From Levilactobacillus fuyuanensis (lineage in GTDB: Bacteria > Bacillota > Bacilli > Lactobacillales > Lactobacillaceae), in NCBI RefSeq assembly GCF_003946395.1, contig NZ_RHNZ01000015.1, forward strand, positions 1-64,000: DNA of 64,000 bases, in the 5' to 3' direction. Made by a program: the position numbers and the translations under genes. The notes below the pieces were generated by a model that saw only the letters and a program-made list of their open reading frames with translations, did no database searches and had not been told where the DNA came from. Position 1 is the first letter of the stretch. Each line of letters starts with the position of its first letter. Below are positions 1-64,000 of this stretch, one piece after another.

Positions 1-2
1 TC

Positions 3-80
3 TCGAGTTTTAGAAACGTTGATATGAAGCCGTTACTAAGGGGTTCCCCCACTAGCTACAATCACCGTGCGGGTGATTAG
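3..80 (+). CDS. possible C-terminal tail of an upstream gene
   Basis: One plus-strand frame is open from the window edge to a TAG at 78-80 and is followed 14 bases later by a good terminator. That would suit the end of a plus-strand gene. I do not recognise the 25 residues. The same bases can fold (CCACT and AATCACC pairing with GGGTGATT and AGTGG), so they could instead belong to a structured transcript. Confidence 0.25.
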   Translation, partial: SSFRNVDMKPLLRGSPTSYNHRAGD

Positions 81-94
81 TGGTTTAAACGATA

Positions 95-140
95 GCCTCA
101 AAGCGTTGATTTATCAGCGCTTTGAGGCTTTTATTTTTGT
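95..140 (+). terminator. intrinsic terminator
   Basis: GCCTCAAAGCG (95-105) pairs perfectly with CGCTTTGAGGC (118-128) and is followed by a T-rich run. It ends transcription entering from left of the window. Confidence 0.8.
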
Positions 141-307
141 CTAAAAGTGGCAATTCTGCCAATATAATATTAATTATATATTATTAACAATTAAATAGAT
201 AAACTTCTTGCTAATCACCTCTGACTTCGTTAAACTTGGAGAAAGTTATCAGCCTAGTCTGGGAGGAAAATTAATTTGAAAAAGTTATCTCATGAATCCC
301 CACTATC

Positions 308-337
308 TTTACAAATCCCTCGTTATTTCCCTATTTT
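308..337 (+). promoter_or_regulatory. candidate promoter of the 35-residue membrane peptide
   Basis: TTTACA at 308 and TATTTT at 332 are separated by 18 bases, which puts the start near 344, just ahead of the ribosome site at 350. Bases 141-300 are AT-rich and show no gene. Confidence 0.35.
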
Positions 338-361
338 ACCATTGCATACGGAGTTACAATC

Positions 362-469
362 ATGATGGGCCGTCGTCAGACACCACCTCACCACTATCTA
401 TTTGCGGAACTGTTATTTTTAATTATTCTGTTTACTGTGTTGGCCTGGGATTTCTTCAATTACAACTAA
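362..469 (+). CDS. small single-pass membrane protein (35 aa)
   Basis: ATG ATG after GGAG (350-353) opens a 35-codon frame: a short basic, histidine-containing head (MMGRRQTPPHH), then a hydrophobic stretch from about residue 13 to 30, then a short polar tail ending FNYN. This is the pattern of a one-helix membrane peptide. The stop codon overlaps the A-run that forms the T-tail of the convergent yfhO terminator. Function is unknown and no family was recognised. Support is the ribosome site, the upstream promoter-like sequence and the composition; a chance frame cannot be excluded. Confidence 0.5.
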   Translation: MMGRRQTPPHHYLFAELLFLIILFTVLAWDFFNYN

Positions 470-500
470 AAAAGTCACGCTGCAGCTTGTGCAACGTGAC
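468..500 (-). terminator. terminator of yfhO-family gene
   Basis: GTCACG (474-479) pairs with CGTGAC (495-500), and on the minus strand the hairpin is followed by six T (473-468). It ends the minus-strand transcript of the large gene at 554-3577. Confidence 0.75.
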
Positions 501-553
501 CTCATGTCAGCATCCCCCGTCTCAAACGAGAGGTGCTTTTAATTTACTTAGAT

Positions 554-3500
554 TTATCGCCGTTTCCGCCAATGCCAGTAGCTATAACCACCAGTCACCG
601 CAAGAATTACCGCACCAATCAACGTCAGGAAGGCCCCAATCCGTTGACCTGGTGTGTGATACGTCAGCTCAATCTTATGCTTACCAGCAGCCACACGTGC
701 ACCCACAAAGCCCACGTTGACCTTGGTAATGTCTTGCTTCTTACCATCCACTGTCAACTGCCAACCGGTGTTGTACGGAATCGACGTTGTCAGCACACTA
801 GCCTGCTGTGAATGTGAGGTCCCCGTAACCCGGTTATTCTTCACGTTTAAGCCCTGTAAGCCTTGGTGCTTGAGCTGTGACATCCGCCTGTTGTATTGGC
901 TGCCAAATGGCACCGCAATGAGCTTTGCCGACTTGAAGGACAAGCCCTTGACGCCTTGGAACGTCAGCCTGATAGTCTTCCGTGCCTTATTAGAATAGCC
1001 CAAGTTCAACAGAACGTGGTGCTTTTCTTGATAGTCTGACAGGTTGGACTGTCCAAACTGGCTAAAGCTCGAAACATTATTGGCTGTTGTAGCCGTCACG
1101 GAATAGGCACCATCACTCATGTTCCACAGACCAGACCGTAATTGGTTGATCCGTGCAATCCCAGAGAATGCCTGATTACTGAAAGCTTTGGTATTCTTCT
1201 GTGCTTGATACTTGTCCTTTACACTGAGCCGTTCAGCCTGAATGCCGTCAAGTTCCAAGTACAGTTCAGTCCCCTTATTTTGCTTAGGGTGCTTGAGATG
1301 GAGTTTGTAATTGACTGGCAAGCTCTGATTATCGCTAATCAGCTTATGCAGAGACTTTTGGTTGGCCAACGCATTTTGCTTCAACGCCGTACGGTTCTGC
1401 CCCGTCAACTGCTCCAAGCGAGCCTTGTCATCCGTAATATTCACAGACCGATCCTGATTAGTCTTCATCAACGAGGACTTGGTTGTCGTGATCAAGTCAG
1501 GATCCATTTGATTCCCCTGTTGCCGGAACTTCATGACCTGTTGTAAGCTATCGATCACCGTACTGTTATCCGCCTTCGTCTTGTAACGCAACTCACGGCT
1601 CTGGCTATGGTACGTGGTCGTTGGCACACCCTTCGCCTTTTTATCAACGAGGGCACCATACGTCAATGCCTGTTCCTTATCGCTTCCGTTAAGCTTCTTG
1701 AACTGCTTAGCACTTAACTGCTTCGTTTGCAGATAGGCTAATGGTAGCGCATTTTTTGACTTCAAAATAACAGTATCGTAGTTGTTCCCTAAGTCATGGA
1801 CGGGTTCATCCTGATACGTGAGAATGGTCCCGTTCTTTTTGACCGGCTTATAGCCGTATGGGAATCCTTGCGTCTTTAATTGATTACTCCGGGCGAAAAT
1901 ATAGTTGACCCCCAACAGATTGTTCATAGTGGTCCGACTATCCGCTTGGTTAATCGGTTTGTTCATCTTAAATTGTGAGTTCGCCAGTTCTTCACTGAAT
2001 TCCCCCACAGCGCCATCCTGAATGGAGAAGTAGGACATGATATCGTGAGCGCCCAGGTTCATCCCCATGTTGGTCTTGGCTTCATTACTAAAGTAATAGT
2101 ACTTGCTAATAGAACTCCGCTTAAAACCCGGTTGGGCCTTCACATAACTCTCAGCCCCATCGTAGAAGTTCTTCTGGAATTTCGAAGCCACTCCCCGGTT
2201 CAGCAGTTGTTCGCTGGCACCACCAGAGTTGGGACTAAAGTAACCGTAACCGTTCGCAATGATGTTTAGACTGAGCAATGCCAGTAGCGTCCAAATGACC
2301 TGATGACGCGACCACTGATAAAAGTGGCCGACCACGATGGCCCCCAGCGTTAACAAGAGCAAGCCATAGATCACGAAGTCATGCGGATGATTGCTGAAAA
2401 TAAACCCGTTAGCGGCCCAAACCAGCCCCAGAAGGAACAGCGTCCCCACAATCATGGCTGACAAGTCGCTACGGTCGATTCGTGGCAAGGCATCGATGAA
2501 ATACATCACCGACAGACTGAAAGCTAGACAGCCTAACAGTAACCACCGTTGAGACGGTGTTGTCCCCCCGTTCATCACGGCGGCGACCTCTGGTAACAGT
2601 GAACCGATCACTAAGATCAACAGACCCACGTCAAACCACAGGTAACGTCGTGCGTGCCGGACGACATACATCAGGCTGAGAAAGGTCAGCCCAGCCAAGC
2701 CTAAATTGGCCCAGAAACGCATGGCGTTCCCAGTCGTCACCAAAGCATTGGGTAGCCGTAAATAGTAATTCAACGGATAGATAAAGTAACCATTGGCAAA
2801 ATTGCCCGTCGCCCGCGTTGAAGTAAGGACCCCAATCAGTGACGGAATAAAGATGATGCCGGCCAGTAAGAACCCAAGTAATCCGGCCCCCACCAACTTA
2901 AAAATCAGTGGCCAACCCTTCTGTGCAATCGTGTCGCGAACGGTCAGATACCGGAGTACCGCGTAAACTAAGCTCCCAATCGCCAGTATGTAGGCAAAGT
3001 AAAAGTTGCTGACAAGCGCCAGTCCCGTAAAGACGGCCAGTGGGACCCACGTCTTCCCCTGATAGACGCGGTCAATGCCGTAAGCCAGCAATGGAAATAG
3101 AATCATTGGCAACAAGAAGAATGGGTGCCGAATGCTAACGTACAGGGAATACCCTGTGAACGTGTAAGTCAGCGTCCCCAATAGTTGACTACCGGGCTTG
3201 AATCCCCGTTGCCGGGCAAATAACATAAATGCCAATCCACTCACGTATAGCCGTAAGAGAATCAACACGTTATATCCCAGCTCGATGCTATGTCTTGGGA
3301 AGAACCAAATCAGGTAACTGAATGGGTCCCCGAGAACATAGTAAGAGAAGGTCGTCATTTTGTCTGCACCTAAGCCCAGATTCCAAGACCACCCTGACAA
3401 GCTCCCCTCATGTAACCAAGTGTAAAATTTCTCCAGTACCGGATAATGTTGTGCCAGGCCGTCCCCTTCCCAGATGAACGACTTACCAGTCAGAATAAAA

Positions 3501-3577
3501 ATTCCGTAGAGGCAGACTACTAGCACAATAAAAATCATCGTATAAATCCAATAGTTTTTCTTTGAAGCCTTCAACAT
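554..3577 (-). CDS. YfhO-family polytopic membrane glycosyltransferase
   Basis: A 1007-residue membrane protein of the YfhO family (GT-C-like lipid-linked sugar transferases). Relatives in Bacillus and Listeria take part in glycosylation of lipoteichoic acid on the outer membrane face. The N-terminal half holds about a dozen hydrophobic segments; the first, near residues 10-31, is followed by an acidic EGDGLAQHYP stretch typical of the extracellular catalytic loop. Residues about 460-970 form a hydrophilic, probably external domain, and a last helix ends in a basic tail (YWHWRKRR). The start follows AGGGAGAG on the minus strand. It is transcribed alone with its own terminator. Which glycan it decorates cannot be read from sequence. 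Confidence 0.88.
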   Translation of the reverse strand: MLKASKKNYWIYTMIFIVLVVCLYGIFILTGKSFIWEGDGLAQHYPVLEKFYTWLHEGSLSGWSWNLGLGADKMTTFSYYVLGDPFSYLIWFFPRHSIELGYNVLILLRLYVSGLAFMLFARQRGFKPGSQLLGTLTYTFTGYSLYVSIRHPFFLLPMILFPLLAYGIDRVYQGKTWVPLAVFTGLALVSNFYFAYILAIGSLVYAVLRYLTVRDTIAQKGWPLIFKLVGAGLLGFLLAGIIFIPSLIGVLTSTRATGNFANGYFIYPLNYYLRLPNALVTTGNAMRFWANLGLAGLTFLSLMYVVRHARRYLWFDVGLLILVIGSLLPEVAAVMNGGTTPSQRWLLLGCLAFSLSVMYFIDALPRIDRSDLSAMIVGTLFLLGLVWAANGFIFSNHPHDFVIYGLLLLTLGAIVVGHFYQWSRHQVIWTLLALLSLNIIANGYGYFSPNSGGASEQLLNRGVASKFQKNFYDGAESYVKAQPGFKRSSISKYYYFSNEAKTNMGMNLGAHDIMSYFSIQDGAVGEFSEELANSQFKMNKPINQADSRTTMNNLLGVNYIFARSNQLKTQGFPYGYKPVKKNGTILTYQDEPVHDLGNNYDTVILKSKNALPLAYLQTKQLSAKQFKKLNGSDKEQALTYGALVDKKAKGVPTTTYHSQSRELRYKTKADNSTVIDSLQQVMKFRQQGNQMDPDLITTTKSSLMKTNQDRSVNITDDKARLEQLTGQNRTALKQNALANQKSLHKLISDNQSLPVNYKLHLKHPKQNKGTELYLELDGIQAERLSVKDKYQAQKNTKAFSNQAFSGIARINQLRSGLWNMSDGAYSVTATTANNVSSFSQFGQSNLSDYQEKHHVLLNLGYSNKARKTIRLTFQGVKGLSFKSAKLIAVPFGSQYNRRMSQLKHQGLQGLNVKNNRVTGTSHSQQASVLTTSIPYNTGWQLTVDGKKQDITKVNVGFVGARVAAGKHKIELTYHTPGQRIGAFLTLIGAVILAVTGGYSYWHWRKRR

Positions 3578-3812
3578 ATTCTCTCCCTTAAATTAATAAT
3601 CCCTAGTTCTCCGTTTGACACAATAATTAAACTGTTACTACTCCCCTTACTAATATTACTGGGACGCCACCAACATCTCAAGAGATAGCATGAATCTGTA
3701 ATCAAAATTTCACGTCTCGTAATATTTTAACCACCAATTCACTATGGCCCCGCACTCCGCCAAGTACTGGTAGGTATGAGATAGGCTCCCCGCGTCACGC
3801 GCAATAGAACTA

Positions 3813-3841
3813 ATTTTAGCATAAGCTACGCGTTGACCCAA
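3813..3841 (-). promoter_or_regulatory. candidate promoter of the yfhO-family gene, with long leader
   Basis: Minus strand TTGGGT, 17 bases, TAAAAT with an upstream TG (extended -10). It would give a leader of about 230 nt before the ATG at 3577. Nothing else recognisable lies in 3578-3880. Confidence 0.35.
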
Positions 3842-3880
3842 CCGTTCATTCACCGAACTAACCGGTCATTATCCCCGTTG

Positions 3881-3919
3881 AAAACAAAAGGACTCCCAGC
3901 TCATGCGAGCCGAGAGTCC
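3881..3919 (-). terminator. terminator of pgi
   Basis: Hairpin with arms GGACTC...GAGTCC (3890-3919), followed on the minus strand by TTTTGTTTT, 20 bases past the pgi stop. Confidence 0.85.
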
Positions 3920-3938
3920 TCATTAAGTTTAAGTTAAA

Positions 3939-5285
3939 TTAAAGACGAGCGTTTAATTCCTTGCCCAACTTTTCAAAACCAGGCTTGCCTAACAGGGCAA
4001 ACATGTTGGTCTTGTATGCTTCAACACCCGGTTGGTTGAATGGGTTGATCCCGTTCAGATAACCGGAAACGCCGATAGCAACTTCGAAGAAGTAGATCAG
4101 GTAACCCAACGTGTATGGCGTCGTATCTGGGATATGAACGCTCATATTAGGTACACCACCATCGGTATGAGCCAATACGACCCCCTCAAAGGCCTTTTGG
4201 TTAACAAAGCCCATGTTCTTACCTTGGAGGTAGCCTAAACCATCGAGGTCATCTTCAGCCGTTGGTACATCCACGTCAGTCCGTGGCTTGTCGATCATAA
4301 CGACCGTTTCCATCAATGTCCGTTGACCTTCTTGGATGTATTGACCCAAGGAGTGCAAGTCAGTACTGAAGTTAGCGGAAGATGGGTAAATCCCCTTTTG
4401 ATCCTTACCTTCGGATTCACCAGTCAATTGTTTCCACCATTCTGCAAGGTATTGCAAACGTGGTTCGTAGTTTTCCAGCAATTCAGTCGTGTAGCCCTTA
4501 CGGTACAAGATGTTCCGTAAAGCGGCGTATTGGTAAGCTTCGTTCTTAGTTAAGTCAGGATTTGTGTAGGCGTCTTGGGCGTCTGCAGCACCCTGCATCA
4601 ATTCGTCAATGTTGGCACCGGAAGCGGCGATAGGTAATAACCCAACGGCACTTAATACGGAGTAACGACCACCAACACCATCAGGGATGATGAAGGATTC
4701 GTAGCCAGCAGCAGCGGCTTCGGTCTTAAGGGCACCACGCGCTTTGTCAGTCGTAGCGTAGATTCGACCCTTAGCACCGTCTTCACCGTACTTCTTGACC
4801 AGCATATCCTTGAAGATCCGGAAGGCGATAGAAGGTTCCGTTGTAGTCCCAGACTTGGAAATGACGTTAACAGAGAAGTCACGGTCACCAATCAGGTTGA
4901 TCAGGTCGTGGACGTAGTCAGCACTGACGGAGTTCCCTGCAAAGAACACTTGGGGAGCGTTCCGCTTGTCGGCTGGTAAGTAGTTGAAGAACGTGTCGTT
5001 CAAGAAATCAACGGCCATCTTAGCACCCAGGTAAGAACCCCCGATACCAATAACTACCAATACAGCAGAGTCAGATTGAATCTTCTTTGCTGCAGCCTTG
5101 ATACGGCTAAATTCTTCCTTGTCGTAGTCCTTAGGTAACGTTAACCAGTCGCGGAAGTCGCTACCAGCACCGGTACCTTGGCGTAATTCGGCGTCAGCCG
5201 CCGTCACCATTGCTTGCATTTCTCCTAATTCGTTGTCATGAACAAATGGTTCAAGTTTCGAAAGATCAAAGGCGATATGTGCCAT
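3939..5285 (-). CDS. pgi: glucose-6-phosphate isomerase
   Basis: 448 residues, the normal size for the short Gram-positive enzyme. It interconverts glucose-6-phosphate and fructose-6-phosphate in the cytosol. Visible motifs are the SIS-type phosphate-binding segment SKSGTTTEP (about 144-152), the family signature PDGVGGRYS (about 201-209), and the C-terminal [14 protein letters not shown] stretch carrying the conserved lysine. The ATG at 5285 follows TGAGG on the minus strand. It stands alone, with a terminator on each side. In a heterofermenter this enzyme mainly links glucose and fructose pools and feeds fructose-6-phosphate to GlmS, which is encoded later in the window. Confidence 0.97.
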
Positions 5286-5373
5286 ATTAAGAAAACCTCA
5301 CTTTTATTGTTATTGACTAGTCCATTATAACGCAACCACCTGGAAAGTAAATGGTCTAGTCCACATTTTTCGA

Positions 5374-5406
5374 AAATAAAAAGGTCAGCAACCGCAGTTA
5401 CTAACC
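5374..5406 (-). terminator. terminator of the GRP-family transporter gene
   Basis: GGTCAGCAAC (5383-5392) pairs with GTTACTAACC (5397-5406), using G-U pairs, followed on the minus strand by TTTTTATTTT. Confidence 0.75.
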
Positions 5407-5415
5407 TCATGAAAA

Positions 5416-6282
5416 CTATTTCATTAAACCAAGGGTTACCCCACCAACAACAACGAGGAGTGAACCAATCGTGATGTAGACCATTTCGCGGCCAGTCTTC
5501 TTTTCGCCCAATAACCAGATACTCCCAAAGGTGGAAATAACGATCCCACATTGTGCCAAGGAGTAACTAATTGCCAACCCAATTGAGGGAATAGCCATGA
5601 ACATGAAGAAGTTCCCGACACCCCAGACAATCCCAGTCATGATGTTCTTGGCGGTTGCCTTGTGCATCACCTTTTGATGAGAGAAGAGGACGAAAATCGT
5701 AGCGCCTAAGATCATTCCCAGCGATTGTGGGAAGATGACTGTCTTGGAAGGTAAACCGGAAGCATTGACGATAACCGTGTACAACACGTAACCGATCGTC
5801 GAAATAATAATAGCGGTGGCACCTTTACCAGCTTGCATGGGTTGCCCTGCAGCCGAGGCCTTAGCCTTGGAATCACGCAGAGACGTCAGTGCGGCCCCAG
5901 CAATCAGAACGATAACGGCGATAGTCCCCATCGTCACCATTCGAGTAGTCTTCCATTCGTGGAACAACAGCACCCCGGCAAGCGCCGTCCCAACCAACTG
6001 AAGCCCGGTTGAGATTGGCACCGTCCGTGAGATACCGATGAATTTCATGGATTGAAATTGTTCAAACTGACCAACGGACCAGCAGAGACCGGAAGCAACC
6101 CCAACGATCATTGCCATGCCGGAAATTGCCGTGTGAAAATAAAAGACTGAGAACAGGCCGAACAAGACGGCCCCGGCGGTCATTCCCAACGTTTGTTGGT
6201 AAGATGTCCCACCAAGTTTCCCACTGATTAATCCAATACTTCCCCAACAGACCGTGGGGATCAAAGCTAGTAAAATACCCAT
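5416..6282 (-). CDS. GRP-family (GlcU-like) glucose/ribose uptake transporter
   Basis: 288 residues forming about ten hydrophobic helices. It belongs to the glucose/ribose porter (RhaT/GlcU) branch of the drug/metabolite transporter superfamily, which imports sugar by proton symport without phosphorylation. The family start MGILLALIPTVCWGSIG and the repeated glycine-rich helices are visible. The ATG follows GAGG with 8 bases between. Uptake of free sugar fits a heterofermentative lactobacillus that phosphorylates glucose by glucokinase, and pgi lies next to it, though with its own terminator. The substrate is inferred from the family only. Confidence 0.88.
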   Translation of the reverse strand: MGILLALIPTVCWGSIGLISGKLGGTSYQQTLGMTAGAVLFGLFSVFYFHTAISGMAMIVGVASGLCWSVGQFEQFQSMKFIGISRTVPISTGLQLVGTALAGVLLFHEWKTTRMVTMGTIAVIVLIAGAALTSLRDSKAKASAAGQPMQAGKGATAIIISTIGYVLYTVIVNASGLPSKTVIFPQSLGMILGATIFVLFSHQKVMHKATAKNIMTGIVWGVGNFFMFMAIPSIGLAISYSLAQCGIVISTFGSIWLLGEKKTGREMVYITIGSLLVVVGGVTLGLMK

Positions 6283-6351
6283 TTGTAAGCCTCAACTCTC
6301 GTTTCAATTCTAGTTCTTTTTCTTGTAAGCGTTTTTTATTTAGCAATAGTA

Positions 6352-6380
6352 AGTCTACTGTTTTCGATTCTAAATGTAAA
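6352..6380 (-). promoter_or_regulatory. candidate promoter of the GRP-family transporter gene
   Basis: Minus strand TTTACA, 17 bases, TAGACT. About 15 bases downstream (6324-6337) lies TGTAAGCGTTTTTT, which matches the left half of a CcpA site but not the final CA. Confidence 0.4.
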
Positions 6381-6390
6381 CTATAAATGC

Positions 6391-6435
6391 TTAACAAAAA
6401 CCCCAATCGGTAAGTGGTCTATCTTACCGGTTGGG
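6391..6435 (-). terminator. terminator of the rlmI-like gene
   Basis: CCCAATCGGTAAG (6402-6414) pairs with CTTACCGGTTGGG (6423-6435). On the minus strand a GTTTTTGTT run follows. Confidence 0.85.
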
Positions 6436-6467
6436 ATCAATTGCAATTATTTTCACGTCGTTTTCAG

Positions 6468-7616
6468 TTAGTCAACAGTGAGCTGAACACCCTTTAATCC
6501 CTCGCTATGACGGTCGGCATGGTTAGTTATGAAATCATTTGGTGAAAGGTACGTATTGGAAACTGTTACATGACCGGTATAATTTTGCATGGCGTCACTG
6601 ATCGTATCCCGCAGACGCTTCATGGAATACATCAGCGTCGTCGTGGTAATCACGACTTGTGACCCCGGTTGCGTCAGCTTAAGGGCTTGTTCGATCAACT
6701 CTTGCAAGTCTTGTTCCAAGGTGAAGGATTTCTTCTTCCCCCGGATGAATGCAGGTGGATTGATGAAAATGGTATCAAACTTCAAATCGTGCTTGATGGC
6801 GTAATCCAAGTAGTTGGCAACATCCATCGTCCGCATTTCCACAGCCGCTTGGTCAAAGTTGTTAGCCGCCAATTGGGCTTGAATAGCCGTCGTTGCCCGG
6901 TTCGTTGGGTCAACCGTGATGGCCTCGATGGCGCCACCGATCATAGCTGCCGTTACCAAACCAGTCTCGGCGCTGTACAAGTTCAAGATTCGCCGTTGTT
7001 GACTGGTTGCCTTAGCCCAAGCACGAATGTCCCGGAATTCCAAAGCTAACTGTTGCCGACCGACTGTTAAATCGATAGGATAAGTCACACCGTTCTCCAA
7101 AATTTCCGTGGGTTGATCACCAAAGTCGCCGCTCACCAGTTGTAAGTGTTCTTGACCAGGAAAATCAGCCAAGATTGTTTGGCCCTTACCCATGATACGT
7201 TCAAAAGCCGCATAAATCAGCTTAGACTGTTGCTTGATGGCCGTGTTTAACCAACGGAAGACGTACTTGCCGTTGAACACATCCACAACCAAGCCACCTA
7301 AACCGTCACCAGTACCATTAAACAAACGGTAAGCTGACGTTTCTGCAAAGGCTGACCGCTTAGCAACTGCGGCCCGGAATTTGCTGGTGAAGAAGCGTTC
7401 GTCAATATCCTCATTTTCACGTAAACTCATGACAAAGCCAATGCCACGATGTTGCTTGGCAAAGTAGGCCGTGGCCACAAAATGGCCGTGATTTTCTAAT
7501 TGGACCCAAGCACCGTTGTCGAAGTCCTTGGCATTTTCTAAATCAGTTAAAGATACGATGGGATAGCCGTCCTCGAATTTACGGACGGACTTCCCGGTAA
7601 TTTGTACTCGTTTCAA
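6468..7616 (-). CDS. RlmI-like class I SAM-dependent rRNA (cytosine) methyltransferase
   Basis: 382 residues: an N-terminal PUA-type RNA-binding domain (about 1-75), a linker domain, then a Rossmann-type SAM methyltransferase. The catalytic-loop motif FINPPAF lies near residue 290, and LNLYSAETGLV near 215 corresponds to the SAM-binding segment. RlmI relatives make 5-methylcytosine in 23S rRNA; whether this protein modifies the same base is inference. The start is TTG at 7616, 3 bases after AAGGAGGAAACT, with no better ATG nearby. It is transcribed alone. The motif reads NPP where the E. coli enzyme has DPP, as in many Firmicute members. Confidence 0.85.
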   Translation of the reverse strand: MKRVQITGKSVRKFEDGYPIVSLTDLENAKDFDNGAWVQLENHGHFVATAYFAKQHRGIGFVMSLRENEDIDERFFTSKFRAAVAKRSAFAETSAYRLFNGTGDGLGGLVVDVFNGKYVFRWLNTAIKQQSKLIYAAFERIMGKGQTILADFPGQEHLQLVSGDFGDQPTEILENGVTYPIDLTVGRQQLALEFRDIRAWAKATSQQRRILNLYSAETGLVTAAMIGGAIEAITVDPTNRATTAIQAQLAANNFDQAAVEMRTMDVANYLDYAIKHDLKFDTIFINPPAFIRGKKKSFTLEQDLQELIEQALKLTQPGSQVVITTTTLMYSMKRLRDTISDAMQNYTGHVTVSNTYLSPNDFITNHADRHSEGLKGVQLTVD

Positions 7617-7706
7617 AAGTTTCCTCCTTAATGGTTCCCCTCATTGTATCACGAGAACGCGATAAACACAGCAATGGTTTGGTATGAATTAAACTGAGCA
7701 ACTCCT

Positions 7707-7890
7707 CGCCTTACCGGGGAAGGTAAATCAACCGGAACGCGGTGGGCGGACGCCCAGAGCCAAAGAACGGTCTCTGGGCTTACTTTGAGCCTCTAAGGAC
7801 CGAGTCTCAAAGCTACCAATTGGCTAAGCGGCAAGAAACGCCACTAAGCCACTTCCCACGGCTGAGTTGATTTGCCTTCCCCTCACGGCT
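7707..7890 (-). repeat. cloverleaf repeat, family A copy 1
   Basis: 184 bp in reverse orientation, downstream of the histidine kinase gene. Outer arms 7716-7732 and 7866-7882 pair over 17 bases allowing one G-U. The inner hairpin GCCCAGAG/CTCTGGGC closes the conserved ACCGC...GG loop. Ends match AGCCGTGAGG and CCCGGTAAGGCG, shared with the copies at 45482 and 46086. The rest of 7617-8050 holds no recognisable gene. Confidence 0.85.
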
Positions 7891-8050
7891 GACGTTGACT
7901 CACAGTAGCCACAATTTCTGTGTTATCGGCCTTCACCACTCAACTCTCTACATAAATCCTATCTGTGGTCACGCCGCCTACATTTGATGAAATCAGCAGC
8001 TCCACTTAATCACCTAAAATCCGGCTGATTGTGCACTAGTTAACATCTCG

Positions 8051-9517
8051 CTAATCCGTCTTGACCCGTTCCGAATTTGTTTGGTGTTGGTCTGGGAAAA
8101 TGACGGTGAAGGTTGTGCCGACATTTTCCTTACTGGTGACGCTGATCTTACCATGGTGCAACTGCACCAACTGGTGGACGATTGACAGTCCCAGACCAGA
8201 TTCACCATACTTGGTGTTCTTCCGCGATGGGTCAGCCTTGTAGTACCGTTCCCAGATATTCTGCAGTTGCTCATCACTCATGCCCATCCCCGTATCGGCG
8301 ACTTTGACGATGGTCTCCTCGTAACCCCGCTGAGCAGAAATGGTAATCGTCCCATCGTGAGTGAACTGGATGGCATTTTGTGTAATGTTAAACATAATTT
8401 GGACAAAACGATCATAATCGGCATATACAGGAATTTCGTTAGGTGCTTGTAATTCAAGGGTATCCTCGCTGTCATCAGCCTTTTGTTTTAATTGTTCTAC
8501 TATATTATGGAGTGCATCTACCGCATTGAATTCGTGAAGGTTGAGCGAAATCTGGTTGGATCGAATCTTTTCGTAGTCCAGATTCTCGTTGACCAGCCGG
8601 ATCAGGCGACTCGTTTCACTCCGCATTAAGTCGATACTTTCTTCCTTACTCTCCTCAGGAATGGCGTCATAGGCCAGTCCTTCCAACAATCCATTGATAG
8701 TCGTCAGTGGCGTCCGCATTTCATGTGAGGCATTGGCCATGAATTCACGGCGCCGTTGTTCCTGCCGCTGAATCTCTTCTTGTGAATCCTTTAGCGAGTG
8801 GGCCATGCCGTTGAAATCGTTGATCAAGTCATCAATTTCATCACGGTTTTTACTGGTCATTTCCACATCATAATTTCCTCGCGCAACCTGATTGGTGGCC
8901 TTTCGTAGCCGGTTGATCCGCGACGTATAGTAACGAGCCAGGATATAGCTGGCAACGATGGCGACCACGATGGATACCAGTAGCGCTCGGATCAGATTAC
9001 GATTGATTTGATTGACACTCGTATTGATATCGGAGACGAACGCCCCCATCACCACGACTGCCACGAGCTTGTGGTTGTAAAAGTAAGGTTTCATCACCTC
9101 AGTCATGGCCGGACTGACCCGACCATCCTTGTTTCGGACACGTCGGTCAACGACCTTGTGAATGATCTGGTTATTCTTTAGTTTTTTCCAGTCAGTCTGC
9201 TTAATGGACTGCTGATACACACTGGCTGGAAAGACGACTTTATTGCTGGCACTGTAGATGGTTGTACTGACTGCTTGGTTTTGCAGCAACTGCTCACTAT
9301 TTTCCAGAGCAGTCGTATCGAAATTAACCGCATTGCCATCTTGTGAACTAATCCGTAAAGACTGTTCAATCAAACTGTTCGAATATTTTTCAAGCGAATT
9401 CCAGGTATTGCTGTACACCATGTGCCTGGTCATTTGTGAGTAGGATACACCCATGATAATCAGGATAATCATGATTGCCGCAAAGAATCCCAGCATTTGT
9501 TGATACATTAGCTTCAT
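8051..9517 (-). CDS. membrane sensor histidine kinase
   Basis: 488 residues. First membrane helix about 8-27, an extracellular sensing loop about 30-172, second helix about 175-196, HAMP about 197-250, then HisKA with the phospho-acceptor His265 in ASHEMRTPL, and an HATPase_c domain (N box NITQNA, G box GESGLGLS). The start overlaps the stop of the response-regulator gene by 4 bases (ATGA), so the two are co-translated. The layout resembles PhoR/ResE-type kinases; the signal is unknown. A cloverleaf repeat follows the stop and no classical terminator was seen before the rlmI-like gene. Confidence 0.93.
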   Translation of the reverse strand: MKLMYQQMLGFFAAIMIILIIMGVSYSQMTRHMVYSNTWNSLEKYSNSLIEQSLRISSQDGNAVNFDTTALENSEQLLQNQAVSTTIYSASNKVVFPASVYQQSIKQTDWKKLKNNQIIHKVVDRRVRNKDGRVSPAMTEVMKPYFYNHKLVAVVVMGAFVSDINTSVNQINRNLIRALLVSIVVAIVASYILARYYTSRINRLRKATNQVARGNYDVEMTSKNRDEIDDLINDFNGMAHSLKDSQEEIQRQEQRRREFMANASHEMRTPLTTINGLLEGLAYDAIPEESKEESIDLMRSETSRLIRLVNENLDYEKIRSNQISLNLHEFNAVDALHNIVEQLKQKADDSEDTLELQAPNEIPVYADYDRFVQIMFNITQNAIQFTHDGTITISAQRGYEETIVKVADTGMGMSDEQLQNIWERYYKADPSRKNTKYGESGLGLSIVHQLVQLHHGKISVTSKENVGTTFTVIFPDQHQTNSERVKTD

Positions 9518-10248
9518 TGCTGATCTGCTCCACTATCATCAAATTTATAACCCACCCCCCAAACGGTTTGAATAATCTGGGGGCCAACCTTCTCAATCTT
9601 TTGCCGTAATTTCTTGATGTGCGCGTCCACAGTCCGTTCATCACCGTAGTACTCATAGTCCCAGACCAGCTGTAAGAGCTGTTCACGAGAGAATACTTGC
9701 CGGGGCTTCTGTGCCAAGGTCTTTAACAAGTCGAATTCCTTCGGCGTTAAATCGTGAATCTGCTGACCATTTAGGTAGGCTTCCCGCGTCTTGGTGTTGA
9801 GCTTGAAATTCTCCGTGACCACATCAAAGGATTCGGTATCGTCCAACGGTGCCGTCTCCACACCCTTGCTAATGGCGCCCAATCCAGCTCGTCGGTGGAG
9901 CGCCTTGATCCGGGCAATTAAGGTGATGGGGCTGAATGGCTTGGTAACGTAATCGTCCGCGCCCATTTCCAATCCCAGAACCTGATCACTCTCGGAATCT
10001 CGGGCCGTCAACATGATGATTGGTACGGTTGGCGATAATTTACGAATCTCGGCACTCACCTGCATCCCGTCCAGTCCGGGCAGGTTCAGGTCAAGCGTAA
10101 CCATATCCCAATCGTTGGGTGCGGCCTTAAACATTTCAACGGCTTCATTACCATCATAAGCAAATTCGGCGTCCCACTGCTCCTTCTTAAAGAACATGGA
10201 CATCATTTGTGATACTGAGTGGTTGTCTTCAATCATTAATAACTTCAT
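9514..10248 (-). CDS. OmpR-family response regulator
   Basis: 244 residues: a receiver domain with phospho-acceptor Asp53 (TLDLNLPG), Thr near 83 (MLTARD) and Lys near 105 (DYVTKPFSP), then an OmpR/PhoB winged-helix domain ending TVWGVGYKF. It is the partner of the kinase that follows. An in-frame extension 14 codons upstream is open, but the ATG at 10248 has GGAGGTAGCA ahead of it and gives the canonical MKLLMIEDN start. The leader contains a terminator-like hairpin with a competing alternative fold, so expression may be attenuated. Confidence 0.95.
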   Translation of the reverse strand: MKLLMIEDNHSVSQMMSMFFKKEQWDAEFAYDGNEAVEMFKAAPNDWDMVTLDLNLPGLDGMQVSAEIRKLSPTVPIIMLTARDSESDQVLGLEMGADDYVTKPFSPITLIARIKALHRRAGLGAISKGVETAPLDDTESFDVVTENFKLNTKTREAYLNGQQIHDLTPKEFDLLKTLAQKPRQVFSREQLLQLVWDYEYYGDERTVDAHIKKLRQKIEKVGPQIIQTVWGVGYKFDDSGADQQ

Positions 10249-10288
10249 TGCTACCTCCAAAGGTCGGGCTACTATATTCGGAGCCGGC

Positions 10289-10328
10289 AAAAAGGTTAGG
10301 AGTCATAGTGTCCTAAACCTACTAGGTT
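10289..10328 (-). terminator. possible attenuator in the response-regulator leader
   Basis: On the minus strand GGTTTAGGA (10319-10311) pairs with TCCTAACC (10301-10294) and is followed by TTTTTG, a terminator shape lying about 40 bases before the start codon. The preceding AACCT/AGGTT hairpin (10328-10316) uses the same GGTT, so only one can form. A TATAAT lies at 10416-10411 upstream. Confidence 0.5.
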
Positions 10329-10495
10329 AACCAGAAGCTTCCATGATAGAACGATGAAGTTTCTGTAACTTTTACCGGCGAGCCTGAGCCGCCTGGTTCC
10401 TTAACTATCTATTATACTATACTAAATATGGGTTTTTTCCCCTTTAATAGAAGCTAGACAGAATTCCCTTGCTTTCAAACAAGGGATGAATGCCG

Positions 10496-10915
10496 TTATC
10501 TCTTTCGTTGACTGGCAATGTAGTTTTCTACAGTTTTCTTGCTCATATCACCAAGGGTACTCATGAAGTAACTTGGAGACCAGAGATGACCACCCCAGAA
10601 ATTCTGAGCCTTTATTTCTGGATGTAATTCAAAGAATAAACGAGCCGAACCGCCCTTGAAGGCTTTGACAACATTGGTTGGGGCATACTTGGGTTTAAAG
10701 CTTAGTAGTAAGTGGATATGGTCCGGCATTACTTCCATTTGCTCAATGGTCACTTCGTTCAGTCGGGCTATTTTCGTTAGAATGTTGGTCATTTCAGCGA
10801 CTAACTGTGGCGTTGTAAATGCTTCATGCCGGTATTTGGTGACCCAGACCAAGTGAAAATGAAAGTTGTAAACATAACCTCGTTCGTGAATTGCTCCGCT
10901 AGTGTCTTTACTCAT
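10496..10915 (-). CDS. tnpA: IS200/IS605 family transposase TnpA
   Basis: 139 residues, full length for the HUH/Y1 single-strand transposase. The metal-binding HUH motif reads DHIHLLL (about 64-70) and the catalytic tyrosine lies in VENYIASQ near residue 132. The start ATG follows GGAGGTATCAT. With end hairpins still present, the copy may be mobile. It is divergent from the tnpB remnant, as in IS605-type elements. Confidence 0.95.
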   Translation of the reverse strand: MSKDTSGAIHERGYVYNFHFHLVWVTKYRHEAFTTPQLVAEMTNILTKIARLNEVTIEQMEVMPDHIHLLLSFKPKYAPTNVVKAFKGGSARLFFELHPEIKAQNFWGGHLWSPSYFMSTLGDMSKKTVENYIASQRKR

Positions 10916-11032
10916 ATGATACCTCCATAAATATTATTATAAGACGTTTTTTTATGAATACATTATACTCATATGGTATGCTCCTATCAAGCAAAAGGAG
11001 GTGGCAACTTATGGCGATGAGTATTTCGGACG

Positions 11033-11167
11033 TTGGCTGATTGCAAGTGGGCGTGTCCTAGTTGTGGCACGTTCCATGTACGTGATCACAACGCAGCTAA
11101 AAATATTTTAGCAAAAGGTTTAGCAACACTACAAGAAATGAGTCCGTCTGGCAACCTGCGGACTTAA
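11033..11167 (+). pseudogene. tnpB: TnpB remnant, C-terminal zinc-ribbon end only
   Basis: Forty-four codons keep the diagnostic TnpB tail: a CPSCG half of the zinc ribbon, then [12 protein letters not shown] with the last RuvC aspartate, and a stop TAA at 11165-11167. A ribosome site AAAGGAGG and ATG at 11011 survive just upstream but are followed by only nine codons and a TGA in another frame, so nearly all of the roughly 400-residue nuclease is deleted. It cannot be an active RNA-guided nuclease. Sequence downstream (11168-11250) may keep part of the guide-RNA end. Confidence 0.85.
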
Positions 11168-11303
11168 AAGGCTTTGGTAATTAGCGGATAAGTCCTATTC
11201 ATAGGCTAGTGTTATATCTATCACCATGCCGTGGGGTGCGGTTCTCACAAGCGTCTGTTTTTAAACGGACGTGGTTGACTTAGGTCTCACTGGTCAAAAT
11301 TGT

Positions 11304-11331
11304 TTGCACACGGCTGGAGGTATGTTAAACT
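11304..11331 (+). promoter_or_regulatory. candidate ssrA promoter
   Basis: TTGCAC, 16 bases, TAAACT, which would start a precursor just upstream of the mature 5' end at 11350. Confidence 0.5.
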
Positions 11332-11349
11332 AGATGAGTATCAATTTAT

Positions 11350-11717
11350 GGGGGCGTTCTGGATTCGACTGGTATAGGTTGAAGCTTGACTGCGCGTCGT
11401 AGCGGCATCTACGTTAAAAGGTCCAGTTTATTATAACTGCAAAAAATAATAACAATTCTTACGCTTTAGCTGCTTAATAGGCGCTTAACGTAGATCCTCC
11501 TAGGCTTGTCCGTGGTCTAGATCTGGGTCCTAAATTTAACGGACTTACGCTAACGACTCCCACCTGAAGTACGTTAGAAGAGAAAAATCAGGTTAGCTGT
11601 TCATGTTGGCCCTGACAGGCGGCAAGTTGTTCAGCGAAACTTTAAGTAGTCTGCCTATGCGTGTAGACGTTAAGTTGGCAATATGCTAGGACGCGGGTTC
11701 GATCCCCGCCGCCTCCA
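11350..11717 (+). ncRNA. ssrA: transfer-messenger RNA (tmRNA)
   Basis: The 5' end GGGGGCGTTCTGGATTCGAC and the 3' end GGGTTCGATCCCCGCCGCCTCCA form the tRNA-like domain with encoded CCA. The resume codon GCA at 11439 opens a tag frame reading AKNNNNSYALAA, with TAA at 11475-11477. tmRNA with SmpB rescues stalled ribosomes and marks the nascent peptide for degradation; the ALAA end is the protease signal. About 368 nt, standard one-piece form. The tag matches the type found in lactobacilli. Confidence 0.98.
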
Positions 11718-11723
11718 TCGATT

Positions 11724-11760
11724 AACCCGTTAGTTACGCGACTAACGGGTTTTTATTTTG
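11724..11760 (+). terminator. ssrA terminator
   Basis: AACCCGTTAGT and ACTAACGGGTT form an 11-bp stem with a 6-base loop, followed by TTTTATTTTG. Confidence 0.9.
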
Positions 11761-11992
11761 TCTAAAAATCTAGGTGGCTAACTTGATTATAGAATTCACC
11801 GTTAAATTTCTTCTATTGTTAATAGCCAGATTCTCTCATTCAATTATCCTTAAAATCATTCACCGCGTCTGACATCTAACGTCACCAAACCGTCTTAATC
11901 CGTCATTTGACTGATACCGCCCCGCAATTTTTGTTCGCTATACTAAATTCTGTAGTCAGGTAATTCGCTACAAAATACTTAGAAGATTGCGA

Positions 11993-12625
11993 GTGACATC
12001 TATCAAAACAACCACAACCAAAGTTCTAGTAAGTACCTTGGGCGCAACCGCCCTGCTCTTCGCCGGCACAACTACGGCGTCCGCCCACATGACCACGGAT
12101 ACGGGGAGTCAGACACCCCAGACGACGCAGGTCAGCGGTCAACACGCAATTCAAACAACATCAACAACCGCAACTGGAACGGTAACCGCCCAGAATACCA
12201 GCTACCAACATACCGCTACTAACAATTCTGCAACTACGACGGCCACAGCAGCTAATACCTCTACGACCACCACAACGAGTGCCAGCGGTGCCGTTGCTAA
12301 GGCCCTCGCCGTAGCGAATAGCGGCGTCCCTTACGTTTACGGTGGCAGTTCACTCTCCGGCTTCGACTGCTCCGGCCTGGTGCAATACGCCTTCGGTCTG
12401 AGCGCCCGGACCACCACCCAGCAAACGACCCTGGGAACCCACCACTACGACGTGGCCAACGCGCCTGCTGGTGCTATCCTCTTCTGGGGATCCGACAGCG
12501 CCCCCTACCACGACGGAATTTCTCTTGGAAACGGCCAATACGTTGCCGCCCAGAATGAAAACGATGGTATCGGCGTCTTCAGTCAAACTTACTGGCCAGC
12601 TAGCTACTACATCGTGGTTAACTAG
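11993..12625 (+). CDS. secreted NlpC/P60 peptidoglycan endopeptidase
   Basis: About 210 residues. A signal peptide with hydrophobic core TKVLVSTLGATALLFAG ends near ASA. A Thr/Ser/Gln-rich linker of about 65 residues follows, then an NlpC/P60 domain with catalytic Cys in FDCSGLVQ (about 126) and the His region YHDGISLG. Such enzymes cut cell-wall stem peptides. The start is uncertain: GTG at 11993, 7 bases after AGAAG, is preferred over the TTG at 11987. The region 11761-11986 shows no other gene. The low-complexity linker, without LysM or SH3 domains, suggests loose wall association. Confidence 0.88.
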   Translation: MTSIKTTTTKVLVSTLGATALLFAGTTTASAHMTTDTGSQTPQTTQVSGQHAIQTTSTTATGTVTAQNTSYQHTATNNSATTTATAANTSTTTTTSASGAVAKALAVANSGVPYVYGGSSLSGFDCSGLVQYAFGLSARTTTQQTTLGTHHYDVANAPAGAILFWGSDSAPYHDGISLGNGQYVAAQNENDGIGVFSQTYWPASYYIVVN

Positions 12626-12648
12626 CCACTACTCCTGAGTCAACCTAA

Positions 12649-12707
12649 AACTAGCCTTATCAGCAGTCACCATTTCACCGATGACCCTGATAAGGCTAGT
12701 TTTTTTG
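12649..12707. terminator. terminator between convergent genes
   Basis: AACTAGCCTTATCAG (12649-12663) pairs perfectly with CTGATAAGGCTAGTT (12687-12701), followed by T on the plus strand. Confidence 0.85.
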
Positions 12708-12745
12708 AAATCAACCGATTCTCTCTGCAACCGATTTATTGAAAG

Positions 12746-14113
12746 TTATTTTTCACCAAAATTCTGTAAGACCCGTGCCGTGTAGCGAGCAGCCTGAACA
12801 TAATCACTCACCCGAACATTTTCGTTAGGCGCGTGGGCCCCGGAACCGGCCCAAGTTGATCCGACGTCAATGATTGGCACACCCACCGCTTCAAAGAACG
12901 GTGCTTGGGGACCACTACCACCGGCATTAGGCACCAGCTTAACCGCATCCCCATAGACTTCATGGGCGGTAGCGACCGCCGTCTGCACGAAACTATCCGT
13001 CAGATCCGACCGGAAAGCCGGCTCCCCTTGATTGTAGGAGACATGAAGGTCGCTAAACCCATTCTTGTCCAACTGTTGCTGGACGAGCTCTGAAATGTGA
13101 CGCGGATCTTGGCCAGGAACCAACCGGCAGTCTAACTGGGCCCGGGCTTCCTTAGGCAAGACCGTCTTCAAGCCATTACCCTCATACCCACCGGAAATCC
13201 CGTTGATCGTAATCGTCGGTCGGTTAATTAAGGCCTCGGCTGGCTTATCCGACAGCAGTGGCAGTTTCAAGCCGAAGTTCTTACGCGTTGCTTCTTCATT
13301 AAAGGGTAATTGATCGACGGCCGCTTGTTCGGTTGGTGTTAAGGGTTTCACGCCATCGGTAAAACCATCCACCAAGACTTCACCCCTAGGACCGCGCAAT
13401 GTTGACAGGCCCTGAACTAACCGCCATACCGCATTATCCACGAAGGCGGCCAGTGAAGAATGCAGGTCACTCTCTGCTGACTTTGCGGTCACGTTGAAGC
13501 TGGCCGTGCCCTTGACCCCACAAGTCACCTGGAAATTCTCGTCGGCATCCTTACCGCCTGTTTCCCAAATAATCGCGTCGGCAGCCAAAGCAGCACCATG
13601 TTTCTTCGTCATGGGTTCAATGTGGGGACTTCCCACTTCTTCTTCCCCTTCGAGAATGAATTTTAAGTTACAAGGCAGTCCACCCGTTGCTTGTAACGCC
13701 TTAACTGCGGACAAGCGAAGCATAAACTCCCCCTTGTCATCGGAAACACCGCGAGCCACGTACTGACCGTTCTTTTCCGTTAACTGGAAGGGTTCGCTGT
13801 CCCACTCATCCAGTGGTTCGGCCGGCTGGACATCATAGTGGTTGTAGAACAACAGGGTTTTATCGGGATTCCCGTTTGGCCCTGCTGGTAGGGTCGCAAA
13901 TACGAAAGGATTACTACCCGGAATGTCCCGCCAGACCTCTACCTCGGCACCTAATTCTTGAAGGGATTGTTCAATTACACTAACCGTTTCCTCAATTCCG
14001 AGGTGCTTGGCAGCAACCGTTTCAATACTTAAATACTTGGCTAACCGGGGACGATCGGCTTCTAAGGCCTGATCGATGGCGGTTTGCAATGCGTCGGTAG
14101 TTTTCTCTGACAT
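12746..14113 (-). CDS. M20-family metallopeptidase (CNDP-like dipeptidase)
   Basis: 455 residues. It belongs to peptidase family M20 with two zinc ions: HYDVQP (His and Asp ligands), GVSDDKGE (bridging Asp), EGEEEVGSP (catalytic Glu and ligand Glu), and a late His in SGAHAPNE. A lid/dimerisation domain is inserted in the middle (about 185-360). Such cytosolic enzymes cleave dipeptides taken up by the cell. The second ATG (14113) is 9 bases from GGAG and is preferred to the ATG at 14119, only 3 bases away. The motifs resemble carnosine-type dipeptidases more than PepV, so I give no symbol. Confidence 0.9.
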   Translation of the reverse strand: MSEKTTDALQTAIDQALEADRPRLAKYLSIETVAAKHLGIEETVSVIEQSLQELGAEVEVWRDIPGSNPFVFATLPAGPNGNPDKTLLFYNHYDVQPAEPLDEWDSEPFQLTEKNGQYVARGVSDDKGEFMLRLSAVKALQATGGLPCNLKFILEGEEEVGSPHIEPMTKKHGAALAADAIIWETGGKDADENFQVTCGVKGTASFNVTAKSAESDLHSSLAAFVDNAVWRLVQGLSTLRGPRGEVLVDGFTDGVKPLTPTEQAAVDQLPFNEEATRKNFGLKLPLLSDKPAEALINRPTITINGISGGYEGNGLKTVLPKEARAQLDCRLVPGQDPRHISELVQQQLDKNGFSDLHVSYNQGEPAFRSDLTDSFVQTAVATAHEVYGDAVKLVPNAGGSGPQAPFFEAVGVPIIDVGSTWAGSGAHAPNENVRVSDYVQAARYTARVLQNFGEK

Positions 14114-14202
14114 AGACATTCGCTCCTTAAATTTTCACGAGCAACTCACTTGGCGGGAACTAGTGATTAACACTGTTGCTCGATTGCCTTTAACATTAAG
14201 CT

Positions 14203-14236
14203 TTGATGAGAAAAATGTCAAGATTATTCTCATCAA
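14203..14236 (-). terminator. stem-loop after the anti-sigma gene
   Basis: TTGATGAGAA (14203-14212) pairs perfectly with TTCTCATCAA (14227-14236), 4 bases past the anti-sigma stop. It lacks a T-run, so termination is uncertain. Confidence 0.35.
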
Positions 14237-14240
14237 GTTG

Positions 14241-15173
14241 TCATTTAATGACTGAGCGTTGTCTGAAGAACCCGGCGGAACTGGCATAGATCCAGTTTGC
14301 CTTAGTTAGCGACTGAAAGTCCTCACTGTTTCCAGTCACGATGACACCGGCAAACTTGGCTTGATTCCCTTTAGGATAGCGTTTAGCATATTGGCCGGCA
14401 TACTTATAAATATTAAAACCATCATATGACATCCCTGAAGCGGTCTGACCAGTCTTCACTAACCCCAGATAAAATCCGCGATAGTTATCCTGACTCAGCC
14501 GTTCCGGATGCGCTAAATTTTTAACATTATAGCCGAGTAGGTTATTATCCATCGAGGTTGGATCTGCGGTGCCGCTCACCCCAATCCAGTACCATTGCGG
14601 ATGGATCTTTGCCGGCAACTTGGCTCGGACCTGCTGATACGTCAGCGGTTGTTTGAACGTTAAGGCCATCTCGGCCACTGCTCCCTTAGTCGCGGCCACC
14701 TTCCGCAAATCATGCGTGGCCTTCAAGTTGGGCCTGTTTGCTCGCGCATTGAAAAACATGGGAATCTTCTGTTCCGTTACGCGATCGTATAGAGCGGTCA
14801 TGCTCTGGTCCGTCGCATTACTCAGGGCATCCCCACCGCCACTAGTTAACCAAGAGTAATTCTGAATGACTGATGACCAAGGAACGCGATACCCCTCAAT
14901 ATCCTTGTAGCGATGACTAATAACCTGTCCGCCCATCACAGAAGTATTTCCTAGATACTGGTCGCTAACTTCGATATTAGGCGCCATCAGGTCGTTATCC
15001 ATTTCCATGGTTAGCATAATCTCGTTTGATACCTTCGCCGCCCGCATCTGCGTCAACTTGTACGCCACTGGTATTGTCGCTAGGATCACCAGAATGGCAA
15101 TCACTACTGTAATGCCCCACCGCCGAATCTTCACCCAAAGTGCTAAGCGTCGAAATTTTTTACTTTCGTCCAT
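14241..15173 (-). CDS. membrane anti-sigma factor (Sigma_reg N/C type)
   Basis: 310 residues. A short cytosolic basic head (about 1-17), one membrane helix (about 18-40), and a large extracellular domain resembling the Sigma_reg_N and Sigma_reg_C domains of Bacillus/Lactobacillus anti-sigma factors. The start lies inside the end of the sigma gene (14-base overlap), so the pair is translationally coupled. Its expected role is to hold the ECF sigma factor at the membrane until an envelope signal releases it. No protease-site motif could be identified. Confidence 0.85.
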   Translation of the reverse strand: MDESKKFRRLALWVKIRRWGITVVIAILVILATIPVAYKLTQMRAAKVSNEIMLTMEMDNDLMAPNIEVSDQYLGNTSVMGGQVISHRYKDIEGYRVPWSSVIQNYSWLTSGGGDALSNATDQSMTALYDRVTEQKIPMFFNARANRPNLKATHDLRKVAATKGAVAEMALTFKQPLTYQQVRAKLPAKIHPQWYWIGVSGTADPTSMDNNLLGYNVKNLAHPERLSQDNYRGFYLGLVKTGQTASGMSYDGFNIYKYAGQYAKRYPKGNQAKFAGVIVTGNSEDFQSLTKANWIYASSAGFFRQRSVIK

Positions 15174-15645
15174 GACTACCCCTCCGTAAAATCTTCTTTA
15201 ACTTTCGATGTACGCGATGCAACCGCATCTTGATTGCGGCCGGTCTAACTTTCAGGCACACCGCAACCTCCCGAATCGACAGCTCCTGATTGTACCGGAG
15301 CAGGAGTAGCTCCCGGTCATGCTCCGGTAGCGTATCTAAGGCGCTCAGCAGATCTTCATAAACTTCAGAATCCACCTGTTCCCGCTCGGGTCGTAAGTAT
15401 TGCGTCACCAGCTCCCGGTACCGCCGCTTCCGCCGATAATCGTCCAGGTAGGTCGACCACGCTACCCGATAAAGGTAGGGTCGCAGTTCATCGGGTGGCA
15501 GCACCAGTTCCATCTCCAAAACCTTGACGAAGACGTCTTGACAGATATCTTCGGCCACTTCCCGCTGGGCCCCGCGTCCCATCAAATAACGCTGTAACTC
15601 AACGGCTAACTGGGCTAATAGGTCCTCGTATTGCCGTAACTGCAT
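15160..15645 (-). CDS. ECF-type RNA polymerase sigma factor
   Basis: 161 residues, ECF-sized: a region 2 domain (about 5-75, with DICQDVFVKVLE) and a region 4 helix-turn-helix (about 100-155, with LSIREVAVCLKVRPAAIKM). No region 1 or 3. The ATG follows GGGGGAGGCGAACAGC. It directs transcription of an envelope-stress regulon, probably including its own operon. The upstream sequence (15646-15783) is A/T-rich but I could not fix an ECF promoter in it. Confidence 0.93.
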   Translation of the reverse strand: MQLRQYEDLLAQLAVELQRYLMGRGAQREVAEDICQDVFVKVLEMELVLPPDELRPYLYRVAWSTYLDDYRRKRRYRELVTQYLRPEREQVDSEVYEDLLSALDTLPEHDRELLLLRYNQELSIREVAVCLKVRPAAIKMRLHRVHRKLKKILRRGSHGRK

Positions 15646-15783
15646 GCTGTTCGCCTCCCCCTACACCTAAACAACGAATAACTCCCCAAAAAGGTAACGA
15701 TTATTTTCAAAAAGATCCGTCAGATAGCTGGAGTATACAGAATAGGATTCATTAAGGCGAGCTGATTGCCTAGCCAACGCAAA

Positions 15784-15821
15784 AACCGCAGACATCACGT
15801 CGAATTGTGATGTCTGCGGTT
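15784..15821 (-). terminator. distal terminator of the fumarase transcript
   Basis: AACCGCAGACATCAC pairs perfectly with GTGATGTCTGCGGTT and is followed on the minus strand by TTTTTG. It lies about 300 bases past the fumarase stop, beyond a cloverleaf repeat. Confidence 0.85.
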
Positions 15822-15915
15822 CCTTATTCACTATTAGATTACAGTTAATTTTTTACATATCCATGCAATTTTTTGAATAGTCAATCGACTATGCTTTAAG
15901 CCGACAACTTATCTT

Positions 15916-16098
15916 AGCCGGAGGAAGCCAAGATGTAGCCGGCCGTGACGATGACCTTAGCTGACGCTTTTGGTCAGGTTAGGTCATGGGACGAGCTTGG
16001 AGACGTCCGCATTTTGACGGCTTCAAGTCGAGGTAAAAGACCGCACTTCGGCTTTTACCGTTCCCCACAGCAGGCGGAATCCTGGCAGCCACAGGCGA
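15916..16098 (+). repeat. cloverleaf repeat, family B copy
   Basis: 183 bp between the fumarase stop and its terminator, antisense to that gene. P4 stem GGTAAAAG/CTTTTACC encloses ACCGC...GG. P3 reads CTTGGAGACGTC/GACGGCTTCAAG. P2 reads GACCTTAGCTGAC/GTCAGGTTAGGTC. It starts AGCCGGAGG and ends CAGGCGAC, followed by the shared CCCCACAGCAGGCGGAAT block inside. Confidence 0.85.
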
Positions 16099-16120
16099 CG
16101 GTCATCATCCATACAGAAGC

Positions 16121-17509
16121 TTAATCTGTTGACCGGTCACGGTTGGTCATGGCTAAGGGATTGACCCATTGATCGAACTGTTCCGCCGTCACCTGGCCTG
16201 ATTTCACCGCCGCCTCACGCAGCGTCGTCCCCTCGCGCTCAGCCGCCTGAGCGATTTCCGCACTGGCGTGATAGCCGATGTAGGGCGACAACGCCGTGAC
16301 GGTCATCAGTGAGTTATACACCAATTCCGCCATACGATCGGCATTGACCGTCATGCCGTGAATCAATTTATCTGCGAAACCAGTGACTGTTCCCGTCAGC
16401 AGGTCCGCCGATTCTAGGAAGGTTTCAATGATGACTGGCTTATAGACGTTCATTTCAAAATTCCCTTGTGAGGCTGCCACGGTTATCGTGACATCGTTTC
16501 CCATGACTCGGGTGGCCGCCATGGTCAAGGCCTCCGCTTGGGTGGGATTGACCTTCCCCGGCATAATCGAAGAACCGGGTTCGTTGGCCGGAATATTCAA
16601 TTCGTTGTATCCAGCCCGGGGACCGCTCGCCAGGAAACGCACGTCGTTGGCAATCTTCAGAAGATCACTTGCCAGCGTCTTCAGCCCGCCATGGACCACG
16701 TTGATACCGGAATGGGCCGCTAGTCCAAAGAACTTGTTTGATTTAGCGGTGAAGGGTTGATCGTAAGCCTTGCTCAGTTGGGTGGCGACCGCCGTGTCAA
16801 ACCCCGGGGCTGCATTCAGCCCCGTCCCCACGGCTGTGCCACCAATTGGCAACTCGAGTAGCGAATCATCCAGGGACTTGAGAAAGTCCCAGTCATGTTC
16901 CAGCATGCTGACCCACCCGCTGACTTCCTGGCCAAAAGTCAATGGTGTCGCGTCCTGCAGATGCGTCCGACCAATCTTAACAACGTTTTCATAGGCCGCT
17001 TCCTTGACCGCTAACTCATCGATCAGGTGTTGCACGGCTCCCTCCAGCTCCCGCACGGCCACCCGAGCCGTAATCGCCATTGCCGTTGGGAAAGTATCGT
17101 TGGAGCTTTGTCCATGGTTCACGTCATCGTTGGGTAACACCCCACTGGTTGGATCGTACTTAATCGTCTGGTGGGCAATCACCTCGTTGACATTCATATT
17201 GGTCTGCGTTCCGGACCCCGTCTGATAGACGTGGAGGGGAAAGTCGCGCTGCAGCTCATCATCGGACAATGCCAACAAATCCGTCGTCGCGCGAATAATC
17301 AGTTGGGCTTTCTCCTCTTGAATCTCACCCAGGTCGCGATTCGCCGTGGCAGCCGCCAGCTTGATTTGCAACAGGGCCCGAATCACCGGTAGCGGCATCA
17401 AAGGACCCGTGGTAAAGTTATGCCGACTTCGTTCGGTCTGTGCCCCCCATAAAGCCGACGCCGGGACCTGCACCGTCCCCAACGTATCTGCTTCTTCACG
17501 ATATTCCAT
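16121..17509 (-). CDS. fumC: fumarate hydratase, class II
   Basis: 462 residues, the usual length. It interconverts fumarate and malate in the cytosol. Motifs: catalytic His in GRTHLQDATPL (about 183), the mobile-loop signature GSSIMPGKVNP (312-322), and the substrate-binding SGSGTQTNMNVNE and SSNDTFPT segments. The ATG follows AGGAAGGTT. It is not in an operon; lactobacilli use it in incomplete reductive citrate/malate metabolism or in purine-derived fumarate disposal. The long 3' untranslated region carries a cloverleaf repeat. Confidence 0.97.
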   Translation of the reverse strand: MEYREEADTLGTVQVPASALWGAQTERSRHNFTTGPLMPLPVIRALLQIKLAAATANRDLGEIQEEKAQLIIRATTDLLALSDDELQRDFPLHVYQTGSGTQTNMNVNEVIAHQTIKYDPTSGVLPNDDVNHGQSSNDTFPTAMAITARVAVRELEGAVQHLIDELAVKEAAYENVVKIGRTHLQDATPLTFGQEVSGWVSMLEHDWDFLKSLDDSLLELPIGGTAVGTGLNAAPGFDTAVATQLSKAYDQPFTAKSNKFFGLAAHSGINVVHGGLKTLASDLLKIANDVRFLASGPRAGYNELNIPANEPGSSIMPGKVNPTQAEALTMAATRVMGNDVTITVAASQGNFEMNVYKPVIIETFLESADLLTGTVTGFADKLIHGMTVNADRMAELVYNSLMTVTALSPYIGYHASAEIAQAAEREGTTLREAAVKSGQVTAEQFDQWVNPLAMTNRDRSTD

Positions 17510-17593
17510 ATTAACCTTCCTCTCACGTTTTCAGTCGGTTACAGCATACCCAATTAGAAGGCCCGCCGTCAATCAATCCAGTCCCTGAGCACC

Positions 17594-17628
17594 AAAAAAG
17601 CCGGCCTCTCAGACCGACTGCTTGGCTT
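17594..17628 (-). terminator. terminator of the AP2-protein gene
   Basis: AAGCC (17598-17602) pairs with GGCTT (17624-17628), with an inner CAG/CTG, and six T follow on the minus strand. The stem is weak. Confidence 0.45.
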
Positions 17629-17653
17629 CTATGCTGACTGGTGGAATCGCTGT

Positions 17654-18151
17654 TTAGCCTTCAGCGGATTCTTCAACCGTTTTAAAATCTTCTCGTTGGT
17701 TCAATTGTTTCTCAGCCTGTCGTCTTGCGGCAACAGCATCGTTAAAGTCGCTAAAAGTTTGATTCAAAACGTAACGGCCGTGGTAAAATAGACGTGCTGC
17801 CCACTTGCCGGAACGCTTGTCGAAGCTGACGCCAATCACACCGGAAATGTTCCGGGAGCTGATTTTTGTGAGTGCGGCAACGTTAGAGCCATTAACCAAT
17901 GGTAGATTCATGGCATTGCCAATTTGTTTACGTGTCCGAGGGTCCTTCGTGAGCCGGGCCTTACTGATATCTCGCCGGTAACAGCCACAGCTGACGGTAA
18001 TGCCGTGACGCAAGCGGTAACTGTCAACCGTGACGAGATTGCCACAGCTACATTTACACAGCCACGTGGCGTTCCCGTTCTTTGCGGTTCCATCCCGGCG
18101 AATAACCGTTAGTCTGCCGAATTGTTGTCCACTTAAGTCTAGGAGTCTCAT
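17654..18151 (-). CDS. AP2-domain DNA-binding protein with zinc-ribbon head, mobile-element type
   Basis: 165 residues. Residues about 5-60 hold FGRLTVIRRDG and a four-cysteine cluster (CKCSCG and CGC). Residues about 105-150 form an AP2/ERF-type DNA-binding domain (SGVIGVSFDKRSGKWAARL, then NDAVAARRQAE). This pair of domains is known from phage and homing-type HNH endonucleases; here no HNH nuclease segment lies between them. The start is the ATG at 18151 after GGAGGAATTATTT, since the earlier ATG (18166) overlaps the ribosome site. It is isolated among metabolic genes, so probably acquired. Confidence 0.75.
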   Translation of the reverse strand: MRLLDLSGQQFGRLTVIRRDGTAKNGNATWLCKCSCGNLVTVDSYRLRHGITVSCGCYRRDISKARLTKDPRTRKQIGNAMNLPLVNGSNVAALTKISSRNISGVIGVSFDKRSGKWAARLFYHGRYVLNQTFSDFNDAVAARRQAEKQLNQREDFKTVEESAEG

Positions 18152-18367
18152 AAATAATTCCTCCATTCAAATTTGCCATAAAGGTTGGTGTGACGCGATT
18201 CATGTTTCTCCAAAACGCTTGAGCTCCCCTGGCACATATTACTTAATTATTATTCTACACGCCAAACTAAAAATTAGCTTAAAGTCGCAACATGTTTTTG
18301 ATTAATCGATGACCCCTGGACACTTTTAATTTTAACACCTATTCGACTCTGAAAGAAGGAATAACTA

Positions 18368-18739
18368 ATGCAAATCATTCTAAATATACTCATCTACGTC
18401 GTTGCCATCGAACACCTCGGTATCATGTGCCTGGAAATGTTTGGCAAACCCGAGGCTCAGGCCAAGGCATTCGGGATGCCTCTGGAATTCGTTAAACGCC
18501 CGGAAGCACACGTTGCACTTGGTAACCAGGGCATCTATAACGGCATGCTGGGACTCAGCCTCATCGCTCTGCAGTGGGTCATCACCGGTCGTGCCAGTCT
18601 GTTAGCCACCGCCGTCCTCCTGATTTTCATCGTGCTCGTCGCCTTGTATGGGAGTTTTACCGCTAAAAAAGAAATTTTCTGGCTGCAAGGAATGCCGGCC
18701 CTCGTGACGTTACTCGTTTTACTAATCTTAATAGTTTAA
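18368..18739 (+). CDS. DUF1304-like membrane protein
   Basis: 123 residues with four hydrophobic helices. The head (EHLGIMCLEMF) and the middle segment EAHVALGNQGIYNGMLG match the DUF1304 family, small four-helix membrane proteins of unknown function common in Firmicutes. The ATG follows AAGAAGGAATAACTA. It is alone on the plus strand, directly ahead of a strong promoter for a short transcript. Confidence 0.85.
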   Translation: MQIILNILIYVVAIEHLGIMCLEMFGKPEAQAKAFGMPLEFVKRPEAHVALGNQGIYNGMLGLSLIALQWVITGRASLLATAVLLIFIVLVALYGSFTAKKEIFWLQGMPALVTLLVLLILIV

Positions 18740-18759
18740 GCGAATCTTTAAATATGTGG

Positions 18760-18788
18760 TTTACAGAAGTCGGTAGGCAGGTTATAAT
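18760..18788 (+). promoter_or_regulatory. strong sigma-A promoter of a short transcript
   Basis: TTTACA, 17 bases, TATAAT. The -10 is perfect and the spacing ideal; the start is expected near 18795. Confidence 0.75.
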
Positions 18789-18794
18789 GAATTT

Positions 18795-18932
18795 ACATAT
18801 TCAGGTGAGAGCCTGCTACGGGTCTTCAATCGTTGGAGGAGTTAATTAGACATTTAGCCATTATTAACACCGTTGAAGCCGTACACATACTTCTATTCTG
18901 CTGGTTGCGTAAATCGTAACTAGCTTTTTTTT
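18795..18932 (+). ncRNA. short transcript, small RNA or leader-peptide mRNA
   Basis: About 138 nt between a consensus promoter and an intrinsic terminator (GTTGCG/CGTAAC at 18904-18920, then TAGC and eight T). It contains a CAGG/CCTG hairpin and a clear ribosome site GGAGGAG at 18835-18841 but no ATG, GTG or TTG in range after it. Confidence 0.6.
18845..18919 (+). CDS. possible 24-residue hydrophobic peptide with ATT start
   Basis: The ATT at 18845, 5 bases after GGAGG, opens 24 codons ending in a TAA that overlaps the terminator stem. The product would have a hydrophobic middle and a basic end (CWLRKS), like a membrane-active peptide. ATT starts are rare but real (infC). No family was recognised. 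Confidence 0.3.
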   Translation: MRHLAIINTVEAVHILLFCWLRKS

Positions 18933-18963
18933 ACTTACATATTTGTAAATTACGCCTAACAGA

Positions 18964-19003
18964 AAAGCGGAGAACCTTCCATTCGGAAGACTCTCCGCTT
19001 TTT
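18964..19003. terminator. bidirectional terminator
   Basis: AAAGCGGAGA and TCTCCGCTTT form a long stem with a further CTTCC/GGAAG inside. T-runs flank it on both strands. It serves the convergent 38-residue gene. Confidence 0.8.
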
Positions 19004-19007
19004 AAGC

Positions 19008-19124
19008 TTAAAAGTGACTGGCAATAATCCACAGCAAAGCCATGTGATAGATCACAAAGGCCATTGTTCCAACGAATAACCAGCCTAACGTGTAATAAAC
19101 GTAATACATGCCTGGATGCTTCAT
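19008..19124 (-). CDS. small single-pass membrane protein (38 aa)
   Basis: On the minus strand GGGGGG precedes an ATG (19124) by 7 bases and opens 38 codons: MKHPGMYYVYY, then a hydrophobic helix of about 22 residues (LGWLFVGTMAFVIYHMALLW) and the end IIASHF. The terminator begins 5 bases after the stop. Transcription unit, ribosome site and composition all fit a genuine small membrane protein. No known family was recognised. Confidence 0.65.
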   Translation of the reverse strand: MKHPGMYYVYYTLGWLFVGTMAFVIYHMALLWIIASHF

Positions 19125-19216
19125 GATGGAGCCCCCCATCTATTGCGCACAGCTTACCACAAACTAAAACATACCGAAAACGTTTACCACATCACGCCTT
19201 AAATATCCGCGGTAGA

Positions 19217-19396
19217 CTAACCAACCGGAGCGGGCTCCCGCCGATTTGCCGCTGCCACGATTGCCTCTTGCTGTGCAATCGTCGCCGTGAATTGTTGCAT
19301 AATATCACGTTCGATGACTTGAGCCCCATGTTTCTGTGCCCGCCACGTCACCATTTGAAACTTCTTCCGTTCATTCAACAGTTCTTCCGTTAACAT
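19217..19396 (-). CDS. hypothetical small protein (59 aa)
   Basis: Start ATG at 19396 after GGGGGGAGCC on the minus strand; an upstream in-frame ATG lacks a site. The product is charged and helical (MLTEELLNERKKFQMV, then several Gln/Ala-rich turns) with a Pro-rich tail (EPAPVG). No membrane segment, no recognised domain. It shares the poly-G ribosome site style of the 38-residue gene downstream and may be co-transcribed with it. Confidence 0.55.
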   Translation of the reverse strand: MLTEELLNERKKFQMVTWRAQKHGAQVIERDIMQQFTATIAQQEAIVAAANRREPAPVG

Positions 19397-19783
19397 ATGG
19401 CTCCCCCCAAACATTGCGCCAGTGTTCTGATTCCTGTTGACTCCATTATAGCATTTTTGGCTAAGCGGTCTAGGGGGTAATCGTAATTATTACAAAAACT
19501 TTACAGAGACCCACTGGTTAGTTTTCCTTGCCAACTAATGGTTCAAGCTAATTCTAATGTCCAGAACGGTTGCGTGGACACAGTCACTTTTGAAATTGGT
19601 ATAGGTGGTTTGTGCAACCGTTTGTCGTCACGTCAGTTCTTAACTCATTGCAACAATTCATTATATCAACGGTCAGTGGTTTACCTCTGGAGAAAGCCCT
19701 TCCAAACCATTGCATTTCGATTGTTTTTTGCCTAAAAACAGCGTAATCTTAAGGTAATTAATCCATAGAAAGAAGGTGTCATC

Positions 19784-20233
19784 GTGGCCATTGACCGCGA
19801 AAAATTTCCGCCACTCTACCGGACCGTTGCTGCTAACGATGCCGGCCTCGAAAGTCATTCCTACGTCCCCGATGGTTTGGACGTTCTGACCAGCCACCCG
19901 CTCAACGATGCGCCTGGTGCCAATCCGGAACAATTCATCGGTTTGGCTCTCAGCACTTGTTTGAACGCCACTCTGGAAGCTATCGAAGAGCGCCGGGATC
20001 TGCCACACAGCTCGCAGGTCCACACCATCGTTGAGATGGCCCGCGATACGCGCGGCTTCCAATTCTATCTGACGGCCGAAGTTAAGATTCCCGGCGTTGA
20101 TCACGAGACCGCGCTGGCGATGGTCGATCTCGCCGAACGGCGGTGCCCCGTTGCCAAATTAATTGGCGATAATGATAACGTTGTCGTCAAGCTCGTCACC
20201 GAATTTTCTGCCGCAACACCAGTCGAGGGTTAA
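19784..20233 (+). CDS. OsmC-family peroxidase-like protein
   Basis: 149 residues of the OsmC/Ohr fold. Both family cysteines are present: ALSTCLNATLEAI (about Cys66) and ERRCPVAKLI (about Cys126), which in this family reduce organic hydroperoxides in the cytosol. The start is GTG at 19784 after AAGAAGGTG. A terminator follows directly. It resembles the general OsmC type rather than Ohr; the substrate is not predictable. Confidence 0.88.
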   Translation: MAIDREKFPPLYRTVAANDAGLESHSYVPDGLDVLTSHPLNDAPGANPEQFIGLALSTCLNATLEAIEERRDLPHSSQVHTIVEMARDTRGFQFYLTAEVKIPGVDHETALAMVDLAERRCPVAKLIGDNDNVVVKLVTEFSAATPVEG

Positions 20234-20237
20234 AGCA

Positions 20238-20287
20238 AAAGTGGGCCACACTCCCTGACATTGCGTTAGGGTTGTGTGGTCCACTTT
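20238..20287. terminator. bidirectional terminator
   Basis: AAAGTGGGCCACAC pairs with GTGTGGTCCACTTT across a loop that itself pairs (CCCTGACAT/GTTAGGG). It lies between the convergent osmC-like and 58-residue genes. Confidence 0.8.
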
Positions 20288-20291
20288 CAAT

Positions 20292-20468
20292 TTAGCGACG
20301 GGTCAACCGCCCCTTTAACCGATGCCACCATGACTTATGTTCAGATGGTTCGCTGTACACGTAAGACCGAGTGGATCGGGGCGACCGCTTGTCATCGTGG
20401 TCATCATCCATGAAGACAATCTTGCGCCAGCGCTTGGCCTCTTCGTCACTCATGCGCTTTTTGCTCAT
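20292..20468 (-). CDS. hypothetical small basic protein (58 aa)
   Basis: ATG at 20468, 10 bases after GGAG. Highly charged: an N-terminal KKRMSDEEAKRWRK helix, an acidic DDDHDDK patch, and a Lys/Arg-rich tail (WWHRLKGRLTRR). No signal or membrane helix. Function unknown. Located between the osmC-like and MarR genes; the end is within 5 bases of the shared terminator. Confidence 0.55.
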   Translation of the reverse strand: MSKKRMSDEEAKRWRKIVFMDDDHDDKRSPRSTRSYVYSEPSEHKSWWHRLKGRLTRR

Positions 20469-20527
20469 TGACTTCAATCTCCTTTTATTCCCATCCTTAA
20501 GTTATGGGAACTCTCCGTAGCCGTTGA

Positions 20528-20971
20528 CTACTTTTTCATGCGGGTAACCTGACTAAAGTCCTGGATGAATGTCAGAATCTCGTGGGCGCGCTCGTTGCCG
20601 TAAACATCGACCCAGCCTTGAAAGCGCTGGTTGATTCGCTGACGAATCACGCGTTCAGCGCGTTTGCCTGCATCGGTCGCAATCAAGTACAACCGTCGTC
20701 GATCGTTTTCATCCGGCTGTTGGCGCAAGTACCCCTGCTTTAACAACACCTTGATCTGTCGAGAAATGGCACTCCGCGTGACCTGCCGCTTGCTGGCAAT
20801 ATCCATCAGCGTGACATCGTGATTACGCGTAATTTCCCGCAGAATTAAGTATTGTTCGAAGGAGAGATGAAACTCCTTTGCTGGTTCTGAAACAAATTCA
20901 TCCAAATACTTGAGTGAACTCATGTAGACGTCAATGAACGCGTCCAATAGCGACTGCTCTTGCTCAGCCAT
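20528..20971 (-). CDS. MarR-family transcriptional regulator
   Basis: 147 residues with the MarR winged helix: helix-turn-helix LMDIASKRQVTRSAISRQIKVL (about 55-76) and the wing DENDRRRLYLIATDAG (about 87-102). Such dimers repress efflux or stress genes and let go on binding small phenolic or oxidised ligands. It is divergent from the lipoprotein gene at 21113, which is a natural first target. The cysteine-free sequence argues against an OhrR-type redox sensor. Confidence 0.92.
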   Translation of the reverse strand: MAEQEQSLLDAFIDVYMSSLKYLDEFVSEPAKEFHLSFEQYLILREITRNHDVTLMDIASKRQVTRSAISRQIKVLLKQGYLRQQPDENDRRRLYLIATDAGKRAERVIRQRINQRFQGWVDVYGNERAHEILTFIQDFSQVTRMKK

Positions 20972-21112
20972 GATTACCCACCTACATTTCTCAAAATACG
21001 ATTTTTATATTAGCATTTACGCCCAGCAAATACCAGCTTTTTTCGCCCAATTTAACAGGTGGTCTGGACCGACCTATGCTAAAATAAAGGGGTAGCATTT
21101 GGAGGGGAAAAC

Positions 21113-21703
21113 ATGTATCGATCATTAAAAATTGGAACCGCTTTAAGTCTTCTATTACTGCTTGTTGGCTGTGGCGCTTCTGGCGCCAAAACCACGCAGT
21201 CGCACAGCAGTAGCCGGACCAGTCAAGCGACAAAAACCAGTCACAGTCAACGCACACACAGTTCCAGCAGCGTTAGCAGTTCCAGCCAGTCGTCACAAGC
21301 CAAGACCGCGACGTTTGCCAACTCGCAATTCACCATTAACCACGTGACTTACGAGCTGACGGGGACCGACGTCACGGCCAGTGCCACGGCAAACCGTAAT
21401 TTATTCGTTATCTATTATACCGTAACTAACCGACAAAGTAAGGCCATCGTGCCTAGCGATCTGTGGGAAAGTTCGGTCAGTGCCAAACAAGACGGTAAAA
21501 AGTTGAGCACTGGTAATCTGGCGTTCACCACCAGTCAGACCAAGGACAACGATCTGTTAAACAATACCGTCATGCCGGTTAAACCCGGAAAAACGACGAA
21601 GGGACTGGCCATGTTTGAACCCAAGAACACTGACCCCGTCAGTGTCACCTTCAGCGATACCCACGGCCAAGTCGTCCATACTAGCCAGTATAACTTAAAC
21701 TAA
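21113..21703 (+). CDS. secreted lipoprotein, DUF5067-like
   Basis: 196 residues. Signal peptide with lipobox LLVGC (Cys about 20), a Ser/Thr/Gln-rich spacer (about 25-70), then an immunoglobulin-like domain (about 75-195) resembling DUF5067/DUF4352 domains of Lactobacillaceae lipoproteins (NLFVIYYTVTNRQSK, then KPGKTTKGLAMFE). It is anchored on the outer membrane face. The start follows TTTGGAGGGGAAAAC. Function unknown. Confidence 0.82.
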   Translation: MYRSLKIGTALSLLLLLVGCGASGAKTTQSHSSSRTSQATKTSHSQRTHSSSSVSSSSQSSQAKTATFANSQFTINHVTYELTGTDVTASATANRNLFVIYYTVTNRQSKAIVPSDLWESSVSAKQDGKKLSTGNLAFTTSQTKDNDLLNNTVMPVKPGKTTKGLAMFEPKNTDPVSVTFSDTHGQVVHTSQYNLN

Positions 21704-21767
21704 TAAACACTAAACAAGCAGAACACTAAGTATTTCTAAAAATTTGTGCAATTGGAAAGGACCTTTT

Positions 21768-22589
21768 ATGACGCGCTTAATCGACCGAATTCACCAAGTA
21801 GAGCTCGGCAACCTGGAGCAACTGATTCACCTGTGTGACCAGCTCCAACTCCCCTATTTCATGATGGGGGGTTCCCTACTGGGTACGATTCGCCACCAGG
21901 GTTTCATCCCCTGGGACGACGACATGGACGTTGGTCTCCTCAGAGCCGATTACGACCGGCTACTGGCCGCAGCACCCACTCTACTGGCAGACACCCACTA
22001 CTTCCTGCAGACGCCCGCCAGCGATGAGAATTACGGTCTGAGCTATGCCAAACTGCTCGACCGAAATACCTACATCGAGGAGAAGAACAATGTCAATGCC
22101 GCACGTAAGGGGATCTTTATCGATATTTTTCCTCTAGATCGGATTCCACTAGACATTGGGTTGCAGCGTGAACAACTCACGAAGTTTCAGGTGCTGAACA
22201 CCCGGATTCTCTTCCAGCTGCGTTACCACCTGGTAGACAATCCTCTGCGAAAGTTACAGAGTCCGCTGTCACCAGCACAACTGGCAGACGTCAAAGCGTT
22301 GAAGGCCGAACGACAGGCCCTCATGACCCAATATCAGGGCGATGAGACCCTCCTACAAGTCAAAAATCTCGCGTCACAATACAGTTACAACAAGGAAGTC
22401 TACACCGTTGCGGAAGTAACCGACCTAACGCCGATGCCATTCGAGCATCTCACGGTCCAAGTACCTAAAATGTATGCTAGCATTTTAACGGGGATGTATG
22501 GTGATTACATGGCATTGCCCCCGGAAAGTCAGCGCACCGAGAAACACCTGGAGAAGGTCATCATGGATAACCAGGTCTTCACGGAATAA
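21768..22589 (+). CDS. LicD-family phosphotransferase
   Basis: 273 residues. The LicD/nucleotidyltransferase-like core is clear: MMGGSLLGTIRHQGFIPWDD followed by DMDVGL, which includes the metal-binding acidic residues (about 33-57). LicD proteins move phosphocholine or other phosphodiester-linked groups onto teichoic acids or capsules. The ATG at 21768 follows GAAAGGACC, and an upstream extension lacks a site. No choline uptake genes lie nearby, so the donor is not known. A cloverleaf repeat begins 24 bases after the stop. Confidence 0.88.
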   Translation: MTRLIDRIHQVELGNLEQLIHLCDQLQLPYFMMGGSLLGTIRHQGFIPWDDDMDVGLLRADYDRLLAAAPTLLADTHYFLQTPASDENYGLSYAKLLDRNTYIEEKNNVNAARKGIFIDIFPLDRIPLDIGLQREQLTKFQVLNTRILFQLRYHLVDNPLRKLQSPLSPAQLADVKALKAERQALMTQYQGDETLLQVKNLASQYSYNKEVYTVAEVTDLTPMPFEHLTVQVPKMYASILTGMYGDYMALPPESQRTEKHLEKVIMDNQVFTE

Positions 22590-22612
22590 CCGTTGGATCG
22601 TGAGTGTTAGGT

Positions 22613-22795
22613 TCGCCTGCGGCTGCCAGGGATTTCACCTGCTGTGGGGACCGGTCCAAGCCTAAGAGCGGTCTTGGGCCTCGACTTGAACCACGAAATT
22701 CACGTGGTTTCAAGATCGTCCCATGGCGTAAACTGGCAAAACACGCCAGCTAACGCCATCGACACGGCCGGCTCCATCCTTGGCCTCCTCCGGCT
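22613..22795 (-). repeat. cloverleaf repeat, family B copy
   Basis: 183 bp, reverse orientation, between licD and the polyphosphate operon. P4 GGCCCAAG/CTTGGACC encloses ACCGC...GG. P3 CTTGAAACCACG/CGTGGTTCAAG. P2 GGCGTTAGCTGGC/GCCAGTTTACGCC. The shared CCCCACAGCAGG block is present. Confidence 0.85.
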
Positions 22796-22901
22796 AAGAT
22801 TGTTCACAATCCAACACTTTACCCATTATTTGCAGGTATTAAGACTAAGAACCGTCAGTACATCCCGTTTCACCCATATGTAGAATAGAAATAGAAAGTA
22901 G

Positions 22902-24440
22902 ATGAAGTTTATGGCTGATAATTATTTTGGCGCAATGCTCGTAAATGTTTCCAGTATGGAACTGTCAATCGTGAACCTGAAAACCGGTGCCCAGACCGAG
23001 CGGGTCAAGTCAACCGTCGCCATTGGGGAAAATATTTACAACCATGAAGAGATTGATTTTGAAACCGTCGCCGAGGCGGCTGAGGCACTTCGGGGATTTC
23101 TCCAAGTCATCAAGGACTATGGCGTCACCAACTACCAACTCTGGGGCTCACAAGCCCTCTCCACTGCGCCCAATGCCGAGTTCATTCGTGACCAGATTTT
23201 CGTCCGGACCGGCCTCAGCATCAAATGGCTCTCCTTGGGGGAAGAGTCATTCGTCCGTAACGAAGCCATCGCATTGAAGTTCGACGGCTACCATCACCTC
23301 GTGAAGAAGCACGCAGCCATCATCGGCCTCAACTCCGGGAGTGCGACCCTGTCCTTCTTCGCGCATGACAATCTGGTAGCTTCGCACAACATGAAGCTCG
23401 GCCCCGTCCGCATTAAGGAAGTGCTACAAAGCTTGCGGGCCACCGCGCCCAACCCGGTCGACGTTCTCGATGATTACATCAACAGTAAGGTTGACGACTT
23501 CTACCGCTTCTTACCGGAACGCCTACAGACGGCGAACAACCAGGTGATTTTAATCGGGGCGGCTCCACTGAACAACTACTTCATCCCCAAAGATGAGGTC
23601 AGCTTCACCCTGCCCCTCAAGCAATTCAACGAATTCAGCCGCGAGGTCATTGGCGCATCCGACCAATACTTAATGGAACGGCTCCACCTGACGGAAGAAA
23701 ATGTTGAGCTCGTCTTACCTGAGGTTCTCCTGATTCAGAAGCTCCTCGCCGTGGTTCACGCCGACAAGCTACATCTGGTCAACCTCAACGTACTAGACGG
23801 TTTGACCACTAACCAAGAGATCTTAGCTGGCAACCAGAAGTATCACTTCGAGAATCAGATTCTGGCGGCCGCCAACGACCTCGCCCAGCGGTATCGCGTG
23901 GAACCCCATCATATGGAATTGGTGCGGCACTTTGCCCTCCACCTCTTCGATCAACTCAAGACGCTCCACCACCTGACCGCTCGCGACCGGCTACTTCTGC
24001 AAGTTGCAGCCATCGTTCACGACATCGGCGGCTTCATCGACACCCACGAGCACTACCTACACTCGGACTACGTGCTCAAACAATCCGAGATGTTGGGGCT
24101 GTCCGCGGAAGAAATTCAGATCATCGCGGCCGTCTCACGCTACCACAGCACCCGGACGCCCGCAGAGGACATCACCCATTTCCGGCAGCTCACTCCGGAG
24201 AAACGCCTGACCGTGGCCAAATTAGCCGCAATTCTCCGCTTAGCCGATGCCCTCGACGATGCGCACCAACAGACCATTCAACGCATCTCCGTCTCTGTTC
24301 GGACCAACAAGGTCATCATCACCGCATTTAGCGATGACGATCTCTCCCTGATCCGCTGGGCGTTCAACTACAAGGCTCAGTTCTTCACCGACGTATTCGG
24401 CCTGCAACCCGTGTTTAAACAAAGGAGATTACACAAATGA
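22902..24440 (+). CDS. ppx1: Ppx/GppA-like protein with HD domain
   Basis: 512 residues: an actin-like Ppx/GppA domain pair (about 1-300) and a C-terminal HD phosphohydrolase-like domain (about 310-510, with VHDIGG, HSDYVL and RLADALDDA). First gene of a polyphosphate operon, with 4-base overlap to ppk. In lactobacilli this gene is called ppx1. The phosphate-binding loops are degenerate: the first reads VNVSSMELSI where active members have a D-x-GSNS motif, and the second reads GLNSGSATLS. So exopolyphosphatase activity is uncertain and a regulatory or (p)ppGpp-related role is possible. The ribosome site is weak. Confidence 0.85.
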   Translation: MKFMADNYFGAMLVNVSSMELSIVNLKTGAQTERVKSTVAIGENIYNHEEIDFETVAEAAEALRGFLQVIKDYGVTNYQLWGSQALSTAPNAEFIRDQIFVRTGLSIKWLSLGEESFVRNEAIALKFDGYHHLVKKHAAIIGLNSGSATLSFFAHDNLVASHNMKLGPVRIKEVLQSLRATAPNPVDVLDDYINSKVDDFYRFLPERLQTANNQVILIGAAPLNNYFIPKDEVSFTLPLKQFNEFSREVIGASDQYLMERLHLTEENVELVLPEVLLIQKLLAVVHADKLHLVNLNVLDGLTTNQEILAGNQKYHFENQILAAANDLAQRYRVEPHHMELVRHFALHLFDQLKTLHHLTARDRLLLQVAAIVHDIGGFIDTHEHYLHSDYVLKQSEMLGLSAEEIQIIAAVSRYHSTRTPAEDITHFRQLTPEKRLTVAKLAAILRLADALDDAHQQTIQRISVSVRTNKVIITAFSDDDLSLIRWAFNYKAQFFTDVFGLQPVFKQRRLHK

Positions 24441-26602
24441 CAATGGATTATAAAGACGTCAAGTACTATACCAACCGGGAACTTAGCTGGTTAGACTTCA
24501 ACGACCGCGTCCTGGAAGAAGCCCGCGATAAGGCCAATCCTTTGTTAGAACGCGTGCGGTTCCTCGGCATCACGCAGAGTAACGTGGATGAATTCTTCAT
24601 GGTACGGGTAGCCTCGCTCTCAAAATTAGCAGCGGTCAACTATGCCAAGCCCGATGCCTCGGGGATGACGGCCGAAGCCCAACTGCTGGCAGTTAACGCC
24701 AAGGCTCACGACCAGGTCGTCAAACAGTATTCCACCCTGAATCGGATGTTATTGCCGCTTCTGGCCAATCTGAACATTCACCTTAAGATCGTTAAGGAAC
24801 TCTCCTCGCAGCAATTTCGTTTCATTCAGAAATACTTCAACGACGAGATTTCCCCGGCCCTGACACCCATGGCCGTCGACAGTTCGCGGCCCTTCCCATT
24901 CATTGGAAATAACACGTTAAACATTGCGTTGCGCCTCTTCAAGGACGGTAACAAGAAGGATAAACGCTTTGCCACCGTGCAAGTGCCCGACATCTTTCCT
25001 CGAACCGTGCGCCTACCAGGGGCCGACAATGATTTTATTCTATTAGAGGATATCATCAAGGCCTTCATCGGCAACCTATTCATTGGCTATGAGGTCAAGG
25101 AAGCCGCGAACTACCGGGTTATCCGGGACATGGATCTGGATGTGGCTGAAGAAGATACCTCCGACCTCTTGAAGGAAGTCGAACAACAGCTGAAGCGCCG
25201 GGAACACGGGAGTGCCGTGCGAATGGAAGTCGAGGCCGGCATTTCCGATTCCCTGGAGAAACGCTTGGCAACTTCCATCAAGATTCCCGATTACGCCGTC
25301 TACAACATCGGCGGACCCATCGATCTGACCTTCCTGAGCAAATGGACCAAGCAAATCAGCAATCACGACGATCAGGTCTACCCAGCCTTCACCGCGGCCC
25401 AGACACCGGGGGTCACCGCAGACGACGATATCTTCAAGACGATTCGTCACCGCGATGTCTTGGTTCACCACCCCTTTGATTCCTTCTCCGCCGTCACCGA
25501 ATTTATTCGCCAGGCGGCCACTGACGATGAGGTCTTGGCCATCAAGATGACCCTGTATCGGGTATCCTCTAACTCACCGATCATCAAGTACCTGGGCTCT
25601 GCAGCACAAAATGGCAAGCAGGTCACTGTGCTGGTCGAAGTTAAGGCGCGTTTCGATGAAGAAAATAACGTCCACTGGGCCCAACAACTGGAAAAAATGG
25701 GCTGTCACGTTATCTATGGCCTGATTGGTCTGAAGACCCACTGTAAGCTGGCTCTCGTTGTCCGGCGGGAACCTGATGGCATTCGCCGCTACATGCACAT
25801 GGGAACCGGGAACTACAACGATGTCACCGCTCACTTCTACACCGACCTCGGACTAATGACGACCAATACTGACATGGGAATCGACGCCTCCAACATCTTT
25901 AACATGTTGTCTGGCTACTCCGAACCCCCTTACTTCCATCAACTCCACATGTCACCCGACGGCATTCGTGAATTTATCGTCTCCAAAATCGACCAAGAAA
26001 TCAGCAATGCCAAGGCTGGCCAACCTGCCTGGATTGAAATGAAGATGAACTCGCTGTCCGATTCCGACATGATTGCCAAACTTTACGAGGCCTCTCACGC
26101 CGGTGTCCACATCAAGCTGATTGTCCGGGGCATCTGCTGCTTAAACGTGGGCATCCCCGAAATCAGTGAAAATATTGAGGTCCACTCGATTGTTGGGCGC
26201 TTCTTGGAACACAGCCGGATCTACGGCTTCGCCAACAACGGCGATCCCCAGATCTACCTGTCCAGTGCCGACCTCATGACGCGGAACCTGAACCGGCGGG
26301 TAGAGTTACTCTTCCCTATCCTGCAGTCCGACTTGCGGCAACGGGTCTTCGATATTTTTGCCACCCTCTGGCACGATAACGTCCAAACACGGGTACTGCT
26401 CGCGGACCGGACCTTCACGCGGGTCGACCGGCGCGGACTCGATCCACTGGATGCGCAAGCGACTTTCATGCAAGAAGCCACGAATAAGCGTAAAATCGGT
26501 GTCGACAATTCCCCGGAGGCTGTTAATGCTCCGCGGCAATTTAAACCAATGCTTAGTCCCAAGAATCAACCAAAATCCCCCATTGATCGGAGTCCTCAGT
26601 AA
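24437..26602 (+). CDS. ppk: polyphosphate kinase PPK1
   Basis: 721 residues, full length. It polymerises the gamma-phosphate of ATP into polyphosphate reversibly. The head NRELSWLDFNDRVLEEA is typical, and the two phospholipase-D-like domains are visible (THCKLALVVRRE then MHMGTGNYND; later HSRIYGFANNGD with a catalytic His). The start overlaps the ppx1 stop (ATGA) and follows AAAGGAG. Polyphosphate in lactobacilli serves as phosphate and manganese store and in stress tolerance. Confidence 0.97.
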   Translation: MTMDYKDVKYYTNRELSWLDFNDRVLEEARDKANPLLERVRFLGITQSNVDEFFMVRVASLSKLAAVNYAKPDASGMTAEAQLLAVNAKAHDQVVKQYSTLNRMLLPLLANLNIHLKIVKELSSQQFRFIQKYFNDEISPALTPMAVDSSRPFPFIGNNTLNIALRLFKDGNKKDKRFATVQVPDIFPRTVRLPGADNDFILLEDIIKAFIGNLFIGYEVKEAANYRVIRDMDLDVAEEDTSDLLKEVEQQLKRREHGSAVRMEVEAGISDSLEKRLATSIKIPDYAVYNIGGPIDLTFLSKWTKQISNHDDQVYPAFTAAQTPGVTADDDIFKTIRHRDVLVHHPFDSFSAVTEFIRQAATDDEVLAIKMTLYRVSSNSPIIKYLGSAAQNGKQVTVLVEVKARFDEENNVHWAQQLEKMGCHVIYGLIGLKTHCKLALVVRREPDGIRRYMHMGTGNYNDVTAHFYTDLGLMTTNTDMGIDASNIFNMLSGYSEPPYFHQLHMSPDGIREFIVSKIDQEISNAKAGQPAWIEMKMNSLSDSDMIAKLYEASHAGVHIKLIVRGICCLNVGIPEISENIEVHSIVGRFLEHSRIYGFANNGDPQIYLSSADLMTRNLNRRVELLFPILQSDLRQRVFDIFATLWHDNVQTRVLLADRTFTRVDRRGLDPLDAQATFMQEATNKRKIGVDNSPEAVNAPRQFKPMLSPKNQPKSPIDRSPQ

Positions 26603-27537
26603 TGGAAAACTTAGTCGTTATCGACTTAGGTTCAAACTCAGTTCGTATGACCATCAGCGAAATTGATGGTACTGGTAATCACAAGACCATTGAACAGGTC
26701 AAGCGCTACGTCCGCCTGTCAGAAAACATGGGCGAGGAGCAGGTCCTGCAGCCCGAATCAATTGCGCGCACCCTCACCGCACTGGGCGAATTCAAAAAGA
26801 TTTACAGTCAACTCGACAAGCCGGACATTCAAGCCGTGGCGACCGCGGCCGTCCGTCAAGCCAGCAACCAGAAACAATTCCTCAAGTTAGTCAAAGACAA
26901 GATTGGCTTATCCTTTAACGTCATCTCTGGCGCCACGGAAGCCCGTTACGATTACCTGGGGGTTGTTAACACCCTCCCCGTGGTCAATGGCCTTCTGGTC
27001 GATACCGGTGGGGCCTCTTCCGAATTGATTCTGGTTCAGAATCAACAGATGAAGCAGGTCGTCTCAATTCCCCTGGGTTCCGTCACACTGTCACAGAGCT
27101 ATCTGGAGAGTGACGTGGTTAAGGCCGACTCCCTATTTGAAGCGATGACCTTCGTCAACAGCGTCTTCAACGACGTCTGGTGGCTCCGAGAAGCAACGAA
27201 CCTGCCCATCATCGGGCTAGGCGGTGCCAACCGGACACTGGCCAAGATCAACCGGCGCAAGAAGAACTTCCTGAATTTCGAAGATGTCCACGGCTACAAG
27301 CTCTCATCCGAAGACGTCTACGCCACCCTGATCCAACTGCTGGGCTTAGACCTAGCAGGCCGCAAGAAGGTCCCAGGCTTATCCAAGGACCGGGCAGACA
27401 TCATCATCGGCGGCTTGATTCCGGTAACCCTACTCATGCGGTTACTGGATTCCCAACAAATCACATTCTCAAACGCCGGGTTACGGGATGGTATCCTGTT
27501 CAACCGGATTAATGAGATCAAGAACGGGGTAGAGTAA
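26602..27537 (+). CDS. ppx2: exopolyphosphatase
   Basis: 311 residues, a short two-domain Ppx/GppA protein without HD domain. Unlike ppx1 it keeps the canonical phosphate loops: VIDLGSNSVRM at the start and VDTGGASSELI near 135. The catalytic-Glu region reads ISGATEARYDYLGV. It hydrolyses terminal phosphates from polyphosphate. The start overlaps the ppk stop (TAATG). It ends the operon; a 107-bp tandem repeat and a strong terminator follow. Confidence 0.93.
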   Translation: MENLVVIDLGSNSVRMTISEIDGTGNHKTIEQVKRYVRLSENMGEEQVLQPESIARTLTALGEFKKIYSQLDKPDIQAVATAAVRQASNQKQFLKLVKDKIGLSFNVISGATEARYDYLGVVNTLPVVNGLLVDTGGASSELILVQNQQMKQVVSIPLGSVTLSQSYLESDVVKADSLFEAMTFVNSVFNDVWWLREATNLPIIGLGGANRTLAKINRRKKNFLNFEDVHGYKLSSEDVYATLIQLLGLDLAGRKKVPGLSKDRADIIIGGLIPVTLLMRLLDSQQITFSNAGLRDGILFNRINEIKNGVE

Positions 27538-27566
27538 AAGAGTGCAGAAGAAGGCGGTTAGCTGGC

Positions 27567-27791
27567 GAGCATTAACATCATAAGGAGAAAAATCCCGGGT
27601 TTGGATTATTCTTCTTATGGGGTTAAGCGCAACCAGCTGCCTTCTGGCGCACGTTTCGGCTAGAGATAATTAGAGGAAGGCATCGAGCATTAACGTCATA
27701 AGGAGAAAAATCCCGGGCTTGGATTATTCTTCTTATGGGGTTAAGCACAGCTGGCTGCTCCTTGGCGCACGTTTCGGCTAGAGATAATTAG
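27567..27791 (+). repeat. tandem 107-bp direct repeat with hairpins, in the ppx2 3' region
   Basis: Two copies, 27567-27673 and 27685-27791, exactly 107 bp each and 11 bp apart. They differ at ten sites, all transitions. Each contains CATAAGGAGAAAAATCC facing GGATTATTCTTCTTATG (15 of 17 paired) and ends in the identical block GCACGTTTCGGCTAGAGATA. An outer TTAAC/GTTAA pair encloses the hairpin. Confidence 0.9.
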
Positions 27792-27825
27792 CGGAAAAGC
27801 CCTACACAAATCCAAATAAACCACA

Positions 27826-27880
27826 AAAAGAGTTCCATCAAAGCTAGCAATTAAATAGCTTTGATGGAACTCTTTTAACT
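27826..27880. terminator. terminator of the ppx1-ppk-ppx2 operon
   Basis: AAAAGAGTTCCATCAAAGCTA pairs perfectly (21 bp) with its complement at 27856-27876, flanked by T on both strands. It may also serve convergent transcription. Confidence 0.88.
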
Positions 27881-27983
27881 TTCAATTGAATAATTGTAAT
27901 CACAAACCAATAATCTCACCGTAATCCGGCTCGCGTTTAGAACTTAAAGTTAGCCCAGCCGCAAGCGATATAGCCCTTCAGTC

Positions 27984-28460
27984 TTAACTCTGCGACCAGT
28001 TTCGCACATCGTCATCCGTCATCTGGGTCGTAAAGCGGTGCCCAGCATGCCACGCAACCGCCGGATAATCCCGACGCAGCTGTGACGTTGCTTCATCGAT
28101 TGGGGATGAGCCTGACGTACAGAATGGCCAAATAGCCTTACCGGTAAAGTCCAGACTGTCTAGCAACGTATTAATCGGCCGCGGTGCCGTGGCCCACCAC
28201 AGTGGGAATCCTAGATAAATCGTCGTGGCCTGCGCAACCACAGCCACATCAACCGGTTGAATTGCTGGCCGCACCCGCCCAGCATGCATTTCATGATAGC
28301 TACGACTTGTGTGATCATTCCAGTCTAAATCAGCCGCCGTGTAAGCTTGCTGAGGAGTAATCGCGACGAGTTGGGCACCCGTGGCAGTCGCAATTTTCTT
28401 GGCGACTGCTTCTGTATGCCCGGTATTTGAAAGATAGAGTACAACTGATTGTCCCATCAT
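27984..28460 (-). CDS. flavodoxin-like protein
   Basis: 158 residues of the flavodoxin fold. The FMN phosphate loop reads LYLSNTGHTEAVA (about 8-20); the second loop is GFPLWWATAPRPI (about 84-96) and the third FCTSGSSP. It carries one- or two-electron transfers in the cytosol. Its closest type is the Flavodoxin_4 group of lactobacilli. It begins ATG ATG after AGGAGG. It lies downstream of the haem cluster on the same strand but 220 bp away, so co-transcription is not certain. Confidence 0.88.
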   Translation of the reverse strand: MMGQSVVLYLSNTGHTEAVAKKIATATGAQLVAITPQQAYTAADLDWNDHTSRSYHEMHAGRVRPAIQPVDVAVVAQATTIYLGFPLWWATAPRPINTLLDSLDFTGKAIWPFCTSGSSPIDEATSQLRRDYPAVAWHAGHRFTTQMTDDDVRNWSQS

Positions 28461-28680
28461 TGATTCCTCCTATTCATAGTCAAACGTTAGTTAAATCATA
28501 ACACCCTTTGCCTACCGGCGGCGCAACCGTTTTCAAATAATGGACAATCGACTCGCATTGTAAAGAGCTGTGTAGCCGACCACGCTATCGTATTAACTTT
28601 TTATTAAGTCCTGTTAAATCATGCGACAAATTTACTGTTTTTTACATTGGTATAAGTATAGAGCCTTGTGGTGACCCACA

Positions 28681-29445
28681 CTATGTCGCTTCCGGCACCT
28701 GCACAATGTACGGCCCCAGCCGCGGCACGTCCACAATCTCAATCGGTGTCTGGAAAGTCTCCGCTAACAACGGGGCTTGCCGCAAATCGCCAGGGGTTCC
28801 CGCGGCCACCAATCGGCCATCTTTCAAAAGCCACAGCCAGTCGCTGACCGTGAACGCCTGATTGATATTGTGTAAGACCTGAATTACCGTCATCCCCGCT
28901 GCGGCGAGTTGTCGTAACTGCGTCATCAACGTTTGCTGGTAATGGACATCCAGATAAGTTGTGGGTTCATCCAGCAACAAGACTTGTGGTTCCTGAGCCA
29001 AGGCCATCGCTAACCAGACACGTTGTTGCTGACCACCCGACAGATCATCCAGATGGGCATTTGCCAGTGACGTGAGCGCCGTCTGGGCGAGAAAATCGGT
29101 CACCTCTTCATCCGGCACCGTAGCCAACAGACTGTGATAGGGCAACCGTCCCATCTTGACCATCGCAGCAACCGTCATATCATCATATAACTCGTGACGT
29201 TGACTGACGACCGCGATTTTCCGTGCCAACGTCTTGCTCGTGTACGCCGTCAGTGGTTCCCCCGCCAGCGTCACCGTTCCCGATTGTGGTGTGACCTGTC
29301 GCGACAGGGTCTTTAGGAGCGTCGACTTGCCGGCCCCATTTGGCCCAATGATTGTGGTGATTTTCCCTATCGGAAACGTTCCCGACAGATCCGTGACCCC
29401 CTTCTCCTGCCCGGGGTACCGGTAACTAACGTGTTGTAATTCCAT
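28681..29445 (-). CDS. haem/iron-siderophore ABC transporter ATP-binding protein
   Basis: 254 residues of the FecE/FhuC type. Walker A GPNGAGKST (about 33-41), Q-loop VVSQRHEL, signature LSGGQQQRVW, Walker B VLLLDEPTTYLD, switch His VLHNI. It energises the permease encoded just upstream, whose gene it overlaps by 20 bases. Last gene of the haem operon. Confidence 0.94.
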   Translation of the reverse strand: MELQHVSYRYPGQEKGVTDLSGTFPIGKITTIIGPNGAGKSTLLKTLSRQVTPQSGTVTLAGEPLTAYTSKTLARKIAVVSQRHELYDDMTVAAMVKMGRLPYHSLLATVPDEEVTDFLAQTALTSLANAHLDDLSGGQQQRVWLAMALAQEPQVLLLDEPTTYLDVHYQQTLMTQLRQLAAAGMTVIQVLHNINQAFTVSDWLWLLKDGRLVAAGTPGDLRQAPLLAETFQTPIEIVDVPRLGPYIVQVPEAT

Positions 29446-30397
29446 GGAAACCTCGCCCCCGTTGTAAGAGAATAATCACAAATGGCCCACCAATCACGGC
29501 CATCATGGTCGCCGCGGAAATTTCACTGGGCACGATAACCGTTCGGCCCAGTGTATCCGCCGCCAACATCAACCAAGCGCCCGCTAACATGGAGAACGGG
29601 ATCAGTGTCTGGTAGTCGTGACCCACGAAACGTCGCGCCAAGTTAGGAACCACAATCCCGACAAACGGAATCGCCCCCACAATGGCGGTCACGCTGACGG
29701 CCAGATACATCCCCAGCAGGAGCAAGCTCCACCGAATAACTCTGACAGGCACACCAATCGTCTGTAACGCCGCATCCGCTAATTTTAGATCATTGGCCCA
29801 GGGTGCCAGCAATAAGGCCACTACGAGCCCCAAGAGGCCTAGAATCAGCAAACCCACGGTATCACTCCAGGTCACAGCGTTAAAGGTGCTCTGCATGACC
29901 TGAGTCGCCTGACCGCTACTGACGAGTCGGGCTAAACCAACAAACGTGGCGTCGAGGGCCACCCCGACAATAATCAAGCGATACGGGTCCCGTAAGGCCT
30001 TGCCACTGGTCAGAATCGCCAGAGCAACTAGTCCGCCGATCAGGGCCAGCACCCAATTACGGCCGGGTAACCAAGGCAACAGTAGCGCGCCCCCTAGTTT
30101 GAAGAAGTCTGCTGCCGAACTGATTCCCAAGATGCTGGGATCGGCAATGGGGTTACGAAAGACCGCCTGAAAGAGCGCCCCGGCAACCGCCAGACTGCCC
30201 CCACAGATCAGACTACTTATGATTCGGGGTAGGCGCAGGTTAAACACCGTCACAAAGTCACGACTAGCCGGTTGACTCACAATCGTCCACAATCGTCCCG
30301 GTCCGATCCAGGTCGTTCCGGCCATGAGGGCTACCACAATCGTGACGACGAGGAGCACTAATACACCCCCGTACCACCACCCTGCGTGTTTGGTCAT
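29426..30397 (-). CDS. FecCD-family ABC transporter permease (haem)
   Basis: 323 residues, nine or ten helices. Family motifs are clear: PRIISSLICGGSLAVAGALF, then FRNPIADPSILGIS (about 70-90) and the cytoplasmic coupling loop VGAIPFVGIVVPNLAR. It forms the channel for haem or ferric chelate import. It overlaps the binding-protein gene by 4 bases and the ATPase gene by 20, so one operon. Confidence 0.94.
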   Translation of the reverse strand: MTKHAGWWYGGVLVLLVVTIVVALMAGTTWIGPGRLWTIVSQPASRDFVTVFNLRLPRIISSLICGGSLAVAGALFQAVFRNPIADPSILGISSAADFFKLGGALLLPWLPGRNWVLALIGGLVALAILTSGKALRDPYRLIIVGVALDATFVGLARLVSSGQATQVMQSTFNAVTWSDTVGLLILGLLGLVVALLLAPWANDLKLADAALQTIGVPVRVIRWSLLLLGMYLAVSVTAIVGAIPFVGIVVPNLARRFVGHDYQTLIPFSMLAGAWLMLAADTLGRTVIVPSEISAATMMAVIGGPFVIILLQRGRGFHGITTR

Positions 30398-31290
30398 GCC
30401 CCAGCCCCCTTTGCGGGATAGAGCCAGTGACTGACCTGCTTGAGCGCCGTAGCTGCCTGCATGTTAGCCGTAGCATCAAAGGTCGGTTCCTGAAGGTCGT
30501 AGACCTGGTGATGCTTCACAGCCGAAGTTGTGGCCCACATCTTATTGTCCTTAAATTCCTGATTGAATTGACTGGTGACCATCTTCGGCATCGCGTGTTC
30601 TAGCCGGAGAATCACCTGCGGATTGGCCTTCTGGATGGCTTCATCGTTGGGCTGGATGTACTCCTGATTCTGACTGGTAAAGACATTTTTCCCGCCAGCC
30701 AACCGCGCCAAGTCGCCCACGTAGGCCCGATTGGTCGCGACCATGTAATTTGCACCAGGCAGTCCCATGATGACCAGTACTCGAGATGCCGGTCGGTTCT
30801 GGGCCCGCTGTTTGGCCATTCGTTTGGCCGCCTGAATTTTAGCAACTTGCTTGGCCGCGGCACTCTGCCGGTTATAACGTTTGCCGAGCTGGGTTAACGT
30901 CGTCTCGAGGTGTCCCACACTCGTGAGGTCGAGAAAGTGTGGGGCCACATGCTGTGCCTTAAAGGCTTTGCCGAACTGGTCGCTGAGCGTGGTCACCGAA
31001 TACACCGCTGTGGGCTTCAGCGCCGTGATCTTTTCCACGCTGGGATTCATCGGGCTTCCCACCTTTGTCACGTGTTGATAACGTTTAGGAATCTGGTTCG
31101 CCGTCGTGGGAATCCCCACCAGTGGCAGATTGAGTTTGTCAGCAATCTGAACCACCGCGTAGGTCGTGGCGACGATCCGTGGCTGATGTTGCTTTTGCTG
31201 GTGATGTTGCCAGGCGAAGCCACCACCGATGATGCCCAATACGAGTAGGACCGTCAGTGACCATAGCCCAATTTTCCTTGGATTTTGCAT
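30394..31290 (-). CDS. isdE: IsdE-like haem ABC transporter substrate-binding protein
   Basis: 298 residues. An N-terminal membrane helix (about 10-27) without a lipobox Cys anchors it, unlike S. aureus IsdE, which is a lipoprotein. Haem-ligand candidates match the IsdE pattern: a Met in VGSPMNPSVEKI (about 79) and a His in LRLEHAMPK (about 235). The segment LVIMGLPGANYMVATN then YVGDLARLAGG is typical of the haem-binding subgroup. The ATG follows AGGAGGTCTGGCAG. It passes haem from NEAT proteins to the permease. Confidence 0.88.
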   Translation of the reverse strand: MQNPRKIGLWSLTVLLVLGIIGGGFAWQHHQQKQHQPRIVATTYAVVQIADKLNLPLVGIPTTANQIPKRYQHVTKVGSPMNPSVEKITALKPTAVYSVTTLSDQFGKAFKAQHVAPHFLDLTSVGHLETTLTQLGKRYNRQSAAAKQVAKIQAAKRMAKQRAQNRPASRVLVIMGLPGANYMVATNRAYVGDLARLAGGKNVFTSQNQEYIQPNDEAIQKANPQVILRLEHAMPKMVTSQFNQEFKDNKMWATTSAVKHHQVYDLQEPTFDATANMQAATALKQVSHWLYPAKGAGA

Positions 31291-31302
31291 CTGCCAGACC
31301 TC

Positions 31303-32097
31303 CTAATGCTTACCGAAATACCACCAACTACCGCCACCAACTAGTAGCACGATAGCCGCGACACCACCGATCAAACCACCCCAATGGGTCTTTTGCTGGG
31401 GAACCTGATCACTGGCACTGGCCTGCTGCGAGTCATTGCTGGCTACGTGCGACGATTGACTCACCGACTGGTTGGACGTGCTACTCGTCGTAGATGCAGA
31501 CGACTTGGCTTCGGCCTTGCTGCTGGCCTGACTGGAACTAGCCGCCTGCTGACTGGTAGTGGTGGCGGCTGGCTTCACCGATGAAGCCTTCGTCGCTGGC
31601 TTCTCCTGAGTCGTCTGTTGCGCCCGCGTGGTCTGCGTCGTTGCCTTGCTCCCTAGCGCGGGTAAATTGTTGGTTTTGAAGTGAAAGGTAATATTGTGCT
31701 TAGCCTTGTAGACGTCCGGCACGTTGATTGCCAGCTTGGCGTTGATGTTGCGCTTTAAATTTGTCGTCGTAAAGCTGTAATAGACGTGTGAGTTGCCAGC
31801 ACCATCCTTGACCTTTCGCACATTTTCCGGCGCGTGACCATCGACCGAGAGCACGCGAACCGGCCAACTTGTCAGCTTTTTCGCCGTCTTTAGATCCATC
31901 GTGACCACGTAGGCGTGATTTCTCACGCTCACCGTGGCGGGATGGACGAAATAGCCACTGGCCATCGAATTTTCCTTAGTGCCATACTTGAGAGCACTGT
32001 AGTCGATAGCCTGAGCATGCGCCGCAAGTGGCGCCAGCAGGGTCAATCCTCCCAGTATCGCGGCAACGGTTAACACGAAGCGTTTAATCTTGCGCAT
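31303..32097 (-). CDS. membrane-anchored NEAT-domain protein
   Basis: 264 residues: signal peptide (about 1-28), one NEAT domain (about 30-145, including the last strand AKHNITFHFKTNN), a Ser/Gln/Ala-rich spacer (about 150-235), and a C-terminal helix WGGLIGGVAAIVLLVGGG with no sorting signal. NEAT domains bind haem or haemoproteins. The usual Y-x-x-x-Y ligand motif is not obvious; the corresponding strand reads SHVYYSFTTT. The start is ATG at 32097 after GGGAGGCG, overlapping the previous gene by 14 bases. It could relay haem close to the membrane. Confidence 0.85.
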   Translation of the reverse strand: MRKIKRFVLTVAAILGGLTLLAPLAAHAQAIDYSALKYGTKENSMASGYFVHPATVSVRNHAYVVTMDLKTAKKLTSWPVRVLSVDGHAPENVRKVKDGAGNSHVYYSFTTTNLKRNINAKLAINVPDVYKAKHNITFHFKTNNLPALGSKATTQTTRAQQTTQEKPATKASSVKPAATTTSQQAASSSQASSKAEAKSSASTTSSTSNQSVSQSSHVASNDSQQASASDQVPQQKTHWGGLIGGVAAIVLLVGGGSWWYFGKH

Positions 32098-33286
32098 GCC
32101 GTTTCGCCTCCCAAGCCAGCAGACTTCCACTGATACTCAATCCAACCAGGCCCAAGATGGCCCATGAACCAGTGGTCTCACCGGTAGCTGGCAGCGTGGT
32201 CTTAGCGGCTTGATGGGCCGTTGGCGTCATGGTCGAGCCGTTACTCTGACCAGTGGTCTGCTTATTCTTGGTCGTTGGCAAAGCTGCCACCGCAGCGGCT
32301 GTCGCCTGATCCGCAGACCCACTTTCCGCAAACCGGAAACGAATCGGGAAGGTTTCACTGATGTTCATCGTTGGTACCGTCACGTGAATCTTCCCCGGAA
32401 TCAGTTTAGCCGTCAACTCACTGGTATGCCGGATATCAAACCAATACGTCATCGTGTAGTTCTGACCACTCTGACTGTACGTCACGTGACTGGCTGGCAC
32501 CGCAACCCGGTCCATTGTCTTGGGCACGACCGCCTTTGGCCCCAACTTCAGGGACTTCGCATAACTGACGGTCAAGGTTACGCGGTAGCCATTCTGACTC
32601 GGCGTCACTTTAGCCGTGTGCGTGTAGTATTGGTTAGCGTCCGAGGGTGACATGGTATCAGCCTTCAGAACCTGGTACTTCCAGTATTGTGTGGTTGGCG
32701 TGGCCGTGGTCGATTTGGCCGTAGATGTCGCCGTTTTAGTTGTTGTAGATGATTTTGGCACGCTAACTGCACTACTGGAACTAGTAGCGGTCGCCGTCAA
32801 TGCCGTGGCTTGCTTGAGCAAATCAGCGGTAGTGGTACTCGTGTTATCCTTCTCAGCCTTGGCCCAGGTCAGGACCAGCCGAGCGGACTCTTTCATCTTG
32901 CCGACCGGTGTGCTTAAACTATACGTGGCCGGTAAGGGACTGGTCTGCTTCGTCAGATTGACCTGATAGATTGCCTGATCATTGACTGTTTTGACTAGCT
33001 TGGCTTGCTGCCCAGCAACCGTCATGGACTTGATATACTGCGCCCCGTTACTGGTTAGGAGCACCGTCGTCTGATCATCCTTGATACGCACAGCCGCGTA
33101 CTCCCCGAAGAACTGGTTCGCCGTCGAGGTCGCCGTACTGTTCGCCTTAATGATCTTGGTTGGCACCACGTAGATTCCGTCATCTAATGTGGCAGCTTGA
33201 GCCTGTTGCCCACCGAAAGCAAGCACGGCGATAACCCCCACCACAATTAATCCTATAATATGTAAACTCTGTCGCAACTTTCGCAT
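32084..33286 (-). CDS. wall-anchored protein with two NEAT domains (LPATG)
   Basis: 400 residues: signal peptide (about 1-32), NEAT 1 (about 33-140), a Thr/Ser/Ala-rich linker, NEAT 2 (about 195-320), another spacer, and the sortase signal LPATGE with hydrophobic helix and basic tail. NEAT 2 keeps the haem-ligand spacing Y-x-x-x-Y (NYTMTYWFDI); NEAT 1 has only a single Tyr at that place (AIYQVNL). So the second domain is the likely haem binder. The ATG at 33286 follows GGGGTGAG. First gene of the six-gene haem unit after the internal terminator. Confidence 0.9.
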   Translation of the reverse strand: MRKLRQSLHIIGLIVVGVIAVLAFGGQQAQAATLDDGIYVVPTKIIKANSTATSTANQFFGEYAAVRIKDDQTTVLLTSNGAQYIKSMTVAGQQAKLVKTVNDQAIYQVNLTKQTSPLPATYSLSTPVGKMKESARLVLTWAKAEKDNTSTTTADLLKQATALTATATSSSSAVSVPKSSTTTKTATSTAKSTTATPTTQYWKYQVLKADTMSPSDANQYYTHTAKVTPSQNGYRVTLTVSYAKSLKLGPKAVVPKTMDRVAVPASHVTYSQSGQNYTMTYWFDIRHTSELTAKLIPGKIHVTVPTMNISETFPIRFRFAESGSADQATAAAVAALPTTKNKQTTGQSNGSTMTPTAHQAAKTTLPATGETTGSWAILGLVGLSISGSLLAWEAKRHAQD

Positions 33287-33312
33287 TGCACACTCACCCC
33301 AATTCAAATCTT

Positions 33313-33377
33313 TCCGTGAACGTATTCACGGGAGTTGTACCCGCTTTCATTTTACCAAACCGGTTAGCTGCCACCAA
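33313..33377 (-). promoter_or_regulatory. promoter and operator-like hairpin of the haem operon
   Basis: Minus strand TTGGTG (33377-33372), 17 bases, TAAAAT (33354-33349). Just downstream, CCGTGAA (33313-33319) and TTCACGG (33325-33331) form a perfect 7-bp inverted repeat around CGTA, in the leader before the LPATG gene. It could be an operator for an iron or haem sensor. Confidence 0.45.
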
Positions 33378-33420
33378 ACTTATTGCCTTAAATCCCCGAA
33401 CCGTTGAATTATCGAATGAT

Positions 33421-33452
33421 AAACAAAAGATCACCGCCCCGTGACGGTGATC
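33421..33452 (-). terminator. terminator of the secreted NEAT gene
   Basis: GATCACCG (33429-33436) pairs with CGGTGATC (33445-33452), and the minus strand continues TTTTGTTT. Confidence 0.75.
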
Positions 33453-33463
33453 TCGGTATCTGC

Positions 33464-34186
33464 TTACTTAGCGACAGTAATGGTCTTCGTCACCGTCTTG
33501 TAACCGGCCCTGGTAGCCGTAACCTTGAGTTTCCAGTTTTTCTTAACAGCCTTCTTTAACTTGACCGTGTAGCCGGCTTTCTTAGTCGTCGTCTTGCCTA
33601 AAGTGGTCTTGTTATGCTTAACGGTCACCTTAGCACCCTTAGTCGTGGTCCCACTGACCTTCTTGGTGGATGCCTTAACTTTCTTAGTGCTCAACTTGAC
33701 CTTGGTCGTTGCAGCTAGCGTACTGGTCTTAAATTTCAGGGTCGCCGCTTCGTTCATCGTAACTTCCTTACCATTCATAGGTACGGTCAACGCAAAGCCC
33801 AGCGTGTGACTCTTCTTAAGGTTGACGTTGCTGAAGGTGTAGGTGTTGCCACTGGCCTTCTTCGCCACGGTCCCCGTCTTGCCATCCAACGTCATCTGCT
33901 TGATGAATTGGCTCCCAGCCTTCGTGACGGTCAGTGTCACAGCGGCCTTCTTGCTCTTTACGGAAACAGCTGCCTTAGCGTTGAAGTAACTAGCCGCATC
34001 CGAAGCAGTCGTCGTCCCCGTCTTGTAAATAGCATACTTCACACTGTACTTCCCGTTAGCCAGCTTTGCCGCATTCAACGCCGCCGCTTGAGCTGTGGGG
34101 GCATTACTCAGTTGAACCGCCGGAATCCCAGCGCCAACACTCGTTAACATCAATAATGCACTAAACACTGTCAAAGACTTTTTCAC
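33464..34186 (-). CDS. secreted NEAT-domain protein with Lys-rich Ig-like tail
   Basis: 240 residues: signal peptide ending near AQAA (about 35), one NEAT domain (about 38-155), and a C-terminal Ig-like repeat (about 160-240) very rich in Lys and Thr (KVSGTTTKGAKVTVKHNK). No membrane or wall anchor, so it may be released or held by charge on teichoic acids. The haem strand reads NTYTFSNVNL with one Tyr, so haem binding is doubtful. The start is GTG at 34186 after GGGAGG. It has its own terminator ahead of the rest of the haem genes. Confidence 0.85.
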   Translation of the reverse strand: MKKSLTVFSALLMLTSVGAGIPAVQLSNAPTAQAAALNAAKLANGKYSVKYAIYKTGTTTASDAASYFNAKAAVSVKSKKAAVTLTVTKAGSQFIKQMTLDGKTGTVAKKASGNTYTFSNVNLKKSHTLGFALTVPMNGKEVTMNEAATLKFKTSTLAATTKVKLSTKKVKASTKKVSGTTTKGAKVTVKHNKTTLGKTTTKKAGYTVKLKKAVKKNWKLKVTATRAGYKTVTKTITVAK

Positions 34187-34224
34187 AATGTGTCCCTCCC
34201 AAAATATGTAAAATCATCTAATTA

Positions 34225-34255
34225 ATGAATCCGATTACATAGTAGCATGATTCAT
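34225..34255 (-). promoter_or_regulatory. inverted repeat upstream of the secreted NEAT gene
   Basis: ATGAATC (34225-34231) and GATTCAT (34249-34255) are separated by 17 bases, in the expected promoter region of the NEAT gene. Its role as an operator is a guess. Confidence 0.25.
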
Positions 34256-34312
34256 CTGTGAGCTCCACAATAAAGCCTCCATAAACGCCGCTGCAATAGG
34301 CTTATCGGGTGA

Positions 34313-34567
34313 TTAGTGATTTTGAAATTCTACTATTTTTCTGTCTAGCTCTGAAGCCCAATCATCGGCAAGTCCCGACTCCCCCGGAGCCAAATCGCCG
34401 GTATTACGCGCAATCAACTTGACGGAAGCAAACATTGACAAAATAATTCGTAGTTTAGCGTCATCCTTATCATCTGATAAGGATAGTGTGATGTAACCAA
34501 AAAAATAGTTTGACCGGCAACTTAACTTTCCGGTCAAACTAGATGATTTATGGATTATTGAAGGCAA
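34313..34567 (-). pseudogene. unassigned open frame, perhaps a gene remnant
   Basis: Eighty-four codons on the minus strand. The second half (from IILSMFASVKLIARNT to the acidic DWASELDRKIVEF) looks protein-like, but the first codons coincide with a strong terminator hairpin (34507-34540) and there is no ribosome site. It is most likely a decayed fragment or a chance frame. Confidence 0.25.
34499..34540 (-). terminator. terminator downstream of a cloverleaf repeat
   Basis: AGTTTGACCGG pairs perfectly with CCGGTCAAACT; seven T follow on the minus strand. It ends the transcript of the 102-residue gene at 34826, past the repeat. Confidence 0.85.
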
Positions 34568-34626
34568 TTAGATTATTGCTTAACTGACTAGCCATCACTT
34601 GGCTAATGCATAAAAAGCGTTCGCTC

Positions 34627-34808
34627 AGCTGGAGCCAGCCAGGGGTGGCGACGGCGTTAGACCGGGTGTCTGATTTTTCCCGGCCTTACACCGTGGGACA
34701 CGCTTGGAAACTCGCCCGAACCTGATGAGGTTTCAAACCAAGCCGGAAGCCCGGCCTTTGGCTGCAGGCAGTCCCCACAGCGGCAGAACCCCTGACTGGC
34801 GCAAGCGG
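34627..34808 (+). repeat. cloverleaf repeat, family B copy
   Basis: 182 bp between the stop of the 102-residue gene and its terminator, antisense to it. P1 CCAGCCAGGGGT/ACCCCTGACTGG, P2 GGCGTTAGACCGGG/CCCGGCCTTACACC. P3 and P4 are more altered (AGCC...GGCT around CCGG). Confidence 0.8.
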
Positions 34809-34825
34809 TAAACACCGTTTAGTCG

Positions 34826-35134
34826 TTAGCCAATATGGTTTTCGTGGAGGATGGCGTCAACTTCCTTTTGCATCTCAGCCGGCTTCTCCCACTCCTGAAA
34901 GGTCTTAAAGTCTTCAGCGGGCATGTCATAATTCTCGTTCACGTAATCCTCGTAAGCTTGCACGTGCGGCGTATGCGCAATGTTGAGCTGGAGAATCCGT
35001 ACTTGTTTGATCAGTCCCCGCTCCACGGCCAATTCAGCCCGGCCGTTTTGCACCATGTCACTGATCTCCATGTATTTACTCCCGTCCAAGCGGGTAATTT
35101 CTTCGATTAAGGTAAACGTTTCATGACTTTTCAT
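34826..35134 (-). CDS. hypothetical cytosolic protein (102 aa)
   Basis: ATG at 35134 after AAAGGTGAG. Mostly helical and acidic (LIEEITRLDGSKYMEISDMV, then EDYVNENYDM), with no signal, membrane segment or recognised domain. It is transcribed alone, from a TATAAT near 35215, and ends with a long 3' region containing a cloverleaf repeat and a terminator. I do not recognise the family. Confidence 0.65.
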   Translation of the reverse strand: MKSHETFTLIEEITRLDGSKYMEISDMVQNGRAELAVERGLIKQVRILQLNIAHTPHVQAYEDYVNENYDMPAEDFKTFQEWEKPAEMQKEVDAILHENHIG

Positions 35135-35229
35135 CAATTCTCACCTTTCCTATTAGACTCTCATTGCCGTCGACGGGAATGAACACTCACCGTCAATGGC
35201 ATTTACCGGCTTCAATTATACAGGGTTTT

Positions 35230-35319
35230 AGACAAAAACAAAACCACTACCAGGGAATGGTAGTGGTCGGCATAAGAGAGAAAGAGAATTGATTAGAAGG
35301 TAATTATTAATACCTTACG
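35230..35319 (-). ncRNA. candidate CcpA-controlled small RNA
   Basis: About 90 nt on the minus strand. It starts just after TTGACA-17-TATATT, folds a 5' hairpin (AAGGTA/TACCTT), exposes a C/U-only stretch (TTCTCTTTCTCTCTT) able to pair with ribosome sites, and ends in ACCACTACCA/TGGTAGTGGT plus TTTTGTTTTT. No frame is evident. A perfect cre covers the promoter. Confidence 0.6.
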
Positions 35320-35325
35320 AGTTAT

Positions 35326-35354
35326 AATATACCGTTCTTTGTAAGCGCTGTCAA
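35326..35354 (-). promoter_or_regulatory. promoter with perfect cre (CcpA) site
   Basis: Minus strand -35 TTGACA (35354-35349), 17 bases, -10 TATATT (35331-35326). The palindrome TGTAAGCGCTGTCA (35340-35353) matches the catabolite-response element at every fixed position and overlaps the -35 and spacer, a position that represses. Otherwise 35355-35531 holds nothing recognised. Confidence 0.68.
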
Positions 35355-35531
35355 TGCTTTTCGTGAAATAATTATTGGATTTGATGATTGTCCACGCTCA
35401 TTGCCACGTCCCGTCATCGTTTAAACGTTGGTGTGACAGCATTTACATTACCTTTACAAAAGATGGCAATTATTCAACAATTATTTTATTCTTTTGGAAA
35501 GCGTTTTCGTTTTAACGCAATTTCAGCTAAA

Positions 35532-36386
35532 TTAGCGGTTCTGTTGCGCGTATTCTCGCGGCGACAAGCCAAAATGTTTCTTGAATTCTCGACCAAAATG
35601 ACTGGCATCCGCATAGGCCAGCCGCTCGGCAACTTGCTTGACCTGCATCTTGGGTTGGCGTAAGAGCTTCTTTCCCACTTCCAACTTCAGGGTAATCAGA
35701 TAGCTTTGGGGCGACTCACCATAGTATTTCTTAAATAACTCCAGCGCATAGCTTTGACTAATATTGTACCGCCGTGCCACCGCCGCAATGGAAATATGCG
35801 TTGGGTGCTCGCCATAATAGATCTGATTGTCCACCTGTTGTTTCAAGTCACTAGCCAGCTTTGTACACAACAGAAACTGATCGGGATTCGTCTCGTCAAA
35901 GCTGAATTGCGCTTGCGTCTGCACGGCTTCCAAAAGAATCATGATCAATTTGATCGTATTCATCTCAATATTCAGCTTGTCCGTCAGGCCATACTTGGTT
36001 GAAAAAAGCGTGATCAGCTCCGTCGTGCAGGCCTTCAGATCCGCGTAGACCGCCCAATCCGGACGGACGATTTGATTGGCATACTCCCGCGTCAGCATGT
36101 ATTTAAAGGATGGATCGTCCAAATTAAAGTGAATAGCAAAGTAGTCGAGTGGCTGGTCCCCTACCACAAAATTATTGTGCCGAATACCCGGCGGAATAAT
36201 AATGAACTCGCCGGCATGGGTCACTAGCTCGCCAATCTCAGAGGTGGTCCGCTGCGTCCCGGAGACAATATACATGAGCTCAAAGGCCAAGTGAGCTTCT
36301 GGCTTCCAGTGCCAGCCCGGCGGCACGGTCTCCATGTGCCCACCGAACAATGTGAATTGCGTATTGATCAGTGGCAGTCGTTTCAT
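35532..36386 (-). CDS. AraC-family transcriptional regulator
   Basis: 284 residues: an N-terminal cupin-like ligand domain (about 15-100, with IIIPPGIRHNN) and a C-terminal pair of helix-turn-helix motifs (about 185-280, ending HFGREFKKHFGLSPREYAQ). It is the fourth and last gene of a minus-strand cluster with oxidoreductase, VOC and UPF0303 genes, 12 bases after the UPF0303 stop. It probably activates that cluster in response to its substrate; the ligand is unknown. Confidence 0.92.
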   Translation of the reverse strand: MKRLPLINTQFTLFGGHMETVPPGWHWKPEAHLAFELMYIVSGTQRTTSEIGELVTHAGEFIIIPPGIRHNNFVVGDQPLDYFAIHFNLDDPSFKYMLTREYANQIVRPDWAVYADLKACTTELITLFSTKYGLTDKLNIEMNTIKLIMILLEAVQTQAQFSFDETNPDQFLLCTKLASDLKQQVDNQIYYGEHPTHISIAAVARRYNISQSYALELFKKYYGESPQSYLITLKLEVGKKLLRQPKMQVKQVAERLAYADASHFGREFKKHFGLSPREYAQQNR

Positions 36387-36398
36387 GCCAATTCCCTT

Positions 36399-36869
36399 CT
36401 AACTTTCCTGATGAAAAAATGCGTGCAGCTCATCGACAATCAACTGGTGGTCCTCCTCTGAAGCCAGTCCCGAGACAGCAATACTACCCACGAGACCGGT
36501 GCCCTTGATGACAACGGGAAAGCCACCACCCGCAGCCGCATAGTGGCGAGCATCGAGTGCGGCGGCTTCCTCTAACGTTTGGCCCCGCGCAGCCATTTCC
36601 AATTGCTTATGCAGGCTACTGGTACCGTACTCGTAAACCGTGTTGATCTTGCGCTGTAGCCACTTATCGTTATCGATTGCCGTTCCCGGCATGGCAGCGT
36701 GGAACAACTGTTGGCGATTACGCGTGATGTCAATGGTCACGGCCGCCTGACGCTCTCTGGCCAAGGCTACCAGCTGCTGACCGATTTGGAGAGCCGTTTC
36801 GTTGCTAAACTGCGTAAACTGTAAGTCCGTTTCCTCAGCCTGGACTTCGGCCATCGTTGGCATTTTCAT
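36399..36869 (-). CDS. UPF0303 (DUF336-type) family protein
   Basis: 156 residues. The pattern LQFTQFSNETALQIGQQLV, IDITRNRQQLFHAAMPGT and AAGGGFPVVIKGTGLVGSIAVSG is that of UPF0303, related to the GlcG/HbpS-type heme_degr fold. The biochemical role is not known. The start overlaps the VOC stop (TAATG), so translation is coupled. Association with sugar-type dehydrogenases is frequent for this family. Confidence 0.88.
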   Translation of the reverse strand: MKMPTMAEVQAEETDLQFTQFSNETALQIGQQLVALARERQAAVTIDITRNRQQLFHAAMPGTAIDNDKWLQRKINTVYEYGTSSLHKQLEMAARGQTLEEAAALDARHYAAAGGGFPVVIKGTGLVGSIAVSGLASEEDHQLIVDELHAFFHQES

Positions 36870-37291
36870 TAGTTGCGCCCCACTAATTGGAAAGAGTTTG
36901 GTGAGTATTGCATAAACTCAATCTGGTTGCCATCGGGATCGGCTGACCAGAGTTGATAAGACTTATCCGGTCCGAATTTGATTTCACTATTAACTGGGAG
37001 TCCTTTCGCCAGTAGCTCACGCTTGGTTGCCTCGATATCAGGGACTTCCAAACTGAGGTGGAGGTACCCACAGAGATCGTAACCGTGCGTGGCCTTAGGG
37101 AGCTGATCGTTGTCGTAGAACAACTCAAGAAATTGACCTGGTTGAATTTCCAAGTACTTAATCCACGGCCGCCCCTGCTCGTCTGGCAGTTCAAACTTGT
37201 CAGTAAAACCCAGTCCGTTGCAGTAAAAATCAACTGCGGCGGCCATATCCGTTACTTTGAATGACGCGTGTGCGATACGACTAATTTCCAT
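36869..37291 (-). CDS. VOC-family (glyoxalase/dioxygenase fold) protein
   Basis: 140 residues with the two beta-alpha-beta-beta-beta modules of the VOC superfamily. Metal-ligand candidates are His8 (RIAHASFKV), Glu56 (FLELFYD), His78 (YLHLSLEV) and Glu125 (QIEFMQYS), a full set. It may be a lyase, isomerase or fosfomycin-type enzyme; cluster context suggests carbon metabolism. Ribosome site AAGGAAG. Confidence 0.88.
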   Translation of the reverse strand: MEISRIAHASFKVTDMAAAVDFYCNGLGFTDKFELPDEQGRPWIKYLEIQPGQFLELFYDNDQLPKATHGYDLCGYLHLSLEVPDIEATKRELLAKGLPVNSEIKFGPDKSYQLWSADPDGNQIEFMQYSPNSFQLVGRN

Positions 37292-37307
37292 AATGATAAC
37301 TTCCTTT

Positions 37308-38444
37308 CTAGAATGCTAAGGCACTTTCCTCGGTCGGCCCCCAGAAACCATTATCCAGATAACCCGTTGGTAAAGGCTGTGGCCGGTCAAACGTAGATTG
37401 CAGGTGGTAAACCGTCTCCGTCTCGGCGCTCTGATACATGCCGTGAATCAACTCAAAGACGTGATAGGCCATCTCCATGCTGGCGCGGTGCGGCCGATTC
37501 TGCTGGATGGCCCACGCCATGTCGGCAACACCCAAGCCCCGTGAATTTTCCAAAAAACCATGGGTGAACGGAAACTTAACGGGATCGTTCAGTTGTTTGG
37601 TCAGGTAGTTGGGCGAATCAAAGTTATTGGGGTCGCCCATCTTTAAAATCCCATCGGACCCAAACAGCGTGATCTGGGGCTCCTCGTTTAAAATATTCTC
37701 GGAGTTAAAGTGAACCGTTGCCAGCACACCATTCTGATAGGCTACGGTCGCCGTCAAGATATTACCGGCCTCGACCGTTGACTTTTCGCCAAACCATGGC
37801 TTGTCGGTTCGTTGCCCAACCCGCTCCGGTTGATAACGCCGGCCAAAGGCACTCACGCTCTTGGCTGGGCCCAGAATGCTGGCCAACGCCGTAAGGTAAT
37901 AACACCCTGTGTCAAACGGCAGCGTGCCCCCGCGCTGATTCATGTGGGGGAAAATATCGGCATAAACGCGAAAGTTCCGGTTCAACGAGACAACGACTGA
38001 CAGCGGATCACCAATCAAGCCGTGATCCACAATGTACCGAGCCGTCTGAATCCCGCCGCCCAGGAAGGTGTCCGGCGCCACACCCAGTCGTAAATTCTTC
38101 GACCGTGCTAACTCACAGAGTTCCTGACCGTCCGCCAACTCGACCGCAATCATTTTCTCCGAAAAGACATGTTTGCCGTGTTCCAGGGCTTGTTTGATAA
38201 TACTGTAGTGGGCCTTGGGGGTCGTCAGGTTCACAATCAGTTGAATCGTCGGGTCCGCCAAGATATCCGCGTAGCTCATCGCCTTGATGTGATACTTCGC
38301 TGCCTTGGCTTGCATCTTCTCTGGATTCAGGTCCGAACAGGCAACCACATTGGTCACAGCGAATTTATCCTGGAGTGACTGCAGGTAAATATCGCTGATG
38401 ACCCCACACCCGACAACGGCGACGTTAATTTGTGAAATAGCCAT
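37308..38444 (-). CDS. Gfo/Idh/MocA-family oxidoreductase
   Basis: 378 residues: N-terminal Rossmann fold with VAVVGCGVISDIY (about 8-20) and the family motif EHGKHVFSEKMI (about 93-104, usually EKP; here EKM), then an alpha/beta substrate domain. It oxidises a sugar, inositol or related polyol with NAD(P). First gene of the four-gene cluster, with a perfect cre just upstream. The EKP-to-EKM change keeps the lysine. Confidence 0.9.
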   Translation of the reverse strand: MAISQINVAVVGCGVISDIYLQSLQDKFAVTNVVACSDLNPEKMQAKAAKYHIKAMSYADILADPTIQLIVNLTTPKAHYSIIKQALEHGKHVFSEKMIAVELADGQELCELARSKNLRLGVAPDTFLGGGIQTARYIVDHGLIGDPLSVVVSLNRNFRVYADIFPHMNQRGGTLPFDTGCYYLTALASILGPAKSVSAFGRRYQPERVGQRTDKPWFGEKSTVEAGNILTATVAYQNGVLATVHFNSENILNEEPQITLFGSDGILKMGDPNNFDSPNYLTKQLNDPVKFPFTHGFLENSRGLGVADMAWAIQQNRPHRASMEMAYHVFELIHGMYQSAETETVYHLQSTFDRPQPLPTGYLDNGFWGPTEESALAF

Positions 38445-38479
38445 TTAATCCCACCTCTCAATTTTTCTAATTCTGCGTA

Positions 38480-38493
38480 TGTAACCGATTACA
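38480..38493 (-). promoter_or_regulatory. cre (CcpA) or LacI-type operator before the oxidoreductase cluster
   Basis: TGTAACCGATTACA is palindromic and fits the cre consensus throughout. It lies about 35 bases before the ATG and just after a TATGAT -10 on the minus strand, where bound CcpA would block elongation. Confidence 0.65.
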
Positions 38494-38667
38494 TTTAAAT
38501 CATAACAAGTTTTTCGGAATTAAACAGGGGGTAATTCTGATAAAAGTAGCCTAAATTCACACTGGGGTTGGGTGGAAGGATTGTTGCGAATTTTTTTGAT
38601 GATCGGATTGGAGAAGTAAGAGAACTTTGGTTAGTGTGGTTTCAATTTTTTATGTTGACTTAGTGAT

Positions 38668-38833
38668 CTGGACTGGTTCTTGCCTTGATATCCGGAAATA
38701 TGCGACCTTCGAAACGTGTTCAGTCGGGCAGGACCCTGCGCTTAACCCAGATAAGCACCGGCTCGGCTCTGCCAAGCAGGCACTTATCTACGTTAATGCT
38801 CAGGACCTACCGCCCGCCTTCACACTCTGGTCA
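38668..38833 (+). repeat. family C repeat, copy 1
   Basis: Shares TTGATATCCGGAAA, GGCAGG-CCCTGCGCTTA and AATGCTCAGGACCTA with the copy at 38926. Its inner hairpin is different in sequence (AGATAAG/CTTATCT) but keeps pairing. The 38494-39265 stretch holds these repeats and no gene. Confidence 0.75.
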
Positions 38834-38834
38834 A

Positions 38835-38893
38835 AACGAGTTCCGCAAGGCAGGTCCTTCCGCTTAGAAAGCTAAGGACTCCTGTCCGGCATA
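38835..38893 (+). repeat. family C repeat, truncated copy
   Basis: Left-half fragment matching copy 2 over GCAAGGCAGGTCC, CGCTTAGAAA and GACTCCTGTCCGGCATA, then stops. Confidence 0.65.
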
Positions 38894-38925
38894 TCTTTTA
38901 ATTTTTGTGTTGGTTTAAAGAGTTA

Positions 38926-39089
38926 GACTGGCTCTCGCCTTGATATCCGGAAACTTGAGGCCTCTGAAACGCGTTCACCAAGGCAGGTCCCTGCGCTTAG
39001 AAAAATAAGAGACTCCTGTCCGGCATAGCCGAACAGAAGCCTCTTATTCCCCTAATGCTCAGGACCTAAGCGCCTTGGTTCTCGCTCTT
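38926..39089 (+). repeat. family C repeat, copy 2
   Basis: About 164 bp. Outer pairing CCAAGGC-GGTCC with GGACC-GCCTTGG. Inner hairpin AATAAGAG/CTCTTATT encloses CTGTCCGGC/GCCGAACAG. Confidence 0.8.
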
Positions 39090-39093
39090 ATAC

Positions 39094-39124
39094 AAAAAGA
39101 GCACCGTCGCTGCCGACCGTGCTC
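39094..39124 (-). terminator. terminator of tagH
   Basis: GAGCAC (39099-39104) pairs with GTGCTC (39119-39124), with ACGGT/GTC inside. Five T follow on the minus strand. It is about 140 bases past the tagH stop. Confidence 0.7.
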
Positions 39125-39265
39125 CGCCATTTAGTCTTCACCAAATGAGAGATAAACCTCTATTCAATTCATTGGGAAATTAAATAAAGGGGTAAATAAA
39201 TGGTAAGTTAAAGATACCATGAAAAATGAAAAAAATCTATCCATTTTATCATAGTTTTCTAATTT

Positions 39266-40348
39266 TTATTTAGGATTCCCAGCATCCGTATCGTGGAGAA
39301 CCGTTTCTGGGTGAATCAGGTTGCCTGGGTGTTGCATGACATCCCCTACCGAGTGGCCGGAGACGTTGACGAGACACGTCAGCACGAAGACGATGGCCAC
39401 CGCAAACGTTAGGAGTCGCGTGCCCCAGCCCATCTTTTCACTGATCACAGAACCGTAAAAGTCCTTCTTGACCTTGGCCGCAACGTTGGTGGCGTTTGGT
39501 TCCGCCGCTTGTAGTTCGTCCGTGACCTGCTTCTGGTAGGCATCAATATCAAAGGACTTTTGGTTTTCCTTCATTTGACGTTGGAAATGCTTCTTTTCCT
39601 TCTTCGTTTGGCCCTTGAACCACTTGGTGAATGCACGGTAATTCTTAACCACGTCAGCTGTGGCGCCAATTTCCTTCAACGTCCCATAGTGAATCCAAGC
39701 CACCCGGTCGCAAAGAATTTCAACTTGCTTCAAAGAGTGACTGACAAAGACGATGGTCTTGCCCTCATCCTTAAATTCAGCAATCTTGTCCACACACTTT
39801 TGATAGAAGGTATCGTCCCCAACGGACAAGGCTTCATCAATGATCAGGATGTCTGGGTTAACGTGCACGGCGATGGAGAAGCCCAACCGTGACTTCATCC
39901 CTGAAGAGTAACTCTTAACGGGTTGGTATAAGAAATCACCGATATCGGCGAAACCAACGATATCGTCCATCAAGGCATCGATTTCAGGATTCGTTAACCC
40001 TTGCATCAACGCCTTCAACCGGATATTTTCTAATCCCGTCAGGTTTCCACGGAGACCAGCACCAATGGCGATGATCGAGGTATCGCCACGAACATCAACG
40101 ACCCCAGTTGTTTGTGGGATGATCCCGGAGATGATGTTAGACAACGTGGACTTTCCAGACCCGTTGACCCCGATCAATCCCAAAGTTTCACCAGACTTGA
40201 CCTCCAGTGAAATGCCCATCAGTGACCAGAAGTGTGGTACCTTCGACCCTCTCAGGGAAAAGAACGACCGCAATTTTTCGGCTTGACTCTTGTAGAGGTC
40301 ATATTCTTTCGTGACATTTTGGACCTTAATTTTGTAAGAATTATCCAT
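39266..40348 (-). CDS. tagH: teichoic-acid ABC transporter ATP-binding protein
   Basis: 360 residues: an ABC domain with Walker A GVNGSGKS (60-67), signature YSSGMKSRL and Walker B ILIIDEAL, then a linker and a C-terminal membrane helix (about 315-336). TagH powers export of wall teichoic acid with the permease TagG. The gene starts after AGGAAG. No tagG lies next to it, which is unusual, because the two are normally adjacent; the partner must be encoded elsewhere. Confidence 0.92.
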   Translation of the reverse strand: MDNSYKIKVQNVTKEYDLYKSQAEKLRSFFSLRGSKVPHFWSLMGISLEVKSGETLGLIGVNGSGKSTLSNIISGIIPQTTGVVDVRGDTSIIAIGAGLRGNLTGLENIRLKALMQGLTNPEIDALMDDIVGFADIGDFLYQPVKSYSSGMKSRLGFSIAVHVNPDILIIDEALSVGDDTFYQKCVDKIAEFKDEGKTIVFVSHSLKQVEILCDRVAWIHYGTLKEIGATADVVKNYRAFTKWFKGQTKKEKKHFQRQMKENQKSFDIDAYQKQVTDELQAAEPNATNVAAKVKKDFYGSVISEKMGWGTRLLTFAVAIVFVLTCLVNVSGHSVGDVMQHPGNLIHPETVLHDTDAGNPK

Positions 40349-40566
40349 GAATTAAACTTCCTAACTCAGTTATTAACGTTTTCTAGTAAGGCTCGCTGTA
40401 AACTTGCGAGCTCAGTCTTGTGTATTATACCAAAAAACTAGTGTCTGTGGGTAATTTCTCGTTGGCCTTACAAATTTCTTATAGCCCATGGTTATCTATT
40501 CCACCTGCGACAAGGACAGCAGGCTAACTTGCCCGACACAATCAAAATTGGATTGGCCAAATGAAA

Positions 40567-40597
40567 AGAGTCGCGCATAAACCGCGACCCTCTCCTA
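40567..40597 (-). terminator. terminator of the glucosaminidase gene
   Basis: AGAGTCGCG (40567-40575) pairs with CGCGACCCTCT (one bulge), followed on the minus strand by TTTTCATTT. Confidence 0.75.
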
Positions 40598-40601
40598 ATT
40601 A

Positions 40602-42023
40602 TTATTGTAGTGCGTGGGCATCGACCCAATACTTGGTCTTATTGCCGCTGAACTGAATTCGATACCAGGTCGTCTTATAGGCTGTTTTAACGCCCTTTGA
40701 ATCCACCGTGACCTTAGTCCCCTTCTTGCTACCACTTGGCCACTTCGACGTTTTTTGGTCAAAGTGGGTCTTCTTAATGTGGTTGTAGAGGGTATATTTA
40801 CTGTATTTACTACTGAGCTTCTTGGTACCACTCAGCTTGGTATAAACCACATAATCATACTGGGGACTAGCCGCAGCTTCAGTCGAAGCAATCCAATATT
40901 TCTTAGTTCCGACCTTGATACGGTACCAAGTCGTCTTGTAACCGTCTTGTGTCCGCACCGCTTGGTTGTCTGCCGTGTATGATTTCGCCGTTAATTTTTT
41001 GAGGGACCCCATCGCCTTAGCGAGGTAAGGTGAATTGAAGACGTGGTTATAGTAACTGCCACTCATCCCACTATTCACTTTGACCGTTGCCAAACCTTTA
41101 GTATACTTCACAGTCGGCAACGTTAGTCCCTCTGTGTAGAGCCAGTACTTTTTGGCGGTACTCTTGCTGGCGAAACGAACCCGGTACCACGTCGTCTTCT
41201 TACCCGACTTCGGATCGGTCTTCACCGCCCGCATATCCAAGTAAGCCTGTTGACCCGTGTAATCATTTAACTTGTTCCACGATGTCTTGGTAATGTCAGC
41301 ACGCGTGCCCTTTACATGATTGTACAGCACGTACTTTGTATGTTTGCTGCTCAATCGCGCGGTTTGGTTTCCACTAGCACCATAGTATTTGGCCTTGGCG
41401 TAAGTGACTACAGGCGTCGTTGGCTTTGTCGTACTGGATCCCGAATCACCGGAACTGCCAGTGTTCCCATCTAACAGCGTATCCAAACTATATTGGCCAA
41501 TAATCTTGATCAAGCTGGCACCATACGTCTGTGATGTCGCGTAAACACCAGTCAGCGCATTAGCCGCAGCTGCATACGTTGACGCATTCTCACGCCAAGT
41601 ACCACTGTAAATTGTTGGATTATAGCTGGTTCCATTCCGCAAAAGCTGGGCATTATCGGTCATCGATGCCTTGGCGCTTGGATATTTACGAAAGTTAGCC
41701 TTCGTGTAATACATTTGACCATTGGCATCATACTCGGCCGTCTTCATACTAACGGATTGTCCGTTATAGCTTCCTTTAACGCCAAAATAGTTATTGGCTT
41801 GGGTCGTTAAGTCACTGGTCCCCCAGGCGCTCTCTAAGGCCGCCTGAGCCATCATGACGGACGGGTAGAGTTTGTATTGGTTAGCTACAGACACTACTGG
41901 ACTCTTCAACTGGGTGATAAAACCTTGAGGATCTGTGGTCGCCGCATGACCTGTGCCCCCAATGCTACTCAAGCTCACACCCACCACGAGTGCGGCCAAT
42001 AGCCATTTCTTAGTTCGCTTCAT
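40602..42023 (-). CDS. secreted GH73 N-acetylglucosaminidase with SH3/GW-type repeats
   Basis: 473 residues: signal peptide (about 1-27), GH73 muramidase-like glucosaminidase domain (about 33-185) with catalytic Glu64 (AALESAWGTS) and YFGVKG, a Gly/Ser/Thr linker, and three C-terminal GW/SH3_8-like repeats ending around YWLYTEG, KYWIAS and KYWVDAHAL, which bind the wall. It cuts the glycan backbone of peptidoglycan during growth or separation. The ATG follows AAGGGGG with a rather long gap. Confidence 0.93.
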   Translation of the reverse strand: MKRTKKWLLAALVVGVSLSSIGGTGHAATTDPQGFITQLKSPVVSVANQYKLYPSVMMAQAALESAWGTSDLTTQANNYFGVKGSYNGQSVSMKTAEYDANGQMYYTKANFRKYPSAKASMTDNAQLLRNGTSYNPTIYSGTWRENASTYAAAANALTGVYATSQTYGASLIKIIGQYSLDTLLDGNTGSSGDSGSSTTKPTTPVVTYAKAKYYGASGNQTARLSSKHTKYVLYNHVKGTRADITKTSWNKLNDYTGQQAYLDMRAVKTDPKSGKKTTWYRVRFASKSTAKKYWLYTEGLTLPTVKYTKGLATVKVNSGMSGSYYNHVFNSPYLAKAMGSLKKLTAKSYTADNQAVRTQDGYKTTWYRIKVGTKKYWIASTEAAASPQYDYVVYTKLSGTKKLSSKYSKYTLYNHIKKTHFDQKTSKWPSGSKKGTKVTVDSKGVKTAYKTTWYRIQFSGNKTKYWVDAHALQ

Positions 42024-42126
42024 CTTACCAATTTCCCCCTTAAAATCGCTTCCAAGTTAAGAATAACATAACTTGTGGAGGTGCTTAAAGAAAAATTGAT
42101 AAGATTTAAGTGTAATTCCAAGTTGG

Positions 42127-42849
42127 TTAGTGCAGTTGACTGGCAGCCGCTTCATCCAAAATCACGTGAACGTTTGGATGCGTCTGCAAGTAACTGGCTG
42201 GAACGTCGGGCGTCACAGGGCCTTGAATCATGGCAGCAACTGCGGCAGCCTTGGCTTCACCGTAGGCTACAATCAGAATTTGCTTAGCCTGTAAAATGGA
42301 GCCAATACCCATAGAATAGGCGTAACGCGGCACCTCGTCAGCATCATCGAAGAATCGCGCATTTGCAGCAATCGTTGAGGACGTCAGCGCGACCTTGTGT
42401 GTCGTTGACTTAGGATAAGTCCCCGGTTCGTTGAACCCGATGTGGCCGTTCTGACCCAGGCCGAGTAATTGTAAGTCAATTGGATTTTCTGCAATGATTT
42501 GATCGTATTCGTGCGTTGCTGCCGTTGCGTCCAGATTAGACCCATCTGGTACATAAGAATTGGCAAACGGCTTCTGGTTAAACAAATGATGTTGCATGAA
42601 GTAATGGTAGCTTTGCGGATGGTCCGCATTCAAGCCCACGTATTCGTCAAGATTGACGGACGTTAACTGGCTGAAGTCCAGATCACTCGCCACGAGTTGT
42701 TCATAGATTGTTACGGGCGTACTCCCAGTTGCCAGGCCTAAAACCTTGGCCCCGTTAGTAATGGCTTGTTGGAATACATTAAAACCAGCCTGACCCCCGG
42801 CCAATTTGTCACTGACGATTTGGACATTCATGTTTGTTAATTGCTTCAT
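42127..42849 (-). CDS. nagB: glucosamine-6-phosphate deaminase
   Basis: 240 residues. It converts glucosamine-6-phosphate to fructose-6-phosphate and ammonia, the catabolic reverse of GlmS. Motifs: [13 protein letters not shown] (about 38-50), VNLDEYVGL with catalytic Asp, and [14 protein letters not shown] with catalytic His. The ATG at 42849 follows GGAGAGGGAGA; the longer frame to 42885 would start inside the promoter. Its promoter is flanked by operator-like half-sites shared with glmS. Confidence 0.96.
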
Positions 42850-42872
42850 TTCATTCAGTCTCCCTCTCCTAA

Positions 42873-42913
42873 TGGTATAGTCCAATTATAAATGCTCTAT
42901 ACCAATCTTTCAA
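42873..42913 (-). promoter_or_regulatory. nagB promoter with flanking operator half-sites
   Basis: Minus strand TTGAAA (42913-42908), 17 bases, TATAAT (42890-42885). TGGTATAG (42873-42880) and CTATACCA (42897-42904) are perfect inverted half-sites, one at the start point and one in the spacer. They resemble GntR-type NagR/YvoA operators. Confidence 0.6.
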
Positions 42914-43045
42914 GTAAAATGCTCATCTTTTCCAACTTTTTTTGAAAACTGACCGTAAATCTATGAAACATCCCATCATGTAATAACCTGGTAAACTACT
43001 ATCCATCCAACAATCTACGTCACTCATTCATCCACTCATCCAACA

Positions 43046-43080
43046 AAAAAGGATGTCCACTGCTCTTAACAGTGACCACC
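43046..43080 (-). terminator. terminator of the 41-residue gene
   Basis: Minus-strand TCACTG/CAGTGGA stem with further GG/CC pairs, followed by six T. It starts directly after the stop codon. Confidence 0.7.
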
Positions 43081-43206
43081 CTATTTCCGACGAACACCCC
43101 GTCGGTTGGCGCTTAACGCATTTTGTTGTTTTTTGAATTTATCAAACGTCGCATCTCGTTGCTTCTGGTTTTTATGAGCATCGACTCGTTTCGTATACTT
43201 CATCAT
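43081..43206 (-). CDS. small basic protein (41 aa)
   Basis: ATG ATG after GAGGTGAAA on the minus strand (43206). Very rich in Lys, Arg and Gln (MMKYTKRVDAHKNQKQRDA, ending NRRGVRRK), no hydrophobic segment. Possibly a nucleic-acid-binding or ribosome-associated peptide. It has its own ribosome site and terminator. No family recognised. Confidence 0.6.
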   Translation of the reverse strand: MMKYTKRVDAHKNQKQRDATFDKFKKQQNALSANRRGVRRK

Positions 43207-43309
43207 TTTCACCTCGTTTTCTCAAAGTTTTCATGAATGTACTATACAACGAAAGCCCGCATTACGCAAGAGAAATGCCCTTTAACCAGCTAGATTCATC
43301 CCCAAAAAA

Positions 43310-43344
43310 TAAAAAGAGGAACCCCACACCAGCAGGATTCCTCT
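43310..43344 (-). terminator. terminator of glmS
   Basis: AGAGGAA/TTCCTCT with an inner CC/GG, followed on the minus strand by TTTTTATTTT. Confidence 0.85.
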
Positions 43345-43371
43345 CGAAATATTTAAAATTTAATGGTCAAT

Positions 43372-45189
43372 CTATTCGACGGTAACACTCTTAGCCAAGT
43401 TCCGTGGCTTGTCCACGTCAAGGCCCTTGTTCAAGCTGGTGTAGTAAGCCAACAGTTGGGCTGGCACAACACTCAGTAATGGCATTAACATTTCGTCAAC
43501 GTCTGGCAAGATCAAGTCGTCGCCGTCAATAGCGAGGCCTTCACGCACGATAGTCAAGGTCTTGGCACCACGAGCCATGGTTTCTTGCAGGTTGCTCCGC
43601 GTCAGGCCGGCCGTCTTGGCTTGCGTAATGAAACCGATAACTGGCGTGTCCTTTTCGATCAAAGCAATCGTCCCGTGCTTCAGTTCACCGGAGGCAAACC
43701 CTTCAGCTTGGACGTAAGAAATTTCCTTCAGCTTCAAGGCAGCTTCCAGAGAAACCGCGTGGTCGATCCCCCGGCCAATGTAGAAGGCCCGGTTAGACTG
43801 CATCAGGTAGTCGTTGGCAATCTTTTCCAACGTGTCCTTTTCGTCCACGATAGCTTGCATCCCGGTAGCGACCAAACCAAGTTGTTGGCGAATGTTGAAG
43901 TCTTGCGCCACAATTTGACCAGTCACTTCGCCGAGAGCCTTAGCCAAGATGGCTTCCAATGCGATTTGAGCAGTGTAGGCCTTGGTTGAAGCCACGGCGA
44001 TTTCTGGACCGGCATGGAGTAACAACGTGTAGGTTGCTTCACGCGATAACGTAGAGTTCTGAACGTTGGTAATCGTCAAGCTTGGGTAACCAGCGTCGTT
44101 AACGTTAACCAGAACTTCACGACTGTCAGCCGTTTCACCTGACTGTGTCAGGAAGATAAAGAATGGCTTCTCAGACAGCATTGGTTGTTCGTAAGCAAAT
44201 TCAGAAGAAACGTGCACTTCCGTTGGAATGTGGGCCAACTTTTCAAAGAGCCGCTTCCCAACTAACCCGGCGTGGTAACTCGTCCCAGCACCCACGATGT
44301 ACAGACGATCAGCTGCTTCCATAGCCTTGATCAACTTGTCATCAATCTGAGGCACACCATGTTCTGACAGGTAAGTCTGAGCCAACTTACGCATAACATT
44401 AGGTTGTTCGTCAACTTCCTTTAACATGTAGAATGGGTAAGTCCCTTTGTCAGCTTCGTCAGCGTTCATGTCAACGTGGAATGGCTTCCGTTCAACGGGA
44501 TTGCCTTCGGCGTCTTGAATGGCAACCTTACCTGGGGTGATGGTAACGACTTCGCCATCCATCAATTCTAAGAAGTCATGGGTTTCCGTCAACATAGCCA
44601 AAGCATCGGAGCAGACCACGTTAAAGCCATCGCCGACACCGATTAACAGTGGACTCTTGTTCTTAGCAACGAATAACGTGTCTGGTTGTTCGCGGTCCAT
44701 CATTAAGAAGGCGTATGAGGAACCCTTTAACAGGCTCAACGTCTTCAGAAAAGCAGACTTAGCGTCCAAGTTGTCTTCAACGGCAAACTTGTCAATCAAT
44801 TGGACAACAACTTCAGTATCGGTTTGGCTCTTGAAAGGAACATCGCTCAAGTACTTAGCTTTCAGTTCTTGGAAGTTGTCGATCACACCGTTGTGAACCA
44901 GGTAGAAACGGTCATCGTTGGAGAAATGTGGGTGAGCGTTGTCCACGCTAACTACCCCATGAGTAGCCCAACGCGTATGACCGATACCGGTTGACCCGTG
45001 AACGTCAGGGGTCACCTTAGACCGCAATTCGGAGATCCGGCCCTTAGTCTTGACCAAGTAGTCCTCACCCTTCTGATCATTTACGTAGATCCCGGCTGAG
45101 TCATAACCCCGGTATTCCAGCTTCTGTAGTCCGTTCAGTAAGATTTTAACGGCATTGTCATTACCAGTAACACCAACAATTCCACACAT
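43372..45189 (-). CDS. glmS: glutamine-fructose-6-phosphate aminotransferase (isomerizing)
   Basis: 605 residues. The first committed step to UDP-GlcNAc: glutamine plus fructose-6-phosphate give glucosamine-6-phosphate. N-terminal Ntn hydrolase domain with nucleophile Cys2 (MCGIVGV), and two SIS sugar-isomerase domains (GAGTSYHAG about 300; later GRGIDHAVSLEAALK), ending DKPRNLAKSVTVE. The true start is the ATG at 45189 after AAAGGAAGACAACTT, giving the obligatory Met-Cys; the frame is open 11 codons further up. No glmS ribozyme was seen in the leader. Confidence 0.97.
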   Translation of the reverse strand: MCGIVGVTGNDNAVKILLNGLQKLEYRGYDSAGIYVNDQKGEDYLVKTKGRISELRSKVTPDVHGSTGIGHTRWATHGVVSVDNAHPHFSNDDRFYLVHNGVIDNFQELKAKYLSDVPFKSQTDTEVVVQLIDKFAVEDNLDAKSAFLKTLSLLKGSSYAFLMMDREQPDTLFVAKNKSPLLIGVGDGFNVVCSDALAMLTETHDFLELMDGEVVTITPGKVAIQDAEGNPVERKPFHVDMNADEADKGTYPFYMLKEVDEQPNVMRKLAQTYLSEHGVPQIDDKLIKAMEAADRLYIVGAGTSYHAGLVGKRLFEKLAHIPTEVHVSSEFAYEQPMLSEKPFFIFLTQSGETADSREVLVNVNDAGYPSLTITNVQNSTLSREATYTLLLHAGPEIAVASTKAYTAQIALEAILAKALGEVTGQIVAQDFNIRQQLGLVATGMQAIVDEKDTLEKIANDYLMQSNRAFYIGRGIDHAVSLEAALKLKEISYVQAEGFASGELKHGTIALIEKDTPVIGFITQAKTAGLTRSNLQETMARGAKTLTIVREGLAIDGDDLILPDVDEMLMPLLSVVPAQLLAYYTSLNKGLDVDKPRNLAKSVTVE

Positions 45190-45275
45190 AAGTTGTCTTC
45201 CTTTTCTCGACGCCAGTCCCAAATCACTGGGAGGGTCGGTTAATTTAATTGAGAAATGTATCTGTTTTCTTTGAA

Positions 45276-45350
45276 ATTGGTATAGACTGAAACGTCTTGA
45301 AAAACATTTCTGAATGACTATACTTTACAGTGTTTCTTAGGGGTTGTCAA
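45276..45350 (-). promoter_or_regulatory. glmS promoter and NagR-like half-sites
   Basis: Minus strand TTGACA (45350-45345), 17 bases, TAAAGT (45327-45322). GACTATAC (45316-45323) overlaps the -10 and ATTGGTATAGAC (45276-45287) lies in the leader, in opposite orientation. Both match the nagB half-sites. Confidence 0.5.
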
Positions 45351-45400
45351 TTAAAAAACTCGAAACTGGTCTATCATATTATTTATAATCTAATTTTCTG

Positions 45401-45438
45401 AAAAAGGCGCCCTGCCAACGCGGCAAGGTGCCCTTTTT
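45401..45438. terminator. bidirectional terminator upstream of glmS
   Basis: AAAAAGG.GCCCTGCC pairs imperfectly with GGCAAGGTGCCCTTTTT. On the minus strand it would end the long glmM transcript after three cloverleaf repeats. Confidence 0.7.
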
Positions 45439-45481
45439 CAACTGGTTTTACAATTTCAATTTTTAAGCTATGTTCTCGGGT

Positions 45482-45665
45482 CGCCTTGCCGGGTGGCGAA
45501 AATAATCCGGAACGCCTGGGCGGACGTCGGAAGCCACAGAGCGGTCTTCCAACTGAGTTTTGAACCTCCAAAATCGAGTTTCAAAGCTCCCAATTCTCTA
45601 GGTGGCCAAACCCAGCCACCAAGAGAATTCCCACGGCTGGAATTATTTTCACCACCCTCACGGCT
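45482..45665 (-). repeat. cloverleaf repeat, family A copy 2
   Basis: 184 bp, reverse orientation. P1 GGGTGGCGAAAATAATCC faces GGAATTATTTTCACCACCC. P4 GTTGGAAG/CTTCCGAC (one G-U) encloses ACCGC...GG. The same ends as the copies at 7707 and 46086. Confidence 0.87.
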
Positions 45666-45816
45666 TACACTAGTTCAAATCATTCAAATAGTGTCTGCAG
45701 TAAACCACAGATGCACGCATACTGTTCATCTGCAAATTTATCTATCACTTAACCCCGCTATTCCAGTCAAACTGATGTGACACGACTCACAACAGACGCC
45801 ATTAAAAACCGAACGT

Positions 45817-45998
45817 AGCCGCAGGCGGACAGGGATGGAGTCGGCTGTGTCGATGGCGTTGGCTGGCGTCTCTTGGCAGCCTACCCCATGGGACACCTTG
45901 GAGACACGCGATTTTCGTGGCTTCAAGGTGAGTCGTCAGACCACTTTCTGGCTGACGGCGTTCCCCATAGACGACGGAATCCCTGGCCGTCAAAGACA
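45817..45998 (+). repeat. cloverleaf repeat, family B copy
   Basis: 182 bp. P1 GGCGGACAGGGAT/ATCCCTGGCCGTC. P2 GGCGTTGGCTGGC/GGCAGCCTACCCC. P3 CCTTGGAGACACG/CGTGGCTTCAAGG. P4 GTCAG/CTGAC around ACCAC...GG. Confidence 0.85.
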
Positions 45999-46085
45999 AC
46001 CCCGACGCTTCTAAATTGAAGCTAACGAGTCGACCGACAGTCAGCGTGGAATTGCCACTCGCAAGTAGCAAATTCACACAGCATA

Positions 46086-46269
46086 AGCCGTGAGGGTGGC
46101 ACAAATGAACTCAGCGGTGGGAATTATCTTAGCGGCGCTTTTTGCCGGTTAGATAATTGGTGTCTTTGAAACTCGTTTCTCAGAGGTTCAAAGCAAGCCT
46201 AAAGACCGCTTTTTGGCTTTAGGCGTCCGCCCTCCACGTTCCAGTTCATTTGTGCCACCCGGTAAGGCG
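46086..46269 (+). repeat. cloverleaf repeat, family A copy 3
   Basis: 184 bp, directly after the glmM stop. P1 is a perfect 18-bp stem (46094-46111 with 46243-46260). P2 AATTATCTTAGCGGC/GCCGGTTAGATAATT, P3 CTTTGAAACTC/GAGGTTCAAAG, P4 GCCTAAAG/CTTTAGGC around ACCGC...GG. Confidence 0.9.
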
Positions 46270-46299
46270 TCGGTCATGACCAAATTGAGACGCTCAAGC

Positions 46300-47655
46300 T
46301 TATTCCACGCCGACTTCGGCGCGGACGACATCGGCGATACGATCGACGTATCCCGCCACTGCCTCTTCAGTTGGGGCTTCTGCCATCACACGTAGCAAGG
46401 GTTCCGTCCCGGAAGGCCGTACTAAGACCCGACCGTCACCATCCATTTCCTTTTCGACGGTGGCAATGATGTCTTGGACCTTAGGATTTTCTTGAGCGGC
46501 TTGCTTGTCGGCAACCTTAATGTTAACCAACTTTTGCGGATAAGTCGTGACATCGGCTGCTAATTCAGACAGCTTCTTGCCAGTTACCTTTAAGATGTGA
46601 AGTAATTGCAAGCTGGTCAACAGGCCATCGCCAGTCGTGTTGAAGTCTAAGAACACCACGTGCCCAGACTGTTCGCCACCCAGGTTGTACCCGGACTTCC
46701 GCATTTCTTCAACCACGTAACGGTCCCCAACCTTCGTCTTGACTGACTTCAAGTTGTGGGCTTCCATGGCTTTGTACATCCCCAGATTACTCATCACCGT
46801 GGTGACGATCGTATCCTTCTTCAGGCGGCCGTGTTCAGCCATATACTTGCCACAGATGTACATGATCTTATCGCCATCGACGATATTTCCTTTTTCATCG
46901 ACCGCAATGCAACGATCACCGTCGCCATCAAAGGCCAACCCAATTTGGGCACCCTTTTCAACGACGAACTTTTGTAATTGTTCTGGGTGCGTTGAGCCGA
47001 CTTGATCGTTGATGTTCAGACCATTAGGTGTCGTGGCAATCGTGTCGAAGTCCAGGTTCAGATCAGCATATAACCGAGAAACCAAACCACTCGTGGCCCC
47101 ATTAGCGGAGTCCACGGCAATGTGCAGGCCTTCCAGGTCATCGGCAATCGTTTGTTCCAGGAATTGAATGTACTTTTGGCTACCTTCGGAGTAGTCCTCG
47201 ACTGTGCCTAAACCGTCCGTTGCTGGACGTGGTTGGTCGTCGCTAGGTGCATCCAACAAGGCTTCGATTTCTTCTTCCATTTCGTCGGACAGCTTGTAGC
47301 CATCGTTCCCAAAGTACTTGATTCCGTTGTATTCAACGGGATTGTGGGAAGCCGTAATCATGACCCCGGCTGCGGCACCTTGCGTCCGTACTAAGTAAGC
47401 AACGGCTGGCGTTGAAATGACGCCTAACCGCAGAACTTCGATACCGACCGACAGGAGGCCGGAAACCAATGCATTTTCCAGTAATTGCCCCGAGATCCGC
47501 GTGTCACGAGCCACTAGGACTTGTGGATGCTTGTTTTCGCTATCAGCGTGTTGCGTCAAAACGTAACCACCATACCGGCCAACTTTAAAGGCCAACTCTG
47601 GGGTTAATTCTTGGTTAGCAACGCCCCGGACACCATCAGTTCCAAAATACTTCAT
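46300..47655 (-). CDS. glmM: phosphoglucosamine mutase
   Basis: 451 residues, standard length. It interconverts glucosamine-6-phosphate and glucosamine-1-phosphate. The start [11 protein letters not shown] (ATG at 47655, 9 bases after GAGG) is the family norm; the active serine is Ser103 in TASHNP, the magnesium loop is DGDGDR, and [11 protein letters not shown] lies near the end. Third gene of cdaA-cdaR-glmM; in several Firmicutes GlmM binds and inhibits CdaA. Downstream lie three repeats, then a terminator. Confidence 0.97.
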
Positions 47656-47686
47656 CGTCATATTCCTCATTTCTCAAACAATTTTT

Positions 47687-48655
47687 TTAATTTGCTGTGG
47701 CCTTGATCGTCACCTTAATGGTGGAGGGATCGAACGCCGTTACATTATTATCACTCGTGTCGAGCGTGACCGTCTTGGTTGTATTATTCTTAACGTCACT
47801 GACATCGACATCGACTGCCACGTTATCTAAATCCTTTAATTGCGAGGCACTCCCATACGCAGTAACTTTGGTGACGTTACTGGTTAGTTTATACGTCGTT
47901 CCGGACGACCCATTCTTCGCGTTCAGGTCTAAGCCGACCTTCTTACTCTCGCCATCCGAAGTGATCGGCAGGTTAACGGTAGTCGTCGACGGCGTCAAAA
48001 TGACGTTGACCGTCTTACCACTGCTATCCAGGGCTTCGATTACGGCTTGGCTATTCACGGTCTTCTTCGAGTTCTGAGGCACCGTCAATTGGGCCGTCAC
48101 TTGCTTGATCCGTGAAATCTCATTGGCTGCCCCGGTCGCCTTAACGCTGGTGACATCGGAAGTTGCCTTCCCAGCGGAATATCCCGCCGCAATGTTTTGG
48201 CTATTGTAGCGCACCTTCACGGGAAAGGATACCGTCTTGCGGGGTTCAATATCCACCGTAATCTTCGCCGGTGAAATACTCGACTCGATCTCATGGTTCA
48301 ATCCCTCTTGATGCAGCGTGACGCGATGCTTGCCGACGCCCAGATCACTCAAGGCCGCATAGACCTTAAAATTCTGAGTATTAGCCGTCGTGGTCACTAA
48401 CGCCAGCGGCCCCCGTAAGGTCACCTTGACCTTTTGCGGATACCCCGTCACGAAGTACTTATTGCTGTTGACGTTGAGCTGTAAAGGGACCGATACCGTC
48501 ATCGTCTTCGTCGCCGTTAGTGACGTATTCGTATTAGACGTCGTTGACTGCGAGTTGTTGGACGATTTTGTACTGTTCACATAAAAGAATAGCAGAATGG
48601 CTAAAATGAGGGCGAGAATGCGGTATAGCCACGTTGTGTAACGCTCGTTTTTCAT
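47687..48655 (-). CDS. cdaR: CdaR (YbbR-domain) regulator of diadenylate cyclase
   Basis: 322 residues: an N-terminal membrane helix (about 10-26) and an extracytoplasmic stretch with about three to four YbbR repeats (for example GYPQKVKVTLRGP near 70 and VKVRYNSQNIAAGY near 150). In Bacillus, Listeria and Staphylococcus CdaR modulates CdaA. The start overlaps the cdaA stop by one base. Confidence 0.93.
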   Translation of the reverse strand: MKNERYTTWLYRILALILAILLFFYVNSTKSSNNSQSTTSNTNTSLTATKTMTVSVPLQLNVNSNKYFVTGYPQKVKVTLRGPLALVTTTANTQNFKVYAALSDLGVGKHRVTLHQEGLNHEIESSISPAKITVDIEPRKTVSFPVKVRYNSQNIAAGYSAGKATSDVTSVKATGAANEISRIKQVTAQLTVPQNSKKTVNSQAVIEALDSSGKTVNVILTPSTTTVNLPITSDGESKKVGLDLNAKNGSSGTTYKLTSNVTKVTAYGSASQLKDLDNVAVDVDVSDVKNNTTKTVTLDTSDNNVTAFDPSTIKVTIKATAN

Positions 48656-49503
48656 CAGCGCCGCCCCCCTCTGAAGCGTTCATCAAACCAGTCCAACGCC
48701 TTAACTAAGACATTGCTGTTGTTGGCCGCTTCTTCATTAACTAACTCATCGCGCAAGAACTTCAGGTAATCGGCCTGCGTCAAGCCCCGTAAGAGCTCGT
48801 TATTCTTGGTAATGGAGACCTCACCCGTTTCTTCTGAAATAACGATGGTCAAGGCATCCGTCACTTCGGAAATTCCGACGGCCGCCCGGTGACGCGTTCC
48901 CAATTCTTTAGGAATCAGGTTACTTTCAGACAGCGGTAGGTAAGCCGCAGCTACAGCGATTCGGTTGTCTCGAATAATGACCGCGCCATCGTGCAAGGGT
49001 GTATTGGGAATAAAGATGTTGATCAGCAGTTCTCCGGTCAGCTCTGCATCCAAGTCGATCCCCGTCTCAATATAATCCTCAAGCCCGGTATCGCGCTGAA
49101 TGGTCATTAACGCCCCAATTCGTCGTTTCGACATGTATTGAATGGCCTTATCCAGGCCCTCAATCATGTGATTGGCCGCCTCATTTTCATGCCGGATCCG
49201 CACGAACAAGGAGCCCCGACCCAAATGTTCCAGCCCACGTCGAATCTCGGGCTGGAAGATGATGATAATGGCGATGACCCCCCAGTTGATCACCTGATCG
49301 ACCAGCCACGAAACCGTGTTGAGGCCGAGGTAAGCACTGACGAACTTCACCAGTAAAATTAAAATGACGCCCCGGAAGAGCTGAATAGCTTTGGTTCCCC
49401 GTAACATCACGATTAATTCATAAATGACAAACCAAACGACAAGAATGTCGAGTAGGTTGACTAGATTCCCTATTGTAAGGAGATTGCCCCAATCCAGGTT
49501 CAT
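48655..49503 (-). CDS. cdaA: diadenylate cyclase CdaA
   Basis: 282 residues: three N-terminal membrane helices (about 10-85) and a DisA_N cyclase domain with DGAVIIRDNRI (about 173-183) and GTRHRAAVGISE (about 203-214). It makes c-di-AMP from ATP; the messenger controls potassium, osmolyte transport and wall homeostasis. The ATG follows GGAGGGAAAGTC. A TATAAT lies about 40 bases upstream. Confidence 0.96.
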   Translation of the reverse strand: MNLDWGNLLTIGNLVNLLDILVVWFVIYELIVMLRGTKAIQLFRGVILILLVKFVSAYLGLNTVSWLVDQVINWGVIAIIIIFQPEIRRGLEHLGRGSLFVRIRHENEAANHMIEGLDKAIQYMSKRRIGALMTIQRDTGLEDYIETGIDLDAELTGELLINIFIPNTPLHDGAVIIRDNRIAVAAAYLPLSESNLIPKELGTRHRAAVGISEVTDALTIVISEETGEVSITKNNELLRGLTQADYLKFLRDELVNEEAANNSNVLVKALDWFDERFRGGRR

Positions 49504-49760
49504 GACTTTCCCTCCAAATTGAATTCAGATTTCATTATAGCACGGCCCCGCTTACATTTCGCCCTGAATCCTCAGAAACGCCGGAATTCGCCGGTCATTG
49601 GTCGCAAAATTTACAGAAACGTTAAGCTCTACTTAAATCGACAATTTCTGGAAAATATTTCATCCAAATTCTGGTAAACTAGAAGTCATATTCCGTTCGT
49701 TTTCAGCATAAAGGCTGTAGAATGAGGGTAGATATTTCGTGAGAGGATTGGTGATGGCAA

Positions 49761-50426
49761 ATGAATCGGCGGGCCCGGTGGGAAATTCGAATATTCTTCG
49801 TGGCATGGCTGATTTTCCTGTATTTCCGCGCCAAGGATCCTTTTTCCTTCCTGGTGCTAAATACCTTTCTGGGGTACATCCCGATTGAGCTGAGCTTTCA
49901 CCTGGGGAAGACCCGCCCCAAGAGTGCCTGGCTATTCTGGCCGTTACTACTCCTGTGGCTCCTCTTCTACCCCAACGCGCCGTATCTGCTGACCGACCTG
50001 TTCCACCTGTCGCTCCTGCAGCCATACGCCTTGAGTGGCCTATTACGGGTCACGCCACACCTGTGGATCTACTTCACTTACATGATAATTAGCGCCATGA
50101 GCTGTACGCTACTGGGCTTTTGGAGCCTCAACTACGTCAGCCAGGTCATCAGTCAACGCATCGCCAAGGGCAATGGTATCGCCCGCGTCGTCATCGTCGT
50201 CATCCTGACCTTCCTAACGTCGGTAGGTCTCTACATTGGTCGTTTCTTACGGATCCACACCATTTACCTCTTCATCAATCCGGAGCAGTTCATCCGCCCC
50301 ATCATGGATATGTGGACCAGCAACATGTGGATATTCGTGGGATTACTGACGTTCATTCAGCTATTCTGTTATTGGATTCTGTATCTCGTTATGCACAACA
50401 CGGTGCAAAGTGAATTACCCGATTAA
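49761..50426 (+). CDS. DUF1361-like integral membrane protein
   Basis: 221 residues, about six helices, with the conserved acidic and aromatic pattern FYPNAPYLLTDLFHL (about 74-88) and YIGRFLRIHTIYL typical of DUF1361. Function unknown. The ATG follows TGGTGAT. The gene is divergent from cdaA and followed by a family C repeat whose hairpin may terminate it. Confidence 0.85.
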   Translation: MNRRARWEIRIFFVAWLIFLYFRAKDPFSFLVLNTFLGYIPIELSFHLGKTRPKSAWLFWPLLLLWLLFYPNAPYLLTDLFHLSLLQPYALSGLLRVTPHLWIYFTYMIISAMSCTLLGFWSLNYVSQVISQRIAKGNGIARVVIVVILTFLTSVGLYIGRFLRIHTIYLFINPEQFIRPIMDMWTSNMWIFVGLLTFIQLFCYWILYLVMHNTVQSELPD

Positions 50427-50432
50427 AGGTTC

Positions 50433-50588
50433 AGAGAGCGGAGCAAGCCGTTTAGATTCTGAGCATTAGGGAAATAAGGGCTTCTGTTCGGCAACCGCCG
50501 GACAGAAGTCCTTATTTTGCTAAGCGGAAGAATCTGGCTTGCGTAGCTCGTTTCGGAGGCCGCAAGTTCCCGGATAGTTTGGCGAGAG
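50433..50588 (-). repeat. family C repeat, copy 3 (also a terminator hairpin)
   Basis: Read on the minus strand it matches copy 2 (AACTTG-GGCCTC-GAAACG, CCGCTTAG, CTAATGCTCAG). Outer stem GCAAGCC/GGCTTGC with AGATTC/GAATCT. Inner hairpin AAATAAGG...CTTCTGT/ACAGAAG...CCTTATTT lies between two convergent genes and can stop both. Confidence 0.8.
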
Positions 50589-50731
50589 AAAATCTAGCGG
50601 TTCAAACCTAACTGGCCCCGCCACAGCTTCCACAATATCCCTCCCAAAGATACACAAAAGGCCGCGTTCCACCGTGCCAAAGAAACATGGAAAACGCAGC
50701 CTTACTTTTGAACAAAAATTATAAAAGACAT

Positions 50732-50789
50732 AGCCGAACGACTAATCTGGTCCCCACAGCAGGCGGAATTACTAACAGCCGCAGGCGAC
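50732..50789 (+). repeat. cloverleaf repeat, internally deleted copy
   Basis: Begins AGCCG like family B, then jumps straight to the 3' block GGTCCCCACAGCAGGCGGAAT and the end GCCGCAGGCGAC; P2, P3 and P4 are missing. It lies just after the antiporter stop. Confidence 0.7.
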
Positions 50790-50812
50790 AATTTTCAATT
50801 CCCAGAATTAGC

Positions 50813-52954
50813 CTACTCGCCTTCCTCATCACTCAAGGACATCACCAACACGTTTTCCGCGTAGTTAACATACTGCCGCAGATGTGTGGCCTTGGTCCAA
50901 GTAATGTTTCCAGCCTCTAACAGCGTCTGAATGCCAGTCCGCTCGGCACCTAATGCCCGCACCCGCAACTTGTTGATCTGATGTTGATAATCATCATTAC
51001 GGTGTGGCAACGTGGCTGCCTTGGCCCGTTCGATACGGTTACGGTACTGGACAATCAGATGGTAAACGGCCTGATTATCGAACTGGGTTTCATCAATATC
51101 CGTCCGTGACAGATACTCGGATAACGCCTTAATGGCCGCCTTAGCTGTCTCACGCTCAATCAGATTGTTCTCCGCGTGTAAGCGGTCAGTATCCTCGGAG
51201 TGTAGCCAGTAGGCCGCATCCCGCCACAAATGCTTGAAGAAGCGACGCCAGTAGTTGATGACGCCGGGCATCGTGTGGCCGGAGACTTGCGTCAATCGAC
51301 CTTCCAGATTTTCAATCCGGCGGAGCGCACCAACATAGCTGGTCTGCGTGATCTTCTCACCCTGACGCAACTCCTTTAATGTGGCGCGTTCGCCGTCAAT
51401 GGCCACCTGACGCAGTTTGATTTCATCGTCCAATACCTTCTGCATCACGGTGTCGGCGCGATAACTCATTTCTAAGCGGCGGATAATGAACTGGTAGTCG
51501 AGGATCAAGTCATAGGCCGCCCGCTGATTGTTGGGCCGCCGTAACTCCTCAATCTTGGAAATGGCCAAACGCATGATGTACGCGCGCGCCTCTTCCTCAC
51601 TGATTTGCCGGACAGGTTCCTCTGGGAACTCCTCTTCATCTTCCTCATCGTCTAAATTAATGTCATTGGCAATGTCATCGCTGGCACTCGCCCGCGTCTG
51701 TAAGGGCTGCTTATCCGTCGAAATCAGTGGCAGCATAATCGTCGCCGCAATCAGACTGATAATGATCACCCCGGACGCCACGAAGAGCATCAACGCCCGC
51801 GCCGGGAAACCGGCCCCGCTGGCAACTACCGCTGGGACAGACAGGACACCGGCCATCGTAACGGCCCCCCGTACCCCAGAAAGACCGGATAGGACGGCCG
51901 TCCGAAAACCAGGACGCTCGTCACTGTGGTTGCGTGTCAGGCGTTGGAACAGGATATACCCATACGTCCACAACGTCCGAATGGCGACCAAGATTACCCA
52001 AGCCATGAAGGCAAAGAACAGAGCCTGCCAAGTGTTGAACTGACCACCCTTGATGACCTGTGAGGTCGCCACGGGAAGCTCGATTCCTAGGATCACGAAC
52101 ACGATCCCATTTAATGAATAGATAATAATATCCCAAACCTTTTCGGTCACGAGCTTTAGTTCTGGTGAGTCCTCCACGATACGACTCTCCCGCGCGTGGA
52201 AAAGCACTCCGGCCGTCACCACGGCGATAACGCCGGATGCGTGAGTGATTTCTTCGGTCACGAGATAAATCACAAATGGCGTGGCAATCTGTAACACCGT
52301 GTTAAAAATCACGTCATCGATGCCTTGGCGCCGTAAGATGTCCATCAATAGCTGGATTGCCGTCATGAAGATCAGCCCCGATAAGAAACCAACGATACTG
52401 ATGTAGACGAAGTCGCCCACGGCCGTCCCGACCGAGAAGGCCCCGGTCACCGTGGCCGCAATCGCATATTTGAAGGCAATCAGACCACTGGCATCGTTGA
52501 TCAGACTTTCCCCACTGACCAAATGCATCAGACTAGCCGGCAACTTGACCTGCTTCGAGATCGACTGCACGGCCACAGGGTCGGTTGGCGACAGGATAGC
52601 TGCCAACGCAAACGCCACGGTCAATGGCATCTTTGGAATCAGTTCATAGATCAGAAACCCACCCAACAGCGTGGTCAGAAAGACCAGCCAGATGGCATTT
52701 CCGAAAATCGGCCCCCGCAAACGCCACAACTCTCGCTTGGGGAAGCGGCGCCCATCGTTATATAGCAATGGCGCGATAAACAGGAGTAAAAACCAATCAG
52801 TCTCGAGTGGCACTTCAAATTGCCAGACTAACGCGACCATGAGGCCAAGGGCAATCTGAATCAAACTGACTGGAATAAACGTGAGGTAGTGACTGATAAT
52901 ATTCGAAAATAGGACCAGGACGATTAACAAAATCACTGCTTCAACTATAGGCAC
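50813..52954 (-). CDS. CPA1-family Na+(K+)/H+ antiporter
   Basis: 713 residues: about 12 helices (1-410) with the transport-site motifs LSPTDPVAVQSI (about 121-132) and SGESLINDASGLIAF (about 146-160), then a long cytosolic tail (about 410-713) that is acidic at first (DDEEDEEEFPEE) and then helical with a coiled-coil character. It is of the NhaP/NhaK type and exports sodium or potassium for protons. The long tail suggests regulation by ligand or protein; no RCK or UspA domain is obvious. The ribosome site is GGGGGAACC-like. Confidence 0.92.
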   Translation of the reverse strand: MPIVEAVILLIVLVLFSNIISHYLTFIPVSLIQIALGLMVALVWQFEVPLETDWFLLLFIAPLLYNDGRRFPKRELWRLRGPIFGNAIWLVFLTTLLGGFLIYELIPKMPLTVAFALAAILSPTDPVAVQSISKQVKLPASLMHLVSGESLINDASGLIAFKYAIAATVTGAFSVGTAVGDFVYISIVGFLSGLIFMTAIQLLMDILRRQGIDDVIFNTVLQIATPFVIYLVTEEITHASGVIAVVTAGVLFHARESRIVEDSPELKLVTEKVWDIIIYSLNGIVFVILGIELPVATSQVIKGGQFNTWQALFFAFMAWVILVAIRTLWTYGYILFQRLTRNHSDERPGFRTAVLSGLSGVRGAVTMAGVLSVPAVVASGAGFPARALMLFVASGVIIISLIAATIMLPLISTDKQPLQTRASASDDIANDINLDDEEDEEEFPEEPVRQISEEEARAYIMRLAISKIEELRRPNNQRAAYDLILDYQFIIRRLEMSYRADTVMQKVLDDEIKLRQVAIDGERATLKELRQGEKITQTSYVGALRRIENLEGRLTQVSGHTMPGVINYWRRFFKHLWRDAAYWLHSEDTDRLHAENNLIERETAKAAIKALSEYLSRTDIDETQFDNQAVYHLIVQYRNRIERAKAATLPHRNDDYQHQINKLRVRALGAERTGIQTLLEAGNITWTKATHLRQYVNYAENVLVMSLSDEEGE

Positions 52955-52981
52955 ATAAGGTTCCCCCTTCTTTTTTTAGAC

Positions 52982-53887
52982 TTACTTCGGTTCTTCACCA
53001 ATAATCCGAACTTCGGTTTCAAGGTGAACTTGGTCTTCTTTCCAGATAACTTCTTGAATGTGGTGGATTAATTCGAGATAATCAGTCGCCGTCGCGTGGT
53101 CAATGTTCACGATGAAGCCCGCATGTTTCGTGGAGACCTGGGCACCACCCCACTTGAGGCCTTGTAATCCAGCTTCCTGAATCAATTGACCGGTGTAGTG
53201 TCCCGTAGGCCGTTTGAATACACTCCCACAGGATGGCAGATCCAGCGGCTGCTTAGCTGCCCGCCGCGCATTTAAATCATCCATCGTGGCTTGAATGGCC
53301 ACACCATCCCCGGGTTTCAGCGTAAACGTCGCCGTCAAAATAATGTCATGATAGTCCTGAACGGAACTGTGCCGGTAGCCAAAGTCGAGCTCCTGCGCGT
53401 TCAACGTCCGAATCTCACCTTCTGGCGTCAAAACTTCGGCGGAAGTCACCACTTCACTGATTTCGCCACCGTAAGCCCCGGCGTTCATGAAGACGGCACC
53501 GCCCACACTACCGGGAATTCCGGCCGCAAATTCAGTTCCCGTCAACGCGTGAGCTTGCGCAACCTGGGTCGTCTTGATCATAGCCGCCCCGGCCTCAGCA
53601 GTGACCGTATTGCCGGTAACCGTGATGTTCGCCATCTTAGTTAAAATCATAACCAAGCCACGGATACCACCGTCACGCACGATGAGGTTGCTGGCATTCC
53701 CCACGACCGTCACCGGTAAATTCTCCTGGTTGGCGTAGGCTAAAAGCGATTTGGTCTCTTGGATGTTGGTCGGAAAGGCCAGGTAATCCGCTGGTCCCCC
53801 CGTCTTCGTATGCGTATAGTGAGCCAAGGGTTCATTCCGCAAAATTTCAATCGCTGGAAATGCCGCTGTAATCTCTTCCATCATCAT
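52982..53887 (-). CDS. murB: UDP-N-acetylenolpyruvoylglucosamine reductase
   Basis: 301 residues, the second step to UDP-MurNAc. FAD-binding PCMH fold: [14 protein letters not shown] (about 60-73) and [20 protein letters not shown] (about 124-143), then the MurB C-terminal domain with the catalytic Ser in [11 protein letters not shown]. Bacillus-type (type II). Of three successive ATG codons the first at 53887 follows AAGGGAATTTG; the frame stays open 21 codons further up but without a site. Confidence 0.96.
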
Positions 53888-54192
53888 CAAATTCCCTTCG
53901 TTTCTCAAAAGTTTGTGATCGGTTTGACCTGTCACTGGCCAAACGAACAACAGTCATAGGGCTATTTTACCATGGAACCCCCTACCATCGCACGCTGGGT
54001 GCACTGATTCACAGAAAATATCATGAGAAATGAGGATTTCTATGTGGGCTTACTGAAAATCGAGTCGGGTAAGATGGCAGCTCGCTGTTGAGGCATACCC
54101 GAAATCACTTTTGACGAAAGTCCGCTACTTCTTAGCAAGGCTGGCTGAGTCATAAGTCCGGTGCCGATATTTAATGTTGAACAACTATGTGT

Positions 54193-54386
54193 AGCCGGAG
54201 GCAGACTGGGATGTAGCCAGCCGTGTCGATGGCGTAAGCACGGGGCTAGCCCCTTCCCGTGCTTACGGCATGGGACGACCTTGGAGACTCGCCGGGGTTG
54301 CGAGGCTTCAAGGCGAGGCTAAAGACCGCTTCTCAGGCTTTAGCCGGTCCCCACAGCAGGCGGAATCCCAGTCTGCCGCAGGCGAT
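54193..54386 (+). repeat. cloverleaf repeat, family B reference copy
   Basis: 194 bp in the divergent murB-xth space. P1 GGCAGACTGGGAT/ATCCCAGTCTGCC, P2 GTAAGCACGGG/CCCGTGCTTAC, P3 CCTTGGAGACTCGC/GCGAGGCTTCAAGG, P4 GGCTAAAG/CTTTAGCC around ACCGC...GG. All four stems pair. Bases 53888-54192 otherwise contain no gene. Confidence 0.92.
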
Positions 54387-54494
54387 AATTTTAACTACCT
54401 ATTTTTAAACATTAATAGTCCCTGCGTGGGCGAAACGGACACGATATGGTCATGCCATCTGGTATACTGGGAAGTAGCAGTTGGAGGTGCACAG

Positions 54495-55259
54495 ATGAAA
54501 TTTATTTCATGGAACGTCAACGGCCTACGGGCTATTGTTAAAAAAGGATTTGTCGATACATTTAAGGAAATGGACGCCGACTTCTTTGGCATCCAAGAAA
54601 CTAAGTTGCAGGAGGGTCAGATTGACCTCGACCTCCCCGGTTACTACCAATACTGGAACTACGCCGAACGTAAGGGCTATTCCGGAACGGCTTTGTTTAC
54701 CAAACACAAACCGCTAAATGTCATCTACGGCATCGATTCGCCCGACTTTGATCACGAAGGCCGGACAATCACCCTGGAATACCCCGACTTTTACGTGCTG
54801 ACCTGCTACACGCCAAACTCTGGGAGTGGTCTCAAACGACTCGACTTTCGGATGGGCTGGGAAACGGCCTTTCTCGATTTCATTAACCAGTTGAACGCCA
54901 AGAAGCCCGTCATCTTCTGTGGCGACCTGAACGTGGCGCACACGGAGATCGACCTGAAGAATCCCAAAACGAATCACAAGAATGCCGGCTTTACCGATGA
55001 TGAACGGGAGAAATTCACGGCCCTCCTCGCCGCCGGCTATACCGATACCTTCCGTTACTTCAATCCGGATGCTACGGAACGTTATTCTTGGTGGAGCTAT
55101 CGGTTCCACGCCCGCGATAACAACGCTGGGTGGCGTATCGATTACTTTGTCACCAGCGAACGCTTGCAAGACCATTTAAAAGACGCTAAAATACTAGACC
55201 AAGTCATGGGTTCCGACCACTGTCCGGTGGAACTCGACGTCGACGGTTTGACCGTCTAA
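54495..55259 (+). CDS. xth: exodeoxyribonuclease III (AP endonuclease)
   Basis: 254 residues of the exonuclease III/APE family: MKFISWNVNGLRA, metal-binding Glu35 in FGIQETKLQ, GDLNVAHTEIDL (catalytic Asp/Asn pair) and MGSDHCPVEL with the active His. It cuts at abasic sites in base-excision repair. The ATG at 54495 follows GGAGGTGCACAG. The open frame continues upstream into the cloverleaf repeat, which is not coding. Confidence 0.96.
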   Translation: MKFISWNVNGLRAIVKKGFVDTFKEMDADFFGIQETKLQEGQIDLDLPGYYQYWNYAERKGYSGTALFTKHKPLNVIYGIDSPDFDHEGRTITLEYPDFYVLTCYTPNSGSGLKRLDFRMGWETAFLDFINQLNAKKPVIFCGDLNVAHTEIDLKNPKTNHKNAGFTDDEREKFTALLAAGYTDTFRYFNPDATERYSWWSYRFHARDNNAGWRIDYFVTSERLQDHLKDAKILDQVMGSDHCPVELDVDGLTV

Positions 55260-55285
55260 ATTCACTCTGAAAGGATGAGGCACTT

Positions 55286-55822
55286 TTGAATTTCGTTGCT
55301 ATGGATTTTGAAACGGCTAGTGGCAAACGCTACAGCGCCTGTTCACTCGCGCTAACCATTGTGCGGGACAGCCAGGTCGTCGATGAATTCTACTCATTGA
55401 TCAAACCCGATACTGATTTTTTCTGGCGGAACGTTCAGATTCACGGGATTCACGAACGCGACGTGGCCAACGCCCCTGCCTTCCCCGAAGTCTGGGAGCA
55501 CGTCGCCCCCTTCTTCCAACGGGATCGGTTGGTGATTGCCCACAACGCCCCATTTGATAACGGCGTTCTGCGCAGTACCCTGGAACACTACAATTTACCA
55601 ACCCCGCGTTACCTGACGTTGGACACGGTCAAGACCAGTCGGAAGTTCTTCCCAGAATTTCCCAATCACAAGCTGAACACGGTCTGTGACGAACTGGGCA
55701 TCGACCTCCATCACCATCACAACGCGCTGGACGATAGTTTGGCCTGCGCCAACATTCTGCTGTACGAGGCCAATCACTTTGGCACACAGCCTTTGAAGAA
55801 CTTTGTGACGGTAAATGCCTAA
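55286..55822 (+). CDS. DnaQ-like 3'-5' exonuclease (DEDDh)
   Basis: 178 residues, a stand-alone exonuclease domain like the epsilon subunit of DNA polymerase III: Exo I AMDFETASG, Exo II AHNAPFDNGVL, Exo III HHHNALDDSLACA. Proofreading or nucleic-acid trimming. The start is TTG at 55286 after AAAGGATGAGG, 26 bases past xth, so both may be one operon. Confidence 0.88.
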   Translation: MNFVAMDFETASGKRYSACSLALTIVRDSQVVDEFYSLIKPDTDFFWRNVQIHGIHERDVANAPAFPEVWEHVAPFFQRDRLVIAHNAPFDNGVLRSTLEHYNLPTPRYLTLDTVKTSRKFFPEFPNHKLNTVCDELGIDLHHHHNALDDSLACANILLYEANHFGTQPLKNFVTVNA

Positions 55823-55874
55823 CGCTACTGAATTTGCCCTATACTATTACTAATGTAAAAAATGGGATTATTGT

Positions 55875-55945
55875 CTCAACTTTTTTGACAAAATAGGCTT
55901 TGTACCAACCCGATATCGCGTCCAAAGCCTTGTGACAATTGACTT
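55875..55945. other. unexplained inverted repeat
   Basis: AGGCTTTG (55895-55902) and CAAAGCCT (55923-55930) form a perfect stem around 20 bases. TTGACA- and TGACAA-like segments sit outside it. No T-run follows, so it is not a typical terminator. Confidence 0.45.
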
Positions 55946-55981
55946 TGACAGTTTGTAAAGAAAATATCTAATCACATACGA

Positions 55982-56016
55982 AAAGGCACTGACCAGGAAA
56001 TCCTGATCGGTGCCTT
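55982..56016 (-). terminator. terminator of the tsaE-GNAT unit
   Basis: AAGGCACTGACCAGG pairs with CCTGATCGGTGCCTT (two wobbles), followed on the minus strand by TTTTCG. Confidence 0.8.
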
Positions 56017-56029
56017 CTTAAATAACGGC

Positions 56030-56539
56030 TTAATTTAACTGGTACACCATTTCAACAGCTTGGACGTGCTCGCCATCATCGTCGGTCACCGTCTCCGGTG
56101 GCGTCTGGGTCCGGGCAAAGCCCATCTTTTCGTAAAGCTTCATTGCAGGGACATTTCGCGTCTGCACGATCAGTCCGATTGCCTGCAGGTCACTCGCCGT
56201 ATCCGCCCAGTAGAGAGCCTCATCGACTAGTGCCGTGCCGATGCCCAGGTGCCAATATTTCTTCTCGACAGCAATGCCCAGTTCACCCACGTTACCTTGT
56301 GGTGTTGGTGAGATCGACAGAACGCCCAGCAGCTGGTCGCCAAGACACGCCACCAACAATAAGTGGACCGGGCTCTCCTTGATCTGTTCCAGCTGATCAG
56401 CCTCTTGCGCCGCACTGATGGGATCATCCGCATCGGCCAAGCTAAAGGTGTCACTCTCTTGTTGCAAACGTTCCAGCAATGCCAGCAAAGCCTTCGCGTC
56501 AGTTGCATTCGGCAAGCGAATGGCCACTTCATCACTCAT
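56030..56539 (-). CDS. GNAT-family N-acetyltransferase
   Basis: 169 residues with the GNAT core: acetyl-CoA loop KKYWHLGIGTALVDEAL (about 93-109) and the C-terminal VQTRNVPAMKLYEKMGF. The start overlaps the tsaE stop by 8 bases. In other bacteria tsaE is often next to the ribosomal acetyltransferase rimI, but this one is longer and may have a different substrate. Confidence 0.87.
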   Translation of the reverse strand: MSDEVAIRLPNATDAKALLALLERLQQESDTFSLADADDPISAAQEADQLEQIKESPVHLLLVACLGDQLLGVLSISPTPQGNVGELGIAVEKKYWHLGIGTALVDEALYWADTASDLQAIGLIVQTRNVPAMKLYEKMGFARTQTPPETVTDDDGEHVQAVEMVYQLN

Positions 56540-57008
56540 TGGTGCCGTCCTCCAGTTGTTTCACTAATTTTTCGAAATGGGACCCACGAGGTTCGAACCG
56601 TAACGTCCGCTGACTTTCGCCAGCCTCATCGTCACGCTTGAACACAATTCGCAGGTAGTCCTCGGGGAGTTCATCCGCAATGAATTTCGACCATTCGACC
56701 ACGTTGACCCCGTCACCATTGAAATACTCATCGAGCCCCAGCTCATCACCACCGCCCTCTTCCAAGCGATAAACGTCCATGTGGTAGAGTGGGATTCGCC
56801 CCCCCTGGTATTCACGAATGATGGTAAACGTTGGGCTCTTCACGTTACGCGTGATGCCCAAACCAGCAGCCAATCCTTTGGTAAAGGTCGTCTTGCCGGC
56901 ACCGAGGTCCCCATCGAGTAGAATGACATCGCGCGGTTGTAAGTCCGGTGCCAGTTGTTGCCCAAGAGCCATTGTGGCTTCAGGACTTGTGACCGTTACT
57001 TCATACAT
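56532..57008 (-). CDS. tsaE: tRNA threonylcarbamoyladenosine biosynthesis ATPase TsaE
   Basis: 158 residues. P-loop GDLGAGKTTF (about 33-42), the TsaE signature KSPTFTIIREY and the YHMDVYRLE motif. Works with TsaB and TsaD to form t6A37 on ANN-reading tRNAs. It follows pta on the same strand, but a repeat and a terminator lie between. Confidence 0.95.
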   Translation of the reverse strand: MYEVTVTSPEATMALGQQLAPDLQPRDVILLDGDLGAGKTTFTKGLAAGLGITRNVKSPTFTIIREYQGGRIPLYHMDVYRLEEGGGDELGLDEYFNGDGVNVVEWSKFIADELPEDYLRIVFKRDDEAGESQRTLRFEPRGSHFEKLVKQLEDGTNE

Positions 57009-57091
57009 TGTCTCTTTCCCCTTTTACTTTAAACTAAATTTGATTCATCATCGTTGTCCAAAACATCCTGTACGACTCACCTTACAAATAA

Positions 57092-57124
57092 TACCCGGAC
57101 TGCTTGAAAATAGCAATCCGGGTA
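57092..57124 (-). terminator. terminator past the pta repeat
   Basis: TACCCGGA pairs perfectly with TCCGGGTA, with TGCT/AGCA inside. A short T-rich tail (ATTATTTG) follows on the minus strand. Confidence 0.65.
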
Positions 57125-57154
57125 CCTTAAAGTTGATTTAACTGATGTTTCGAG

Positions 57155-57350
57155 ATCGTCTGCGGCTGCCAGAAATTCCGCCTGCTGTGGGGACCGCCTA
57201 CAGCCAAAGAACGGGCTTTCGGCTCGCTTGGAAGCCTCGCTAAAATTCAGCGAGTCTCCCAAATCGTCCCATGCTGTAACTCCGGGAAAGAACAACCACC
57301 CGGACTAACACCATCGTCACAGCCAGCTACATTTCTGGCCTCCTCCGACT
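57155..57350 (-). repeat. cloverleaf repeat, family B copy
   Basis: 196 bp, reverse orientation, so sense to pta, whose stop is 99 bases away. P1 GGCCAGAAAT/ATTTCTGGC, P2 around TCCGGG/CCCGGA, P3 TTGGGAGACTCGCT/AGCGAGGCTTCCAA. The shared CCCCACAGCAGGCGGAAT block is exact. Confidence 0.88.
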
Positions 57351-57448
57351 GAAATACATCAGCTAACTAATTTTCTGTGTATACCTATTAATTTCATTTC
57401 AATATTTAGCCAACTAGATCAGATAACATGAATTGCGTAAGCTACTAT

Positions 57449-58426
57449 TTAGTCTAGTGATTGCGCAGCCGTGATGATGGCTACCTTGTAGACATCCTCT
57501 TCGTTGCAACCCCGTGACAAGTCAGAGACTGGCTTGTTCAGGCCTTGCAGGATCGGTCCAATGGCTTCAAAGCCGCCGAAGCGTTGGGCAATCTTGTAGC
57601 CAATGTTCCCGGATTGTAATTCTGGGAAGACAAAGACATTCGCGTGACCCGCAACCTTGGAGTCTGGGGCTTTTTGTGCCGCCACACTCGGTACGAAGGA
57701 TGCATCGAATTGTAACTCCCCGTCGACGGCCAAATCTGGTGCCGTTTCGTGGGCAATCTTCGTGGCCTCTTGTACCTTGGTGACCATGTCACCCTTGGCA
57801 GAACCCTTGGTGGAGAAGCTCAGCAAGGCAACCTTAGGATCGATGTCGAAGACTTTGGCGGTATGGGCACTTTCGATAGCCACTTCGGCCATCCCCGGTG
57901 CATCGAGTTCGATGTTAATCGCACAGTCGGCGAAGACATAACGTTCTGCACCCTTTTGCATGATGAAGGCCCCACTGATACGCTTAACACCTGGCTTGGT
58001 CTTAATAATTTGTAAGGCCGGCCGAACGGTATCACCGGTGGCGTGAATCGCACCGGAGACCATCCCATCTGCTTGGCCCATGTAAACCATCATGGTCCCG
58101 ATGTAGTTCGGATCTTCCAACATCTTGGCGGCTTGTTCAGGCGTGTTCTTGCCCTTCCGCCGGTCGACTAAGGCATCGAGCATTTCTTTATGCTGATCTG
58201 CTGGAATCGTTGATGGGTCTAAAATCGTCAAAGGTTCCAGATCAATGGCGTTGTTAATCGCCGTGTTTTGAATCTCACTCTGTTTGCCTAAAACGACGGC
58301 TTTGATCAGGCCGTCAGCGGCCAAACGACTCGCTGCGCCTAATACCCGAACGTCTGCGCCTTCTGGAAATACAATGGTTTTGTTTTGTCCGTTGATCTTT
58401 TGTTTAAGACTATCAAAAAGTTCCAT
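57449..58426 (-). CDS. pta: phosphate acetyltransferase
   Basis: 325 residues, normal for the short Pta/EutD class. It interconverts acetyl-CoA and acetyl-phosphate; in heterofermenters it helps balance NADH through ethanol or acetate. Motifs: MVYMGQADGMVSGA (about 113-126), the signature around KPGVKRISGAFI, and GHANVFVFPELQSGNIGYK near 265. The ATG follows GGAGGTCATCATAT. Downstream of ung in the order usual for lactobacilli (ung-pta-tsaE). Confidence 0.96.
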   Translation of the reverse strand: MELFDSLKQKINGQNKTIVFPEGADVRVLGAASRLAADGLIKAVVLGKQSEIQNTAINNAIDLEPLTILDPSTIPADQHKEMLDALVDRRKGKNTPEQAAKMLEDPNYIGTMMVYMGQADGMVSGAIHATGDTVRPALQIIKTKPGVKRISGAFIMQKGAERYVFADCAINIELDAPGMAEVAIESAHTAKVFDIDPKVALLSFSTKGSAKGDMVTKVQEATKIAHETAPDLAVDGELQFDASFVPSVAAQKAPDSKVAGHANVFVFPELQSGNIGYKIAQRFGGFEAIGPILQGLNKPVSDLSRGCNEEDVYKVAIITAAQSLD

Positions 58427-58469
58427 ATATGATGACCTCCATAAAATATCCCACGAATCAATTCTGTAC

Positions 58470-59192
58470 CTATGCTTGTTGGTTGGTTGTAGTGTTGGGC
58501 CCGTCGTCAGCGGTCACGTGTTCAGGCAACTGCCAGTCGATGGGCGTCTCACCCAATGATGTTAATGCGATGTTGGTCTTGGAAAACGGCTTGGAACCGA
58601 AGAATCCCCGGTAAGCCGATAAGGGGCTGGGATGCGGTGCTTGCAAGACGATGTTGGTCTTGGTATCGATCAGCTTGATCTTGGAGCGTGCCGCCCCACC
58701 CCACAGGATGAAGACGACCGGTTCCGGCCGTGCGGATAGCTTGGAAATCGCTGCATCAGTCAGCCGTTCCCAGCCATGCCCCTGATGCGAGAAGGCCTTG
58801 CCATACCGGACGGTCAACACGGAGTTCAAGAGCAGTACGCCTTGTTTGGCCCACTTCTCCAGATACCCATGATTTACCGGTTGAATGCCTAAGTCATCCT
58901 GCAATTCCTTATAAATATTCTGTAACGATGGTGGCAGCGGCGTTCCCGGCAAGACCGAGAAGCTACAGCCGTGTGCCTGTCCGGGGTTATGGTACGGATC
59001 TTGCCCCAGGATAACCACCTTGACCTTGCTAAACGGCGTCCATTCGAACGCGGTAAAAATATGATACATGTCCGGATAGATCTCGTAATGCTGGTACTCC
59101 GAGACTAAGAACTGGCGTAATTGTTGATAATATTCCTGTTCAAACTCGGGCTCCAGAACCGGCCACCAATCATTATGAATAAACGGTTTCAT
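58470..59192 (-). CDS. ung: uracil-DNA glycosylase
   Basis: 240 residues, family 1 UDG. Removes uracil from DNA. Motifs: [17 protein letters not shown] (catalytic Asp in GQDPYH) and [15 protein letters not shown] (catalytic His in HPSPLS). The ATG at 59192 is 8 bases after GAGG; the TTG three codons up is too close to it. Confidence 0.96.
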
Positions 59193-59310
59193 TCCCAACA
59201 CCTCACGCTTTTATTCTATCATAACCACGCGGTAAATGATATTGTCGAACGTGACCGAGAAAACATGTTAGAATGAGAATAACTAAGATGGACTTCCAGA
59301 ACTAGTCGTT

Positions 59311-59492
59311 TCGTCTGCGGCAGGCGGGGGTATCGCCCCATGAGGCAAACCTGGAGCCACAGTGCGGTCTCCAGGGCGCCTTTGAGCCTTATGAACCAAG
59401 TCTCAAAGGTCGGCCAGTGGTCTAAGCCTGGCCAAAGTTCTGCCAAGCTAAGACCACCGACACGGGGCAACACCCCCGCCTGCCTCCGACTG
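59311..59492 (-). repeat. cloverleaf repeat, family B copy with GC-rich stem
   Basis: 182 bp, reverse orientation, between divergent ung and the LURP-like gene. P1 GGCAGGCGGGGGT/ACCCCCGCCTGCC is perfect. P2 GGTCTTAGC/GCTTAGACC; P4 CCTGGAG/CTCCAGG around ACCGC...GG. The CCCCACAG block is replaced by CCTCATGGGG. Confidence 0.85.
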
Positions 59493-59655
59493 CACTACCG
59501 TGTGGAAATGAATATTAGTTTTTTACTTCATTTCACACATGAATGTCCGGTGTTTTCACATCAATTTCCGGTTTTCCTATGGTCATTTAATCGATCACAT
59601 TAATCGCTTTAATTCTATAACTAAAGTCGCTATACTTTTGCCAAAGGAGGTTCCC

Positions 59656-60243
59656 ATGCGTAAACTTTATCTTAATCAAGCCGCTCTGTCGGCAAAAGCT
59701 ACCACGGTCATTCGTGACACGGATAATGAGTCGCGCTACCTCCTCGTTGGGAAGTGGGGACTGCGCGCGGATGTGCTGTCTGTGTACACGATCAGTGGGG
59801 CATTGGAGGCTGAGGTCAAACAAGAGACTTTGGGTCTGCTGCCCAAATTCCGGTTGCTCTATCACCGGCAGATGGTTGGCCGGGTCAGTAAAACCTTTGG
59901 CGTTATTCGCGAAGTCCTCTTTGTCCGCGGACTGAACTGGGTCATCATGGGCAATATCAACAGCGGCCACTTCACAATCACCCATGGTCGCGAGAGCATT
60001 GCCAGTATCGACCGGGTCAGTCAATCCGGCGGTGGTACGATTGAATTGACGGTGGATCAGGAAGATCACGAAGCCTTGGTCATCTGTCTGGCATCGATCC
60101 TCGACCGTTGGGGCAAGAAGTCGCAGGGCTCTGCGTTACCGGTCAAACCGATGTGGGCCCCGCACGCCTTACCAACTGGCAGTGTGACACCCTTTATTAA
60201 TGCACCGAAAAAGTCTAACCTTCAGGATCACACACAAGATTAA
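59656..60243 (+). CDS. LURP-one-like / scramblase-fold protein
   Basis: 195 residues. Beta-rich pattern of the LURP-one-related fold: LYLNQAALSAKATTVIRDTDN, YLLVGKWGLRADVLSVYT, then repeated strands and a closing helix DHEALVICLASILDRW (about 133-148). The tail (150-195) is Pro/Ser/Lys-rich. Bacterial members have no settled role. The ATG at 59656 follows AAAGGAGG; longer readings upstream lack a site. Confidence 0.8.
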   Translation: MRKLYLNQAALSAKATTVIRDTDNESRYLLVGKWGLRADVLSVYTISGALEAEVKQETLGLLPKFRLLYHRQMVGRVSKTFGVIREVLFVRGLNWVIMGNINSGHFTITHGRESIASIDRVSQSGGGTIELTVDQEDHEALVICLASILDRWGKKSQGSALPVKPMWAPHALPTGSVTPFINAPKKSNLQDHTQD

Positions 60244-60247
60244 CTGT

Positions 60248-60282
60248 AAAAAGGCAGCGGGAAATTTTCCAGCTGCCTTTTT
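60248..60282. terminator. bidirectional terminator
   Basis: AAAAAGGCAGC pairs perfectly with GCTGCCTTTTT, 5 bases after the LURP-like stop. It also faces the convergent secreted-protein gene. Confidence 0.88.
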
Positions 60283-60326
60283 GATAGCCGTAAAACGATA
60301 GGCAAATCGCCTACTGTCATACTCTT

Positions 60327-62075
60327 CTATTCTGCAATGACCAATTTTTTATTGGCGGTCACGTACTTGCCGTTGGTTAACACGAAGCGTGTGGTCTGCC
60401 GGTATTTCACGACCTTCTTCACCTTGAGGACCTTGTCCTTCCGGTAGTGGACCGACTTACCGGTCAGTGCCACCTTGCCGTAACCATTAATGCCCTTCGC
60501 GTTAATCACCTTAATCTTCGCTTGTTTCTTGACGTAGTAGACCGAACTCACATAAGCTTTCTTAGCCGTGATATAACCGGTCTTCCCTGCTGTCTTGCTG
60601 TGATGGTTCACGTCACGTACCTTGTAGCGCTTGTTACCAGCCTTGGAGGTCGCATAGCCCGTCACCACAAACATGGGCCGCTGTGTCCGTGATTTTTTGG
60701 TGTAATACATCTGGCGAGAGTTATCGCTGAAGTTCTTGGTCCGATACAGCCCAATCTTCTTGGTGGCATAAACGACACCACTCACGGGAACGACCGTCGC
60801 GCCACCCCCACCAGTCACCAGATCCGGCTCATAGTGGAAAGTTACCGTCTGCGCAGACTTGGAGAACGTCCCAGTGACCTGACCCTCAGTCTTAGCTAAC
60901 TTGTAACCATCGAACACCAGCTGCTCGGCCGTGTACGCTGCCCCTAATTTGCCAGACAGCGTCTGATCGGCGGCGAGTGATTTGCTTTGCTCATCCAGAT
61001 AACGCACGGTAACTGGTGCAGCGGTATCATCTGGCGGCGTCACTGGTGGTAAGACAACCCGGTCAACCGGCTCCCAGACGTAGGTTTCGACCGTCGTTGG
61101 TCGGTCGGCCCCTGCCACGTATTGAGCGGTGACGTCATCTCCCTCGGCAAACTTTTCACCCAAAGGATTCTGCACTGTGCCATCCGCAACTGCTTGCCAA
61201 AGCCCGGTGTACTGGTCGTCAGCCTTAGCGTTTCTCAACGCAGTGCTAGTTCCCCTAAACAGTGTTGCCGGCCCCAGCGTTAGCTCAGATAAGTTGCTCG
61301 CGCTGGAGAACATATAAGTCGACGAGAAGCTGGTGGGCGGCGCAAATTTCGGCAACTTTATCGTCTGAATACCAGAAGATCCGAAGGTAAACATCGCACT
61401 TGAAAGATTGGCGAAGGTCCCAGCCGCAAAGTTAACGGTCGTCAGCGCTTGGTCCCCATTGAACATCGACGTCATCGTCTTCACTTGGCTCGTATCGAAG
61501 TGGCTAATGTCGACCTGACTCAGCTGAGATTGCCCATAGAATAGCCAATCCAGAGTAGTCACCTGTGACGTGTCAAAACTACTCACATCAAGTGACGTCA
61601 CTTGGCCATCAAAACTATCTACCGCAAACATCCCCGAGAGGTTTGTGGTCTGACTAGTATCGAGTTGATTAAGATTTTTGTAAGCGGTAACATTTCTGAA
61701 CTGCCGAAATAAATTGGTGGCGTTCTTAGGTGCGACCACCTTGCCATCTAGGACGACAGTGGTTACCAGGTCAGCAGCAGCCTTCGTGGTCGCAACCGTT
61801 GGCGTACCACCTTGTGCAAGCACGATTTGCGTCGCCATTTGCCCAGTATTGGTCACTAGACTTCCCGGTTCGCCCAATTGGCCGGCACCTAAATGAAGGG
61901 TCCCATCGGCAGTCAACGTCCAGGCGACCTCGCCGTACTGACCATTAGCTAAATTGTCCGCCTTCACGGTTGCGGCCTGCGCCACAGACGATTCTGTTCT
62001 AGTTTCCAAGAGACTGAGCGGTTGACCAACACCTAAAGCGAGGGCCACTAATAAAATACTGACTGATTTTTTCAC
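60327..62075 (-). CDS. secreted BspA-like (DUF285) protein with MucBP and DUF5776-like domains
   Basis: 582 residues: signal peptide (about 1-35), DUF285/BspA leucine-rich-type repeats (about 125-290, with LDTSQTTNLSGMF, SFDTSQVTTLDWLF and HFDTSQVKTMTSMF), a MucBP-type domain (about 350-415, VTVRYLDEQSKSL ... FHYEPD), and a Lys/Tyr-rich C-terminal region (about 430-582) of DUF5776 type, probably wall-binding. No LPXTG. A likely adhesin for mucus or plant surfaces. Start GTG at 62075 after GGAGGAACTATC. Its neighbour at 62345 is a paralogue. Confidence 0.9.
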   Translation of the reverse strand: MKKSVSILLVALALGVGQPLSLLETRTESSVAQAATVKADNLANGQYGEVAWTLTADGTLHLGAGQLGEPGSLVTNTGQMATQIVLAQGGTPTVATTKAAADLVTTVVLDGKVVAPKNATNLFRQFRNVTAYKNLNQLDTSQTTNLSGMFAVDSFDGQVTSLDVSSFDTSQVTTLDWLFYGQSQLSQVDISHFDTSQVKTMTSMFNGDQALTTVNFAAGTFANLSSAMFTFGSSGIQTIKLPKFAPPTSFSSTYMFSSASNLSELTLGPATLFRGTSTALRNAKADDQYTGLWQAVADGTVQNPLGEKFAEGDDVTAQYVAGADRPTTVETYVWEPVDRVVLPPVTPPDDTAAPVTVRYLDEQSKSLAADQTLSGKLGAAYTAEQLVFDGYKLAKTEGQVTGTFSKSAQTVTFHYEPDLVTGGGGATVVPVSGVVYATKKIGLYRTKNFSDNSRQMYYTKKSRTQRPMFVVTGYATSKAGNKRYKVRDVNHHSKTAGKTGYITAKKAYVSSVYYVKKQAKIKVINAKGINGYGKVALTGKSVHYRKDKVLKVKKVVKYRQTTRFVLTNGKYVTANKKLVIAE

Positions 62076-62307
62076 GATAGTTCCTCCTCCCCGTTGGATA
62101 GAAAGTGGTGCGCCGTCGCCTAAAAGTTGTAAAACATTTATTCATTTAATTATTTCACCAATCATATGATAGCACGCTTATTAAGTTATTCAAACGATTA
62201 GGTCTCGCTGTTTTTCACTTGTGAAATTCATTCAATAATCTCCTCCTAAGCACCTGTTCACACACCTTACGCGATGCCATAATCATTCACAATTTTAAAA
62301 AAATAAA

Positions 62308-62331
62308 AGAGGCCACCCGTCAGTAGCCTCT
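62308..62331 (-). terminator. terminator of the second BspA-like gene
   Basis: AGAGGC-AC/GT-GCCTCT stem, followed on the minus strand by TTTTATTTTT. Bases 62076-62307 contain the leader of the first paralogue and no gene. Confidence 0.8.
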
Positions 62332-62344
62332 AAATAAATCCGTC

Positions 62345-64000
62345 TTATTGTGAAATAATTAATTTCTTGTTAGCGGTTACATATTGACCGTTCGTTAACA
62401 CAAATCGGGTCGTTTTACGATGCTTGACGATTCTTTTGACCCGTAATTGTTGCCCGTGCCGATAATGTTGCTGCTTACCCTTCAGTGACTTTTGGCGATA
62501 CCCATTCACCCCCTGCGGATTGATCACCTGCACCTTAGGTTGTTTCTTTGCGTAATAAACGGGAACCGTGTAGTGTCGGTTAGCTGTAAGGTATCCCGCC
62601 TTGCCAGCTGTCTTGGAGCGGTGATTAACATCACGTACCTTGTAGCGCAATTGCCCTGTCTTGCTAGTCGCGTATCCGGTGACCACAAACATCGGTCGAG
62701 CGTGACGTTTCTGTTTGGCATACCAGTGATGACGGGCCGTCGCACTGAAATTCTTGTCGCGATACAGCCCCACCTTCTTGGTCGCGTAAACCACGGTGGC
62801 GAGAGGTGCAATGCCATCTCCCCCGCCGCCCGTCACAAGGTCAGGCGCATAGTGGAAAACAACTCGCTGTGTCGTTGTCTTAAATGTGCCCGTTTGCTGA
62901 CCGACAGTACGGGTCAATTTGTACCCCGAGAATCCCAGCTTTGCGGCCTGATAGGTTGTCCCGAGCTCTCCCGTTAGGATCACGTCATCTGCTAGACGTT
63001 GTCCGCGCTCATTCAAGTACTGGACAGTTACCGGCTGGGATTCTTCAACCGGCGGGGTTATCGGCGGTGGCGTCACTGGGGGCGGAGTGACGGGCGGCAG
63101 CACCCGATCGACCGGTTCCCAGACGTACGTGTCTGGTTCCGTCAGCACCAGATTAGGGTCCCGCCTACCAATTCGAGAACCCGTATCGAACTTTTCACCG
63201 AGTGGATTCAGCACGGTGCCCTCACCAACGATTTGCCATTTACCGGTATAGGTCTCGTTCTTGGGTGGATCGGTTACGTTGTAGAATTTCCCCTGCTGCG
63301 CGCGTGGGCCCAAGGTTAACTGCCGCAAGCTCTTGGAACCATACAAGACGGACCCACTGTTACTCAGCGGATCAAACACAGGTAGATTCAGGATCTCAAC
63401 TCCCGAATCCGAAATCATCTGAGCCGCACTGGTCATCGCTGCGAATGTCGCCTTTTCAAAATTAATGACCTTCAACGCATGCGTGCTCGCCAACATCACG
63501 CTAGCCGCCGTCACCTTGTCCGTAATGAAGTTCGACACATCTAGTTCCTGTAGCCGAGAATTGGAAGCAAACATACCGGCCATATTCGTTGCCTGACGTG
63601 TATCGAGCTTGGAGACATCCATCGTAATCACATAATAATTTTCCGAAAACATATAGCTCATATTAGTCGTATGACTAGCATCGAGGCGTGTAAGCCCCAC
63701 ATATTCCTTGACCCTTTTTAAGCGTGCAAATGTGTTACTCGCGTCTACTGCTGCCACCACATCGCCGTCAAAAACAACGCGGGTAATCATTTCTGCCATC
63801 TGATTAAGCTCACTGAGCCACAAATTTGAACTGTTGTAATAGACGCGGGCCACGGCTTGTAGAAGCTGTCCCCGTCCTGAATCACCAGGCGTTGGCTCAT
63901 ACTCTGGAAACTGTCCAGCCCCTAAATGCAAGTCACCCGCATCAGTCAAATAGAAATTGACCGACCCAAATTTTCCTTGCGTCACAATCCCGGCGTTGGC
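62345..64000 (-). CDS. paralogous BspA/MucBP secreted protein, 5' end beyond window
   Basis: At least 551 residues, open to the window edge, so the signal peptide is missing. Domain order as in its neighbour: DUF285 repeats (DASHTTNMSYMF, LDTRQATNMAGMF), a Pro-rich VTPPPVTPPPIT linker absent from the neighbour, MucBP (VTVQYLNERGQRL ... FHYAPD) and the DUF5776-like end LTNGQYVTANKKLIISQ. The C-terminal 150 residues are most alike between the two. Tandem duplication followed by divergence is the simplest reading. Confidence 0.88.
   Translation of the reverse strand, partial: ANAGIVTQGKFGSVNFYLTDAGDLHLGAGQFPEYEPTPGDSGRGQLLQAVARVYYNSSNLWLSELNQMAEMITRVVFDGDVVAAVDASNTFARLKRVKEYVGLTRLDASHTTNMSYMFSENYYVITMDVSKLDTRQATNMAGMFASNSRLQELDVSNFITDKVTAASVMLASTHALKVINFEKATFAAMTSAAQMISDSGVEILNLPVFDPLSNSGSVLYGSKSLRQLTLGPRAQQGKFYNVTDPPKNETYTGKWQIVGEGTVLNPLGEKFDTGSRIGRRDPNLVLTEPDTYVWEPVDRVLPPVTPPPVTPPPITPPVEESQPVTVQYLNERGQRLADDVILTGELGTTYQAAKLGFSGYKLTRTVGQQTGTFKTTTQRVVFHYAPDLVTGGGGDGIAPLATVVYATKKVGLYRDKNFSATARHHWYAKQKRHARPMFVVTGYATSKTGQLRYKVRDVNHRSKTAGKAGYLTANRHYTVPVYYAKKQPKVQVINPQGVNGYRQKSLKGKQQHYRHGQQLRVKRIVKHRKTTRFVLTNGQYVTANKKLIISQ

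Follow-up and report, generated by a model that had tools for sequence, protein, structure and literature searches.

The 64,000-nucleotide stretch of the Levilactobacillus fuyuanensis genome analyzed here (contig NZ_RHNZ01000015.1, positions 1 to 64,000; referred to as the window herein) carries ten copies of a folded element. The element probably belongs to a family of non-autonomous miniature transposons of Lactobacillaceae (MITE class) that are non-coding and scattered over the whole chromosome. The well-preserved unit consists of a CTAAAGGTTGAAAG repeat, tens of base pairs, either a single core or a head-to-head pair separated by a spacer, again tens of base pairs, and the inverted repeat. 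The core retains one branched secondary structure on one strand through compensatory change, and copies come and go in gene gaps with gene order kept.

The original prediction placed ten copies of 182-196 bp in the window. All ten are present at those places and were recovered with 97-181 bits by a covariance model, R1 (Table 1); the sizes required revision, as the cores measure 177-192 nt by the model. R1 was built from nine of the ten copies. The copy at 34628, which was left out of the building set and from which part of the base stem appears to be missing, was recovered at 97.3 bits. One remnant, at 50739, lies under the reach of R1, and a full core is found at the matching place in putative L. 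parabrevis (G019, L070:9971-10214). The same genome has a single fused remnant where the window has 45488 to 46263. The gene gap that holds the 57158 copy is empty in 16/18 anchored relatives, and a pair is present there in G030 and G013.

Table 1. Cores and remnant located in the window, with R1 scores and context.
Feature	Positions	Strand	Evidence and context
Cloverleaf core, subtype B (GCCGTGAGGG...CCCCGGTAAGGC)	7713..7889	-	R1 108.6 bits; co-directional gene gap (ORFs)
Cloverleaf core, subtype A	15917..16096	+	R1 176.1 bits
Cloverleaf core, subtype A	22615..22794	-	R1 172.0 bits; apparent deletion scar at same site in G019 (putative L. parabrevis)
Cloverleaf core, degenerate A type	34628..34806	+	R1 97.3 bits; aligned counterpart in G019
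Cloverleaf core, subtype B	45488..45664	-	R1 135.7 bits; left half of head-to-head pair with 45818
Cloverleaf core, subtype A	45818..45997	+	R1 168.5 bits; right half of head-to-head pair with 45488
Cloverleaf core, subtype B	46087..46263	+	R1 114.9 bits
Cloverleaf core, subtype A	54194..54383	+	R1 180.7 bits, top-scoring among genome matches listed
Arms of the 54194 core	P1 54200-54212/54365-54377; P2 54229-54244/54256-54271; P3 54279-54292/54300-54313; P4 54317-54345		Counted on its fold
Cloverleaf core, subtype A	57158..57349	-	R1 166.9 bits
Cloverleaf core, subtype A, long base stem	59313..59490	-	R1 155.6 bits
Remnant, 3' end of A-type core	50739..50802	+	Repeat families D5 and D12; alignment to G019

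When folded singly, most of the ten copies gave the same architecture as judged by eye, and the two window copies compared with shuffles had far lower folding energies (z of -8.2 and -7.1). An outer stem P1 enclosing hairpins P2-P4 had been proposed; this common fold stands, with its stems arranged on two junctions (base stem/P2/P5, then P5/P3/P4) rather than in one three-hairpin ring. Finer details of the proposal were borne out, in that P4 has the same CC/GG pairs in 9/9 copies, the P2 mismatch described as an internal loop is retained, and the 18-bp base stem is found in the fold of the 46087 copy. An AGAC/GGCT internal motif occurs in both P3 and P4, and pairing runs outward past the core for tens of bases. 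The family has two forms, a short one with one AGAC/GGCT hairpin and a long one with two.

That the stems change yet stay paired is evident from a sequence-only alignment of nine window copies, in which 36 of 66 pairs were changed on both sides compared with 20.6 in shuffles (0/500 reached 36). The covariation score of the nine copies in a sequence-only alignment was 0.393, against 0.171 for shuffles and 0.078-0.152 with partners slid. Using a scripted phylogeny-preserving null in the manner of R-scape, we found that all significant covarying pairs fall inside the proposed fold: 2/2 for the nine window copies, 19/19 for 73 own-genome copies in an alignment fitted to the model, and 7/7 for 18 short copies of several genera in a sequence-only alignment. 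At paired positions, G-T outnumbers A-C by 208:57, with similar ratios in paired (105:27) and single (103:30) copies and a weaker asymmetry in the short form (26:15). Since G-T exceeds A-C, implying conservation of one strand, the fold acts as RNA or as single-stranded DNA. The earlier suggestion of a structured RNA therefore holds insofar as the fold is conserved by covariation and acts single-stranded; it may also be a working RNA.

At least 150 copies are present in the L. fuyuanensis genome, and extrapolation gives a total of ∼430-440. Model matches were obtained in 33/35 Levilactobacillus genomes, two members of the genus being without any match, and in 111/397 sampled genomes of Lactobacillaceae. 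Distant relatives in single or low copy occur in other families of the order. For instance, G524, from one such family, has ten matches, ∼162 nt in length and with E values of at most 0.1 (seven <0.01), that resemble the core architecture by eye. A short-type model, R2, run on 398 genomes of the class with strict filters and 7 candidates scored per genome, matched the L. fuyuanensis genome only, and hence we claim no spread beyond the order. No blastn match was found in plasmids with three Levilactobacillus queries or one G524 query, or in phages with one query, which is odd for an active transposon. A viral-contig copy was rejected as a single pattern match (L241) without a model match, and pattern matches in Acidobacteria and Uliginosibacterium, also without model matches, were counted as chance. 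One Rhodocyclales match (L211) was seen at pattern level only.

The strong covariation, the one-strand asymmetry, the presence of the AGAC/GGCT motif in both P3 and P4, and the single- or low-copy relatives in other families are all compatible with cores that are primarily host RNAs, regulatory or processing, selected at each place, with the transposon ends a mere vehicle and transposition occasional. A streptococcal-type relative also overlaps weakly with Rfam SSRC8, an RNA for which the accessible portion of PMC3675131 gives a Northern signal. However, single copies in co-directional gaps show no sense bias (20 sense vs 21 antisense), orthologous cores, when aligned, diverge no more slowly than the adjacent flanks (12.3% vs 11.8%), losses leave deletion scars, and two genus members have no model match; we consider this reading unlikely. 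A cis-regulatory leader was rejected, as orientation to genes is inconsistent and copies lie in gaps of all three kinds. A replication-strand element was likewise rejected, with no bias between the halves of the G030 contig (40/40 and 38/32 among the copies listed, of at least 150, the origin being assumed at the contig start).

We also considered that the covariation is mutational and not selected, template switching correcting hairpin DNA to perfect palindromes and copies converting each other. This would fit the outer arms, which are poorly conserved between copies yet complementary within each (-26.1 vs -18.8 kcal/mol for singles), and the 13 aligned orthologous cores, which differ by 4% to 22% (flanks, 5% to 16%) and contain 41 double changes among 839 pairs, concentrated in certain copies. 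DNA template switching should, however, favour neither strand, and the G-T excess argues that it is not the only cause. Moreover, no correction is seen in loops or single mismatches, which are conserved, and we regard a mutational origin as quite unlikely.

Mobility is apparent from the boundaries of the units. Within the loci examined, 25 units of 332-637 bp have the same 14-bp terminal inverted repeat (TIR), CTAAAGGTTGAAAG, at their two ends. The TIR sequence was read from one unit of putative L. koreensis (G013), and units were accepted with at most 4 TIR mismatches summed over both ends; 23/25 have no more than 2 per end, and 0 pairs were obtained for each of 12 shuffled TIRs. A target duplication of 7-9 bp, scored as 7/7 or at least n-1 of 8 or 9 positions, accompanies 11/25 units compared with 33/9596 re-paired flanks (0.34%), and is present in 8/9 units with at most one TIR mismatch. 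Cores are contained in 22/25 units, 14 with two and 8 with one, leaving 3 with none (E 1e-8). A clean gain was seen in G013, where a 624-bp unit with a 9-bp duplication occupies a site that is empty in both G002 and G007. Across 13 gene gaps and 20 relatives, we counted 40 copies, every one of them in five gaps, each of which is filled in some relatives and empty in others. Composites were found at four loci in two species (putative L. koreensis and L. hammesii), and their outer flanks can be aligned up to a shared end, most clearly on the right side. In the L. fuyuanensis genome, 28/137 copies overlap with an ORF predicted by a crude caller, and in 23 of the 28 the ORF is shorter than 160 aa.

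The TIRs, the target duplications, and the filled versus empty gaps support the mobile element that the original prediction had offered as an alternative. They do not support its recognition by hairpin: in the best-preserved units, both the TIRs and the target duplications of 7-9 bp lie outside the fold, which points to a transposase recognizing double-stranded ends. Insertion into pre-existing hairpins and inverted target copying, both suggested by the complementary outer arms, were set aside once the TIR and duplication emerged, and these arms may be part of the mobile unit.

All 14 two-core units are head to head, (-)(+). The same arrangement was observed for 30/34 neighbouring pairs in the own-genome stretches examined, 19/21 in G030 among the matches listed (at least 150 copies), and 13/13 in a further set of loci read by eye; no tail-to-tail pair occurred among the neighbouring pairs in these three sets. 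Promoter-like sites were noted in 4/20 spacers, a raw count.

Several findings tell against a transposon. The ten window copies have no recognizable TIR (best 11/14, on one side only), and the signal across the L. fuyuanensis genome is weak, with at least 11/14 in 3/137 outer flanks (control 0.4%). A similar slight excess at 10/14 (11/65 vs a control of 6.6%) is seen on the side facing the spacer, where a unit should not end. The outer sides of 30 own-genome and 15 G030 pairs showed no inverted or direct repeats past chance, with 1-2 above the 95% control per test. Among the own-genome units found, L292 (C1:43380-44000) alone combines good TIRs with two cores, and it is without a target duplication. 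Among 37 further copies (8 in the genus and 29 outside), one, in another genus, has an exact TIR on one side; consequently, other genera possibly use other ends. For an autonomous partner, the loci examined yielded three IS-sized TIR pairs, none with a duplication, and no transposase partner was found.

Inverted, intergenic pairs with a one-strand fold, together with four Y1 transposase genes (PF01797) in the genome, recall elements of the BIME/REP kind, for which a Y1 (HUH) transposase recognizing a folded single strand provides the mobility. BIMEs are paired REP sequences, each about 40 nt, moved by RAYT, and the present elements share their inverted, often heterotypic pairs of folded units and their abundance per genome. 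Unlike BIMEs, however, the cores are about 180 nt, and the 1.5 kb on either side of each of the four Y1 genes contains no core (3.4-kb loci, R1, E up to 1). HUH transposition is not known to involve inverted repeats or target duplications, and their presence here weakens this reading to the point of being highly improbable.

For the miniature transposon that we favour, a DDE-type transposase supplied in trans by a separate element, perhaps with the ends CTAAAGGTTGAAAG...CTTTCAACCTTTAG, would recognize the inverted repeats and, on insertion, cut the target with a stagger of about 8 bp. Old copies, including the ten in the window, would have lost recognizable ends while their folded cores survived. 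The fold may in turn work in RNA, and in a head-to-head pair, a transcript entering from whichever side would perhaps contain exactly one sense core that could process, stabilize, or let through the host transcript and leave insertions harmless. The role we favour is one in read-through RNA, where the fold would render insertions tolerable. More tentatively, the single-strand cloverleaf could be the only cargo of the transposon family, working as RNA in host transcripts with one working copy guaranteed either way by the head-to-head arrangement; it would be an old module, with relatives across Lactobacillales, that spread by borrowing different transposon ends.

As the original prediction supposed, the family appears undescribed: the only Rfam match in the window is tmRNA, 20 related loci gave no gathering-level match, and literature searches, which reached few subscription papers, found no description. 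A new MITE family is the reading that fits best. Like Correia/NEMIS, ERIC, RUP, and BOX as presented in the accessible text of two reviews (PMC10969869, PMC2229807), the elements are short, non-coding, intergenic, and of high copy number, with TIRs, target duplications, and a stable transcript fold. According to the same text, known bacterial MITEs fold into long stem-loops through base pairing between their ends, with the two-armed CIR as the named exception (PMC10969869, PMC2229807). The text of either review contains neither Lactobacill- nor Enterococcus. The own-genome cores are GC-rich (0.51-0.67), unlike typical MITEs as described in the part of PMC10969869 available. Also unlike Correia/NEMIS, ERIC, RUP, and BOX, the interior here is a two-junction cloverleaf that many compensatory changes have maintained across genera, and a unit has either one such core or a head-to-head pair.

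Three streptococcal-type relatives match positions 152-209 of the Streptococcus sRNA SSRC8 (RF02616) at 32-38 bits, far under the gathering score of 72 and confined to a single hairpin region; no match of this kind occurs in the window. In Enterococcus faecalis, Efar repeats are reportedly the subject of a paper by Venditti et al. in 2007. Efa-1 of the same species is a 163-nt family with 65 members in the accessible part of PMC2267715. This size is close to that of the ∼162-nt G524 matches, and kinship of Efa-1 or Efar with the present elements is no more than a lead.

Numbering hundreds of copies per genome in many species of a genus relevant to food, the family bears on annotation, operon prediction, and strain typing. 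The many divergent copies within one genome constitute a natural mutagenesis experiment on the fold, and they allow a test of whether RNA structure in non-coding transposons is kept to aid their movement or to let the host tolerate insertions.

The ten dispersed copies that the original prediction had read from the window are real. A covariance model built from nine of them (R1) recovers all ten, including the one outside the model (97 bits), and its five opposite-strand shadows in the window are weaker than the ten copies. When R1 was run on the window, the Levilactobacillus fuyuanensis genome and its relatives, matches were found in all three. The nine copies were aligned from sequence alone, a consensus fold was derived, and the pairs were then counted. 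With 82.1% of cells paired, this fold bore out the proposed multi-site covariation: 36 of 66 pairs were changed on both sides, compared with 20.6 in shuffles (none of 500 was as high), and covariation was 0.393, compared with 0.171 after shuffling and no more than 0.152 when partners were slid. We also scripted a test on the idea of R-scape, a G-test with average-product correction whose null alignments scatter the inferred changes per column over a FastTree tree. All significant pairs (E < 0.05) lie inside the structure, namely 2/2 for the nine window copies, 19/19 for 73 copies of the L. fuyuanensis genome in an alignment fitted to the model, and 7/7 for 18 short copies in a sequence-only alignment. 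No Rfam family corresponds to the cores, the tmRNA being the sole match in the window, and no publication on the cloverleaf family was found in the literature searched.

The core is ∼180 nt long and consists of a GCC/GGC clamp, a variable long stem P1, a short stem and a three-way junction with P2, while stem P5 opens into P3 and P4, which by eye have an AGAC/GGCT motif in common. Other genera have a short form of ∼145 nt with one of the P3/P4 hairpins, and so do L. fuyuanensis itself and some other Levilactobacillus genomes (G033 and G004). In an alignment of 18 short copies, both sides had changed in 41 of 49 pairs and 93.5% of cells were paired; the score was 0.589 compared with 0.193 in shuffles. 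The short-type cloverleaf next to hisS (see the table) seems to be tolerated in a regulated 5′ leader. Flanks outside the core pair with each other at -26.1 kcal/mol in 71 single copies and -27.1 kcal/mol in 60 paired copies, compared with -18.8 and -18.7 kcal/mol for re-paired flanks. Outer-flank sequence is scarcely conserved among the copies of the L. fuyuanensis genome.

To assign the strand of the fold, we aligned 85 L. fuyuanensis copies with MAFFT and projected the pairs from the own fold of one copy. Omitting two pairs in which G-T is the commonest type, there were 208 G-T cells and 57 A-C cells (p = 2e-21). The G-T to A-C ratio was 105:27 in paired members and 103:30 in single copies, and was weaker, 26:15, in the 18 short copies. 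Given this excess of G-T over A-C, the structure matters on the strand designated plus here, as RNA or single-stranded DNA.

At least 150 scored R1 matches, out of 503 candidates, were found in the L. fuyuanensis genome (2.72 Mb, 54 contigs). A 464-kb sample, made up of the window and twenty 20-kb stretches, contained 102 matches: 73 full copies, one partial copy, one copy that a stretch end divides into two rows, and 26 opposite-strand shadows. Extrapolation gives roughly 430-440 copies per genome, a rough figure because the sampled contigs were ones with known matches. R1 matched 33 of 35 Levilactobacillus genomes, L. fuyuanensis included, 21 of them with at least 77 matches each; the genus search gave no R1 match in G011 or G024. 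Matches occurred in 111 of 397 genomes and 11 of 40 genera across the family, and in 27 of 395 genomes across the order, five of which lie outside the family with one match each (E 2e-7 to 7e-5). When G524, from another family of Lactobacillales, was searched alone, it yielded ten ∼162-nt matches (loci L317 and L320-L328; E up to 0.1, seven below 0.01) that form a multi-copy family with an architecture similar by eye to the core. A link between this family and Efa-1 of Enterococcus faecalis is possible. We take Efar of E. faecalis to be the possible relative most worth comparing with the cloverleaf family.

Coordinates of individual cloverleaf-type elements and of other features of the window (C, contig of L. 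fuyuanensis; L, locus; D, window repeat family)
Location	Feature	Remarks
Window 10496-10915 (-)	IS200-type Y1 transposase gene	PF01797, 132 bits; adjoins the tmRNA gene; the genome has four IS200-type Y1 (PF01797) genes
Window 11350-11720	tmRNA gene	
Window 27566-27796	Tandem direct repeat, 2 x 113 bp (D1)	The two repeats are 90% identical; gap following a gene
Window 38647-39009	Three imperfect repeat copies (D4, D6)	Gene gap; spacing 122 and 133 bp; GGCAGGTCCCTGCGCTTA-like ends in common; unrelated to the cloverleaf by eye
Window 60327-63985	Adjacent ORFs, 582 and 546 aa	Families D2, D9, D15 and D20 in common, so the pair looks paralogous
C19:2233-2379 (= L289:1501-1647)	Short-type cloverleaf	Separates hisS from its apparent T-box leader (by eye); long outer arms
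L094:5027-5212	Core	Between apparent ruvA and ruvB (by eye); strand same as both genes
L282:5972-6110 and L283:5809-5946	Single-copy relative in two streptococcal-type genomes	Between purD and purE (by eye); overlaps the Rfam SSRC8 model, score below threshold

Cores are frequently arranged head to head, (-)(+), around a spacer. Among 137 L. fuyuanensis copies, 64 of which come from stretches picked for having copies, 34 neighbouring pairs are separated by under 700 bp; head-to-head order is seen in 30 of them, tandem order in the rest (3 and 1) and tail-to-tail order in none. Neighbouring pairs in the relative G030, among the matches listed (at least 150), split 19, 1 and 1, the 19 being head to head, with spacers of 68-119 bp in 14 of these 19. 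A high-scoring (A-like) core stood opposite a low-scoring core in 14 of 15 G030 pairs inspected. In 21 further loci read by eye, 13 of 13 pairs were head to head, and some spacers look homologous across loci and species.

Four composites were aligned, two from G013, one from L. hammesii and a fourth from G010. Their homology reaches the outer flanks and leads up to a shared end; it is clear on the right in three of the four composites and weaker on the left. In the loci examined, the end CTAAAGGTTGAAAG and its inverse, a 14-bp terminal inverted repeat, recur as 25 units, 332-637 bp long, whose two ends together have no more than four mismatches. In 23 of these units neither end has more than two mismatches, and 12 shuffled versions of the end gave none. 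Duplications of 7-9 bp (9, 8, 7, 8, 8, 8, 9, 8, 7, 7 and 8 bp) bound 11 of the 25 units; among re-paired flanks the count was 33 of 9596. Of the 9 units whose ends have no more than one mismatch, 8 carry a duplication. Cores lie inside 22 units, with two in 14 (all head to head) and one in 8; the other three have no core at E 1e-8, and two of these have the duplication. Since most loci were chosen for the A-type motif, the core share is not a free estimate, unlike the ends and duplications. Ends of the CTAAAGGTTGAAAG type were not found at the ten window copies, so their membership rests on core homology. Flanks of L. fuyuanensis copies show only a slight excess of sites resembling the inverted repeat, equalled on the spacer side, and outer repeats of the L. 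fuyuanensis and G030 pairs were not beyond chance. No autonomous partner transposon was found in the loci examined, and plasmids and phages gave no match to cloverleaf elements.

Gene order of the 44-60 kb block of the window is kept in 20 relatives (two stretches end early). Their stretches gave 63 R1 rows, of which 49 were used after 12 opposite-strand shadows and two partial matches were dropped. Across 13 anchored gene gaps we placed 40 of the 49 copies, all within five gaps, each of which holds a copy in some genomes and none in others. A clean filled/empty site was seen when G013 was compared with G002 and G007, and scars of loss, pieces of a copy present in G012 and G020, are kept in G015 and G011. 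As G011 has such scars and no R1 match, the family can die out. Compared with G019, the closest relative (∼90% alike), L. fuyuanensis carries different subtypes at the three gaps inspected, and 13 of 30 copies have a continuously aligned counterpart, some others falling where the G019 stretch ends. In orthologous pairs, 295 of 2390 core positions and 430 of 3635 flank positions differ, which implies no general slowdown of cores. For 839 stem pairs, 689 were the same, 41 were changed on both sides and still paired, 44 were changed on one side and still paired, 50 were broken and 15 gapped. The double changes are concentrated in some copies, a clustering compatible with replacement or conversion as well as with selection.

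By the usual features tested here, the mobile unit is a MITE, a miniature non-autonomous transposon. What sets it apart is its interior, a branched fold preserved on one strand despite wide sequence divergence, present once or twice per unit and, when twice, head to head. Owing to this order, a transcript from either side includes one sense core. The core may act in the transcript, by way of processing, stability or a relief of polarity. In co-directional gaps, 20 single copies are sense and 21 antisense. This split makes a role at the level of the host less likely and leaves one in the life cycle of the element itself.
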